From contig JAFCMP010000268.1 of assembly GCA_017506865.1 (NCBI GenBank), positions 496,001 to 560,000 on the forward strand: 64,000 bases of DNA, written 5' to 3'. The notes under the pieces are model-generated. The model worked only from the letters and a program-made list of their open reading frames with translations, was not told the DNA's origin and did not search any database. This document shows positions 1 through 64,000 of the stretch, one piece after another. This DNA is from Tribonema minus (taxonomy: Eukaryota; Sar; Xanthophyceae; Tribonematales; Tribonemataceae). Both the position numbers and the translations under genes were made by a program. Each line of letters begins with the position of its first letter. Position 1 is the stretch's first letter.

Positions 1-104
1 TGAATATGAAGCCCCGTTGCAGCTCTGAGGTCATTGTGGAGCAGCAGATTGGCATGCGGCCTCTACCTTGTGTGCTCTGCCGACAGCGCCGCTGTTGGCC
101 AGTG

Positions 105-3100
105 TCATGCGCTGCTGCTTGAGGTTCCAAAGCACGGCAGCATCAGAATTTGCGCGGTGATGTCGTCGCGGTATTGGCCTGCAGCAGAAGACAACCGCAA
201 AAACAAGCAGAGAAGTGAGGGTGCAGTAAGCATTGAAGGTGGCGCCAACACCAAAAGATTGCGTACCATGTCCAAATTTTGTGTGCAAAGTTGCTGATGT
301 CGCTGCGGCTGCACTGCTGCTTGTGAGGCTCGTGTATGACAAGAAGGAATAGGGGAAGTAGCTGACTGTGATTATTGCATGCATGATGCAGCTGTGCATT
401 GTATGTGAAGGCATGTGGATTGCATATTAAGTTCATTGATGCTTCTGTTTCCACAGACAGCTAGGCTTGGTAAAAAGGTTGATTCATGTACCTACCCTGG
501 CCTGAAGCAGAATTCTGTACATTCTGCAATACATTATTTTGAAAGGCTGCATTCACTTCAGTGTGCATTGGCGTAGGATTCAACACACTACTATGCCAAA
601 TCATGGGCAGTTATCAGAGCAGTGACCATAGTGGTACACCTTCCATCAGCCCTGCTGTGCGGTATTCTTGCTTGTTCATCCTTGCTCGTCAGCTCGCAAC
701 TCAAGCGACTGCCAACATCGGCACAGCTCACAATGGTGGTGATCAGGAGTTCATACCAGGCAATCTCTGAAGCTGTTGTCAGCAGAAAAGCACACAATTT
801 CATGGTTACACAGAGTCGTTGTGTGCTGAGAACAGGCATGCAGGGACGGGACTGGATTAAATCAGAGTATTACAAGCACCACGCCGCTACCACCACTCGG
901 TGACGCCGCCATTTCTGTTGTGTAACGGTGTGGATCAGCAGTGAGCACACCTGCACCTTGGTGCGTCTGCGGTCGAAAAGCGCCAAGTAAACTCTTGCAA
1001 GCCTGCCGTTCATCTGTCATTATCTGTATACATAAGCATACATACCTTCGTGGGCACGCCACATGTTGGCTGCTCGCGCTATCAGCGCCTCACACGCGCT
1101 CTTTGCTGCTGCATTACCCCCCTTGGCCAAATGCTCGTGCGCAAATGCAGCCACGTCGGTGCTGGTCAGGAACTCCCAGACCTAAGAAAGCAAACCATCA
1201 GAACATTGAGAAACAGGTGAGGATATTGCAGATCACTAAGGAATGTGCACCAGATATAGAGCAATATATTTGGTAAGACCTGATGTGATTGATTATGTTG
1301 GGGCAACAGGAGGTTTCCTTGATAGGGGGGCTGCTTGGAAAGTGAATATTGCTTGAATACGGCAGCAGTAGCCATGTGCAAGTGCCTGGTCTCGCCTTGC
1401 ATTTGGACCGTGCACTCTCTTGGTGAACCATTACGAATCCCAATTGTGTGCCCAAGAACAATCATCTTGGGGCAGGCACATGATGGGCTGTAAGGACGTA
1501 CGCTGTAGCGGCGTTTGATACAATAGGGCAACCTTCGACGCCACAACAGGGTAAGCTTCCCAGCTGATGAGTACACGCCCTGCCTCCCAGACAAACTGTA
1601 CTTCACCACTGCGCATCGTTCATGCACTGCCGCCGCTTGTGAGCACTGTAGCATGTCAACGCGTACCTAACCTGCACATTCATTCTCTGACCTTGCCCTG
1701 ACCCTGAGACACATGCCCTCGCGCAATCGACTTTGTGAAGACAATGATGAGAAAGGCCAACATGCTCATCACTTACCCCATCCGATGCCATGACCATGAA
1801 CCTATCGGTGGGCTGTATCGTGTGTTCCAGCACTTCTGGCTCGGCAATCACGCCAACGGTCTTCACTGCCAGGTCGCCCAGAGATCTGGCCATGGCCAGT
1901 CCTATTTGCGTATGCTGCAGCATTTTGAAGAAGATGAAGTCCGTGAGCGTTCACAAAATCATATTCTGTCGGACATATGCGCCACTACTGCATCATGATG
2001 TAGACTGGTCAGGTCGCAGTCTCAACTCAGGTAGTGTCATTGTTCGATTGAGACATACACCTGCGCCTGGCCGCTGAACAGCCTGACATGAGGGCAGCGG
2101 CTGGCCACCCAAACACTGCTCCAAGTCCCGCACACACTCCATGATACTTCTTAGCACTATACCTCGCCATTGTCTGAACGGTGCAAGTGGCTGTTTTTAA
2201 CCTGTGCAGTTCTTTCTTCAAGGTACTCTACTCAAATACGCATGCACGTGCGCAGTTCACTGGTATTGCAGTCAGGGCCATGTGCAAAGTTACAGGCTAC
2301 TTACCTCTGGGTCAAGCCACACTCTCGCACTCAGGCCAGGCTCCGCTGGTGCACTTACAAATCCGCCACTGGCCACAATGCGAGCCTGCAGAGTCACAAA
2401 ATGCACGACACAATAATGATGTACTAGAAGTTTTGAAAGCTCTGTCTACACCGGCTTGCGAGGGCTTGGTATCATTGCTCAGCAGTGCCTTCAGCACAAC
2501 GCTCCAGCTTCCTCTTGCGGGTCATGTGCAGCAAACTCACTTGTGATGACATGACACAATGTGAGCACCATCTGCAGGATGTACGCATACTGCTGCGCAA
2601 GAACGCTGCTGTCGTAGCTCATGCTGCAGTGCCCTCAACGCATGAGCCAGTGATGCACAACTGCTGTTGGACGTCCGATATAATTGGTGGAAGGCATTCA
2701 ATTTGACGGCTCACCACACCTTGTCACCTAGTAGAGCTCTGCGATCTTTTAATTTGTTTCCATAAAGTCACACAACGCTCAGATACCTAAATCACAGCAA
2801 GTACAATGAAGCAAAGCCAATGCACCATCATACTTCAGAATCAGGGTGACCAGCATTATCACAACACTCTAAACTAGCAATATCTCACCTTCTCAGTGGG
2901 AAGATCCGGGTCGTGGTCAGTAGTGAGAGGCACCACACGCATAGGGGGGTGGGTCCCCTTGACTGCCTGCCCCTCTGCCCCCCCTTCTACCACCAGTATT
3001 GCCCTGCTGTCGCCGGCATTTGCCACCCACATTTTGCCGTCCCGTACCAGTGCCACCACTGCAGTTGAGCCGCTGCACGAGAATGATGATCACAGAGCGC

Positions 3101-6100
3101 GCATGGGTGTGCCAGGAGAAGTGTTACTTCAAGTATATGTGTGTTGTTCATGCAATGGTGCCTGCAGCCACTACGCTTGCAGTACGTTTGAAGGCTTGTC
3201 ATTAGTGATATTTGAAGCTTGCATCGAGGTCTTGTACACTTCATGTACACAAGCAAATGCTAGACCAGAACATAAATGACCCGGTGTGCGCCATAGCTGT
3301 CACAACTGCACTGCAAAGTGCTACCCCTGTCGCATTAGTTAATCGCCACTGGTGGTGCCTTCCGCCACCTGCTTCTTATAGCGCATCAGACTTGAGAGCG
3401 ACATCGTGCCACCGCATCACTTCGCCTCCTACGCATATACACAACGTGACAGTGCTCTTAAGATATTGCCTTGACCACGCCATTTTGTTAGCAGGCGTAA
3501 TGCGCAGTGTGGGGTGCACTGCCCATCATACAACACAGCTGCTTTGCTGTGGGGTGCACTGCCCATCATACAACACAGCTGCTCAGCAACGCAGGCTGCA
3601 GGTACTAGGGGTTTAAGGCAATCACATCAGCAATGTGAGTCACCGTCATCAATTGAGACAACGGACCTGTAAATGGCTGCATTGTTGGGCAGGGACCGGA
3701 GCGCCTTGTTGATGGCCAAAAAGCAGCTCTTGAGGGCCTTTGCAGGATCCTTGACAATGTCAGGGTGCCCCGAGAGCCGGACCGGCATCTCTGTCATTGC
3801 AAAATTCGACACCGCATCGCCGTTTTCCCCGTGACCTGCAGCGGCAGTGCGGCGCAGTTTAATTTGTGTCAGACGGCAACACGTGCTACATTTGTATCTT
3901 AACAGGCAAGACAGGTGACTTGGGCTGTCAATGAGCTCTGTTGCAGTTCCTGCCCTGTGCAGAGCCTAGCGTGCAATGAGTGTTATGTCAGCAAGCCCTA
4001 TTAATGCACTAGGTCCATCTCTTCAGACCTGTCAAATCAGATGACATATCTCAAAGCGGTGCTCACAGGTGTTGCCAAGTGCCCCAAGTGTGAGACCTCA
4101 TTGGCGTTCTTGCAGTGCTCTGTATATTACCATGTGTGTCAGACCTCAATGGCGTTGTTGCCGTGCTCTGCACATCCTCGTGGCATGAAAAAAGTAAGGT
4201 TGCTGCAGCTGTCAAAGTACGAAGCCCACTGTGGCATGGATGACTTCAGCTTGGCGCAATTGCCATAGAATCATGGTGACGCAGAGAGCTTGCGCTCAGT
4301 GCAACACCACAGCACATCAGGCATTGCTGCCGCACCATATGCCCCTGTAGATACGGCATTTCTATGCACCAGATACGCCTGTGTCATGCGCATAATTTAA
4401 GCTGTGGCAGGCTGACAAAAGGACTTTAGAGCAAACAGGAAATTTGTAAATCACAGTACTGTTCTGCCTCTGCATTCCTCCCGGCTGTGAAGCACATGCG
4501 TGTGCTAAAATCACTCACCGTCAAATACACACAGCAGCGCTGCGGTGGGCGAGCCCATGAATGGGTATGTAATGCACCCACGATCTTGGTTGATCTTTGC
4601 AGTGGCTGGTCCTTCCTCATTCTCCTGGCCCAGTGTCAAGACACATGATTGTGTGGCAACTGTCAGATAAGTGTGTACATAATATTTGTGCTGAGGATTG
4701 GATGCTGGGGTGTACGCAGTGTTGGGGCTGGCAGGCTGACAGCGGCGCACCTCCAGTCAATATCCTCGTGACTTGGTCACAGGGCGATGATAGCACATAC
4801 ACGAGGACGGACCAGCCATGTGGTGCATCGTAGGAATGGGTCCGCTGCGCGGGCTCATGCAGAGCACTGCGCCATTGCTGCCACTCAATAATGAGTGCTC
4901 CACTGCTGTTTGCAGAAGTATCGCTCAGCATTGTGCTCGCTCAATGCCATGACATGCTCGCATGACAAAGTGAGCACCGTGCCTTAACCTGGACTTCAGC
5001 AAGCCTTAGGCACGCCGACAGGAACTTTTGCCCTGGCGCTGCAGGCTCTAAGGCTCCAGGACCTGCTGTCTTCCGAATCGACAGATGCCACTCCTGGACC
5101 ACCATGCGTAGCACCATCGTTGAGCGTCGTCGTGCCGCAGCGCGACTCAGCAACGCTGCCAGGCTGTAGAATCTGATGTGGTACACTGGCAGCTCGCCCA
5201 TCAGCATTCAGCAAATGCTGCTTCCAGCTGTGTCTACGTCATGATCAGGCGACTGTAACCCCCTACCTTCATGCCTGATGCATATGGCAGGCATCGGGCG
5301 CAGGAGGCGGTTTGCCTGAGCGCTGACGCACAGCACTTCAACTACTCCACTTGAAGTGTTCATTTGATTGTTGAGCGCGGATTGGCACTGCAGGCATCGT
5401 ACGTCATACTGTCAGCAGTACAGTCTGGTTGCGCATAAATCCGTGAGCCAGTCTCAGCATAGAGAGTCAACCTGAACGAGAGCGCTATTGCCTATGGAGC
5501 TAGCTACTGTTCGGGGTTGACAGAATCTACAATGGCTTTGAACTAGTGGCCCAGCTCGAACATCGGCGCGTGTGCAGACGACCTGAAGATGATTGTTCTG
5601 CACTGTTCTGTTCCAGAGTATATGGTCTGGTCAACGCATGTCACAAGCTTGCTTGGCCACTGTACTGCAGAGGACACGCACCTCAATTTGGTTGTCGACA
5701 GTGAACATTCTGCTCCAAATGCATGTGTGTGCGAAGCAGCGGCCAACACATCTGTTATTATGACGTATGTCATGATCACCATATGTACTTCAAAATGCGA
5801 TAATAATCTACGCTGTTCACCAGACAGCCTCTGTTGAAACTTGCACCGCCGCATATGCGTTGCGCGCTTCGTAAACTTGTCATCACACCCCCCAAATAAC
5901 GCACACGCACCTGCCAGCTCGGCTCCATGCCGTGACAGCTGAAAATCCCCAATGTAGCGGGAGGCAGCGGTGGCTCCACCCCCCGCGCCTCCTCCCCCAG
6001 CTCCTGCGCCCTGAAGGTCACACTCCCCTGCTGCTCAATCGGCAGCTGGTTGCTACTCTGCGCATGCTGCGCAGCATACGTCAGCCGCCGCTTGCGGAAC

Positions 6101-7203
6101 TTCGCCTGCGTTGCCGCCGCCGCCGGCGCCTCTGCCGCAGCCGCTGCCGCCACCGCTGCCGCAGGCTTCGCGGCAGCACTGAGCGCTGCTGCCGTTGCCG
6201 CAACTGCCGCCGCCGCCGAGCTCGCTGCTGCCGCGGCTGTTGTGGATGCGCGTCCCTCGCTACTCTGCCGCTTTGACGCGTTGTTGGACAGGCTCTTGTG
6301 GCGCGCGCTGGCTTTGGCAGTTTCGCCGGAGGTAACGGCGGCAGCAGCAGCAGCAGAGGGAGCGGAGGGCTTGCGGGCCGCGACGCCTGAGTTTCTCGCG
6401 GAGGCTGTCTGTGTGGCCTTGGGGGGGTCCGTGCTGACGCGCTTGGACACGGTGCTCTCCAGTTCCTGCTTCATGTGGTTGAAGATGTGGACATTCTTCT
6501 GGTGGTCATTGAGGCTGGAGCGCCTGTCGACCTCCGCCGTCTTCTGGTTCAGGCTGTGCTTGAGCTTCTGCGGTCACCAGAGGAGCTGGTGTGTTTGAAT
6601 GGGTGCAGACTGCCACTGATCGCTCGGATGGGGTCTGCTTACCGAGGAACTTGAAGTTGTGGAGCTTCAGACGAGGCTCTCAGCAGCAGCTCTACACGCT
6701 TACGCAAGACAACAACAACATTCATGTAATCTGTTCTTACTGTGGAAGCGGTTACCAGGCAATATCAGCTGCACGCTGCGCAAGTTGCCTGACTGTAGGC
6801 AGGCAACTGCTTGCAGGCTTGCATAGCCTTGCTTCAAGCTCTCTGAGACTAGTCGGTAACTTGCAGCCAAGCTGCAATGAGAAGAGTTCCAGATTGTAGA
6901 CTTCATCAATGGTCCCAGACTGTATACTTCAACAAGTGACAGTTCAATCAGGTGGCCGTGCATTCTAGCGGGGTCTGCAGCGGTGGGCCTGTGCAGTTTG
7001 GCCAACGGAGTGCTACTTGATAAAGCGTTCTGCAAAAGCAGCCCTCAAGATGTTGCAAGGGACGGTGCACGATCGACAGCAAGTAAGACAGAAGCCAATC
7101 AAGCGATAAATCGCTCACTCCACTATTGAACACTCACCGTCACTATCTCGGCCTTGTCAGACTCTGACAGCGCATCGTCAGGCACACTTGCGCCGGCGCC
7201 CAT
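105..7203 (-). CDS. PP2C-family Ser/Thr protein phosphatase, 536 aa, 9 exons
   Basis: Mn/Mg-dependent phosphatase (PPM/PP2C). Exons on the minus strand: 7203-7138, 6567-5911, 4624-4519, 3835-3667, 3072-2889, 2385-2305, 1914-1777, 1181-1046, 178-105. All phases match and the CDS is 1611 nt. The start MGAGAS is a classic N-myristoylation signal, which suggests membrane anchoring (inference). Residues 23-241 form a low-complexity Ala/Ser-rich segment from one long exon. The catalytic domain runs from about 230 to 536: KINQDR 251-256, VFDGHG 274-279, NAGDSRA 351-357, [20 protein letters not shown] in exon 6, LAMARSLGD 427-435, ASDG 464-467 and RDDITA 516-521. The metal-binding aspartates of the family are therefore all present and the enzyme should be active. 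The last coding exon (178-105) lies 867 bp downstream of the previous one and is easily missed, but it carries the essential DD pair. Donor 3666 (gtccgt) is weak. A possible 34-nt extra exon at 6676-6643 does not fit the phase. Confidence 0.9.
2671..2765 (+). repeat. Dispersed repeat, copy a
   Basis: A copy of the roughly 110-bp dispersed repeat that is also found at 33250-33362 (reverse), 43928-43970 (partial), 45881-46000 and 59533-59626. It contains the shared blocks GGTGGAAGGCATTCAATTTG and TTGTCACCTAG, then a GAGCTCTGCGATCTTTT variant. It lies in a PP2C intron, antisense to that gene. No coding potential or clear terminal inverted repeat was seen. Confidence 0.75.
3508..3583. repeat. 40-bp direct tandem repeat in PP2C intron
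   Basis: Two nearly perfect copies (3508-3543 and 3548-3583) share TGTGGGGTGCACTGCCCATC followed by ATACAACACAGCTGCT. The repeat lies 85 bp or more downstream of PP2C exon 4 on the minus strand. It is a recent local duplication of purely intronic sequence. Confidence 0.85.
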
Positions 7204-7356
7204 GATAGTGCAGCGTCTCGTCCGCCCCCTTCTTCGCCAACGCACGCAACGCGGATGTTGCAGTAATGACGGTTACGAAAAAGTTTGGTGACGGTTACGA
7301 AAAAGTTTAGGATGATGGTTACTGATTAGGAGGAACTGAAGGCACACTTATGCAGC
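7204..7356. promoter_or_regulatory. Divergent (bidirectional) promoter with 22-bp tandem motif
   Basis: Only 153 bp separate the start codon of the PP2C gene (left, minus) from that of the KCTD-like gene (right, plus), so both must be driven from here. It contains two perfect direct copies of TGACGGTTACGAAAAAGTTT at 7267-7286 and 7289-7308 (22-bp period), plus a weaker third, GATGGTTACTGATT, at about 7314. The core ACGGTTAC resembles MYB-type binding sites (family knowledge). Binding by such a factor is inference. No TATA box was recognised. Confidence 0.6.
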
Positions 7357-10300
7357 ATGGGCGACTTGGGCACGGAATGCTGGACCAGGCATGTGGACTG
7401 CCTCGCACACAGTCTGCAGGACAAGCTCAGCCTGGAGGGAGTAGTGCTGAGCCAGCGGGCCAGCGATCTCAGGAGCGAGGCAATCAAGGTACCACCTCTA
7501 GCGTGCAATGCTGGCATGCAGATGCATTGCAAGGTTGCGAGCTTCCTGGAAATCCGACCTTAGTGCGGTTCAGTGACTGTCAACGTCTGGCAGAAGCACC
7601 ATTGCTGTCTTATGTGTGTTTTTCACTGCAACATGAAGTACGGCGGCAAGCACGCGAGCTGCACAGGTGCAGTCGCAAGTTGCGAAGGGTGCTAAGTGTA
7701 CTGCAATGCGCAGATGCAACTCAGCAGATGCGCACGTGCTCAATGCATTTGCAGGCGTCATGCGGCAAAAAAAAAGCCTTGTTGTTGTGCCCTATACATA
7801 TGCATGACATCGGCCACGCCATTGCACAGGCTGCTCGATGGCCATCACCGCCTCAATAAAGGCAAGGGACATGCACTGCATGCTACCATCTCATTTTGCG
7901 AAGTATCTGATTGTTGCATACTGCATGCAAAACTGTTGGCGGGGATCAATGTTTTTTTCCAGGCTGCCCGACGCATCCCTGGCTGGCATGAGCAGAGTGC
8001 CGGTGTGTTCGTCACCCACGCCGCTCCGCTTTGCATTTTGCATTTTGGCCTGCAGCTGGCGAGGCAAAGGGCGTTTCTGCGGCAGGAACGCCGGCGTGCG
8101 CGCATGTGAGTAGCTGTTGTCAACAGGACGCAGGTTTGCTAGCTGTTAGCAAAGCGGAAAGCACATGTGTTGCATCTATCTGCTGAAAATACGGGCGCGG
8201 ACCCTGGTGAGGAGACGTGAACACGGTGCACTTGAAGTTATGCCCGTGATGCATGTCTGTTGTCATCTCTGGGTCAGGTGCAGTCCTCTCCTGGGTAAGA
8301 CCAGGCTGGCTGGACACGTCGGTACCGTGAAGCTGTTTCGTTGAAGTGTCATTTAATCCCACCATTACCACCAGTCTGCAGGTAGAGTGCTGCAGTACGA
8401 GTGTTGCTAGCGGCACCGCATGATCATACTGTCTGAGTATGGGAACAGACCAAAACATACCTGCATACTGCACTGTTTTTTCGGGTGGGGCTGGTGGTGT
8501 GCTGCATTTCTGCAAGCAATGCCTTGCGGTCATATACGGGGAGCACTGCGATATGGCGGCATCTAGAATGGAGTGTCAGCCAGACTGACAACTGCCATGT
8601 CCTTTGCGGCATGGCATTTGCGATTTCATTGGCTTTTGGGCACCGTACGGCAGGAGCGTCACAGTTGAGGTGTTGCTGCCGCTGTGATGCTTCAGCGCCT
8701 CGCGCAACGCAAAGAAGCTGAGCGCTGTAGCCCAGCAGTGCTCAGCAGATGTGATATCAAAGATTGTTACTGATCATACTGTGCCATTGCAGACTTCACA
8801 TTGCTCCTTCACGAGTGTGGTGTGAGGGGCTCGGAAACGTTTTCTTCACCATGATGCCTGCAGAAGCCTGGTACTGCAACTTATGCTGTGCTAGGCCGCT
8901 GTGCTGCCTAACCGCCATGCATGACTCCCGTTTGCTTGTGTGGTCGTGCAGGGAAGAGGAGGCACTCCGGCATGACAGGGCTCAGTATGAAATTACTAAA
9001 AGACCGGACTGGGTGCCCCGCGCGTACCTCCCTGGCCCACAGGTCAAGAGGGTGAAGCTTAATGTTGGAGGGCAGGTGAGCATCTCAATCTGCTGTCGAT
9101 ATTACCTTGATTCAGGAAAAGAAAGTTAATTACTTGCCTACTTGTTGAGATGTTGGTGTCATGAGCAACAAAATGTCAGGCATGCATGTTTTGTGGGGGC
9201 CGGAAAGCTGGGGCTGTGCGCATCAGCATATGCGTTCCCAGTGCTTTGAGGGGTTGTGACTGATGTCAGAAGGCAAGCATGCTCGATATGAGCTGGAATA
9301 GATCAGCTGTGCATGCAGTGCGGATATGGGAGCGAGCTGCATCAGACCATTGTCATGAAGCTCAACACCAGGCATGGTGCTGTTCGCTAGGCCCTTTGAG
9401 CCAACAAATGGTCACACTCAGCCGGGTGTTGTAGCATGTGTCCAAGACCAGAATGCACTGCTTTTATATGAATGGATATGGCTTATGTCAAGTAATGAAC
9501 ATCGCTGCAAGTGAACAGGCATTGCTGCACCCTGCTGTCTCTGCGCTCAGGTATTTGAAGTTTCGGCGCCGGTGCTTCAACGGGACCCACATTCGCTGCT
9601 CGCTGCCTTGTGTGATGAGAGCTGCCCTTTGAAGACCGACACAGATGGCACCATTTACGTAGATCGCGACTGGTGAGCACTATACTTCAAGCTGAAGATG
9701 CATGCATGCATTTCTGTACTTTCCCGATTAGACAAAAGATCTTTTAGAAAAGAAATACGCAATCGGTGTTCTGCAGTTTTACTACGGAGCGACAGTACTG
9801 TAGTTGTGGCTCCCTGCTAGAACCTGGGCACTACAGATCGTTGAACGTGTCAAACATGTCAATTACATGTCAATTACTGGAAGCACCAAGGACAAGCAGC
9901 AGGCATGAAGGCAGATTGAGCGCAAGTTTTACTGCTGCACATCACAGCACCTCGGATAACAGGAATTGGATGAGGAAACATGCCAGCACCGTTCGATCCC
10001 CCCAACTGTGACCAATTCTACTCCACAATGGCAGAATGTCCTCTTCACTGACAGCATCAACTAGCAAAGCAAAGCAGCTTGTGTTTGCTAGGATGCAGGT
10101 GCTCTGGTGATTTGCTTTGCATGCATGCATACACCAGCGCAGCGGCAAAGTCGTGAATGCATTGCCATGAATTTGCGATGACCGTGGACGTATGCCGCTA
10201 TGCAGTACATTCGCTCTCCTGCTCGCTGGAAATGGCGCTACGGTAGAGGTGCGCACTCTGTGCACTTCGCAGCGCACATGTGACATGGTGCACTCAACAT

Positions 10301-13192
10301 CCAGCGTCTCTACGAAAATGACATACATAGTAACCTCGCCGCATTGTGAATGCAGGTGGCTGTTTCGTTACCTGCTCAAGTTCCTGCGCGATGGCGCTCT
10401 GCCGTCTGACAGGACGTTGCTAGCACAACTGTACAGGTGAGTCTGGTGGCAAGTCACTGCATGACAATACTGAAGTCTGCGCACTGCCAACAATAAGCTG
10501 ATAGCATTGTTAATAGCATTGCGTGTCAAACTATGACTTTGTGCTATTGTCGCCAGCATAATGTCCGGAGGTTGCAGTGTGAAGTATCGCTTTCACTTGG
10601 GTCAGTCAAAAAGCATGTGGGTGCTGGTGAGCGTCATCGTTGAGGACATGTGGAGCTTCAACAGTGGACGCCGCCGAGCAGCGGCAGTAGCACCATCCGC
10701 AGCGACACTGAGGTCAAGTCTGTTAGGCTTTTCTCTGCGGCTATTATGTAGAAAGCTGATTTCATGATGACAACTCTGGTATAACGATATAACTACGAGC
10801 CTTATCCCGATGCTTGCTACAGCAATGTTGCCAGTTCGCTGCAAAGACTGACGTGGCCGTGCTAGCAGTCAGAAAGCTCAACATATGAGCCAAGTATTGG
10901 CTCATCGCAAGTACTTCGCATGTAAAACTTGTCGTTCTGTTACCAAGTGATTGCAGTTTCCACTCTGCTGCAGCAAAATGGTTTGCACCGCAGATGGCGA
11001 CTGCCCTATTCATGGTCCTCTTGCCTTTCCATACTCAGTACTTCTCCCAAGCATTACATGCACACACATGCTGCATGTGCTTTCATGCCTGCCATCTAAG
11101 TGAATCTGCTGGCACACTTGCTGCCGCTTTGCTGTTTACTCTACCAGAGAGGCGGGCTACTGGCGGTGCTCAAGCCTCAGGACGGCCATTGAAGAGACAC
11201 AGCTGCAGTTGTATAGGTGAGTAGTTTGACGCCTTTGTACGCCAGTGTTGTACACTTTGGTCTTGGGGGTCTGTGCCATTTGAGCACTTCTGCCCCTGTG
11301 GTCTGCGCCATGTTAGGTGCCTGGACCTTGCAAGCACGAACACAATTGAGTTTCCATCTTTGAACTATTCCAGTGCACTTGAACTGCAGGACGGCAGCCC
11401 TGGCTGTTAGACATCAAAATCGTCGCTTTGCTTTTCAAGCAGAATGTGTGCGCGAGTACTGTGCATAACACTTGACAAGGGGTCAAGTCAACCGATGCGC
11501 GAGAACTGTTTGAACAGTCTCGTCGGCTAGCCTGACAGCCGCAACCGTGTTGCATTCCTTTGGAACCCCTGAGGATGGTGCATTGTTGTGTTCAATCACT
11601 CGTGATGCAATGGGCAACGATGATGGCATCGATGTATGGGCTGGTGCGGTGTTGTCCTTGCATCTTCATGCAGTGTGCCACAACTCTGTCATTGACCTGC
11701 AATGAGATCAGAGTCGACAAAATCAAGAATCATGGACAAATTGGGTGCTTGCGGTGTGCTGATGGCTACACAGATTTGTTGACACGCAATGAGAGAAGAG
11801 GCGGCACAAATCAAAGTATCATGGGAAAGTGATGCATCAGTATCTATGGTGTGCTGATGGCTGCCCTTCTCATCGCAGCGTCATCGATTGGGTCCGCAAG
11901 AGAGCCCTGACTGACCTCCATGCAGTTCACAGGGGAGACAATACTCAATTTATACTCTTGATGACATTTTATACTGATGCTCACTATTCTTCTCACTCGT
12001 CTGCTCTGGTGGGGGTTTTCGGCGCAGGGGGGAATATGAGGTGGACGCGTCAGGCGGAGTGGTCCCCAAGAAAGACGTGAGTCACAACATACTCCAATGC
12101 ATGACGAATGACTTTGTGCATTCTTGGCTGGTGGAGACGTTGCTTCTTCGAGCGCTGTGACAAGGTGCACAGTTGCACATTCCTTACAGTGCATGCACCC
12201 TTCCACGGCGGTGAAACACCTTTGCTTCCTGACGTCTTATACCATTGTGCATGGTCGCCCACATGTCTTGAATTGCATGCACCCTTCCATGATGGGTGGG
12301 ACACCTATGCTTCCTGCCTCCCAAAATACCCAATGCGCATAGTTGCACATCCCTCGCTATGCATGCCGTTCATGAGCTAGAGTAAGCCACTGTAGAGCAA
12401 GCCACTCTTGTGACGCTGATGGCGCACCTACAGCGCTGCTGCGCAGTGCTGTTTCAGTGGCTGCTGCTGCTGCTGCCGCTGCTGCTGGCGACGACTAGTA
12501 TCAATGTCTCATTTCATCATTTGTGTAAATCTGCTTTTTGGCAATGCAGCGGCCAACGCGCAAGGGCTGGTGGAACACCCTGCCCAACTGGTGGGAGCCT
12601 CAGGCCGGTGCTCCAAAGGCTGATGACGTCACGCTCACAAAGGACGAAGCTAAGTCATTCGAGAAGCTACGCGCGGCGGCGGAGAAACATAAGGTCACGG
12701 CCGCACCTGACCAGTGGTGGGTCGCCAACGAGTATCATGGCCAGCGATTTGCCAGGTGAAGCAGGGGTCATTGACTATTGTTTTGATGTACCTTCATATG
12801 CACGTTTTTTTTTTAACCAATCCTCACTCTTCGTGATATGTTGGGTGTGACCCCTCGCCGCCTCCTCCCCCTCCACTGCCCCCCCCTGCCGTTGCGTTGG
12901 ATCCGTGCCTTCATGCTTGATCCACGTCCTTTCTTCTGTGCAAGCCTCGTGTGCATGCCACGCAGCATTTGTTTGAAACGCCTATGCATGGTCTGGTGTC
13001 ATAGCCCACAATTCAAACTTGAGGCTCATCGCACACCTGCCCCTTTGCCTCCCCCCCTTCGCATACCATAGCCTCAGCAGCAAGCCTGATGAAGTGGTCG
13101 CACCGCCAGGCAGCAAGGACGTCCTGGCGGAGACAGCAAGCACGTGGTCTTACGGCGGCGGCAGAGAAAACAGCGGTCACGTGCCTTGGTAG
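7357..13192 (+). CDS. KCTD-like BTB/T1 tetramerisation-domain protein, 315 aa, 9 exons
   Basis: Exons: 7357-7488, 8056-8105, 8952-9075, 9551-9672, 10356-10436, 11148-11216, 12028-12076, 12550-12755, 13078-13192 (the last acceptor could also be 13081). Phases are consistent and the CDS is 948 nt. Residues 1-90 are charged and helical. The BTB/T1 fold covers about 95-190: VKLNVGGQ 95-102 followed by FEVSAPVLQRDPHSLLAAL in exon 4, the DGTIYVDRDWWLFRYLLKFL region 134-153, and EAGYWRCSSLRTAIEE 171-186. These match the consensus of KCTD and potassium-channel T1 domains. The C-terminal 120 residues are Trp-rich (GWWNTLPNWWEP 215-226, DQWW) and end in SGHVPW; I recognise no domain there. KCTD proteins usually act as oligomeric adaptors, often for Cullin-3 ligases, but no partner can be inferred here. 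There are no transmembrane segments, so this is not a channel. The start is the first in-frame ATG after the shared promoter. Confidence 0.88.
12191..12316. repeat. Degenerate tandem duplication in KCTD-like intron 7
   Basis: Two related segments (12191-12230 and 12275-12316) share GCATGCACCCTTCCA, then a divergent CACCT(T/A)TGCTTCCTG. The period is about 85 bp. Neither copy resembles an exon of the gene, so this is duplication of intronic sequence only. Confidence 0.6.
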
Positions 13193-14698
13193 TGAGCCGA
13201 GCCGTTGGCACGGACGCTGGTGTGCAAGCACTAAGCTGGCGGCTGGCGTGATAAACACCTGCTGGAGCAGCCGTGATTCAGGGTCGCTGATGATGCGCGC
13301 TTGGCTACCAGAGGATTGCGGTTGTGCTTGACCAAAGCAGCAGCAGCCCTCTCTGTAGCCAGCTGCAGATGCCTGTATGGTCATGCAGGCACCGTGACAG
13401 CAACAGCCATGCTGTGGCTGCGATTGGTACACAACCGGAAGCTTCAGCGGGGTATGCATGTGCATGGGTTGCCAGCTGGGCTGCGTTGGTGTTCAAAGGA
13501 TGGTTGCCCTGGACGAAATCATATCGCTGAGACTGCTCATGCTTTGCACATTTGTTTGCAAGGTTGTGCATCTAATAAACTGCCTGAGCCTTGCGCCCCT
13601 CCAGAGGTGACCGAAAGGTGGAATGGCACTGTGAAACTCTGAGGCTGATTATCCCTCCATGTGTATCATATTTGTGCTTGCTGCCGTTGTCGGGCACGCT
13701 GCCTTCAGTGGACACACTGCACGGACATAGTGCCTCCATGTGTATCGTATTTGTGCTTGCTGCCGTTGTCGGGCACGCTGCCTTCAGTGGACACACTGCA
13801 CGGACATAGTGCACGAAGTGCATGGACAGCTTGCGTTGCATCACTGATGGCATGTCAATGTCAGCGCTGGCGGCCGTTAACAGTTTCTCAGCGTGAGGTG
13901 CTGCTGGTGCTGTGGACGCCAGGGTTCTGTCAAAGATGTTGATTGGCCGCAGGGGGGCCCGGTTCGCAGCTTACATGGTCACAAATGCTTCTGGTTCACT
14001 GCCGTTGCAGATGCCTTTGAGTGCACCAGCAGGCAATACGTTTGCGCTATCCCACGCCATCAGCTCACATCCCTGGCGTCAGCCACGCATCAGGCTTGCG
14101 GTGGTGTGCAGCCTTCAATCGTGTTTGGCCATAGATTCAAAATTGACATCCAGGCAACTTCAGCACAGGTAACCGTGGATATGCGACCACCCGCCAATGA
14201 CTCTGAAATGAAGTGCACATTGTAATGCTGATGCTGCAAAGGTACTCGACTAGGTAATCACATACTCATGCCAGCGTCACCAGGATGTGCTGACCATGAC
14301 TGCCAAAGCGCAATGAGGCCATGAACATGTGTGCTGCAAGCAAAACCGATAGAATCAAATGATGCTGTAGAGGGTACAACCAGCAGTCCACGAGTACGAC
14401 ATGCACAATGTGTCATCTGCGTCTGGACGATCGCCAGGGTGCAGTGTTGCCACGAACATGGGTGCTGCCCGCACAGGTGTTCACGAAGTGCTGTGCAAAT
14501 TACACAAAGCACTCTGCGGCGGCACATGCAATAGCAATGACGAACAGACAAGCCAGACGAATGCTTCATGCCATGACATCAATGGTCCAGTCAGCAAGCA
14601 GAACAACAGGTTTTTCAACGATCCAAACGCAACAAAGCATATTCAAAGCTGTGGTCAGGACAGACTGTGAGAGAGCCTGCTGCACATGCATCAGCAGC
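13193..14698. other. Convergent intergenic region with 79-bp tandem duplication
   Basis: This lies between the KCTD-like stop and the stop of the first LRR-like gene. The clear feature is a two-copy direct repeat, 13654-13732 and 13733-13811. Each copy starts CCTCCATGTGTATC and ends GGACATAGTG, with one or two mismatches between them. I found no convincing exon here. The short open frames at 13893-14225 have no recognisable motif. Confidence 0.6.
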
Positions 14699-15826
14699 TC
14701 AATCATTATGGGTGTATATTACAATAGGACCAGACGTGCGGATGGGAAATCGGTAACTCATGGGCATCTTTACTGACTTCAACGAGGATGGCAGTACGCC
14801 AATCTCCTGCACATACTCAGCAGGCAGTACGAGTTCCTCTAGCCCAGGGGGGAGAGCACCTATGGAGTACGGGAAGTTTTCACACTCAAACCGCAGAACC
14901 TTTAACCCTGCTGGGTAGGCAACAAAAGGGTTTGCATCATAAACCTTGTAGCCTGCTGTGTCCTTCAGCGTCAGAGTGTGCAGACCCTCAGGCAGCACAT
15001 CGGACGTGATCTGGCAGTCCGCAGATGCAATGGTCACCTGCTTGAGACCTTGAGGTAGGTGACCAAATGGCCACCTGAGTAACGAGTGCAGATGCAGCGT
15101 CTGCAGGCCGTCTGGGAGTGGTGGAAAGTACAAATCGACAACGTGCTCGTTGATTGTATAGCCGATCTCCAGAAACTCAAGGCTATCAGGCCACAGAATA
15201 GCATCGTTGTGTGGCACACTGACATCAATGAGTTTGAGGCTGCGCAACACTTTGCATTTCGAGAAATCCGCCATGAGGTCGATCGTTGTGTCCCGCAGTA
15301 TAATAGACTGCAGTGTCTGCCAGCCCTCGCTCAAATGTGAGGTGCCGGAGAATTCGCACTGTGCCACTCTTAGATGTTTGACGGTGGCAGGCAGCTGGAG
15401 CTCGGCCCAGCAACCGTCAACGATCATTGTATGCACCTGAGCCGCTCTGAATTCGCCAGCAGCAATATCAGGTATAGAATCAATAAACGCCAGGTCACGA
15501 ACGTGGATGGTGCCCAGAGCAAAGCCTATCCGTTTGAGGTTCCTGAATGGGTGCTCAGCAATGACCAGCTTCGTCAACCTAGCGCCTTCCAAGAACCCCA
15601 GCGGATGGTCCAAGCAGTCTCTCAGCATAACTTCGGTGATGTTCTTGTGGGCATAGGCATTGCGCGCAGCCAGTATGTTGCTATCAGTAATTGTAAGCCT
15701 GGCGGTTGGACGAAATGACATCGCCATCGTCCTGCACAGATCCCACCCCTCTCGTGGCAGCAGGCGGCGCCGCTCCATGAGGCCCAGGACTTCGAGCAAA
15801 CGCTCATCTTGCAGCGCTATCACCAT
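14699..15826 (-). CDS. FNIP/LRR-like repeat protein, paralogue 1 (375 aa)
   Basis: The single coding exon starts at 15826. That ATG was chosen because all three paralogues place it exactly 7 nt after a conserved acceptor (GCAG then GCC/T...). The frame stays open upstream but loses similarity to the paralogues. The N-terminal 45 residues contain a family signature, MERRRLLPREGWDLCRTM. The rest is built from units with an LPxGLxxLxL pattern about 20-40 residues apart, for example LPDGLQTLHL, LPQGLKQVTI, LPEGLHTLTL and LPPGLEELVL. This resembles FNIP/LRR solenoids, which are usually protein-binding surfaces. No signal peptide, membrane segment or catalytic domain was seen. It is the most divergent of the three copies. 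A role as an adaptor or recognition protein is inference. Confidence 0.75.
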   Translation of the reverse strand: MVIALQDERLLEVLGLMERRRLLPREGWDLCRTMAMSFRPTARLTITDSNILAARNAYAHKNITEVMLRDCLDHPLGFLEGARLTKLVIAEHPFRNLKRIGFALGTIHVRDLAFIDSIPDIAAGEFRAAQVHTMIVDGCWAELQLPATVKHLRVAQCEFSGTSHLSEGWQTLQSIILRDTTIDLMADFSKCKVLRSLKLIDVSVPHNDAILWPDSLEFLEIGYTINEHVVDLYFPPLPDGLQTLHLHSLLRWPFGHLPQGLKQVTIASADCQITSDVLPEGLHTLTLKDTAGYKVYDANPFVAYPAGLKVLRFECENFPYSIGALPPGLEELVLPAEYVQEIGVLPSSLKSVKMPMSYRFPIRTSGPIVIYTHND

Positions 15827-16588
15827 GCTTGGCCTGCAGCAGCAGCAAGGAAGGCTGGACCTTGTCAGGGCACTTGTGGGACACACACAGAGCTGCCCCC
15901 ACACAAGCCAGCATGCACAATGTCTCACCAGTGGTGATAAAGAAGGCAAGAGGATCATGATCATCAGTTTCATTGAAACAGTTGACTGATCAGTCACTTG
16001 TCGCAACAGTACTTGAAGCAAGTACAAAAGCGATTTTTCGCATCCTACATAAGCGGGTATATCACAACAATGGAAGGTACAACAGCGCGCCACGTACTGC
16101 AACATATATCAACGCAGGTAAAGCTGTGTGGCGAGCCCTCTCGTTGACATTGAGTGGCATGCACGGCTCTAAACCAGCATCACCGTCAAATTCTAGACTG
16201 AGGCCATTAGGGGAGGCAACTCGTATGCAGCAATGGTGCGGACTCGACACGGTGACACATCGACCTCTTAGGCCTAGGTAGTCTCAGCAGTAAACTGATG
16301 GGACATGGTTGACATGTGCAGCAGAAGGACAGTGTCTTGAGGTGAGCATGCATCAGCGCATGTCCTTGCCTGGTAAGATACGCAGCCTCCCCGTGCTGCT
16401 CGTGTCACGCAACAGGTGCGACAGTGATTGTGCCAGTGAGGCAGGTCCTTGGGTTCATGAGTTCCCTGAGCCCGCAGTGAGTGATAGATGCTTTTTCAAG
16501 ATGTGGCGACTTCGAAGGCCGCTTCAAAAGAGAGAAATGGACACAGGAACGAGGAGGTTTCGCTGTTGGCTGGAAATGCAGCTCTCAC

Positions 16589-16640
16589 CTGATTAGAATC
16601 TCCAGTGCCACTCAATCGCGCTTACTCCTCCTGCTATGCT
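16589..16640 (-). other. Probable 5' non-coding exon (3' end) of LRR-like paralogue 1
   Basis: The donor (minus strand) at 16588 reads CAG then gtgagagctgc, 764 nt before the start codon. The same donor context (CAG then g[t/c][a/g]agagctg) occurs upstream of both other paralogues. In-frame stops (TGA) close to the donor show that the exon is untranslated. Its upstream boundary is unknown, and the end given here is nominal. Confidence 0.5.
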
Positions 16641-16650
16641 TCGCTCGGCT

Positions 16651-16783
16651 GCTCGCTCGCTCGCTCGCTCGCTCTCTCATTGGACTACATATTTTTATAT
16701 GTTTTGGCCTCTCTCTCTCTCTCCTCTCCTCTCCTCTCTCTCTCTCTCTCTCTCTCGCTCTCTCCCCCTCTCCTCCCTCCTCC
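16651..16783. repeat. Simple repeats (GCTC)n and (CT)n
   Basis: A (GCTC) tract at 16651-16678 and a long CT/CTCTC-rich tract at 16708-16783 lie upstream of LRR-like paralogue 1, between it and the 3' end of paralogue 2. On the minus strand they read as GA repeats, a common type of promoter-proximal microsatellite. The rest of 16800-17066 shows nothing recognisable. Confidence 0.8.
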
Positions 16784-17066
16784 GGAAATCCTTTCTTACT
16801 TCCAGTTGACTCTGTTGAAGTACTGGCGAGTGACTCAGGTATATCAGGACATATTGTCATATGCATACATCGCAGTGAATGTAGCAAGACGTGTTTGCAG
16901 AAGACAAAAGCCTGTCACATGCACATGCTGCTCAACATGCACATGCTGCAGCGGCATTGAAAAAGAAAGTCGCTCATTTACAACCGGGCTTGGTGCTTCA
17001 CTAATCATCAATAAACTAAAGACAGTGCAATCGTGTTCGTCGAATCTTGCCTAGCATTATTGCTTA

Positions 17067-18233
17067 TCATCGGACGTATATTGATATGGCAGCTGACGTA
17101 AGGATGGGGTGCGGGTAGCGCTCAGGCACCGTAAGAGACTTCAACCAGGCTGGCAAAACGCCAAGCCGTCGCGAGTACTTGGCAGGCAACATGAGACTCT
17201 CCAACCCCTCGGGCAGTGAACCTATGGGGTAAGGGAAATTATCACACTCAAACTTCAGAACCTTCAACCCTACAGGGTATGTGGCAAGTGGGTTTGGGTC
17301 ACCAGGCTTGTACTGGGCGCTGGCTTTCAGCGTGAGAGTGTGCAGGCTTGCGGGCAGCGCGCTTGGCGGGATACGGCACCCAGCAGACGCAATTTGCACC
17401 TCCTTCAAACCCTGAGGAAAGTCGCCAGATAACAGCCTCGCGAGAGACCAGAGGCACAGCGTTTTCAAGACCCGTGGAAGAGGAGTGAACCGCAAGTCGA
17501 CGGTATACTCGGTTTGGTACCCTAACTCCAAGTAAGTGAGGCTGGCTGGCCACGTTACTGCGGGCTGTACAACACCTTGACCCATGCCATGAGTACCAAT
17601 ACCTACCTCAGTTACTGTAAGCTCACGCAACCTCACACAGATGGAGAAGTCTGGCAGCAAGTGGTCTAAACTAGTCTTGCTCAACTTGATGGACTCCAGG
17701 GACGCGATGCAGCTGCCGAGGCTCACGGGCGTATAGAATCTGCTCCACCAGATGTCCAAGCATTTGATGTCTGCAGGCAGCGCCGGAAAGTCAACCTGAC
17801 ACTCTCGCATAATGACGCGGTGGACACTCGCCAGCTGCGTGCCCACAAGCGACATCCACTCCGTGTCGCCGCCCTGGGCAATCACGTTATCGTACACCAG
17901 GTCGCACACGTGCATGCTGCCGAGCGGCATGGCGATGTTGCGAGGTTCCACCACCCATCGCTGATGAATGCGCAGGCGTTCTAGCTGGGCGTCCTTTAGA
18001 AACCATAGCGGCCCGTCCAAGCAGTCCTGCAGGTCCACACCCACGATGCTCTTGTGCGCGAATGCGTTGCGTGCGACGAGGATATTGTCGACGTTAATGA
18101 CCAGGCTTGCGGTGGGCCGAAACGTCATTGTCATCGTTCTGCACAGGCCCCATGCTTCCTTCGGCAGCAGCCTGCGACTCTCCATCAGTTGAAGAATGCT
18201 GAGCGCTGCCTGCTCCACCTGCGTTAGGGGCAT
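17067..18233 (-). CDS. FNIP/LRR-like repeat protein, paralogue 2 (388 aa)
   Basis: Single coding exon. It starts MPLTQVEQAALSILQLMESR and shares the RRLLPKEAWGLCRTMTMTF signature with its neighbours. Repeat units include LPASLHTLTL, YPVGLKVLKF, LPEGLESLML and LPAWLKSLTV. It ends with PERYPHPILTSAAISIYVR, a tail that paralogue 3 lost by frameshift. The C-terminal 100 codons are almost identical in DNA to paralogue 3 (compare 17290-17370 with 20100-20180), while the N-terminal two thirds have diverged. That is a sign of gene conversion or unequal exchange. The function is unknown; the repeats suggest a binding solenoid. Confidence 0.78.
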   Translation of the reverse strand: MPLTQVEQAALSILQLMESRRLLPKEAWGLCRTMTMTFRPTASLVINVDNILVARNAFAHKSIVGVDLQDCLDGPLWFLKDAQLERLRIHQRWVVEPRNIAMPLGSMHVCDLVYDNVIAQGGDTEWMSLVGTQLASVHRVIMRECQVDFPALPADIKCLDIWWSRFYTPVSLGSCIASLESIKLSKTSLDHLLPDFSICVRLRELTVTEVGIGTHGMGQGVVQPAVTWPASLTYLELGYQTEYTVDLRFTPLPRVLKTLCLWSLARLLSGDFPQGLKEVQIASAGCRIPPSALPASLHTLTLKASAQYKPGDPNPLATYPVGLKVLKFECDNFPYPIGSLPEGLESLMLPAKYSRRLGVLPAWLKSLTVPERYPHPILTSAAISIYVR

Positions 18234-18348
18234 CTTGGGCCTGCATCAGCATTTTGAACAAGAGGGGGAAATGTGCAGTATCAGCACAACAGACTCCACT
18301 GAAGCGGCAAGATGCATCAAACTGTGCACACGCTGGACACGGCGGACT

Positions 18349-18505
18349 GAGTTGAGAGTGAATGCGATTGTGAAGCTCTAGCGCCGTGACATACATGTCT
18401 TGGACGAGTTAAGAGTGAACGCGATTGTGAAGCTCTAGCGCCGTGACATACATGTTGTGAATAGCAGAACAACGTGGCATACATGTTGTGAACAGCAGAA
18501 CAATC
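18349..18505. repeat. Direct tandem repeats upstream of LRR-like paralogue 2
   Basis: About 65-bp units share GCGATTGTGAAGCTCTAGCG then CCGTGACATACATGT (copies near 18363 and 18420). They grade into shorter copies of GACATACATGTTGTGAA(T/C)AGCAGAACAA. They lie in the proposed 5'-UTR intron of paralogue 2. A related but diverged sequence is present upstream of paralogue 3 at about 21130-21240, so the flanks were duplicated along with the gene. Confidence 0.7.
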
Positions 18506-18945
18506 TCGAGGTGCAATTTGCACTGTATGGTGACACATCTCAGAAAGGGAACTGCTGGCCACCGCTCAACAATTCCTAAACATGGAGCACAAGCAGCTAA
18601 ATGCGTGAAGCGGTTGTATATAGGCTGGCGAGACAAGGCGTTGAGAGATACACAGGAAAAACGCATTGTGCATGTACTCGCTAATACCCTTGTAAAAGGC
18701 TACGAAGCCCATGAGAGGATCTGCGTAAAGACGGCTCCAGCAATGGCCTCGAGACCATCAAGCAGTGCCTGCAGGGCCAGCAAGGTCCTGCACAAGGTTG
18801 TCTGCTGATGATATGAAATGCCCTGATTCATTTTCGCCAGAAATCATCCACCTGATCCACATTGCAAGCATCGCCCTCGCGGAAGCGAGGATTTGTCGCG
18901 CTTAGACTGATGATGAAAGAACTTCTGCGCGATGACAGCTCTTGC

Positions 18946-19060
18946 CTGTACAACGTCGAATACGCCAGCTTCAGAGCGCCGCTTGTCAGCGCCGTCCGCT
19001 TAACGTTATTTACGATGTTGCTGAACTTCAACTGTTGTCGACTGAACTTCAATCGACCCC
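18946..19060 (-). other. Probable 5' non-coding exon of LRR-like paralogue 2, GC donor
   Basis: The block 18930-19000 is homologous to 21585-21660 upstream of paralogue 3, sharing TGCCGCTTGTC-like and CAGCTCTT-like segments. The donor at 18945 reads ACAG then gcaagagctg, so it would use the rare GC-AG class where paralogue 3 has gtaagagctg. An ORF at 18828-19412 covers this region. However, the equivalent frames in the other two paralogues hold stops, so I treat it as untranslated. The upstream limit is uncertain. Confidence 0.45.
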
Positions 19061-19928
19061 GTTTAGCAGACACATGAACAGCTAATGTGGTCTTCTGCGT
19101 GTGCGCAAACTCATACACGCCTGTGAGGGGTCTGCTGCATGGCAAGGTGTTGGGCGCATTCAACTGTGACACTGTCACAGTGGAGAGACAGATTCTTGAC
19201 ATCCTATCAAAGCATTTGCGGATTTTGGTACATGATGGTAATGACGAGCAGTTGGGTTTCATTTGATGCATTGCACTTTCATTTCCTTTTTGATTTTCCA
19301 GACCAGACCAGCCTGAAAAAACTAACGTGCAAGGGTCAATTTTGAGCTTTTGGTTTCTTTTTAAACTTTGAAGTCTTTGACAGAGCTCATCTTCGCACCA
19401 CAATAATGTCACTTCATTGCCTGATGTCCTTTTGACGAAGATCCCGGCGTGACAGTGCTTTCCTGAGTGTCTGCATGCATGAAGCAGGCAGCCAGTAGTT
19501 GGCTATGGTGGCATGCATGCCAGTGGCCATAGGGCGCCAGGCCCTCCGTGAAGTTATACAAGTCATCACTGCAATTTTTCAGCTGATAATGCGCACCAAG
19601 ATGCGCCAGAGCCTGCGCTGTCACGTGTTGGTGCCAAAGTGGCATGCCACATTGTCGCTTCGGTTGCTAGGCAAAACAAGAGCATTAAACCTGAAGTGAA
19701 CCTTGGAGCAGGCATGTAGTCACGTTCATTGCATTTTGCAGAGAAAGCCGTCAATGCGCTTGCTGAACAACAACAAGCAGCGTTTACTGTAACAGCTGAA
19801 GAGATAACGCTCGTGCAATAGACTACATGCTGGAAGTGCATTCATGCAACACCACCTTGTGACACCCGCTTGCTCAGCGGAAGTGATTTGATATGGCGGC
19901 AGATGTGCAGATGGGGTGGGGGTAGCGC

Positions 19929-21029
19929 TCAGGCCACTGTCAGGAACTTCAACCGGGCTGGCAATGTGCCAAGCCGCTGTGAGTACTTGGCAGGCAACAC
20001 GAGAGTCTCCAACCCTTCGCGCAGTGGACCTATGGGGTAAGGGAAATCATCACACTCAAACTTCAGCACCTTCAACCCTACAGGGTATGTGGCAAGTGGG
20101 TGTGGGTCACCAGGCTTGTACTGGGCGCTGGCTTTCAGCGTGAGAGTGTGCAGGCTTGCGGGCAGCGCGCTTGGCGGGATATGGCACCTAGCTGACGCAA
20201 TCTGTACCTCCTTCAAACCCTGAGGAAGGCTACGGAATGGCCACCGCCTCAGTGACCACAGGCACAGCGTTTGCAACCCTTCTGGAAGCGGCGTAAACTG
20301 CAAGTTGACAAAATGCTCATCTCGATCCCCCAACTCCAGGTAAGTGAGACTGTCCGGCAACGGTATCGGGGGCTGCGGAGACCGTGAGATGATGCCTACC
20401 TGTATCACAGTGAGCTCGCGCAAGTTTGCAAACCGCGACAAGTCCGGAAAGGTTCGTTCAAAGTGTACCTCGTCGAAGTTGACAGACTCCACAGAGTCTG
20501 CACCATAGCTGCCGAAGAGGAAGGGTTCCGACAACACAGACCGGCTGACGTCCAAGGATTTGGTGTTTGCAGGCAGCATTGATAGGGGCACCCGATACAG
20601 TCGTACAATGACGCGGTGGACACTTGCCAACCGCCTGTTCACACATGCCACCCAGTCCATACGGACGCCCTGAGGACTCGCGCCTTCGTATACCAGATAG
20701 CGCACGTGCATGCTGCGGAGAGGCATGGCGATGCTGTCGGGGTTGACTGCCGATCGCTGCTCGATACGCAGGCGCTCAAGCTTGGCGCCCTGCAAAAACC
20801 ATAGCGGCTCGTCCAAGCAACCCACTAGGGTCACGCCGATGACACACTTGTGAGAGAACGCGTCGCGTGCGATGAGGATGTTGGATTTGGAGATCAGCAA
20901 GCTCGCTGTGGGCCGAAATGTCATGGCCATCGTTCTGCACAGGCTCCAAGCTTCCTTCGGCAGCAGCCTGCGTTGCTCCATCAGTCCGAAAATATTGAGC
21001 GACAGCTCCTCTCCCGGTGTTAGTGGCAT
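19929..21029 (-). CDS. FNIP/LRR-like repeat protein, paralogue 3 (366 aa), C-terminus frameshifted
   Basis: Single coding exon starting MPLTPGEELSLNIFGLMEQR at the conserved ATG 7 nt after the acceptor. The family signature is RRLLPKEAWSLCRTMAMTF, and the repeats include LPEGLQTLCL, LPQGLKEVQI, LPASLHTLTL and LREGLETLVL. Relative to paralogue 2, an extra base near 19931 (GTGGCCTGA against GTGCCTGAG) creates a stop and removes the last 18 or so residues. The lost tail is still readable in the next frame to about 19885. The repeat domain is intact, so the protein may still work. The 3' third is nearly identical to paralogue 2. Confidence 0.78.
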   Translation of the reverse strand: MPLTPGEELSLNIFGLMEQRRLLPKEAWSLCRTMAMTFRPTASLLISKSNILIARDAFSHKCVIGVTLVGCLDEPLWFLQGAKLERLRIEQRSAVNPDSIAMPLRSMHVRYLVYEGASPQGVRMDWVACVNRRLASVHRVIVRLYRVPLSMLPANTKSLDVSRSVLSEPFLFGSYGADSVESVNFDEVHFERTFPDLSRFANLRELTVIQVGIISRSPQPPIPLPDSLTYLELGDRDEHFVNLQFTPLPEGLQTLCLWSLRRWPFRSLPQGLKEVQIASARCHIPPSALPASLHTLTLKASAQYKPGDPHPLATYPVGLKVLKFECDDFPYPIGPLREGLETLVLPAKYSQRLGTLPARLKFLTVA

Positions 21030-21600
21030 CTTCAGCCTGCGACAGCAATTTAAAAATGAGGAAACGTGTGCGAATAAGTGCATACTCAGAGTGGCAAGAA
21101 GCAGCAAAATGCATCAAACTGTGCACAAGCTGAACGCCACTACCGAGTTGGCAGCGAATGCAGTTCTGCAGGGCAGTGTCTTGCATGTTGTCAACAGTGC
21201 AGCAACACTGAGGTTTGACTTGCACTGTGTGGTGACACGCATTTGCCGTAACCAAACATGGATCAAAAGCAGCTACTGTAAGCATGGGGGCCTGCCCAGT
21301 GAGAACAAGGCGTCGAGGGCTACAGGATTACAACACATGTGCTTGCCACCACCCTTTCTTCGGCTTCAAGCTCGGTGAGCACAGGATCCCAGAAGGCTTC
21401 CGAATGGCCTCAAGATCCGCGCTGACGCTGTGCACGACTTTGAACGAAGTTCGCCAGGGTGATATCAGATGCTTCATCTACTAGACCTACTTTGCAGCCC
21501 ATGGATCGCACAAGGATTGCGTCGAGGGTGACATGTTGAGGATTAGACGATCAACGTCTTGGCGAATAGGTAAATTGTTTGCTGGGATGGCAGCTCTTAC

Positions 21601-21665
21601 CTGCACAGCGTGGAAGTGAGCTAGATTCAAGGAGTGCCGCTTGTCCGCCGTCCTGAGGAGCTCAT
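21601..21665 (-). other. Probable 5' non-coding exon of LRR-like paralogue 3
   Basis: The donor at 21600 reads GTGCAG then gtaagagctgcc, a strong GT donor. The matching acceptor (gtcgcag) is at 21037, 7 nt before the ATG. An in-frame TAG just before the donor makes the exon untranslated. It is homologous to the block at 18930-19000. The remaining gap to the TOM1-like start codon (21898) must hold the promoters of both genes. I recognise no element in it. Confidence 0.5.
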
Positions 21666-21897
21666 AAGTAATTACTTTCAGTCTAGCACTCTTGATAAAA
21701 CTTCAACTGTCTGCACTTTCGAACCGCCAGGTGTTTGTGCAGTTGCAGGACTGCAGCCACTAGTACTGCAGCGGGCCAGCACGCAGTGTCTTATGCGCGC
21801 AGATAGATACGAATTGCGGCGCTCAAGTGAGCTAGGCTGGACGTGCGGGCGACATCGCATGTAAATCTGCAAAGGATTGTTGGCAGCAGCAGCAGCC

Positions 21898-24800
21898 ATG
21901 ACCTTCGTGAATGGAACGACGCTGCTGCTGGTGGATGCTATACTTTTTCTGGTCATCTCGCTGCTATGCGTCTGCGAGGCTTTGAGCGGCTCCCGCATCA
22001 TGGCGAAGCTGAGGCGCGGCCAGCACCTCAACAACTGGGAGGTGAGACGTGCGTGTGTCGCGGGGATCTATGGACTCACAAGCGTCGTATGTTTCCAGAA
22101 GCTCAACATATACCTGAGGCAGCAAGTTGAAGATCTGCTGAGATTGATAACGTTGCAAAATAGCGATTTCGTTGAGCCGACTGTTGTTTTAGCTTGTTGT
22201 CTTTTCTTGATCCTTGCGGTGTTGCTGTGCACATTTGATTGCACTCTCGATGTGATTGTTGTATGCTGACTTTATCGCCATACTCAGGCTACGGGTACAG
22301 GACTGCTGCGTTGTTGGCTTTTCATTTTATGAAAACAGTCAGCTCAAGCCGCATCTGAGGCTCACTCGCCGCACCATTCCATGTTCAGTCAATCTTGCGC
22401 GCTCTATGCGCACACTTCAGGCACCATTCGAGCCCTTGTTTGAGCTGCTGCGCATCATTCATCAATCACTTGCACATGGGAAACGGTTGAGGTTTCAACA
22501 AGCTGTTCTCATCAGAGAATTGATGATGAAGCAATGACCAATGCGCCATTGCCGAAAAAGCTCACAGCAGGTCATGATGGCGGTTGATGTATGGAATAAA
22601 GTGGGGCCTGTATCACCCTGAACACCTGAAATCCGATACTGTTAGCATGCAACAGTATCAAGCGTACCGTTGTAGCCACCACCCATTGAGCATCCTTGTT
22701 TTTTAAACATTGAAGGTTGCCAAATGGAATCGTTTAGGCGCACAGATGTATGCTGGTGCTGCCCGGTTGTGGAGGCAAAGCGCAGTTCATCCATAACAGC
22801 ACTCCTGTACGTCTGGTGTGGCCCTAAGTCTACGGGTTACTGCAAATCCCACACGTGATAGGTGAGGCCAAGCAACAGGCACGTGGATGAGCCACGGACG
22901 TCTTTGCTGCAGGCACTGATTAAAGGCAGCAGTCTGTGTGCGGGTACCAAGTCGTCCCTCCTACTATGTCTCACAAGGCATAGCGGTGCCTGTATCGAGC
23001 TTGCGGTGCAACAGGCGGCGGGCGCTGGTGGTTCACGCTACGTTGTGGCTCCAACAATAACTGCAGCTTGGCCGTGCTACTGCATCCATAGTGTGAAAGG
23101 AAAGTGTGCAAAGGCGTACGAACATGACAGGGCGATTGCGGAACTTCCCCCTGGGCAACTCTCCTTCTCCCCATCCTCCTGTGCCACTCAACAGACATGG
23201 ATACACGGCCTGCTGCCAACACGCCATTCTAGCAAATGAATGCAGTCCGAGCACGTGAACTGCAATGTGCAACCCGCTCTCAGCCGATACCCCCTTGCCC
23301 CCCCCCCCCCCCCCCCCCTTTTTTCTGCACACACGCCCTGCAGCAGGGCAACAGCAATACTCTCGGCACCATGACACTCCATACATACATACCACCACGC
23401 TGGCCTGAACCATTCTCGCAATCACAAAGAAGCCATAGCGCCAACGTTTTTTGCGACCTCCCTCTCAACCCCCCCCCCCCCCCGCATCCCCACCCCACCC
23501 CACCCCCCCCTGCTCCAGGGGGACGGCGAGGGCCGCACGCCCGGCGCGGAAATGCGCCGCAGCATACAGTGGGCGCTGGCGGCGTCCTCAGGCGCGCGCG
23601 GAGCGCTGCTGCTGGCGCAGGTGACGCTCCCCGGCGAGCCCGGCGTCGCGGCGCGCGCGCTCCCCGACATGCTGTACCTGACCACGTACACGCTGCTCGC
23701 GTACTTCTGGGCGCAGCTGTCGATGGCGCTCGCGGGCAAGAGCTCGCGCGGGCTGCGCCTGCTGCTGCTCGCCGGCGTCGCGCTGCTGTGGGTCGCGTTC
23801 ATCGTCGCCGTCTCCGCGATGGCATTCTCGCCCAACGGCGGCAGCTACGCGCTCAGCGCGGACATCCCCTCGGGGTTCAGGCGCGCGCTGCTGTATTTCC
23901 TGGCGGCGGCGCACGCGCTCGTCTTCGCGGCGATCGCGTACTTTGGCGCGTGCATCGCGGTGCCGGCGCGGCGGAGGCGCGACGTGCTGTGCCGCACTGT
24001 CGCCGTCGGCGCCGCGTGCTGCGCGGCGCTGCTCGCGCGCACGGCGACGTGCGTGCTGCTCGCTTCCGGTGAGCGCTGCTGCACTTTGCCAACTTCAGGT
24101 CACTACTTCAACTGCTCTGTGATGTGTGCACTTCGAACCAGTACTTCAACTGTGCTGTGCTGCGCGGCGCTGCTCGCGCGCATGGCAATGTGCGTGCTGC
24201 TCGCCTCCGGTGAGCGCTGCTGTGTCGCTGTGCACTTCAAACTTCTACTCCAACTGTTGGTGCGCTGTATTGGATGTGCACTTCAAGCCAGTACTTCAAT
24301 TGTGATGTGCCGCGCCATCGTCATTGGCGCTGCTTGCGCGCACAACGATTTGCGTGCTGCTGGCCTCCGGTGAGCGCTGCTGTGTTGCTGTGCACTCCAA
24401 ACCGCTGCTTCAACTGTGCTGTGCGGTAATCTAGTTGATGTGCACTTCAAACCAGTATTTCAACTATGAGGTGCCGCTCCGTCAGCCCCGCGTGCTGCGC
24501 TTGGCTGTGCCGCGCCATTGCCGCTGGCACAGCCGGCAAACACAGCGACGTGCGTGCTGCTCGCCTCCAACGAGCGCTGTATCAATGTGCACTGCAAATC
24601 ACAACCTTGACTGTACAGTGCCGCTGCTCGCGTGCACGGCGACGTGCGGGCTGCGTGTGTCTGGTGAGCGCCGCTGTAAAGCGCGCTAACAAGCGCTGCT
24701 GCTGTACTGCACTGATGCTGCAATTGTCATGATGCGCACTTCAAGCCACTGCTCGCAGTGTGGCAGGAGCACTTGCACTCGGACGCTTTACATCGCCACT

Positions 24801-25161
24801 TTACGGGCTTCCGCCGCTGCCGCTGCCCCGCCGCTCCCCCCCCCCCCCAGGCATCCTGGACAAGTGGCACTACACCGTCTCCCCCGACCTGAGAAATTCC
24901 CTCGACGCAGGCTACCTGTTTGCCGTGGAGCTGGTTCCGAGCGCTGTCATCCTGGTGCTGACGCGGCGCAGACCGACGCACTCATCGGCATCCCCCACGC
25001 TACCGCATGCTGCGCAGTTTGCACCACTTAGAGAGAGCAACGTTCACGTGGTGACGCGCCCCGGTGGGCCCGCGGGGGGGGGGCACTACGGGGCGGTGAG
25101 CGGGGGGGGAGGGGGGTTGATGGGGGGGGGGAGTTCGGGGGGCAGCGTCGATCTGGCGTAG
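21898..25161 (+). CDS. THH1/TOM1/TOM3-like seven-helix membrane protein, 334 aa, 3 exons
   Basis: Exons: 21898-22041, 23519-24068, 24851-25161; the phases 0 and 1 match. I see seven hydrophobic segments: residues about 8-27, 52-75, 88-110, 118-143, 160-185, 200-228 and 248-268. The last contains ELVPSAVILVLTRRRP, which resembles the ELLPSxxVLxxLRxLP end of the THH1/TOM1/TOM3 domain. Proteins of this plant and protist family sit in vacuolar or endomembranes, and plant members are host factors for tobamovirus replication. The native role is poorly known. A GPCR-like alternative cannot be excluded. The C-terminus is a Gly-rich tail (GGPAGGGHYGAVSGG). Exon 2 is strongly GC-rich. Intron 2 carries an exon-ghost array (24069-24850). 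Acceptors 23518 and 24850 follow long C tracts. Confidence 0.7.
24069..24850 (+). repeat. Exon-ghost array: copies of TOM1-like exon 2 end plus donor
   Basis: After the true exon end (CTCGCTTCCG then gtgagcgctgctg), degenerate copies of the last 60 nt or so of the exon, the donor and the first 70 nt of the intron recur. Their exon-like parts lie at about 24158-24222, 24308-24382, 24479-24574 and 24608-24672. Copies 1 and 2 keep the donor GCCTCCGgtgagcgctgctg. Copies 3 and 4 have progressively lost it. The shared intronic part contains CACTTCAAACC and AGTACTTCAACTGTG. Nothing else explains this intron. Confidence 0.85.
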
Positions 25162-27459
25162 GGGGGGGGCGGTTCCCCCCCCCGTCCCCCCCCCTCCCTC
25201 GGTGTTCTAGGGCGCCTCTGTGTTTCTGCGTGTGGCCCCGGGTGCTCCTCTCTGTGTGTGAAGATTTTGCGTGCAGCGCGGCACGCTGAGCTGCTGCACG
25301 CGCGGGCCCTGCCGCTGACATCACACATTCGCGCATGGCTCGGTAACACGTGCGCGCTAGTGACAGCGTGCGCGGCGAACGATGGGTGCTGCCTGCGCGT
25401 TGCGCTGCCGCTCCCTGTGACGTGGCATGAATGGATTTTGGTCGCATTCATTCTGTCATACATGAGTGCAATGTGCCATGCCTGTCTCGTGATTGGACAT
25501 GGTGTTAAGGTATGGAGCATGAACAGCACCACGTTGTGAAGTGATGTTGTGCCAGGATTGACCGATGCACTTGCCTCGTGATGAGACGTGGCGTGAAGGT
25601 ATATTAGATGAAGCATGAAACCGAACCACGTGGTAAATTGGTGTTGTGCCAGGATCGGCCAATGCACCCCCGCATGCAATGTGGTGCCTCCACCAAAGTT
25701 AAATCACTGCATGATTTCGGTTTGGTGTCTGCATTTCTGCCTTTGAGCGCACGAAACTTGCTGCTCTGCACAATTATTGTAAAAAGGACAGGACCAAGGC
25801 GGAAGGGGGGGGTCCTTGATATCCCCTCTCCTTCTGTGGCAATTGCGCCAATTGGCCCCCCACTCTGCAGTCTCACCTGCCGAGGGCACTACATGAGCTG
25901 TTGAAATGCCGTTGCAGTCAGGGAGGCAACAGCGCTCACCAATTCACTTCAGCAGCATGTACGCTCACGCACTGAAGCTGTTGGGATGCAGGTCATGCTG
26001 CTGCGTACCCAATGACTCCTATGCCACACGCTGGTTGTGTTGGCGTTGAAGATGAAGTTGACAGTGAAAGGCATTGAAAACAGCCGACTGGCATACCCTT
26101 GAAGATCAGGCACATGGCAGACGCTCATTGTGTTGTTTCAAACGAGGCAGGCATAAATATGCTTGTTGAGTCAATGTTGACACCTTCATGGTGAAATTTT
26201 TTGTTGCCTCGCCACACCAATCACAAGGTGCCTCTGACACCATCCCTCAGACTGGCCTTTGGAAGGTTGTTGTCAGTCAAAGCTGACCAAACAGAGCGTG
26301 AGCTAAAGCATGCAGTTGCTTGCACAACCACGCTGCAGAGCTTGCCCTGACATCGTATACACAAGCCGCTGATGAATATGGTGAACAATAAGAAAGGGGC
26401 GCAGCCACCTTTTGAAATGACATGCTGCTTGGCAAATGTCACTGTCGGGCAGTGCTGAGCAGGTGCTCAAAAAATAAAAAGCGCTGAGGGCAAATGAACA
26501 GCAGTGCAGACAATCAACACCCAGGCCGCAACTTGAATGAACTGCGATATGCGCAGCGGTGTCCATCTATAGGGTGTCCGCGTGTGTTCGGCGAGGCGGG
26601 CGGGCGCGCAACTGACGAGGGGCAGGCATAGCATGAGCTCCCTGCCAGATGAGCGCGCGCGCGCGCCGGTTCGCCCCCTCCCCCAGAGCTCTACAGAACG
26701 CGACGTTGCGCGCGTGAGTTAAAAAACAGCTGGCACTCCGCTGCCGCACGGCCCCCCGCCCCCCTCGTTGCACAGCATGCGCCCAATCGCCCCACTGCCC
26801 GTTTGCACTTCCAACTAAAGGCGGCAAGGGGACACTGGCTGCTGGTGTCCCCCGTTAGAAAGGCCACATATGTAAAGAGACGGCCCCCCTCCCCCCCCTT
26901 TGGCGGCTGTGCGCAGATCCCCCTCCCCCCACCACACACTCACACGCGCGCCTCCTCCGAGCCCTCAGAACATCGCTCTATCATGTACACATTACTTCGC
27001 CACCGATCCATCGGTGTTTACAGCGGGGGCGCAGGGAACGGGGGCAAGGGGGGCGCATGGGGACGTAAGAAGACAGCGGCATCTCTTAGCTCCTGACAGG
27101 CTTGCAGAGATGCGTCCCACGCGCGCGCCAAGCGCGTTCTCGTGGCACTTTCCCAGGCGCGTTCCCAGGCGTGTTCCCATGCAACTGCCCCACGCAGAAC
27201 ATGCGGCAGTTCCAGGGGGAGGGGAGGGGGGCGGGCCTTAGAGCTCGAAACCGCCGCCGCCTCCGCAGGAGCCAAGCATCGGGGCGCAGGCGGCGCGCGG
27301 GCGGCGCGTGCTGCTGCTGCCGCTGCTGCTGCCGCTGCTGCTGCCGCCGCTGCCGCTGCTGCTGCGCGTGGCCTACCGCCGCATCGCAATACATAGTGTG
27401 TGTGCTGGGGGGGGGGGCTGGGGGGTTGGGGTTTGGGGGGGGGGGGGGGTTGAGGGGGT
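25162..27459. other. Convergent intergenic region, 2.3 kb
   Basis: This separates the stop codons of the TOM1-like gene and the PH-MAPK gene. It holds G-rich homopolymer runs (25165-25200), a two-copy repeat of about 95 bp at 25480-25665 (shared GTGTTGTGCCAGGAT(T/C)G and CTCGTGAT blocks), C/G-rich runs near 26880-26930 and a GCTGCTGCCGCTGCTGCTGC-type repeat at 27309-27367. The long open frames across this last repeat are Ala-rich translations of low-complexity DNA. No gene is supported. Confidence 0.55.
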
Positions 27460-34726
<7,267 letters not shown>

Positions 34727-35219
34727 CTTTGAGAGGGTTTTTCCTCCCAGGGCGCTGGCGCACAGCGGGAAGCCCGGCTCCAGACTGACGCTTAACCCAC
34801 TTGTGGCGGCGTTCCCTCTATGCCCTGTCCGCCTCTCCTGTGTGTTGCCTCTTGCCTGCGTGTGTTTTGCTGTGAGCGGCCTCGGCCCCCCCGAGGGGGG
34901 CGCCTAATAATGGGTGTTTTCGAATGTGAACTGGCTCTCACATGGCAAAGTTGCAAACCACCAGCTCGCATTCACTACAGGAGGGGGAGCGGACATATGC
35001 ATACATAGGAGTCACGTGAGGCGGTGCCATCGCCAGCACCATGCAAATGACGCGAGCCCGTGATGGTTCAACGTGCTGGAGATTGTAGTGCCAGGCCGTA
35101 CTACCACAGTGGCATTTGCGTGATGGGTTCCAATTTTATGATGCCAACAGGAGCAAGTCCCTGTCGAGAACTAGGATGTGGAGATGGACGATATTGTTAT
35201 ATTCCAGTTTGTACTAGTG
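34727..35219. other. Upstream region of PH-MAPK gene
   Basis: About 500 bp upstream of the PH-MAPK start. It includes a small GC-rich inverted repeat at 34880-34904 (CCTCGG, C-run, CCGAGG). No exon was recognised. Confidence 0.4.
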
Positions 35220-35690
35220 TTCAAGAGGGGCAAATAACATTGCGCAGCTGACGAGCGTCGATGGGCATCACCACCTCGCCGCGGAGCAGCAGCCTCTTCA
35301 GCAAAAGCCGGACTGCATGATGCACGCAATGCCCATGACACGCGTGCTCACGGCATTGTTCAATCACAACACGACACAGGAATGCGCAGGCTGAGGCAAC
35401 GGGGGCATTTGGCAGAACTAAAACTGTGTTAACAAGCACAAAGAGCGGGGAGGGGGGGCACCGTGTGATGGTCTTATCAAGTCTCGTCAGTCACGTCTGC
35501 TGTGATGATATTAGTGTCGCCGCCTGAGGGGTGGCTGTGTTATAGAAGTAGAAGTATACCTTTAGCCGCTGCATCATGGTCACATTTACTACTTCACGCA
35601 TGACACAGTGGCCCTTGGCGCCCAAGCTTTGAAACACTGTTGTAGCGCACTGTACGTCTAGCGCCTGCCGCTGCTGCTGCTGCGGCGGCT
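35220..35690 (-). CDS. Possible two-exon fragment of an unidentified small gene
   Basis: On the minus strand, a segment after the acceptor-like tttgcag at about 35690 encodes QALDVQCATTVFQSLGAKGH and continues to MMQRLK, where a gtatac donor follows (about 35560). A phase-0 acceptor (gctgaag) near 35296 then gives RLLLRGEVVMPIDARQLRNV and a stop at about 35221. The two pieces read like genuine protein, but no start codon or upstream exon could be assigned and I recognise no family. It could be the 3' end of a small gene between the PH-MAPK and plastid-protein genes, or chance. The other ORFs in this gap have no support. Confidence 0.3.
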
Positions 35691-36010
35691 GCAAAGGCGC
35701 CGTGTCAGTTGCACCAGCAACCCCACCTCTGCCTCTGCATCAGCAGTGGCTGCAACGGGCAGCTACCCCGCCCCCCTTCCCGCAGTAAAATCCATCCTAG
35801 AAGGGGCAAAACGTGACAGCTCAACCACCCTTCGGGCATACCGCAACTGGCGTTGCAGCAACGACCACTGTGATTCGCACTGGTGCAGCCAGGATCTGTA
35901 CCGTCTATGTTCCCGCCACCACGAGGCTGACACGCCATGCTGAGCGCTGCCTCTGCTGCTGCTGCTGCTGCTGCTGCACTGTGACAGTTTCATCGCATGA
36001 AACGACTGCG

Positions 36011-38357
36011 TCATTGCAGCAGCTGCGGCTCCAGCGCCAGGAACTTGCCCACATCTGCGTCCAGAACGGCGAGAGCTTCCCTGGCTGCGGGTTCGTCCTT
36101 CGAGCGGCCGGCCTGCAGTCATGGGACAGGGGCAGAGGTTGAGCACTGCTGCCGTCAACGCGTCTGTGTTGATGATAGCAATAGACTTTAAGTTCACCAT
36201 TGCAGTGTGGTGGCCACGGATGCTTCCTCTGCAGTAGTTTTGTCGGCGGACTCGCAGCGATGCAGAAACAGCGCACGCAACGGGTTGGGGTTTGACCACT
36301 GCAGACATTGAGTTCACGTCAGCGTCAAGCTCGTTCATTGCAGACGATGAGCTCAGATAAGCGTTTATTGAGCTCTCAGGCATGGTTGAGGACGCCAAAT
36401 GCGACAACAGCAGCACACACTGCTAAGCGCACGAGACCAGATGCCACAAGCTTTCCTCTAGGCGTCAACTGTGACAGCACGCGCAGCAGCAGCAGCAGCA
36501 GTCCCTATGCCGGCTCCCCCTACTTGCTTAGACGATGACTTTGTGTATGGTGCTTCAAGTCAGCATGTTTCCTAGCAACTCCAATCAACTCCAGACACAG
36601 CAGACACATACAGTCTACTGTATGCTTACCTTGTTGATGGCGATCAGGTCAAATGTGACAGCATTGCACAGCAGCAGAGCCTCCTCCTTCAGCGCCTTGC
36701 TTTCCTTTGGGAAGCGCTTCCGCAGCCCCCCCATCAGCCTCTTGCGGAAGCTCTGAGGCAGGACACCATGAGCCACACAAATACAAGCGGCGCATACACA
36801 CAGTATAGCATCAGCACGTGCAAACATACATGCAGGAAGCTCCGGGGCATGTCACCATGTTGCACTTCTTCGCAAACATTCGGGACCTTGGATGCAGGTC
36901 ACATGAATCAGTAGCACACAGATGAACATCCATCTGAGCGCGTGAGGCTCTGTGTCACCAGGCCACAATCTCGCTACAACAGTCAAGAGGTCAGTGCTGT
37001 GATCGCTCATTCACGCGCTGCGCCGTGCAACACGTATGCGGTCTGTTTTTCAGCACAAGACAAAGTTGAAGTTTCAAGTCAATGTCGCCTTGAAGACGAT
37101 GTTTGAGATTTTTGGCTGTGCCTGAGAGTCGTCCCTCCAGTTGGCCATGCAGCCAGGATAGGGTGCTACAACAGGGACTGTCAGAAGCAGGTCACAGCTA
37201 ATGCCACAAAAGTCAGCTGCAGCTCATGCGGTGTGACATCTGTTCTTGCAGCACCTATGTTTACGCACAACAGTAGACATTGAAGTTCACCTGGTCCAGG
37301 CCCTGCGCCTGCGTCATGACGCCCTGCCAGTCCCCTGCCGCCACGCGCGCCTCCAAGCCCTCCTTTGCCGCTGCGTACGCATCCTTCACCGCTGAGAACT
37401 GCCGCACGATGCCACGTCAGCCAACAGCAGCAACAACATCAGCGCGACGATAGTAGCAGCCATAAACAGGCAACGAGGCGGCTGCAGAAGTGTGAGCAAG
37501 TCAAAAGTGTTTCATCGCCAAATGTGCATGTGCTAGGCTGCTGGACCCACTGTGCTGCTGCCACGAGGTGTCAGGTTCAAAAGCCAAGACCAAAGTTGAC
37601 TGAATGATCCACTGCTGACAGGAGCGCTTCCACTTTGCTGATGATTGAAAGGAGCCTTTGGCAAGAGGACGTGCTGAGACAGAGGACACGTTACGTACAT
37701 GGATCAACACACGTGGAGCATGACAACAGCCAAGCTGAGCTTGTAAATCACGCAGTAAGGCAGTACGTGAACAATTGTCACCACACTACGCATCATGTTG
37801 GTGACAGGTCACGTACCTCTGCTGACCAGTCCACATCGACAGCTGGTTCCTCCTTCGCTGCCGCACATTGTGCAGGCACCACAGCCAAGGCTAATCCAGC
37901 TGCGCCGAGGCTCTGGGCCACTTTGCTCAGGAAACCCTGCCTGCTACTGCAGCCGCTGCAGGTGGCAGAGTCTCCTTTGTCCAGAGTCATAGTTACCCTG
38001 ACAGCCTGCATGCATAAAATCAGCATAAAAACAGGTACCGAAGATGTGTTGAAACAGGTGCAACACTGCAATGTACGTAGCCGCATCTCTGCTGCTGCAC
38101 AATAAAATGCCGAGGATATTAAGAATGCTGTCCGCATGCAAACCAAGAGAGGCACGCTGAATGAATCTGCAACTGCCTGCACGGCTTCGACAAACGAGCA
38201 CATTCAGGACACACACGCATCAACAGTGCATGCATAAGGCGCGAACCTTGCGTCCTGCCCTTGCGGCCGCACCAGCGGGCGCCACAATGAAAGCATGGGC
38301 GCAGTTCAGGGCCAGCAAGGCCAGCGATGCCAGCACCGTGCGCGCCGCCGCCTTCAT
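36011..38357 (-). CDS. Plastid-targeted, probably thylakoid-lumen helical protein, 210 aa, 5 exons
   Basis: Exons: 38357-38247, 38005-37817, 37398-37291, 36752-36630, 36112-36011, all phase 0. Residues 1-22 form a signal peptide (VLASLALLALNCAHA). It is followed by Phe23 in AHAF and a basic/Ala-rich stretch to residue 37, the bipartite leader of secondary red plastids. A second hydrophobic segment, GFLSKVAQSLGAAGLALAVV then PAQCAAA, looks like a Sec-type lumen transfer signal, because the twin arginine is absent (RQ). The mature part, from about residue 85, is alpha-helical: VKDAYAAAKEGLEARVAAGD, SFRKRLMGGLRKRFP, LCNAVTFDLIAINK and LADVG-like helices. It may be a four-helix bundle of the kind seen in extrinsic photosystem proteins such as PsbQ, but I could not assign it to a named family. 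The first donor (gttcgc) is weak. Confidence 0.75.
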
Positions 38358-38505
38358 GTTGGCACTGCGCTGTTTCACCTTTTTTTGTTCAATTTTGCTC
38401 TTTCAAAAGTTGACGTGCCTTCGATCGTCTGAGGCTAGGAGGTGCCTTCACACTCGCAGGAGAAAGTGGGACACCGGCTGCTGGTAGCGCACAGAGTGAG
38501 TGACC
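38358..38505. promoter_or_regulatory. Divergent promoter, plastid-protein gene / RNA polymerase I gene
   Basis: 148 bp lie between the two start codons, the second such compact head-to-head pair in the window. It contains a T-rich stretch (CCTTTTTTTGTTCAATTTTG at about 38379-38398). The 22-bp motif of the other divergent promoter is absent, and no TATA box is evident. Confidence 0.5.
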
Positions 38506-41500
38506 ATGCCGGACTCAGCAGAAAGACCAAAGAAGAAGCACAGCAGCAGCAGCAGCAAAAGCACTGCCAGCGCCAAGAAAAGCAAACCCAAGCCCTCTGT
38601 TCCGCGCACAGGTCCCTCCTATGACATCTCCAATCTTCCCAGCGCCGCGACTGCGGAGAAGATGCAGAGCCTCGTCGATGCCCACGTGAACTCCTTCAAT
38701 CAGTTCTTGGACGAGGGCCTGAATGACGCGGTGCTGGATCTTCCGGACGTCGAGCTCAGGGTCGGCGAAGACGGGCCACTGATGCGGTTGTGGTACGAAT
38801 CGGTGGAGCTGGGGTATCCGGGAAGGAGCAGAGATGAGACCTCGGGCGCCAAGCTGGTTCCCAGGGAGTGCAGGGAGAGGAACCTTACCTATGGCGCCCC
38901 GATTCATGTCAACATCGCTTATCAGTTGGAGGGCAGCGAGGCTCAAAGGTGGGTGCTCCTCAGCAGACGCCATCGCTGCAACAGCAGTTAGAGGGCTGGC
39001 ATGTAAATGCACGGCGATGATGCTGTCACTCCATCCCCGAGTCGCAATACTGCTGAAAACTGACAGGCACGGTGCATGGGTGCTGTGCTTCATGAGTTGC
39101 GAAATAAGGACAAAAGCGATTGCGAGCAATGCAACTCCATCTCGGCCACCACCATACATTCGAAACTAATCAATCATATATTGCTGGACAGGTGTGATTT
39201 GACAGAAACGCAGCTGGGGCTTGCGCTTTCTTCAGTCAGCTCGCTCACCCGTGCATGCAGAATGACAGCGCCAACACTTGACAGACGCATTTGCTGATCT
39301 GCTAATTGTACACTGTGGCGTCTGAAGCTGCTTTTGCTGGTGAAGACGATGATGTTGCCTTGCGCATGCCCCTCAAATATTGCTGTCGGTCGCCGCGACG
39401 CTTGTGCCTTCGGCCATGCAATGGTGCTTTGCTGCACATACTTTGACTATACCACTTCACTGTGACACATTCTTTCAGCTGTTGGTGGTCATTATAGAAG
39501 CAGGCGCGAGGGCAACTTGACAGTAGTATATACACCCACATGATGCTGCTTAGTGCAGCTCAACCAGGCCAAGCTGCTGGTTCCTTCAATTTGTTACCAC
39601 CTACCGCTTACATCTAGGAGCCGCCATCCTCTGACAGCACTCGTTAGCAGCGCCGCTGCTTGTTCGCAGCTGGTCTCTATGGTGCGCTACAGCTGTCATT
39701 TTTCGTTCCAACAAGTAATTCAGCCCATGTCAGCTCATGTCAGTGGGCTTGCACCTGGTGATACCAGCGCTGTGCAGGCATGAATTGTACACGGCTTGTC
39801 ATGCCTACACCATGCAAAGGTGCAGCGGAATCGACTTGGCATGGCACGCGCTTGCGCCCGTCAATCACCTGGCGATACTCACCAGTAACTGACTATATGC
39901 TTCAAGTATGCAGGTTTGGAAAAAAGCCTGTCGTGCCTATGCCATGCAACACTGCAGTTGAAGTTACACTCTTCATCCACTTTCTTCTGTCAACCACATA
40001 GTACAGCGGCGCCTGGGTGAGCGTATGCAACACTGCAGTTGAAGTTACACCATTTACTTCTTTTCTTCACCTGCAGAGTACAGCGACGCCTGGGTGAGTG
40101 CCCCATTATGGTGCGCAGCAAACGCTGCCACCTGGCAGGCCTGGGGCCCAAGGAGATGGTGGCGCTGAAGGAGGAGGATACGGAAATTGGGGGGTACTTC
40201 ATTGTCGGGGGACTGGAGCGCGTCATCAGGCTGCTGCAGGTAATGCACATACCACAAGTGGAATGATTGAATGAGCGATACAACAAATCATGAATACGTC
40301 TTGAGGCAGATGCTCAAAAGCGGGAGAAATGTTGGGATGCTGCCATCTGGCGGGCCTGGGGCACGCTGGCGCTGAAGCAGGAGGATACGGAACTGGGGGG
40401 GTATTTTATTGTTGGGGCATTTGGAGCATGTCATCAGGCTGCTGCAGGTAATACATGTACAAGTCACCGATTGATTGAATGAGCGGTGAGGGCACGAAAA
40501 TGAAATTGGGGGGTAATTGGGGGGTACTTCTTTGTTTTGTTGGGGGTTTGGGGCGTGTCATCAGGCTGCTGCAGGTAATGCACTTGCAGTAAAAGTGCAA
40601 GTCGTTGAATGAGTGAAGGAGCGGTTGTAACCGAATCATTAATGCCATATTTTGTGGCAAGTGCTCAAAAGCATGAGAAACATGGGGATACGACGTTTGT
40701 TGTGCGGTTGTGCGAATAGATGGTGCAATGGGCTCTATCTGATGTGCACTCAGGTCGTGACGGCGTGGCAAGCCTTAGTGGTCCTGTGCTGCTGCTTGTC
40801 TGTGAACCGCAGCATATCATTCAGCTTCATTGAGCTTTTCCTGTTCATAGCCTGCCACAGTCGGCCACGCAGCCTGAAGTTCATTTTACACTTGAACTTC
40901 AAGTCATGAGTTCTTCTCTTGTGCCTGGCCGCTCCCAGTCGGCGCCTACATAGGATGTTCTACTGCTCTGGATATGTGCCATCAGACTCGTAAAGACCAC
41001 GCCGTCAGTGAACATCGGCCACTTTTCGCTGCCATGTTGAGTGCTGGTCACAGAGGAAGATACGTGTGGCTAATTAGAGCCGGGTAGATACACGTGGCTT
41101 ATCAGAGTCAGGAAACCTCGAGTGCTGATCACAGAGGAAGTTTGTGCAGTGCCATGGCCCATATGTATTGCTGCACTGCGAAGGAAGAATCACAAACGCT
41201 TTCATTGTCAAGGGTGCACTTGTGATAGCAAGCAATTGTACAAGTCGCACCTCTGAGAGAGCTCATGGAGTACTTGTGTGGATTTTGGTATTGAGTTGCT
41301 TGGGAGAATGCCTTTTCTGTCGGAGACAGCTAACCAAGGGCAATATGATTGCGTGGTTGTGTGCACTATTATGGCCAATTGAGGGTGCGTTTCTGTGGTC
41401 TCGTGTCATGTTGAAGTTGACAATGCGCTTACTTCAAGTGACCTCACATTCACTCAGTTTGTGTGCATGTCCGCACGTATGGCTGTTGTGCATGCTGTAC

Positions 41501-44500
41501 GACATTAGTTCACTACAGTCCACGGTGCTCAGACTGTGGCCAATGCTGATGGCAGATGCTAACGCTAACCCTAGGGAACGTGCTGTACAGCTCGATCAGT
41601 TTTATGTTTACTTCTGCAATGGCTGGGGGCAGTACGTGTGTATAGAGAGCTGCATCCAGATTCCGCGTTCATGTGGATGAGAGATTGATTTTCCAACGCG
41701 TGCGTACAACCCAATAGCGCTGAATTGAAGCAACGCCGTCAACATCACCTCCATGATTATCAAGTTGGAGTTCAGTGTTGGCGGCCCTGCCCAGCATGAG
41801 CTGCTGCACTGAGGTGGCACATCAGCTACATGCACTTTGCCAGCATTCTGCGTTCCGTATCTTTCAACATTACTAAAAGCATCATCAGCCGGTGCAGGGG
41901 AAGGTAACCCTAACTCTCACCCTTACTATAAGACATAGAAGTACACACTACATCTGCTGCACTCGGAGCGCACCCTTCTCTGTGTGTATATCCGTGCCGT
42001 ATGCCCTTGCATGTATGTGGTGCATGTGGTCACGCACTTCCAAGCGTCACTGCGTGTGAATCGGCCCTGGCTCGCCGCCAGACTCAAGCAGTGCTCATCC
42101 GTGTTTCACGTCACTCTCAGATTATACAGCAGCAAGCAGTGCTCATATCTGGTCACTGTCATGCACGAATGTATGTATGGTGCAGGTGCCGCGTCGCAAC
42201 CACGCACAGGCCATCCGTCGTTCCGCATTCAAGAACAGGTGAGCCCCACCACAGTGCTCAGCTCAAATTCAGTGCTCAGCTCGTACCGTTGCTTTGGAGT
42301 TCGTCTTTTAAGCAGCTGTGGTGCGGTGTGCTTGAATTGCGAAATTCTCCAGCTGCAGTGAGTTCAATTCAAGTAGCTGTGGTGTGGTGTGGTTGAATCG
42401 TTGAATGCTCACTGCGAGCCTCAGCGCTCATATCAGACCCCTGTCCCCCGGACGTTTGCGCTGCGGCGGTGGTATCAGAAACAAGCTGTTTACCAGAACA
42501 GACTCGTTAGGGCTGATGGAGCTCAAACCCCAGTGCTCAGCCGAAGCCTTCCCTCCCAGCTGCGCGCCCTACCAACTGTGGCGGTAATGCGCCCTAACCC
42601 TAACTCTAATTTAACCCTAACCCTAACCCTATACCTCTGCACGATGTATCAAATGAGATGCTAATCCATGCGTCAGCGAGAAGGCCGCGTGCTCAAAACT
42701 TCAACTGGGTGGCCACATGCGGCGAAGGCACTAGACCAGACTTGAACTAGAACAGGCGTGTCATGCCTGAAGGGTGCGCCAGTTGTTGCTGTCGAGGCTT
42801 GTCCTGAAGAAATGTGTGCGCTCCGCTTGTGCGACTAGTACCTGAATACACTTATTGGCACACCTGCGCGCCGCAAACCCCAATCGCCAACGAGCGCTGC
42901 TGCGCTGCGTCCGCTGAGATCGCTCGACTGCAAGTGTGACGCCCTACCATGTCTCTCGCACACCTGGTTCGCCACCAGCAAAGCTGACGGAGTTGACAGG
43001 GCAGCGCTGTACGATGGCTGGCGTGCCGACAATAACCCTAACCCCTAACCCTGGGCGTAGCGCAGTCATGCTGTGGATGCGGCTGTTCTTCAGGGTACCT
43101 CTTACGTGCCGCGCTTTCGCAGCGTCGCTACTGTACACACTGCGAAGCACACGTCAGAACACACTCCACCTGGCACCTTGAAGTGTTGCCAACTGCACTT
43201 CAACTTCGCCATTCAACCGCAGGGGCCAGGTGTACAGCGACCTGGGCGTCTCGATGCGTTGCGACCACTCACCACTGCAGCTGTGACGGAGTGTCACTTT
43301 GTCGAAGTACTGCCAGCCGCACTTCAACTCCACCCATCCAACCGCAGGGGCCAGGTGTACAGCGACCTGGCGTCTCGATGCGCTGCGGCCGCGACGGTGA
43401 CGCTCCACTACCTGAAGACAGGGGGTACTGTACACACTGCACATGTCTGAATACACTCCACTACCTTGCAATGTAACATCAATGAAATTCTGCCAACCGC
43501 ACTTCACCTTCACAACCCGACCGCAGGGGCCAACAGCGATCTGGGCGTCTCGATGCGCTGCGGCCGCTGCGACCACTCTTATTGCGACGGTGACGCTCCA
43601 CTACCTGACGACCAGGGGGTACTGTTCACACTGCGAAGCACACGTCAAAAATACACTCTACCTACCTCTGAGTGTCACCTTATTGAAGTGCTTGCCAACC
43701 GCACTTGAACTTCACAGGGGCCAGGTGTACAGCGACCTGGGCGTCTCGATGCGCTGCGGCCGTCGCGACCACTCCACCGCGACGGTGACGCTCCACTACC
43801 TGACGACCGGGGGCGCTACACTGCGCTGGTCCGTGCGCCGCGCCGAGTTCCTCGTGCCCGTCATGGTGGTCATCAAGGCGCTAAGGGAGATTTCAGACAG
43901 GTGCGCCCCAAAATGTTCATACCACTCCATGTCACCCAGAGCTCTACAATCTTCTGATTCTTTTTCATTGATAAATCAGATGCGCGTGGCGACCCTCAAA
44001 TTTGCCAGGCAGGTAGAGTTCGTGTGGGAGCTCAATGCAGAAGTACAGTTCCTCGTGCCCATCATGGTCGTCATCAAGGCGCTGCGGGAAATTTCCGACA
44101 GGTGCGCCTCAGAATTTTCTGTCAGGACGCGCAGAAATTTCCGTTCGCTGCGCGAGGTACCCCCCCCAAATCTCCAGGTAGAGTTTGTTCTAGGAGCACA
44201 AAAACAGTGACTCGTGCCGGTCAGTGTCCATCAAAGGCGCGACAGGTGCGCCTCAAGATTTCGTCGGTACGCGCAAAAACTTCCAGGCGCACTGGGATCT
44301 CAATGCAGTTCTTTGTGCAGGTCATAGTCGTTGCCATGGTGCTGCGGGAAGTTTTTGACAGCTGCGTGTGCAGCGTTCCAACGGGTGCACTTTCGGGGCC
44401 CAGAGAGTTGCAGCTCCTAGAGTCCATCTGGGTACACGAGGTGTGAGAACGCATGGAGTCCACTTGGGGTTCAACTGGACTCTAAGTACCTGCAGCCAGT

Positions 44501-47500
44501 GCATCCGCTTGCGAGTGTACTACGTTGTCGGCTGACCTTTCGCTGATCCAATGCACAGTTCTACATAGTTCCTTTTGACAGTTACAGTCACGGCACTGTG
44601 ATATTTCCGACAGGTGCGCCTCGTGACCCCAGCCTGTCAGGTGCACGTCATGGCTTGTGACCGCAGCTCGCCAAGTGCGCATCGTGAGACACTCGTCGGC
44701 ACGCTGAGGTACCTTTAGTCTCAAAATGACGAACAATTCATGAAGGGTGCTTCGGCTGTTGCTGGTGTGCTGAGTGCGAACTTTCGCCATGTAATTCTCA
44801 ACGGTCCATGGCACCTGCATCAGCTCATGAATGTTCCTCCAGTTCATGTAATTCTCAACGGTCCATGGCACCTGCATCAGCTCATGAATGTTCCTCGAGT
44901 TCATGGCTTTGGGCGCCGTTTCTGCAAACATCAATGTGGGTCTATCTGGTGAGGGGGGAGGAGGGCATTGTAAGTTCTCACATGCGGGTTGTAGGATCGA
45001 TACTTGCACCCATGCCCATCCCTGTATTTACTTCAACTCTTTCTGGACGCCGCTCACTTGCCCCTGTGTTTTAACTTCAACTCTTTCTGGAAAACTGTTT
45101 TGTCATTGCTCTGTACAACCGCGTCCTGGCGGGCTACCCCCTTTCCCAGCTTAAACGTCTCTCACCTAAACGTCAAATTCTGAGTCATTTTGAGGCTTCG
45201 CTTGACAGGGAGCTGCACTAGCGCGTGCTCCTGGCTTTCTCAAGCTCAACTCCTTTAACCTCTATGCGAACTTTGGTTCACTGCTGGTCATCGCTGAACA
45301 GGGAGCTCTACGAGCGCGTGCTGGCGGGCGACACCGCAAATACGCAGCTGGCGGCGCGGCTCGAGGTCCTGCTGCTCGATGCTGCAAGGTGAGGCATGCG
45401 CTATCGCCTGTACATACCCTCCAAGGCGCAAGCTATACATACCCTACACATACCCTCCGGAACACACTTCTTTATGCAATGCTGCTGCTCGATGCTGCAA
45501 GGTCAGTCACGCGTTGACTCTTGTACATACCCTCCGGTGCATACCTACGTGTGCGATGATATGCCTGAACCGACCTTTGCAGGCATGTGAAGTACTACGT
45601 CATGCCTTGCCATGACATGAGCCTAGGAGGAGAGATGTTTTGGGTTCACGGACAGGTGGCAGCAGTGTGTATGTCTGCAGGTGAGACTTGCATCACCGCA
45701 TGTGCGTGCCATGAGATACATACCTACGCTCTGACGTGTGGGGTCTCACCCCTGAGGGTACGCATGCGCACAAGCAGTACCTGGCGTCCCTGGGGTATGC
45801 TTTCGTGTCATCTTCCTCAGTATACAGTAGACATAGTACACACATGGGATGGTATCATTGCATGCTTTCCAAATATATATGTTTGACTCGTGGCCAATGA
45901 CTGCAGCAGCGGCGACCACGGTCATTTGTGGAAGCATTCAATTTGACGGCTAACCACACCTTGTCTCTAGAGCTCTACGATCTTTTGATTCGTTTTTCAT
46001 ATATAGAACTCACACATTGTCCATTTGTCTGAACTTTTGCTGCCAGAGTGGGGCTGAACACGCGCGAGCAGTGCCTGGCGTTCCTTGGGTCATGTTTCGT
46101 CGTCGTCTCACGCAGTATACATTGTACATAACATACATGACATGTAACGTTGTGTGTTTTCTCCATTCTGATGCTGCCAGAGTGGGGCTGCACACGCGCG
46201 AGCAGTGCCTGGCGTTCCTGGGGTCGCGCTTCCGCGCCGTCGGCAACCGCACCGACGTGCACAGCGACCTCGCGCTCGGCATCGAGATCATCAACAGGTA
46301 TGTATGTATGATGTGTTTCGTGACACATACTTGTTTACCCTAACCCAGTCTCTTGCGAGGTCGCCTCGGCGTTGAGATCATCAACAGATATGATTTGTTT
46401 TTATCGAGATGCCTCGAAGTACTTGCTTTTGCATGGACGCGCACAGCGACCCCGCCCTCAGCATCGCGATCATCAACAGGTTTGTACATACTTCAAGAAG
46501 TATGTATGATGAAATCATCAACTGGTACTAATGTATGATGTGATCAGTGATACATGCTTGCTGTTGCACCGACGCGCACAGCGACCTCGCCCTCTGCGTC
46601 GGGATCATAACAGGTATGTACACGTGTATGGTGAAATCATTAACCAGTACGTATGTATGATGTGTTCAGTAATACGTGCTTGCATTGGAATGGATGCTCA
46701 CAGCGACCTCGCCCTTGGTGTCGAGATCATCAACAGGTATGTATGTATGAGGTGTTTTGTGATAGATACTTGCGTACGCCAACATAAATACGCTAACACA
46801 GTCTCTGCGAGGTCGATGGAGGCGCAAGAATTCAAACAAGCTGTGGATCGTGGGGTCAGGGTTGGGGTTCGGGTCACATATCAGCAACAGGTAGGCAGTA
46901 TGATGATTGAGTGATGCATACTTGCATTTGCATGAATGCGCAGAGCGATCTTCTCCTTGGCGCTGATATCATCAACAGGTACATGTGTACTGTTTGATGG
47001 TGCTTGCTTATGGCATGCAGAAGGTCGTATGACCAATACTCCGCTGGGTGCCTTGGCTCAATGAGTTATTGCTCAACAAATTATTGCCCACTAAGGGCGC
47101 GAAAGACATATCATGGCCAGCATGTGTACTACCGCAGAGGGTGTGGCCTCTAGTCACGCAATAAAGCTGTTTAGACTGTGGATTGTACTGGATACGATCA
47201 TGCAGCGCCGTCTCTCCAGCAATGGCCTCGTTCAACATACCTACCCTTCTGGTGTGTCATCATCATCATCATCATGCGCATTTGTATCGTTCAGTAGTTG
47301 TGACAGGGGCTCCAGTAGCTGTGACATGTTACAGCAAACGGCTTCAGACACAGCTGCTTATTTTATTCATTGACACGGTGCTGACAGCGCAGTGACATTT
47401 TCTGCCTGGCGTACGCATCAACACGGGGCAACGCTCAGCATATGCATCAACATGCACTGGGCAGCGCTGAGCATACTGAATTCACATAGCCCCAAAATTG

Positions 47501-50500
47501 GCGGCACGCGAGCTGCTGTTGTGAGCGGCATCTTGCAGTGCGCCTTTCAAAAGCATGAAGGTGACGTCATTCCTGGGGGAAGGGCCACCAGAAGCATCGT
47601 CATAATTGAGATTAGATGCAACTCAGTAAGATCAAAGACACGCAGCAGCGCTCAGCATGCCTGTCCCCACCACACGTTTCGTGTGCAGGCACGTGCTGGT
47701 GCACTTGAAGCGCCACGAGGACAAGCAGGAGACGCTCCTGCACATGCTCAAAAAGGTGACTCTCCACTTGCGAATGGCATGCTCGTTCAAGTGCTTGCAC
47801 ACATGTTTTTTCCCCGTTTGTTTGCGCTGCCACGTGAGACCACTGTCGTCTTGCTGATCTAGCCCTACTCTAACCTGAATCCTCATGCTCAGCAGGAGAC
47901 GCTCTGCACATGCTCAAGAAGGTGACTCTCCACCTGTGAAAACACCTTGTGCGCATCGACCCATGCTGTTTCCCAGCTTGCTGCTGATTTGTGGCTTAAA
48001 GTGATGCAACGCTTGTCTTCGCGTGCTAGACCAACAGAACTTAATCGCGATCCGACCGAAAGTTGATCCTTAACTTCAAGCAGGAGACGCTCCTGCTTAA
48101 GAAGGTGGTTCACAGGTGCAGCGACATGCTCATGGACTTACATGCTGTCTTAAAACAGAGTTTGGAGTAAGTATTATATTACTGATGCCGCTGAGCTTTC
48201 CTGCTGTGTCTGCTGCGCTACTGCCACTTCTACACGTGATCATGGTGGCCTTCACATTGGGCGGTGTTGTTGAGGGGATGATCACCTTGGCTTCCTGGCA
48301 TTTCCGCTTTTCGTCGCCGCCGCTGTTGCTACTGCTGCTGCTGCTGCTGACGCGCTGCTGCTGCCGCTGCCGCCTTGCCCCTGCCAGCTGTACACGTTTG
48401 CGCAGGGCGGCTGCCGTGAGGACAACGCCGATGCGCTCAGCAATCACGAGCTTCTTCTGGTGAGTTAGTGCCTGAGTGCTTCAGTAATTGCTTCAGTAAC
48501 AGAGTAACAGACGGTTGCCGCGAGGACAACGCCGGTGCGCTCAGCAACCATGAGCCTCTTCTGGTGAGTGAGTGAATAAGTGTATGAGTGCTTGACTGCT
48601 TGAAGTTATTGCGAGCACAACGCGAACGTCGCGCTCAGCAGCCATCAGCGTTGTCTCGTGAGTCAATGTGTGAGTCAATGTGTGAGTGACTTGGTGTTGA
48701 GAGACTGCCGTAAGGACCATGCAGACAATGCATCAGCAGCCACTTCTTTGTCCTGGCTAGTGAGCGAGTGACTGAGCGCTGAGTGGCTGCCATCAGGACA
48801 ATGCGGACGCACTCCAGCAATCGTGCTGGTGGATGCGCGGGTGAGCGAGTGAGTGAGTGAGTCGGTGAGCGAGTCAAATCCTGCTGTTGGGGTACTGATG
48901 AGTGAGTGCACTGCACCTGCAGCCTGAGCACCTCTTTCTCATGTACATGAAGGCAAAGCTGTTTGACGTACTTCTGATGCTGTGCGCAACATGTACACGA
49001 ATGTTAATCCTGTATGTTTATGCACTGACATGCAGCCTGGACACCTGTTCGCCATGTACATGAAGGAAAAACCACATGACATGCTGGCCTAAACACACTT
49101 ACAGGTACTTCAGAAGTATCATTGCTTTGATTGCATTCAGCTCTCTGTTGTCTAACATGTTTCCGCTTCACGTCATGCCTTTGCGCAGCCCGGGCACCTG
49201 TTCACCATGTACATGAAGGAGAAGCTGTTTGACGTGCTGGTCAAGGTGCGCAGCGAGCTGTTGAAACAGTCGCGCATTGACGTCGCCAAGGCGCTTCTCG
49301 CGGCACAAGACCCGAAGACCATCATCAAATTGGTGGACAGGTGAAAGAATAACCAGTTGATTTCATGAGCTATCAATGTACATGAATGAATTCATGAAGT
49401 ATGAAAGCAGTCACGCATCGACGCTGCCAAGGCGCTGCTCGCGGCGCAAGATCCGAAGAGCATCACCAGCTGGTGGACAGGTGAAGGGTTTCATGAATTA
49501 TGAATGGAGAAGTATGTTAATGATTTTAGAAACTCATGAAGCAGCGAATCGGTGTCGCCAAAGCGCTGCTCGCTGCGCAAAGACTCAAAGACCATCATCA
49601 AGCTGGTGGACAGGTGGATGAATTCATGAAGTATGAATGTTCATGAATGATATCATAAAGTGATGTATGCTCTCATACCCTCTTTTCAAAGGTGAACACT
49701 TGTGGAAATGAAGAGCCTTGTTACATCAAGAGTATGTGCCTTGTACTTTGAGCCTTCTATGTTGCAGTTTTGCAGTACTGTTCTGCGCAGGTATGGTGTG
49801 GGCACCAGTACATCCCCCCCCCCCCCTCCCCCGCTCTTCAACCCGATTGAGACCCCCCTCACGTTTCCCTCTGCGCAGGTACGGCATAGGCACCGGGCAG
49901 CGCATGGCCTCATTCCTCTCCACTGGCAACATCACCACGTCCACCGGGCTCGACCTTATGCAGGTTAGTGGCTGCAGCATGTCTCAGCGTCTGGGTAGGT
50001 ATGCGGCGATAGCAGCATGCCTCAGCGCTTGCGGTAGGTTTGAAGCGACTGCAGCTAGCAGTGACCAACCCCTGATTCGGCATCACGCCTGTAGTTGGTC
50101 AGTGTTGACATCGTGATTCATACTTCAGATTTGAACAGTAGTGGCACACGAACTTTGTGCCTGTCCGTGACTGCAGTTCAGCAGTTTCACGTTAACTGCG
50201 TGTGCATCCATTCATTTCATCATTGATCCGTGAGTCTGGTCTGGTTCTAAAATCGACCAAATACCTCCGCTCTGTTCAATCGCGCTGAGGCGGCAGTGCT
50301 CCCGACGATCGCAAGGTTCCGCTACCATGCACTTGTCAGCCATACACACAGCCCATGTATGTATGATGCAGGGCAGCCGTTTGCCTTAGGTTAGGAAGAG
50401 GGCAAGGGTTAGGATTAGACACTGTGAACAGCTCCGGCACTGCCCAGCCAGTGGTTGCGTTTATGAAAATTACAATGGGCACAGCAACAATAGTTCATGC

Positions 50501-53500
50501 TGTTGTACATCAGGGTTAGGGTTAGTGCGGGCCAGCGGCATTAGGGTTAGGGTTAGTGCAGGCCCGCGGCTTTATCAGTGTGTACCGCTTGCTGCTCACT
50601 TTGAATTGGAGTGTTGGAGACAAAAGACGCAAGTCACGGTCTTCGCATTGCCGCAGGCTAGCGATTCACGAGCGTACCGCTTACTGCATGTATGTGCGTA
50701 GAAGTATACTTCGAAGTGTCATCACAAGTAAACGCAAATGATAATTTTAAATACATGTGGTTTTCAATGCTGCAGGCCAGCGGTTTCACGGTGGTGGCGG
50801 AGCGCATCAACATGCTGCGGTACCTGAGCCACTTCCGCTCCGTGCACAGAGGGCAGTTCTTCACCACCATGAAGACGACGGCCGTGCGCAAGGTACGTAC
50901 GCATGTACTTCAAAGTATGTACTTCAAGTATAGAAGTATGTTTTGGATCGTATGCATGTATGCGTACGGAGGGCAGCTCTTCACCACCATGAAGACGACG
51001 GCTGTGCGCAAGGTATGTATGTATGTATACGTTTTCATTTGCATGCAGGCATGTGTGTGTTGGACATTATGTTCCAGTATGATCTGTGCAGTTGCTGACT
51101 ATACTACGCGTAGAGTCTCTCCATACGATCTTGATATTCCGCTAAAATCGCAACTGAATCGACTTCTGATGATTTCCATCACGTGTGAAGTACCTTGTCA
51201 GCTGGGTAGCAAGCTTGCGGACCAGCTGCGTCAGCATGGTCATTTGCTGATGCCAGCAGTGACCTTGCGCACTACGCACCAGCTGAAATTGCTTGTCCGA
51301 AAAGCGTAAGCCAGCATTCGTCGCACGTAGCTTGGGAGGTGTGCAGGCTTTGCCACACGTGCTGTACCTTGAGAGCGCGCCCCCTTCAATGCGCTGCACA
51401 GGTTGAGCGCTGCTGCCGTTTTAGGGTTTGGGTTTGGGTTAAGGTAAGGGTTAGGGGGCTCCTGTGCCCTTACCAAATGATGCCCCCCGTATCTTCCTCA
51501 CTCATACATATCTACATGCCCGCACACGTGCCACATGCATGTGCTGAGCGCTGGTGCTTCTTGACATTTTGGGTCCTCCTGTGTTGCGTGCTTTCGCAAA
51601 CTGATGCCCGCTGGGTGTTGCTCACTCTCGTGCCTACATACCTACATACCTGGCCGCACGTGTGCGGAGCGCTGCTGCTGCTGCCCCTCTCATGCCTACC
51701 TACCTGACCGCACATGTAACCATGCGTGAAGTGTGTTGCAGTGCTCGCGACTAGTCCCGCGCGGGCTGCAAACATCCAACTGCAAGTGCGTCACAAAGTG
51801 TCTTCTGAAATTGCGTTAACAAGCTGCTTTCGTGTGTGCTTTACGTGTGTGTTGGCTGCAGTTGCTGCCTGAGAGCTGGGGGTTTCTGTGCCCCGTGCAC
51901 ACCCCCGATGGCGCCCCCTGCGGCCTGCTCAACCACATGGCCGCCGAATGCCAGGTACTTCAAGTATCAGTCGCAAAGTTTTTCGTTCCGCGTATTGGTT
52001 CGATGGCGCCCCCTGCGGCTTGCGTAACCAAATGGCCGCTGAGTGCCAGCTACTGCAACTATGTACTTGAAGTATTGCCACGAAATGTTTGTTCCTTGTA
52101 TTGGTTCGCCCCAGCGGCTTGGCCTAGGCTTTTCAAGCCTAGAAACACATTTGAAGTACTTCTACATGTAATTTAGCTTGTTTGCCGTTCCTACGCCACA
52201 CGTCGAGCTATGTACTTTTCACTGAGCTATGTACTTTTCACTGACGCCCGCTGAGGGCGCAAAGCAGCCCACATGATGGATGTCAAGCTTGCTACCATGG
52301 TTTCTACTTGAAATGTGCCTACAGTGATGTGCATCGATGCGCATCGACGATCACGCATATGTCGAAAATGCAACTTGTTCAACTTGTGCCGTTTAACATG
52401 CCAGTGTCGTGCCACCAAGTGCCAATGCTGACGCTGCTCTCTGCACCGCCGTTGCTGCTGCGCGTTGCGATGGTTAGGTAGTGGCAGCTGCCCCGCCGCC
52501 AATCAAGTCTGACAAGGGGACCCTGGAGCAGGTGATACTTCGTGCATTGCATGCAGAGCTTCAGCTTGATATTGCTGAGATGGGAGCGTTGCTGTTGAAG
52601 TTCAGGAGCAACAGTGCTCCAAGAAGCGAGGCGTCAAGACGCATGTGATCTGCCTTGGCGCCCCAGACACACGTCCATAGTCGCATGTATCTATCTTGAT
52701 GGTGCATATGCGTTGTTTCCGTTCCGGCATGTGGAGCATGTCCTGATGGATATCATTGAACGTGTGAGGAACGCTCCATGAAGTTTCTGACAGCGCAGCA
52801 GCAGAGTGGATCTGACACCAGTAAGCTTTGGTGCGGCACACTAAATTTTTGAAGCCACGTACAGCTGACCATTACTTGCGCTGCCATTCTCTCGCGCAAA
52901 TGTGTGGGCTGCAACTAGCTATGAACTGCAAGCTGAAGTTCCAAATCGGATTGCACTGCGATTGCTTAGAAGCAAAGCTGCAGTATGCCTTTGACGCCAA
53001 TCCGCCGTTGCTCTGCAGCCGCCTGTCCCCGTACTTCACCTGTGAAGGACGTGTATTTAACGGTGTATTTAACGGTGTACATGCGCTGTAGGCGGTCGCT
53101 ACGGCATATCCTGGTGATTCTGGACATGGCGCCAGCTTGAAGGCGTACATTTGCATTTCCGTTCGTGTATGTGGAGCATGCGACAGCGGATGCCATTGGA
53201 GTGTGAAAGCACCGCTTCATTAAGGTTATCAAACTTCAAGTGCACAATTGCAAACGTCAACTGCACGATGAACTTGGCCACCATACACGCGTCTTGGCTC
53301 TCCCTGCAGCAGCACCATGGAACTTCTTGTTTCTGACGTGTGTACACACACTTGCTGTATCTTTTTTGCTGTGGCAAATCCTTGTGTCTCTGGGCATGAC
53401 GCCGTCCGGCATTGAATATACTTCTAATAGAACTGTTTGCTATCTTTCTGGAACCTTAACTGCATAACGGGTTGGACACCTATGCGCCTTGGCCCTGCAG

Positions 53501-56500
53501 CCGCTCAAATGAGCTCCGTGTTTATGACATGTGTACATACATGCCTTTGCTGTTTCCATTGTTTCTGCACAGATCCTTGTGTCCCTGGGCATGACTCCAG
53601 CTGGCATCGGCTCAGGCGATGGCTCCACCGCGCTGCCGTACTACTACATGCCCGTCATGGTGGACGGGCGCGTTGTCGGCGGCGGCACGCACGAGGTGAG
53701 CGCAGTGCTCAGCACCTGGTATGTAGGTATGCACCAGCTGTTGTACATACTACATGCCCGTCATGGTGGATGGGCGCGTTGTCGGCGGTGGCACGCGCTG
53801 TCGGCGGTGGCACGCGCGAGGTGAGCACCATTGCCCAGCAGAAATGCACCTGGTATGTAGGTATACACTAGCTTTTTTACTACATGAAGTACATACATAC
53901 CATATGCCCATTGTGGTGGATGAGCGCGTTGTCGGTGGCGGCACGCACAGGGTGAGCACTGTCATGAGCCGGAGCAACGTTGCTCAGCTGAAGAGCGCTG
54001 GCATCAAGGTATACGTATGCAAATTGTTTAATACCACTTCATGCAGACTGTGGTGAATGGGGCACGCTGTCATGAGAGGCGGAAATACCAGGCATGCAGG
54101 TACCCCAACCCAAACCTTTCCCGAATCCTAATCGAATCCAGTTTTCTGACCCTAATCCAGCACCACGTCTTCGCCGCACTCCACAGATGTTGACCCAAAT
54201 CCTAACTCTATGTCCAATTCAACTCAACACAATGAGTGCATTGCTCAGCAGGGATGCACCTGGTATGTAGGTATGCACGACACTGCTGCACTGATACCTA
54301 CCCATCGCGGTGAATGGGGCGCATGGTCGGCGACAGCGGCTCGCACAGGGCAAGCGCTGTCATGAGCAGAGCAGCACTGCTCAGCAGCAGCCCTGGGTAT
54401 GATGGTATACGTCTACATGTATGCAGGTTGTTTTACCACTACATGCAGGTTGTGGTGAACGGGGCACGTTGTGAGCGGCGGCACGCACAGTGTGAGCGCT
54501 GTCATGAGAGGGGGGCAGTGCTGCCAAATGCCAGGCATCTAGGTAACCTAGGCCGAAGATTAACCGAATCCAATTTCTTATCCCAATTCAGCTCAACACA
54601 ATGCGCCACCTTCCTCGCCGTGCTTCACAGAAGTTGCAGCCGGGATCCGACCCAATATCAACCCCAACCCTGACGCAGCTCAACACAATACCCCATGTTC
54701 TGTGACGCGCTCCACAGACGCTGCAGGCGGTTTCGCGATGCCTGTGCCGCCCCAAGGCAGCTAATTTGTGCCATCAACCTTTTCATGATTTCAAATCTCA
54801 TCCTGATCTTAACTCTCACCCAGCTCAACTCATACATCACCTCCTTCGCCACGCTTCGCAGACATTGCCGGCGGTTTCACGCTGCTATACCAGGCATGTA
54901 GGTGCCCTAAGCCTGGCCTGATCCCTGATGGAACTCAATTTTCGACTCCAATCCAGCTCAACACAATGCACCACCTTTTACGCCTTGCCCCACAGAGGTT
55001 GCAGGCGGTTTCGCGAGGCCTGCGCCGGCTCAAGGTTGCAACGCCCCCTGCCGTGGCCATGGAGGTGGCATGTAGGTACCCCTAACCCAAACCTAGGCCA
55101 CATCCTGACCGAATCCAAATGTTTTATCTCAATCCAGCTGAACTCATGCGCCACCTTCTTTGCCGCACTTCACAGACGTTGCAAGCGGTTTCGCGAGGCC
55201 TACGCCGGCTCAAGGTGGCGACGCCCCCCGCTGTGGAGCCGACCATGGAGGTGGCGCTGCTGCCGCCCATGAAGAAGGGCTCCGGACCGTTCCCGGGCCT
55301 GTTCCTGTTCACTGGGGCCTCCAGAATGATCCGGCCGGTGAGCTCGTTGAGGAAATGTTGAAGCACCTACCTACAATGTATGTGTCAGTGCTCTGCAAAG
55401 TACAAGCATGGAGGAGCATCACGGCAGTGCGCTGCCTGTGTCGCACTGTGTCACAAACTGAAGTTCAAAGGGGCCTCCAGGATGATCCGGCCGGTAAGTT
55501 TTTGCACGGCAACTATGATGAAAGCTGGTATGCCAGTGTTCCGCAGAGCGTGCATATGAGCACCGCTGCAAGGCGCGGCGGTGTCATGCACTGCTGCAGC
55601 ACACACATTCCAACCAAGAACTGTGACATGTTAGCGCGATGCAGGAATGGAGAGCGTCAAAGGTCCACAGGGGCTTCCAGGATGTTTCGGCCGGTAACTT
55701 GTCTTTGAGGAAACGTTGAAGGACCTGCTTATAATGCCTGTGTCAGTGCTCTGTGAGGTGCAAGCGTGGAAAGTCACGGCAGTGCGCTGCCTGTTTCGCA
55801 CTGTGTCACACAAACTGTGCTGAAGTTCACTCGTGCCTCCAGGATGATCTGGCCGGCGAGTTTTGTGCACGTCAACTATAACGCAACTGGTATGCCAGTG
55901 TTCCGCAGAGTGTGCATATGAGCACTGCTGCAAGGCGCGGCGGCGTCATGCACTGCTGCAGCACACCCATTCCAACAAAGAACTGTGACATGTTAGCATG
56001 GAATGGAGAGTGTCGATGTTCACAGGGGCCTCCAGGACGATCCGGCCGGTACGCTTTTTTTAAGGAAACCTTCAAGTACCTGCGTACACGTCTGTGTCAG
56101 TGCTCTGCAAAGTGCAAGCAAGGAGCCATGTGTGTGCGCAATGACAGGAGGTCAGACATGCGCTTGCCTCGCATACTTGAAGTACCAGCTTCAACTTGAG
56201 CTCCGCTTCCACCTATCTCACAGTGCTCACTGACCCCCTCCCCCCCCCCCCCCCCTCCTCATTTTCGCATACTACCACTCCAAACAGGTGTTCCACCTAT
56301 CTCACAGTGCTCACTGACCCCCTCCTCCCCCCCCCCTCCTCATTTCGCATACTGCCACACCAAACAGGTGCTGAACATTGAGTTCTGCAAGCGCGAATGG
56401 ATCGGCCCTCTGGAGCAGCCGTTCATGGAGATTGCGTGCCTGGCATCAGAGGCCAAGGGCACAGGCGCCACGCACTGCGAGATCGACCCCACCAACATGC

Positions 56501-59500
56501 TCAGCCTCATCGCTAGGCAAGTGAAGTTCAAGCTCAGCGCACTTGAGGTTTCTTGTCGATGGCCCCCTTTGCCACGCTGGGTTAGGGTTAGGGTTAGGGT
56601 TAGGGTTAGGGTTAGGGTCCTGCCACGCTGACCATCGAAGAGATGGAGCTTAGCGTTGCGAGGGGCACCTCACAAACCGCCCAGCAGCTGCAAGTTTGAA
56701 AGTGCAGCAGTGGAGCAGTTCAGCAGGGCAGTTGACATTTGGCTCAGCGGCGCTTTGTTCGTTGAGCTATAAACTGCGCGCGTGTGCTCCATCCCAGTGC
56801 TAAGCAAGTGACGCAGGCGGCTCAAGTTGAGCAGGGCGATCGCGCTTGTGTTTTCACAGCAGGGCTGCAAATCATTCTAAATGTCAATCTGAAATCATCT
56901 CCAATGCCCAGGGATTACTGCCTCCTTCGTGGCCAAGAACACTGATTGACGCGTTTCTTCCTCGCAACTTCAACGCTGTGACTCTCCTCCGCAGCCTGAC
57001 GCCCTTCAGCGACTACAACCAGTCGCCGCGCAACATGTACCAGTGCCAGATGGGCAAGCAGACCATGGGCACCCCCGCGCACTGCCTGTACCCGCACAAG
57101 ACCGACAACAAGGTTCGTACGGTACTCCCCATGGACAGCCCTCTCCCCCTTGAATAGCTTGGGGGGGAGGGCTATATGGCTGAGTACCCCCCCCCCCCCA
57201 GATATTGAGTTTTTCATTTACATTGGCATGCATGCAATAGCCTGGGGGGGGGGGGGGGGGGGGGGGGTTGAATAACGTGAGGGGTGGGGCGCTACGCATG
57301 TATTTGTACAAGACTGACTAGCAGGTGCATATCTCGGCATCTGGCGGCGCGCCTGTCTACATCATGTACTGCACTACACTGCCACCTGCAAGTGTTCACA
57401 ATTGGTGCTTCCTCTACACAGAGCGCTTTGTGAACTTGCAGTCCCAAGCTGACGGCAAGTTGAAGGTCAACTTAGCGTATTCAAAGCCTTGGTCGAGACC
57501 TGGTTTAAGTGACGTTTGCACCAAGCATTTGGCAAGGCTGGCAACAAGGTGCGCCAGTAGTACTGGCGCAGCTGCCAACGCAGGCACATGGCAGAGCAGA
57601 TTTTTGACAAAAAGTTGTATGAGGGAGAGACTAGCCATGATGAAACTTTAGGCCCAGCTCACTATTAGACCCCCCTCCCCGCAAAACGTGGGGGCAACAG
57701 GGGGGCGATGCAGACAGCTAGTTCTTATTCTGAGCTTTCTCTCCCTCCTTCGCTGAACAGCAGTAACTCTTGTGTCCGTCGTCGTTGCAACACATGCAAG
57801 GGTCTTGAAGTGGTGCCTTGCTTGGCAGTACGCTGTGCAACCAATTGGTGTGCTGCACAATGGACTGTGCGTTGCATTGGCGGTATAGGTCACTGCCGCG
57901 CTGCTTGAAAGTGTGCAGTCGGTTACCTTTCTCAACACCAGCATGTTGCATACCTTGAAGTACAGGTACTGATACTGCAGTTATTTGACGCATACCTACG
58001 TACCTGCTGTGCACGCCGCTCCGCAGGCGTACCGCATCCTCCTCCCAAAAGCGCCGTGTTTCATACTGCGATGTGCGGCATGAGTGGCAACACACTGCGG
58101 CACGTATGCCGTCACACTAGTGTTTGCCATCGCGGTGCTCAATGAGCAACTGCACAGGAGCACTGACACTACTGTTGTGTAAGGGATAGCTATCACGTGG
58201 CTCAACGAGCATCTGCATTGGAGCACTGACACAGCTGCCGTGTGCGGTATACCTACATACTTGTCGGTCAGTGACCGTTTGATGGTGTAGATAGCGCATG
58301 TGTTACACGTTCGACACAGCACATGTGTACACAAGTTGCATGCTTTGATCCTCATAGGGTTTCCGCTGCCCCCTCAAGCGGAAGTAAACAATGTATACCT
58401 ACATACTTGCTGTGCACACCGCTGCGCAGATGTACCGCATCCTGTTCCCGCAAGCGCCGCTGGTGATGACGCGCCGGCATCGCGAGTTTCAGATGGACAA
58501 CTATCCACAGGTGTGCACCACCAAAAACTTCAAGCGCTTGAAGTACACAAACTCAGAAGTGCTGTGTTTGGGGCACAACTGTTGCTTGGAAGTATCACAC
58601 CTGACGCTTATCATATGCACCATCAACAAAGTGAAGTATTTCGAAGTACAAAAAACTTAAAAAAAAAGTGCTGTGTTTGGGGAACGACTGTTTTTGGAAG
58701 CATCACAGCTGACGCTTATTATCATCAGACCTGAAGCGAAGGATTCATACACACGTGTGCTGGTACTGGCCAACTGTCGCCTCTACAAAGCACGGAACAC
58801 GCGCCAGCTGCTTGCAGCTCACAGAATCGCGCGTGTGCTTAGGGTTAGGGTTGGGATAAGGAGTTAGGGTTAGGGTAAGGATGAGGATTAGGGTAAGGGC
58901 TAGGGTTAGGGTTACGATTTGCGTCCGCACCTTTCTGCTGCGTTGCATGATTCAGCAGTGCAATGAGCTCTGAATGCGCCCCTGTCCGCGGCATCAGTGC
59001 TTCTCGGCAGTTTCTCAGTGGGTATGTATGCGTCTGACACGTCCAATCATATCAATCGATTGTCGCGGTCGTTGCTGGTGATCATCATCATCGCGAGGTG
59101 CCCCAAGCAGGTGCTGCAATGGACCATCACGAACGTTACTCACATGCCTTGCAACGCCTCAGGGTTAGGGTTAGGGTTAGGGTTAGGGGTAGGGATAGGA
59201 ACGACAAGCGCGGAAAGGAAAGAAAAAGTATGTATGCATGTCACACACATTTAACCATATCAATCGATCATGGTGGACCTCGCTGGTGATGATCATCATT
59301 GCAAAGTGCTCTAAACAGGCGCTGCAATGGCTTTGGTGATGCTCAACGAGTTGCTCCCGTTGTTGTCAGTGGATATGTATGCATGTGACACACAAACAAT
59401 CATACCAATCGATCATTGTGGACGTCGCTGGAGATCACCATCATTGCGAAGTGCTCCATATAGGCGCTGCAATGGGCCGTGGCGAACGTACTTCACACTT

Positions 59501-62500
59501 CTTGCACCGCAACGATGGCAACGTAGAAATGAATCAGGCGACCACGGTTTTTGGTACAAGGCATTTAACTCGACGGCTCACCACATCTTGTCACCTACAG
59601 CTCTACGATCTTTTGATTCGTTTCCAATGTGAGGATTGAAGCCTTCCACACATTGGTTAGAAAGTGGGCCCAGTTCCTGAAGAGTTCTGGCCAGTTCTGA
59701 GGCCAGTTTCCGAAAGGTTCTGCATTTCTTAAATAATGTGGAAGGAAAGAAGGCAGTGTTGGCAGCGATTAACTCCACAACTGTGACCCACACCTGTGGT
59801 GGAATTCATCATGATTTGTCAGTTGTCTATCACGTGCAATGCAGAACTTGAATAGCGTGCTCGGTTGCAATGCTGTGATGGCAGGGGACAAACGCGGTGG
59901 TGGCGGTGATATCATACACGGGGTTCGACATGGAGGACGCGATGATTCTCAACAAGAGCGCCTTTGAAAGGGGCTTTGCGCACGCCAGGTGAGCCAGTGC
60001 TACTAATAAGATGCTTCTGTTCAGAACTGACGAATAGCATGTTTATGTATGGGAGTGGCAATAGAGTTGCCAACAAAGGATGCCATGATTCTCAACAAGA
60101 GCGCCTTTGAAAGGGGCTTTGCGCACGCCAGGTGAGCCGCTGCAACTAATAACATGGTTCTAGAAGTGACTGTAGGTCCCAGCAAAGGATGCCATGAACT
60201 AACAACTTGCCATCTGTTCAGGTGAGCCGCTGCAGTTAATAAGAACCGTCAAATAACATGCTTCTGTATGGGAGTGACAATAGTATTGCCAACTAAGGAT
60301 GCCATGACCTAATAATGTGCTTCTGTATAGAAGTGGCTGTAGTCTGGTGGTACCAAGAAAACGTGCCATGATCTTCAGCAAGAGCTCCTTTGAAGGGGGC
60401 TTTGCACACACTAGTGCGGCATTGCAGCTAAATCGAAGCTTCTTTGTGTATGGAAGTATACGTTCAACACGGTTTTGTGTACCAGTGACTTCATGCAAGG
60501 TTATGCCATGATTGTCAACAGAAGCTCCTTCTATAGAAGCTTTGTGCATGCCAGGCGAGCCACTGCAGCTAGTCTCATAGTGAGTGAAGCCACAATCACT
60601 GTAAAAAAACGGTGTTGTTGCACTGACTTTCAGTCGGTGCAACAAACGGCTCTAGTCGGGCGATTTGCTGGTACAATATCTGCAAGACACTACATGAAGT
60701 ATGTGCTTTTGATTACTGAGTGCAGCCGGGTATAGTATGCAAGCGCTGCAGTGCTCAGGCAACATGCGCGTCATGCAACTTGGACTGTGACTCTGATCAT
60801 GACTCTGATTGTGACCATGATTGTGACTCTGCAGCGTGGTGAAGACGATCAAGATCGACCTCAAGGACCTCCTCACCAAGAGCGACAGCAAGACGATGGT
60901 GGTAGGTGCCGCGCATCTGGTGCATTGTCTCAAAACTGTCCCTCTCTCTGCCTCTGTGTTTGGAACTTTGGATCTTGTTTTATAAAACGTCAAGCAGTGC
61001 TGTCAATACAGACAATTCTTCTTCCATAGTGCGTGACTGCAGTTCTCAAAGAGTCAGCAGCTGCCATGTTCGTGCTGTTTTGATGATCCTTTGGTTGCAG
61101 CGTTGCACATGTTATGGGCCGCCGCAGCCCTGTCGCGTGCTCCTCATTCTTACCCTAACGCTCCCGCACTTTCCCTCAACCCTAGAATTATCTGAATGTT
61201 GGCTATTGACACATATTGGGTGCAGCAGCCTCAGTTCAGCAGGCGGCAGTGCACTAGATATTGCGCGCATGTACTGCCATCATTGCTATGCGCATGTACT
61301 GCAGATGCACATGACAGCAGGGGCGTTTGTAGGAACAGATTGAAACAGATGAGGCACAAGGCTCAGACTGTTTCTTATCTGAATGAATTCGACGGTCACG
61401 TTTTGACGCAAGAGATGGGCATTGTCACTCCTGCAGTCACTGCAGTGACCAGATGCGCAACTGCTCAGCAGGCCGTGCCGTAAACAACAGCACCTTATTT
61501 TGAACCTCCACACCCCCCCATTCACTCTCCCACATGATCAGGGCAGCATGCACTTCACTTAAGCAGCCATTGACGCCCCCTTCTCCCCCCCCCCCCCGCC
61601 GCCTCAAGCTCCCCCATCATCAGCACAATGCGCGTTCATTGTCGCAGCTGCTGACCCTCCCCGCCCGCTCCATTCTCCTCCATGATCAGGGCAAGATGCG
61701 CTTCACCAACACCGCCGCCGACGGCAAGGGCGGAAAGCTGTACGAGAACCTGGACAACGATGGCCTGCCGCGTATCGGCGCGTGCGTCAAGGAGGGGGAC
61801 CCCCTCTACTGCGCCATCGACTTGCGCACTAATAAGACCAAGGTACGTGCACGCAAATACTGACCAATGCGTGCGTTCCTATCCATATACTTCTGAAGTA
61901 TGTGATATTGTGGACATATGCTTCAAGGTGTTTCGTCCATGGGTATCGTTGCGCTACCTTACGCATAGCATCAACGAAGTGGAGTTTTTGCACTGCACGT
62001 TAACTTGCGCACCGACAAGGTCCGCCAACAAGGGTGCGTGTCACTCCATGTATGCTCATTTTTCTGTCGTTGCCCTCAGCGGTACGTCTGGAATGCAGCT
62101 TGACATGCAAAAAAAAGTAGATTTCCTGTCGGTGTTGCCATCTCGCGTTACACACGACGGCAAGGAGGGAGACCCCCCCTCTGCGCGATCAACTTAAGCA
62201 CCAGTAACAATAATGTGCACAAAGCTGTTCACTGCACTCAAAGTAGATTTCCTGTCGGTGCTAGCGGCTTGCCTGACACATGGCAGCAAGAAGGGACAGA
62301 CCCCCTCTACTGCGCGAGCAAATTGAGCACCAGTAACACCAACTTGTACGAAGCTGTGTACTGCACAAAGCTGTCTACTGTACACAAAGGATGCATATAT
62401 CCCCAAATCCCATAAAATGCTCATTTGCTTGTCACCACTGGCACTTGAACATTTGAAGGCAGTTGCCCCTCTCTGCTCTCTGTTGGCACTGACTTCACTC

Positions 62501-63798
62501 TCTGTAATGAGCGTGGCCATACCCTCTTGGCATTAGGTGTTTGCTGATGCCAGAAATCTCTCTGTGCTGCTTTTTACTCAGACGGGGAAGCACAAGGAGA
62601 GCGAGATGGCATATGTGGAGACGGTCCGTGCGGTTGGAGGGGCAGGCATCAACAAGGTGAGGCACTGTCAATTCAAGAATATCTGGAAATTTGCATGTCA
62701 TAATGGTGGAATCTCATTTCAATGGAGACCAGGGGCAGATATCAACAAGGTGCGGCAACGGCAATTACAAAGTGTCTGGATATTTGCACGTCATGATGGT
62801 GAAGCATAATTCATCAGAGACCATAAGTCACGAAGCGCTTGTGTGTCGCAGCGTGAATGTTGACTTGCTTGCTTCGTCGCTGTTGATGATGCCTTGGAAA
62901 ACCCACCCCATCTCAATATGAAATTGCACGGAGCTGGTGTGCGGCAAGGTGCTACATGATAGCAATACCGCTCACAGCACCAGCGGAAGGTGGCAACGCT
63001 CGGGGGACGCTCCCCCCTTGAACGATGGCACTATAACCCTAGTTCTATTTGCTAACCCTAGCTCTAGCAGGGGGTTCAGCAGAGGAAACACCAGGGGCAA
63101 GGAGCTGCTCGCTCCTGGTATTCAAGGAGCACTACAACAACGGTTCCGCATGTGTTGTAGGCTACAGCTGCTCAAAGACGTGCACGCATAAGTTTGGTGT
63201 CGCGAACTACCCAGAAAAAGTGGTTTATCGCTGCAAATGCTGACAACACACGGCTCACGAGGGAGAATGCGCCGTCGCACTCAACAGAACTGCCAGGTGC
63301 ATCCCTCAGCTACTTGATCGCCTTGCGTACGCACATACACAACAGCCAGTCACTATGTGCCTGTGATTTGTTCGCTGCGCTAAGTTGTCACCTGCTCATA
63401 CAGTGTACAGTGCACTCACACAGTACTGTACCTGTGTACAGTACAGTACACACTCTACAGTACACTCACACTTTACAGTACAGTCACTCGCGCCCGGTAA
63501 GCTGTGGAATGAAGGCAGCCATCAAGGGTGCTTGCAAATCCTCTAGCCACATATCACGTGGCCACAGTCTCTGAACAATCAATAAGAGCTGTCTGTACAG
63601 GCGTTTGTGTGGATTACCAATCAAAAGTCGAATTGCAATTTGCCTTGCCGCCGCTAACCCTAATCCTAACCTATCGCTAAGCAGGAGGCGATGGCCAAGG
63701 CGAGCATGACTCTGCGCTTCCCCAGGAACCCCATCATCGGCGACAAGTTCTCCAGCCGCCACGGGCAGAAGGGCGTCATGAGTATACTCTGGCCACAG
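38506..63798 (+). CDS. POLR1B: RNA polymerase I second-largest subunit (RPA135/RPA2 type), 23 exons visible, 3' end beyond window
   Basis: Catalytic beta-like subunit that makes pre-rRNA in the nucleolus. Exons: 38506-38948, 40077-40239, 42186-42238, 43718-43900, 45302-45388, 46181-46297, 47689-47755, 48388-48459, 49189-49340, 49879-49963, 50776-50892, 51862-51954, 52478-52531, 53573-53695, 55176-55337, 56368-56516, 56995-57112, 58430-58510, 59885-59988, 60835-60901, 61690-61842, 62582-62656, 63685-63798. All phases agree, giving 944 codons. The Ser/Lys-rich N-terminus is residues 3-36. Landmarks are [14 protein letters not shown] 186-199, [18 protein letters not shown] (the Pol I-type RRNHPMA motif), [52 protein letters not shown] and the active-site [12 protein letters not shown]. 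Yeast Rpa135 is 1203 aa, so about 200-250 C-terminal residues, including the zinc ribbon, lie to the right. Exon 16 uses a GC donor. Almost every intron holds exon ghosts. Confidence 0.95.
39945..40024 (+). repeat. Exon-ghost: acceptor and start of Pol I exon 2
   Basis: An 80-bp unit directly upstream of the true acceptor unit (40025-40104). Both contain TGCAACACTGCAGTTGAAGT, then GTACAGCGGCGCCTGGGTGA in the ghost against GTACAGCGACGCCTGGGTGA in the exon. The ghost acceptor is CACATAG, still a possible AG. Confidence 0.88.
40338..40577 (+). repeat. Exon-ghosts: two copies of Pol I exon 2 end plus donor
   Basis: Copy 1 (40338-40447) matches most of exon 2 from CATCTGGCGGGCCTGGGGC to GTCATCAGGCTGCTGCAG, then gtaat. 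Copy 2 (40502-40574) keeps GGGGGGTACTTC and GTGTCATCAGGCTGCTGCAG, then gtaatgcac. The intronic flanks (TTGAATGAGCG) are copied too. Both ghosts retain intact donors. Frameshifts and gaps show that they are not translated. Confidence 0.9.
42590..42632 (-). repeat. Interstitial telomere-like tract (CCCTAA)
   Basis: Six degenerate CCCTAA units on the plus strand (one CTCTAA, one TTTAA) in Pol I intron 3, about 350 bp downstream of exon 3. A shorter tract is at 43024-43050 and a trace at 41905-41922. Confidence 0.8.
43219..43620 (+). repeat. Exon-ghost array: three copies of Pol I exon 4 start
   Basis: Three upstream copies precede the functional exon (43718-43900). Copy 1 (43219-43280) keeps CCGCAGGGGCCAGGTGTACA and GACCTGGGCGTCTCGATGCG. 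Copy 2 (43343-43425) has lost a G in GACCTGGCGTCTCG and skips to GCGACGGTGACGCTCCACTA. Copy 3 (43522-43620) runs through CTACCTGACGACCAGGGGG. The linking sequence also repeats (ACACTGCGAAGCACACGTCA, then a segment ending in AACCGCACTTCAACTTC), giving unit lengths of about 120-200 bp. The acceptor AG is preserved in each copy. Confidence 0.92.
43928..43970 (+). repeat. Dispersed repeat, partial copy e
   Basis: Carries only the 3' part of the family: TGTCACCCAGAGCTCTACAA then TCTTCTGATTCTTTTTCATTG. It lies in Pol I intron 4, just after the exon 4 donor. Confidence 0.6.
44042..44625 (+). repeat. Exon-ghost array: three copies of Pol I exon 4 end plus donor
   Basis: Copy 1 (44042-44121) has TTCCTCGTGCCCATCATGGT through GAAATTTCCGACAG, then gtgcgcctcaga. 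Copy 2 (44299-44367) reads TTTGTGCAGGTCATAGTCGT through GTTTTTGACAG. Copy 3 (44600-44625) keeps only GATATTTCCGACAG, then gtgcgcc. Divergence increases with distance from the exon. Confidence 0.88.
44788..44901. repeat. 57-bp tandem repeat in Pol I intron 4
   Basis: Two copies (44788-44844 and 44845-44901) contain CATGTAATTCTCAACGGTCC and ATCAGCTCATGAATGTTCCT, with one mismatch. The unit is purely intronic, so duplication in these introns is not limited to exon edges. Confidence 0.9.
45207..45236 (+). repeat. Exon-ghost: acceptor and start of Pol I exon 5
   Basis: GACAGGGAGCTGCACTAGCG then CGTGCTCCTGG resembles the true AACAG, GGAGCTCTACGAGCGCGTGC, 95 bp downstream. It has an in-frame TAG. 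Confidence 0.75.
45481..45510 (+). repeat. Exon-ghost: Pol I exon 5 end plus donor
   Basis: GCTGCTGCTCGATGCTGCAAG then gtcagtc copies the true CCTGCTGCTCGATGCTGCAAG then gtgaggc, 95 bp upstream. The GT is intact. The surrounding CATACCCTCC motif is repeated as well. Confidence 0.82.
45755..46130 (+). repeat. Exon-ghosts: two copies of Pol I exon 6 acceptor and start
   Basis: The near copy (46035-46113) has TTGCTGCCAGAGTGGGGCTG, then AACACGCGCGAGCAGTGCCT. The far copy (45755-45841) is more decayed (CGCACAAGCAGTACCTGGCG). Both are followed by CAGTATACA(G/T)T and ACATA elements that recur between copies. The functional exon is 46181-46297. Confidence 0.88.
45881..46000 (+). repeat. Dispersed repeat, copy c (full length)
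   Basis: Runs from GTTTGACTCGTGGCCAATGA, through GCAGCAGCGGCGACCACGG, GGAAGCATTCAATTTGACGG and TAGAGCTCTACGATCTTTTG to ATTCGTTTTTCAT. It is bordered by AT-rich ATATATATG and CATATATAG. It sits between the two exon 6 ghosts of Pol I intron 5. Confidence 0.8.
46353..46979 (+). repeat. Exon-ghost array: five copies of Pol I exon 6 end plus donor
   Basis: Copies at 46353-46387, 46433-46479, 46569-46613, 46691-46737 and 46934-46979 each match the true CACAGCGACCTCGCGCTCGG, then ATCGAGATCATCAACAG and gtatgtatg. Four keep a GT donor; the first has ATCAACAGATATG. The intronic ATGTATGATGTGTT and ATACTTG.. blocks are shared, so the unit is exon end plus about 70-130 nt of intron. This is the cleanest downstream array in the window. 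Confidence 0.94.
47886..48104 (+). repeat. Exon-ghosts: two copies of Pol I exon 7 end plus donor
   Basis: 47886-47934 has GCAGGAGACGCTCTGCACAT, then GCTCAAGAAG and gtgactctccacctg. 48075-48104 has CAAGCAGGAGACGCTCCTGC, then TTAAGAAG and gtggtt. The true exon ends GCTCAAAAAG then gtgactctccacttg at 47755. Confidence 0.9.
48512..48830 (+). repeat. Exon-ghost array: four copies of Pol I exon 8 end plus donor
   Basis: Copies at 48512-48563, 48608-48657, 48705-48757 and 48784-48830 follow the true exon end (GGACAACGCCGATGCGCTCA, CACGAGCTTCTTCTG, gtgagttag). The first copy is nearly exact (GAGGACAACGCCGGTGCGCT). The rest decay stepwise. The shared intronic part is GTGAGTGAGTG-like, giving an imperfect minisatellite with a unit of about 90 bp. 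Confidence 0.9.
48918..49087 (+). repeat. Exon-ghosts: two copies of Pol I exon 9 acceptor and start
   Basis: 48918-48975 has TGCAGCCTGAGCACCTCTTT, then CTCATGTACATGAAGGCAAA. 49031-49087 has TGCAGCCTGGACACCTGTTC, then GCCATGTACATGAAGGAAAA. The true exon reads GCGCAGCCCGGGCACCTGTT at 49184. Acceptor AGs are retained. Confidence 0.9.
49403..49614 (+). repeat. Exon-ghosts: two copies of Pol I exon 9 end plus donor
   Basis: 49403-49480 and 49539-49614 copy the last 75 nt of exon 9 (GACGTCGCCAAGGCGCTTCT to AAATTGGTGGACAG) with indels that break the frame. Both keep CTGGTGGACAG then gtgaag or gtggat. The flanks TTCATGAA and ATGAA are also repeated. Confidence 0.92.
49780..49806 (+). repeat. Exon-ghost: Pol I exon 10 acceptor and start
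   Basis: TTCTGCGCAGGTATGGTGTG then GGCACC, against the true CTCTGCGCAGGTACGGCATA then GGCACC 98 bp downstream. It includes a usable CAG acceptor and is followed by a C-rich tract. Confidence 0.82.
50512..50573 (+). repeat. Composite unit: telomere-like tract fused to Pol I exon 11 start, duplicated
   Basis: Two 31-bp units (50512-50542 and 50543-50573). Each joins AGGGTTAGGGTTAGTGC to an exon 11 start fragment (GGGCCAGCGGCATT or AGGCCCGCGGCTTT; the true sequence is TGCAGGCCAGCGGTTTCACG at 50771). So the telomeric repeat was already next to the exon copy before the unit was duplicated. Further telomere-like traces lie at 50388-50420. Confidence 0.75.
50966..51012 (+). repeat. Exon-ghost: Pol I exon 11 end plus donor
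   Basis: CGGAGGGCAGCTCTTCACCA, then CCATGAAGACGACGGCTGTG and CGCAAG, gtatgtatg. It is nearly identical to the true exon end at 50844-50892 (period 120 bp) and retains a full donor. Confidence 0.92.
51421..51457 (+). repeat. Interstitial telomere-like tract
   Basis: Degenerate TTAGGG/TTTGGG/TTAAGG units on the plus strand in Pol I intron 11. Confidence 0.75.
52001..52049 (+). repeat. Exon-ghost: Pol I exon 12 end
   Basis: CGATGGCGCCCCCTGCGGCT, then TGCGTAACCAAATGGCCGCT and GAGTGCCAG, ctactg. It copies the last 47 nt of exon 12, but the donor GT has mutated to CT. A weaker second copy may exist near 52100-52125. Confidence 0.9.
53375..53414 (+). repeat. Exon-ghost: Pol I exon 14 acceptor and start
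   Basis: AAATCCTTGTGTCTCTGGGC, then ATGACGCCGTCCGGCATTG, against the true AGATCCTTGTGTCCCTGGGC at 53571. The ghost acceptor AG has become AA. The flanking GTGTACA..CTTGCTGT is copied too. Confidence 0.88.
53747..54490 (+). repeat. Exon-ghost array: five copies of Pol I exon 14 end plus donor
   Basis: Copies at 53747-53820, 53901-53951, 54029-54075, 54293-54350 and 54434-54490 follow the true end (TACATGCCCGTCATGGTGGA to GGCACGCACGAG, gtgagcgcagtgctcagc). The first contains a nested internal duplication of GTCGGCGGTGGCACGCGC. The intronic CACCTGGTATGTAGGTATGCA is carried along. Decay rises with distance. Confidence 0.92.
54162..55070 (+). repeat. Exon-ghost array: five copies of Pol I exon 15 acceptor and start
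   Basis: Copies at 54162-54190, 54603-54645, 54700-54760, 54838-54890 and 54968-55070 precede the true exon at 55176. Each has CCAGCTCAAC, CGCC..CTTCNCAG and TTGCAGGCGGTTTCGCGA-like sequence. The last also has GGCCTGCGCCGGCTCAAGGT, then a shortened ATGGAGGTGGCA. The repeated flank includes AACCC.AACC and GAATCCAA, giving units of about 120-180 bp. These copies interleave with the last ghosts of exon 14. Confidence 0.92.
55370..56052 (+). repeat. Long tandem array (about 360-bp unit) with Pol I exon 15 end ghosts
   Basis: Exon-end ghosts lie at 55468-55495, 55665-55696, 55826-55860 and 56018-56052, all resembling GGGGCCTCCAGAATGATCCG then GCCG and gtgagc. A larger unit repeats around them: TGTGTCAGTGCTCTG, CGGCAGTGCGCTGCCTGT, TGCAAGGCGCGGCGG.GTCAT and AAGAACTGTGACATGTTAGC occur in 55378-55636 and again in 55740-55998, with a third start at 56090. 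Three of the four ghosts keep a GT; the third is gcgag. Confidence 0.92.
56207..56367 (+). repeat. 84-bp tandem duplication of Pol I exon 16 acceptor region
   Basis: The units at 56207-56290 and 56291-56367 both contain TTCCACCTATCTCACAGTGC, a poly-C tract, CATACT(A/G)CCAC and CCAAACAG then GTG. Two equivalent poly-C/AG acceptors therefore stand 83 bp apart. Only the second leads into the coding exon. Confidence 0.92.
56517..56522 (+). other. Non-canonical GC splice donor, Pol I intron 16
   Basis: Exon 16 ends ATCGCTAG then gcaagt, and the acceptor is gcag at 56994. The phase-2 join gives [20 protein letters not shown], exactly what the Pol I/II beta-subunit family requires. No GT within the nearby sequence gives this join. 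AG|GCAAGT is the usual context of GC-AG introns. Confidence 0.88.
56581..56618 (+). repeat. Interstitial telomere tract (TTAGGG)6
   Basis: Six perfect GTTAGG-phase TTAGGG repeats on the plus strand in Pol I intron 16, 65 bp after the GC donor. This is the purest telomeric tract in the window. Confidence 0.95.
57185..57268 (+). repeat. Long homopolymer runs in Pol I intron 17
   Basis: A run of about 14 C near 57187-57200 and a run of about 23 G at 57245-57267, with GGGGGG(A/T)GG flanks. Together they can form a C-run/G-run hairpin on one strand. They are likely to be unstable and difficult to sequence. Confidence 0.8.
58001..58056 (+). repeat. Exon-ghost: Pol I exon 18 acceptor and start
   Basis: TGCTGTGCACGCCGCTCCGC, then AGGCGTACCGCATCCTCCTCCC, against the true TGCTGTGCACACCGCTGCGC then AGATGTACCGCATCCTGTTCCC at 58409-58452. 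The two copies are about 400 bp apart. Between them, GAGCACTGACAC(A/T)(A/G)CTG segments at 58159 and 58222 form another tandem repeat. Confidence 0.88.
58839..58914 (+). repeat. Degenerate telomere-like tract, 76 bp
   Basis: TTAGGG units mixed with TTGGGA, TAAGGA and GTAAGG variants on the plus strand in Pol I intron 18. Confidence 0.88.
59161..59194 (+). repeat. Interstitial telomere tract (TTAGGG)4-5
   Basis: AGGGTTAGGG repeats ending in GGGGTAGGGATAGG, in the same intron 18 as the tract at 58839. Flanking CATATCAATCGAT(T/C) and GCGCTGCAATGG blocks at 59046, 59260 and 59400 show that this intron is also built of roughly 150-200-bp tandem units. Confidence 0.88.
59533..59626 (+). repeat. 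Dispersed repeat, copy d
   Basis: GGCGACCACGG, GGCATTTAACTCGACGGCTC, CACCACATCTTGTCACCTAC, AGCTCTACGATCTTTTGATT and CGTTTCCA. It lies in sense orientation in Pol I intron 18. The 5' TTTGACTCGTGG part is missing or diverged. Confidence 0.78.
60085..60565 (+). repeat. Exon-ghost array: four copies of Pol I exon 19 end plus donor
   Basis: The first copy (60085-60138) is identical over 54 nt to the exon end plus donor (59942-59995), including the code for the [14 protein letters not shown] motif. Later copies (60184-60245, 60353-60412, 60500-60565) are increasingly mutated. The second is mostly donor and flank, the third has lost GT (ACTAGTGCGG), and the fourth has CCAGGCGAGCC. The 5' part of the exon is not copied. 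Confidence 0.95.
61525..61560 (+). repeat. Exon-ghost: Pol I exon 21 acceptor and start
   Basis: CTCCCACATGATCAGGGCAG then CATGCACTTCACTT, against the true CTCCATGATCAG, GGCAAGATGCGCTTCACC at 61678. The acceptor AG is retained. Confidence 0.8.
62156..62340 (+). repeat. Exon-ghosts: two copies of Pol I exon 21 end
   Basis: 62156-62206 has CGACGGCAAGGAGGGAGACC, then the CTCTGCGCGATCAACTT region. 62283-62340 has GACCCCCTCTACTGCGCGAG. Both resemble the true GAGGGGGACCCCCTCTACTG then CGCCATCGACTTGCGCACTA. The linking AAAGTAGATTTCCTGTCGGT occurs at 62115 and 62240. Donors are not preserved. Confidence 0.82.
62730..62752 (+). repeat. Exon-ghost: Pol I exon 22 end plus donor
   Basis: GGGGCAGATATCAACAAG then gtgcgg, against the true GGGGCAGGCATCAACAAG then gtgagg at 62638-62662. 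The following GGCAA and ATCTGGA/TGTCTGGA..TTTGCA(T/C)GTCAT blocks are duplicated as well. Confidence 0.88.
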
Positions 63799-63862
63799 GT
63801 GTGTATGCTCCTGAAGTTGCGATGCCAGAAGTGTGGTATTAGGATGACATATCGGTGAAACG

Positions 63863-64000
63863 TTGTCAAGTCGCCAGGGGCAGAAGGGCGTTGTGAGTAT
63901 ACTCTGGCCGCAGGCATGTATGTATGCTCTTTGACATTTGGTTCCAGAAGTGCATCATTAGGATGACATACCAGTGAAACTTTTGTCAAGTCGCCATGGG
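63863..64000 (+). repeat. Exon-ghost array: Pol I exon 23 end plus donor, continuing off the edge
   Basis: 63863-63912 has GTCAAGTCGCCAGGGGCAGA, then AGGGCGTTGTGAGTATACTC and TGGCCGCAG, gcatgt. It copies the active-site SRHGQKG code with one change that would give GAEGR in the wrong frame. A next copy begins at about 63984 (TTGTCAAGTCGCCATGGG). The intronic AGGATGACATA.C.GTGAAA recurs with a period of about 120 bp. Confidence 0.92.

Follow-up and report, generated by a model that had tools for sequence, protein, structure and literature searches.

Introduction

In tandem exon duplication, exon sequence is doubled beside itself, and the patch-repair tandem duplications of rice are reportedly the subject of work by Vaughn and Bennetzen in 2014. 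The part of one rice study available to us describes tandem duplications as the most frequent origin of insertions, overrepresented at 50-200 bp and attributed to patch repair, with their share of events dropping from 70% to 5% between 125 and 200 bp (PMC7971508). In the potato RdRp gene, as far as the available portion of that report goes, splice signals were copied by a local tandem duplication that spans an exon-intron boundary, as we describe here for a gene of the xanthophyte alga Tribonema minus (PMC4974935). Intron growth is usually hard to read because both copies of a duplicated intron sequence decay. When a duplication runs over an exon edge, selection would hold one side. The exonic part would then carry a single neutral branch, and the flank and silent sites would carry two.

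Here, we analyzed a 64,000-nucleotide stretch of T. minus DNA (the window) that contains most of the gene for the second-largest subunit of RNA polymerase I (RPA2). We find that the introns of T. minus very probably lengthen by repeated local tandem duplications, with units that span a junction leaving decaying copies of the exon edge behind.

Results

Exon-edge copies in the introns of RPA2

A sequence-only reading of the window had named its gene as the Pol I second subunit, and tblastn and a spliced alignment against P0121, a public T. minus protein, identify it as RPA2. The model, built by that alignment and curated afterwards, has 27 exons and 26 introns on the + strand from window coordinate 38506 to ~69341, with 3510 bp of exon, 27326 bp of intron and a single open frame of 1170 codons. 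Exons 1-22, introns 1-21 and part of intron 22 fall within the window, which matches the 22 introns counted from the letters. P0121 takes a ghost copy in intron 3 (43223-43282) as an exon, while the related transcript P0001 omits this ghost exon but skips exon 4 too. On the practical side, gene models can thus take ghost copies for exons, as in the public RPA2 protein.

To check its claim that exon edges recur in the adjoining introns, the sequence-only reading had proposed comparing edges with introns against shuffled sequence. We compared each 60-nt exon edge with its own intron and called it positive when it beat all 300 dinucleotide shuffles, which 30 of the 52 edges did: 18 donor edges and 12 acceptor edges, with at least one positive edge in 22 of the 26 introns. 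The margin was just 1-3 score units for two of the 30 (the intron 17 acceptor and the intron 21 donor), and in introns 10, 15, 19 and 24 neither edge beat all 300 shuffles. None of the positive edges found an equal match in any of 23-24 non-adjacent introns, each trimmed to at most the same length. Copies were counted at a score of at least 92, a cut-off picked after the shuffles had been seen and exceeded by the single-best shuffle (93-99) of a few edges; at this threshold, 20 of 26 introns together hold 64 decayed copies (45 on the donor side, 19 on the acceptor side), and the reverse complement control holds none. Wholly within the window lie 49 copies in 17 introns, with one further copy spanning the window end (Table 1), in line with the more than 40 copies and at least 17 of 22 affected introns claimed beforehand.

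Table 1. Window positions of RPA2 and of the exon-edge copies in its introns (score at least 92)
Feature	Copies	Positions of individual copies	Span	Strand	Remarks and evidence
RPA2 exons 1-22 and introns 1-22 (last partial)			38506..64000	+	tblastn, spliced alignment, public protein P0121
Intron 1, exon 2 start	1		40000..40023	+	unit 77 bp, head-to-tail
Intron 2, exon 2 end + donor	2	40387-40447, 40512-40574	40387..40574	+	
Intron 3, exon 4 start + acceptor	3	43223-43279, 43348-43408, 43527-43578	43223..43578	+	first is an exon in P0121
Intron 4, exon 4 end	3	44047-44101, 44206-44248, 44307-44361	44047..44361	+	
Intron 4, exon 5 start	1		45111..45140	+	weak
Intron 5, exon 5 end + donor	1		45480..45501	+	
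Intron 5, exon 6 start	2	45754-45811, 46047-46106	45754..46106	+	
Intron 6, exon 6 end	5	46355-46387, 46431-46479, 46566-46613, 46682-46736, 46924-46978	46355..46978	+	
Intron 7, exon 7 end	2	47891-47921, 48077-48096	47891..48096	+	
Intron 8, exon 8 end	4	48510-48563, 48611-48656, 48699-48755, 48776-48822	48510..48822	+	
Intron 8, exon 9 start	2	48923-48982, 49036-49091	48923..49091	+	
Intron 9, exon 9 end	2	49422-49480, 49554-49613	49422..49613	+	
Intron 11, exon 11 end + donor	1		50962..51012	+	
Intron 12, exon 12 end	1		52001..52049	+	
Intron 12, exon 13 start	1		53378..53414	+	
Intron 13, exon 13 end	5	53743-53798, 53799-53820, 53892-53948, 54286-54346, 54434-54488	53743..54488	+	
Intron 13, exon 14 start	2	54718-54763, 54996-55055	54718..55055	+	
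Intron 14, exon 14 end	4	55463-55493, 55663-55693, 55825-55855, 56011-56048	55463..56048	+	
Intron 16, exon 17 start	1		58029..58081	+	
Intron 18, exon 18 end	3	60077-60131, 60365-60414, 60492-60554	60077..60554	+	
Intron 20, exon 20 end	2	62158-62213, 62283-62342	62158..62342	+	
Intron 22, exon 22 end	3	63854-63913, 63983-64033, 64090-64148	63854..64000 (in window)	+	second spans window end

The copies are in direct orientation throughout, and their layout is the one first described from the letters, with exon 3' ends and donors copied downstream of their exon and acceptors and exon 5' starts copied upstream. In all eight introns that hold both kinds, donor-side copies come before acceptor-side copies. 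The distance from an edge to its nearest copy ranges from 77 to 401 bp (median 161, 28 arrays), and the spans from exon edges to their furthest copies make up 38% of RPA2 intron length. After subtraction of these arrays, the lowest residual length is that of intron 8, at ~100 bp.

Tandem units and their decay

Of 48 testable copies, 36 at p<=0.01 and 41 at p<=0.05 carry intron flank copied along with the exon edge, with non-adjacent introns as the null; a same-intron null is contaminated by copies (4/48 above its 99% level). Among the 36 copies, which were chosen for a recognisable flank, divergence was 0.127 in the exonic part and 0.221 in the flank (Wilcoxon p 3e-8), the flank thus diverging 1.7 times as much; across all 48, the values were 0.146 and 0.246. 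Exonic parts diverge by up to 35%, with a median of 15%. Mismatches by codon position were 0.129/0.108/0.245, and a third-position rate about twice that of the others is expected if the ghost changes freely and the exon only at silent sites. Of the donor-side copies, 24 of 35 retained their splice dinucleotide, compared to 25.8 expected by neutral decay; on the acceptor side, 10 of 13 did, compared to 9.5 expected. By codon positions, flank and exon divergence and splice dinucleotides near chance, the decay of the copies looks neutral.

Four of the youngest units measure 78, 197, 175 and 151 bp against periods of 77, 228, 211 and 180 bp (0.83-1.01 of the period). Under strict alignment, the ratio of unit to period was 0.80-1.01 in 5 of 28 nearest copies and at most 0.7 in 23, with a median of 0.52, so that head-to-tail structure is shown for the youngest units only; the low ratios probably arise because old intron flanks cease to align. 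Together with the co-copied flanks, the divergences and the codon positions, the youngest units support the tandem duplication that the sequence-only reading had proposed. Its statement that the intronic flank is copied too holds for most testable copies, and its idea that exonic parts stay visible since the functional copy is conserved agrees with both the lower exonic divergence and the codon pattern. The claim that copies decay with distance from the exon fared less well: there is a tendency by pairs (46 of 62 within-array pairs agree; Spearman 0.46 over the 64 copies), but scored per array it is weak (13 vs 6, p = 0.17).

In the two arrays that we aligned, those of introns 3 and 22, copies share changes that are not present in the functional edge, which indicates that arrays grow also by re-duplication of copies. 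One copy in intron 3 (43348-43408) combines an exonic divergence of 0.02 with a flank divergence of 0.17. These values do not fit one duplication event and may reflect gene conversion or use of the copy. A tandem exon duplication takes in a whole exon with both splice sites, but none of the 25 internal exons of RPA2 was so copied, as judged by acceptor junctions downstream or donor junctions upstream at a score of at least 85. If units of the observed periods fell randomly, 3.9 whole-exon copies would be expected (P(0) = 0.008), or 2.8 without the two longest periods (P(0) = 0.04).

The pattern beyond RPA2

The edge-copy pattern in T. minus reaches past the window and is not special to RPA2. 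The sequence-only reading had called for a genome-wide repeat, which was run on part of the genome. Edge copies recur in a helicase gene on another contig (C24), with codon mismatches of 0.073/0.077/0.151, so that a ratio near 2:1 is seen in two genes. Only exons 1-5 of the helicase model are trusted, the fetched piece stopping short of the gene end, and introns 5-9 as modelled showed no copies. At other loci, with L011 and an 84-kb region included, 48 of 172 predicted edges have copies against 3 in the control. In a wider sample of predicted exons, without L011 and the 84-kb region, codon mismatches were 0.119/0.121/0.187, a third-position excess of just 1.56-fold. A scan of 18 loci (16 of 20, four single-hit loci being left out, plus L011 and L012) found no copy in six of them (L011, L013, L023, L024, L026 and L027).

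We also considered whether duplication is confined to introns, and keep this at the level of a hint. With RPA2 excluded and same-strand gaps of at most 2 kb as a rough stand-in for introns, mean duplication was 0.224 compared to 0.132 in opposite-strand gaps, but the Mann-Whitney p was 0.23 (0.15 without L011). Duplication of at least 0.2, a cut-off chosen by the analyst, was found in 39 of 90 same-strand and 5 of 28 opposite-strand gaps (Fisher p 0.015). Since the coding predictor recovers just 17 of the 27 RPA2 exons, the gaps are read with this in mind.

Discussion

We propose that T. minus introns would grow longer as local stretches of roughly 80-400 bp are repeatedly duplicated in tandem. 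Where a unit lies across an exon-intron junction, the copy nearest the exon body would stay in use, while the other, along with its donor or acceptor, would be displaced into the intron and decay without selection; repeated events and re-duplication of copies would then build arrays at one or both intron ends. The duplications may arise when nicks or breaks close by undergo error-prone repair (patch repair of the kind known from rice), or through slippage or unequal exchange within arrays, and those altering the mRNA would be removed by selection. The breakpoints in the RPA2 arrays are all too old to tell repair from slippage. Since the rice share collapses by 200 bp and the RPA2 distances reach 401 (median 161), patch repair of the rice type would not explain the longer ones.

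A more far-reaching reading, which we hold to be unlikely, is that T. minus has a lineage-wide mutational engine, tied to transcription or splicing, whose tandem duplications lengthen introns and spare intergenic DNA. If this were true, each intron would be a stack of datable layers with conserved exon edges as one-sided clocks, and ancestral introns would have been much shorter, as the residual of intron 8 illustrates. Duplication might instead be aimed at splice junctions, for example through co-transcriptional structures at donors, so that exon edges are copied more than other intron DNA. Edge windows do rank top for local duplication in RPA2, at 54% compared to 44-45% in intron within 400 bp of an exon edge and 32% deeper, and windows across predicted coding edges also lead in most of the other locus groups (0.24-0.34). 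Yet edges in RPA2 exceed nearby intron just ~1.2-fold, and conservation of one side keeps them recognisable for longer. There are more donor-side than acceptor-side copies both in RPA2 and at the same-strand edges of 25 other loci (55 and 31, without L011 and the 84-kb region), but counted by edges the bias is absent in those loci (21 and 21). None of 35 edge windows at L011 is duplicated, and purely intronic duplications, which the sequence-only reading had already pointed out, do occur, as in the tandem pair at 44788-44905 with 98% matches. Because duplications are almost as frequent inside introns as at edges, we consider targeting of edges quite improbable.

It is very improbable that the copies are functional decoys or alternative splice sites under selection. 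Although GT or AG is kept in many of them and P0121 uses one as an exon, retention of splice dinucleotides is no higher than neutral decay predicts, codon positions 1 and 2 show half the mismatch rate of position 3, as expected when just one branch runs free, and P0001 lacks the ghost exon, though its skipping of exon 4 qualifies this. That the introns arrived as mobile elements (introners or transposons) with common ends mimicking exon copies is hardly credible, given that the copies are private to their own neighbouring exon. One dispersed short repeat does occur in introns 5 and 17 and at other loci; of the 17 cross-intron BLAST matches, those listed involve TTAGGG-like runs or this repeat, and families of similar introns were not found among these matches or the private edge copies, either within RPA2 or against 26 other loci. 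In the available parts of the literature, tandem duplication within genes has been put forward, and sometimes supported, as a route of intron gain (PMC4974935, PMC2891723), and the copies could then be birth remnants of introns formed by Rogers-type duplication of an AGGT-containing exon piece. This model places the downstream exon start at the 5' end of the intron and the upstream exon end at its 3' end, but the order is the opposite in all eight informative introns and most testable copies carry intron flank, which makes such a birth scarcely believable. Misassembly of tandem repeats can happen, but an assembly error is next to impossible here, the copies being widely diverged, gene-specific and strand-specific, and the pattern recurring on other contigs.

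Repeated local tandem duplication would mean that the history of intron growth can stay readable in a gene. Exon edges could act as internal clocks of such growth, and its rate, size and turnover could be estimated from one genome.

The sequence-only reading knew of no named description of such a pattern. This stands for the saturation of a gene with copies, of which we found no account in the parts of the literature available to us, but not for the single boundary-spanning duplication, which is already known in print (PMC4974935). RPA2 shows the marks of such duplication, with 64 direct and no inverted copies and the flank co-copied in 36 of 48. The potato RdRp gene, in the available portion of its report, underwent one recent event that made a new intron, whereas RPA2 holds dozens of copies that lengthened existing ones (PMC4974935). 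More generally, internal tandem duplication is a published source of intron change, as in RPA2, but the accounts available to us in part concern new intron positions or whole-intron propagation rather than decayed edge arrays. In rice, insertions of 50-200 bp are often perfect tandem duplications similar to the RPA2 units, but the sections available compare young events between varieties, few of them above 200 bp, while many ages are piled up in one gene here, at distances of up to 401 bp (PMC7971508, PMC7407515). Introners, as described in the accessible part of their report, resemble the ghosts of RPA2 in changing introns systematically across a genome; there, one element is copied into many genes, whereas in RPA2 each copy matches its own exon (PMC9860276).

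Decayed exon edges in the introns of RPA2

RPA2, the gene for the second-largest subunit of RNA polymerase I in the xanthophyte alga T. minus, runs past the window end at 64000, and its end lies within the next 10 kb (L010). The 64-kb window comes from a contig of 1,059,158 bp; the whole assembly has 554 contigs totalling 158.18 Mb. Spliced alignment recovered the NCBI protein named Rpa2 (P0121, 1169 aa) letter for letter from the DNA. We curated this P0121-based gene model at three points, removing an exon that repeats the beginning of the one at 43718, inserting an exon conserved in relatives (e.g., P0123), and removing a 25-nt exon that overlaps a copy at 68159-68199, with the last exon beginning at 69215. 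The curated gene has 27 exons (3510 bp) and 26 introns (27326 bp) in a single open frame. Certain exon edges are supported by homology alone, and a small unrecognised exon may lie between exons 12 and 13.

P0121 takes a decayed exon-start copy for an exon, so that a 13-residue motif is present twice; it lacks the conserved exon, which encodes 24 residues, and its 25-nt exon near the 3' end overlaps another copy. In a EukProt transcript (P0001) that is 98% identical in exon 1, a piece of exon 3 is fused to a piece of exon 5 and the sequence extends into intron 7, so either the splicing or the assembly is odd in this region. In the model, the donors of introns 15 and 24 are GC rather than GT, and both belong to the four RPA2 introns without any edge copy.

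We probed each intron with the 60 nt that end the preceding exon and the 60 nt that begin the following one. The comparison with shuffled sequence proposed in the sequence-only reading, run with 300 dinucleotide shuffles per edge, was positive for the donor edge in 18 of 26 introns, for the acceptor edge in 12 of 26, and for either in 22 of 26, and for none of the 30 positive edges was there an equally good match in any non-adjacent RPA2 intron. At a fixed threshold we counted 64 copies in 20 introns (45 from donor edges and 19 from acceptor edges); the reverse complement of the same introns gave 0. That reading had counted more than 40 copies in at least 17 of 22 introns, and we find 49 copies in 17 introns wholly in the window, with one more crossing its end. 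The orientation it described, with donor-side copies downstream of the exon and acceptor-side copies upstream, is borne out: probes from the opposite edge of each exon never scored above 80, apart from those of exons 7 (106) and 8 (160), where the exon is short enough for its two probes to overlap. All 8 introns with both kinds of copy have the donor-side ahead of the acceptor-side copies. Edge arrays alone span 10406 of the 27326 intron bases (38%).

Structure of the duplicated units

The intronic flank had also been said to be copied, and we confirm this for most testable copies. Among the 48 copies that reach the junction with room for the test, the adjoining flank is homologous in 36 (p ≤ 0.01) or 41 (p ≤ 0.05), relative to the same flank randomly placed in non-adjacent introns. 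Since the flank was copied together with the exon edge, the source was genomic DNA rather than spliced RNA. Measured from the functional junction, the nearest copy lies 77-401 bp away (median, 161; 28 arrays). In four of the youngest units, the ratio of aligned length to distance is 0.83-1.01, as head-to-tail duplication requires; in 23 of the 28 nearest copies it is at most 0.7, and what can still be aligned is mostly exonic sequence with a short piece of flank. Arrays are directly visible in alignments of introns 3 and 22, where the copies have changes in common that the functional edge lacks, and thus the copies themselves were probably re-duplicated. No copy of a whole exon with both junctions was found for the 25 internal RPA2 exons. 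About 2.8-3.9 would be expected from unit and exon lengths (probability of none, 0.04-0.008), and their absence is consistent with removal of duplications that add an exon to the mRNA.

Decay of the copies

A freely drifting ghost, compared with an exon that changes at silent sites only, should show a third-position mismatch ratio near 2. Across the 64 copies, mismatch rates at codon positions 1, 2, and 3 are 0.129, 0.108, and 0.245, a third-position ratio of 2.07 to the other positions. For the 36 copies whose flank can still be recognised, divergence is 0.221 in the flank versus 0.127 in the exonic part (ratio, 1.74), and for all 48 testable copies it is 0.246 versus 0.146; unlike the exonic part, the flank is free to change on both sides. 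Of 35 donor-side copies, 24 retain GT, where the divergence of each copy predicts 25.8; of 13 acceptor-side copies, 10 retain AG, where 9.5 are predicted. The copies thus decay in a neutral-like manner, with no sign of retained splice function. One exon 4 start copy has diverged by only 2% in the exonic portion but 17% in the flank, a pattern that suggests either that the exon has converted it or that the copy is in use.

Exonic divergence ranges from 0 to 0.35 (median, 0.15), which suggests continuing duplication and not a single burst. Decay with distance from the exon, as first described, holds as a tendency, the farther copy being older in 46 of 62 within-array pairs, but a weak one when counted by array (only 13 versus 6, p = 0.17).

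Exon edges compared with other DNA

In an 84-kb sliding scan, 60-nt windows were scored for a local direct or inverted repeat. The share of windows with a direct repeat is 54% at exon edges of RPA2, 44-45% within 400 bp of an edge on the intron side, 32% deeper in introns, 37% inside exons, and 8% upstream of the gene; for inverted repeats it is about 1% or lower. Because edges stay recognisable for longer, 54% versus 44-45% gives little support for targeting, and exon edges are not clearly a target of duplication. Duplication is higher in intron-like than in opposite-strand gaps, non-significantly by gap (p = 0.23). Local tandem duplicates are few in a stretch upstream of RPA2 that contains a reverse-transcriptase ORF and, on the minus strand, three long ORFs carrying FNIP repeats.

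We favour a reading in which short-range tandem duplications, about 80-400 bp long, arise continually; one spanning an exon edge persists if the copy beside the exon body stays in use, and the displaced copy decays within the intron. By analogy with rice, where tandem duplications are reported as the most frequent insertions, enriched at 50-200 bp and rare above (PMC7971508; review, PMC7407515), end-joining repair of nearby nicks would be the likeliest source of the shorter duplications. Slippage or unequal exchange within the array is likely for multi-copy arrays.

Edge copies at other loci

The repetition beyond RPA2 that had been suggested also yielded edge copies. Among 18 loci with at least two ordered Pfam hits (proteasome, DEAD helicase, and Rpb2 paralogs), 14 of 25 inter-exon intervals, spread over 12 loci, have an edge copy, and six loci have none; the reverse-complement control gave 1 of 50 probes, from a locus with a true inverted repeat. 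With coding segments predicted by codon bias in 26 loci (four arbitrarily placed) and the rest of the 84-kb region, RPA2 excluded, copies occur at 48 of 172 edges facing a same-strand neighbour (reverse complement, 3) and 9 of 68 remaining edges (reverse complement, 1). On contig C24, the gene for an MSS116-like helicase (public protein P0241) has 14 copies, with some in each of its first four introns, 0 on the reverse complement, and codon-position mismatches of 0.073, 0.077, and 0.151. The Rpb2 paralog locus L011 has no copies at 12 predicted edges; with local duplicates in just 1% of windows, it is unlike most other multi-exon loci sampled. Edge copying is widespread within the genome sample, though not in every gene.

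Telomere-like runs and a dispersed repeat

TTAGGG/CCCTAA runs of at least two units are scattered through the sampled DNA (31 in 336 kb), and 9 of the 11 in the 84-kb region lie within RPA2 introns; six permuted hexamers gave no runs. They could mark breaks healed by telomerase. A short repeat on both strands (34-126 bp aligned; 14 hit rows in 336 kb, the self-match among them) looks like a SINE- or MITE-like family.

Coordinates of features in the window, in the 10 kb after it (L010), and at other sampled loci
Feature	Window	Other
RPA2	38506 to about 69341	
P0121 exon removed	43223-43282	
Exon inserted	48388-48459	
25-nt P0121 exon removed	68158-68182	L010 4158-4182
GC donors, introns 15 and 24	56517	L010 1842
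P0001 comparison	38506-47854	
Copy of exon 4 start	43348-43408	
RT and FNIP-repeat ORFs	14702-21113	L009 4516-8712
Rpb2 paralog locus		L011 (C457, 478001-488000)
Telomere-like runs	42592, 42615, 50541, 56582, 58839, 58864, 59165	L010 527, 1410
Dispersed repeat	45861-46016, 59537-59623, 33244-33363, 2683-2759, 43921-43968	L017, L018, L021, L025, L028, L035, L036

Relation to known systems

Tandem duplication is a recognised path to intron gain (PMC2891723). The literature searched, which covers a minority of subscription journals, contained no account of decayed exon edges arrayed across a gene or a genome, or of such arrays in Tribonema; within that coverage, the earlier statement that no named description of such a gene-wide pattern was known stands, with a single event known from potato. 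There, a tandem duplication across an intron-exon boundary created an intron (PMC4974935). The potato case concerns one gene in which a new intron was made, whereas T. minus has gene-wide arrays of decayed exon edges. The type of event is thus already known; its saturation, and the idea of using it as a one-sided clock, appear new.
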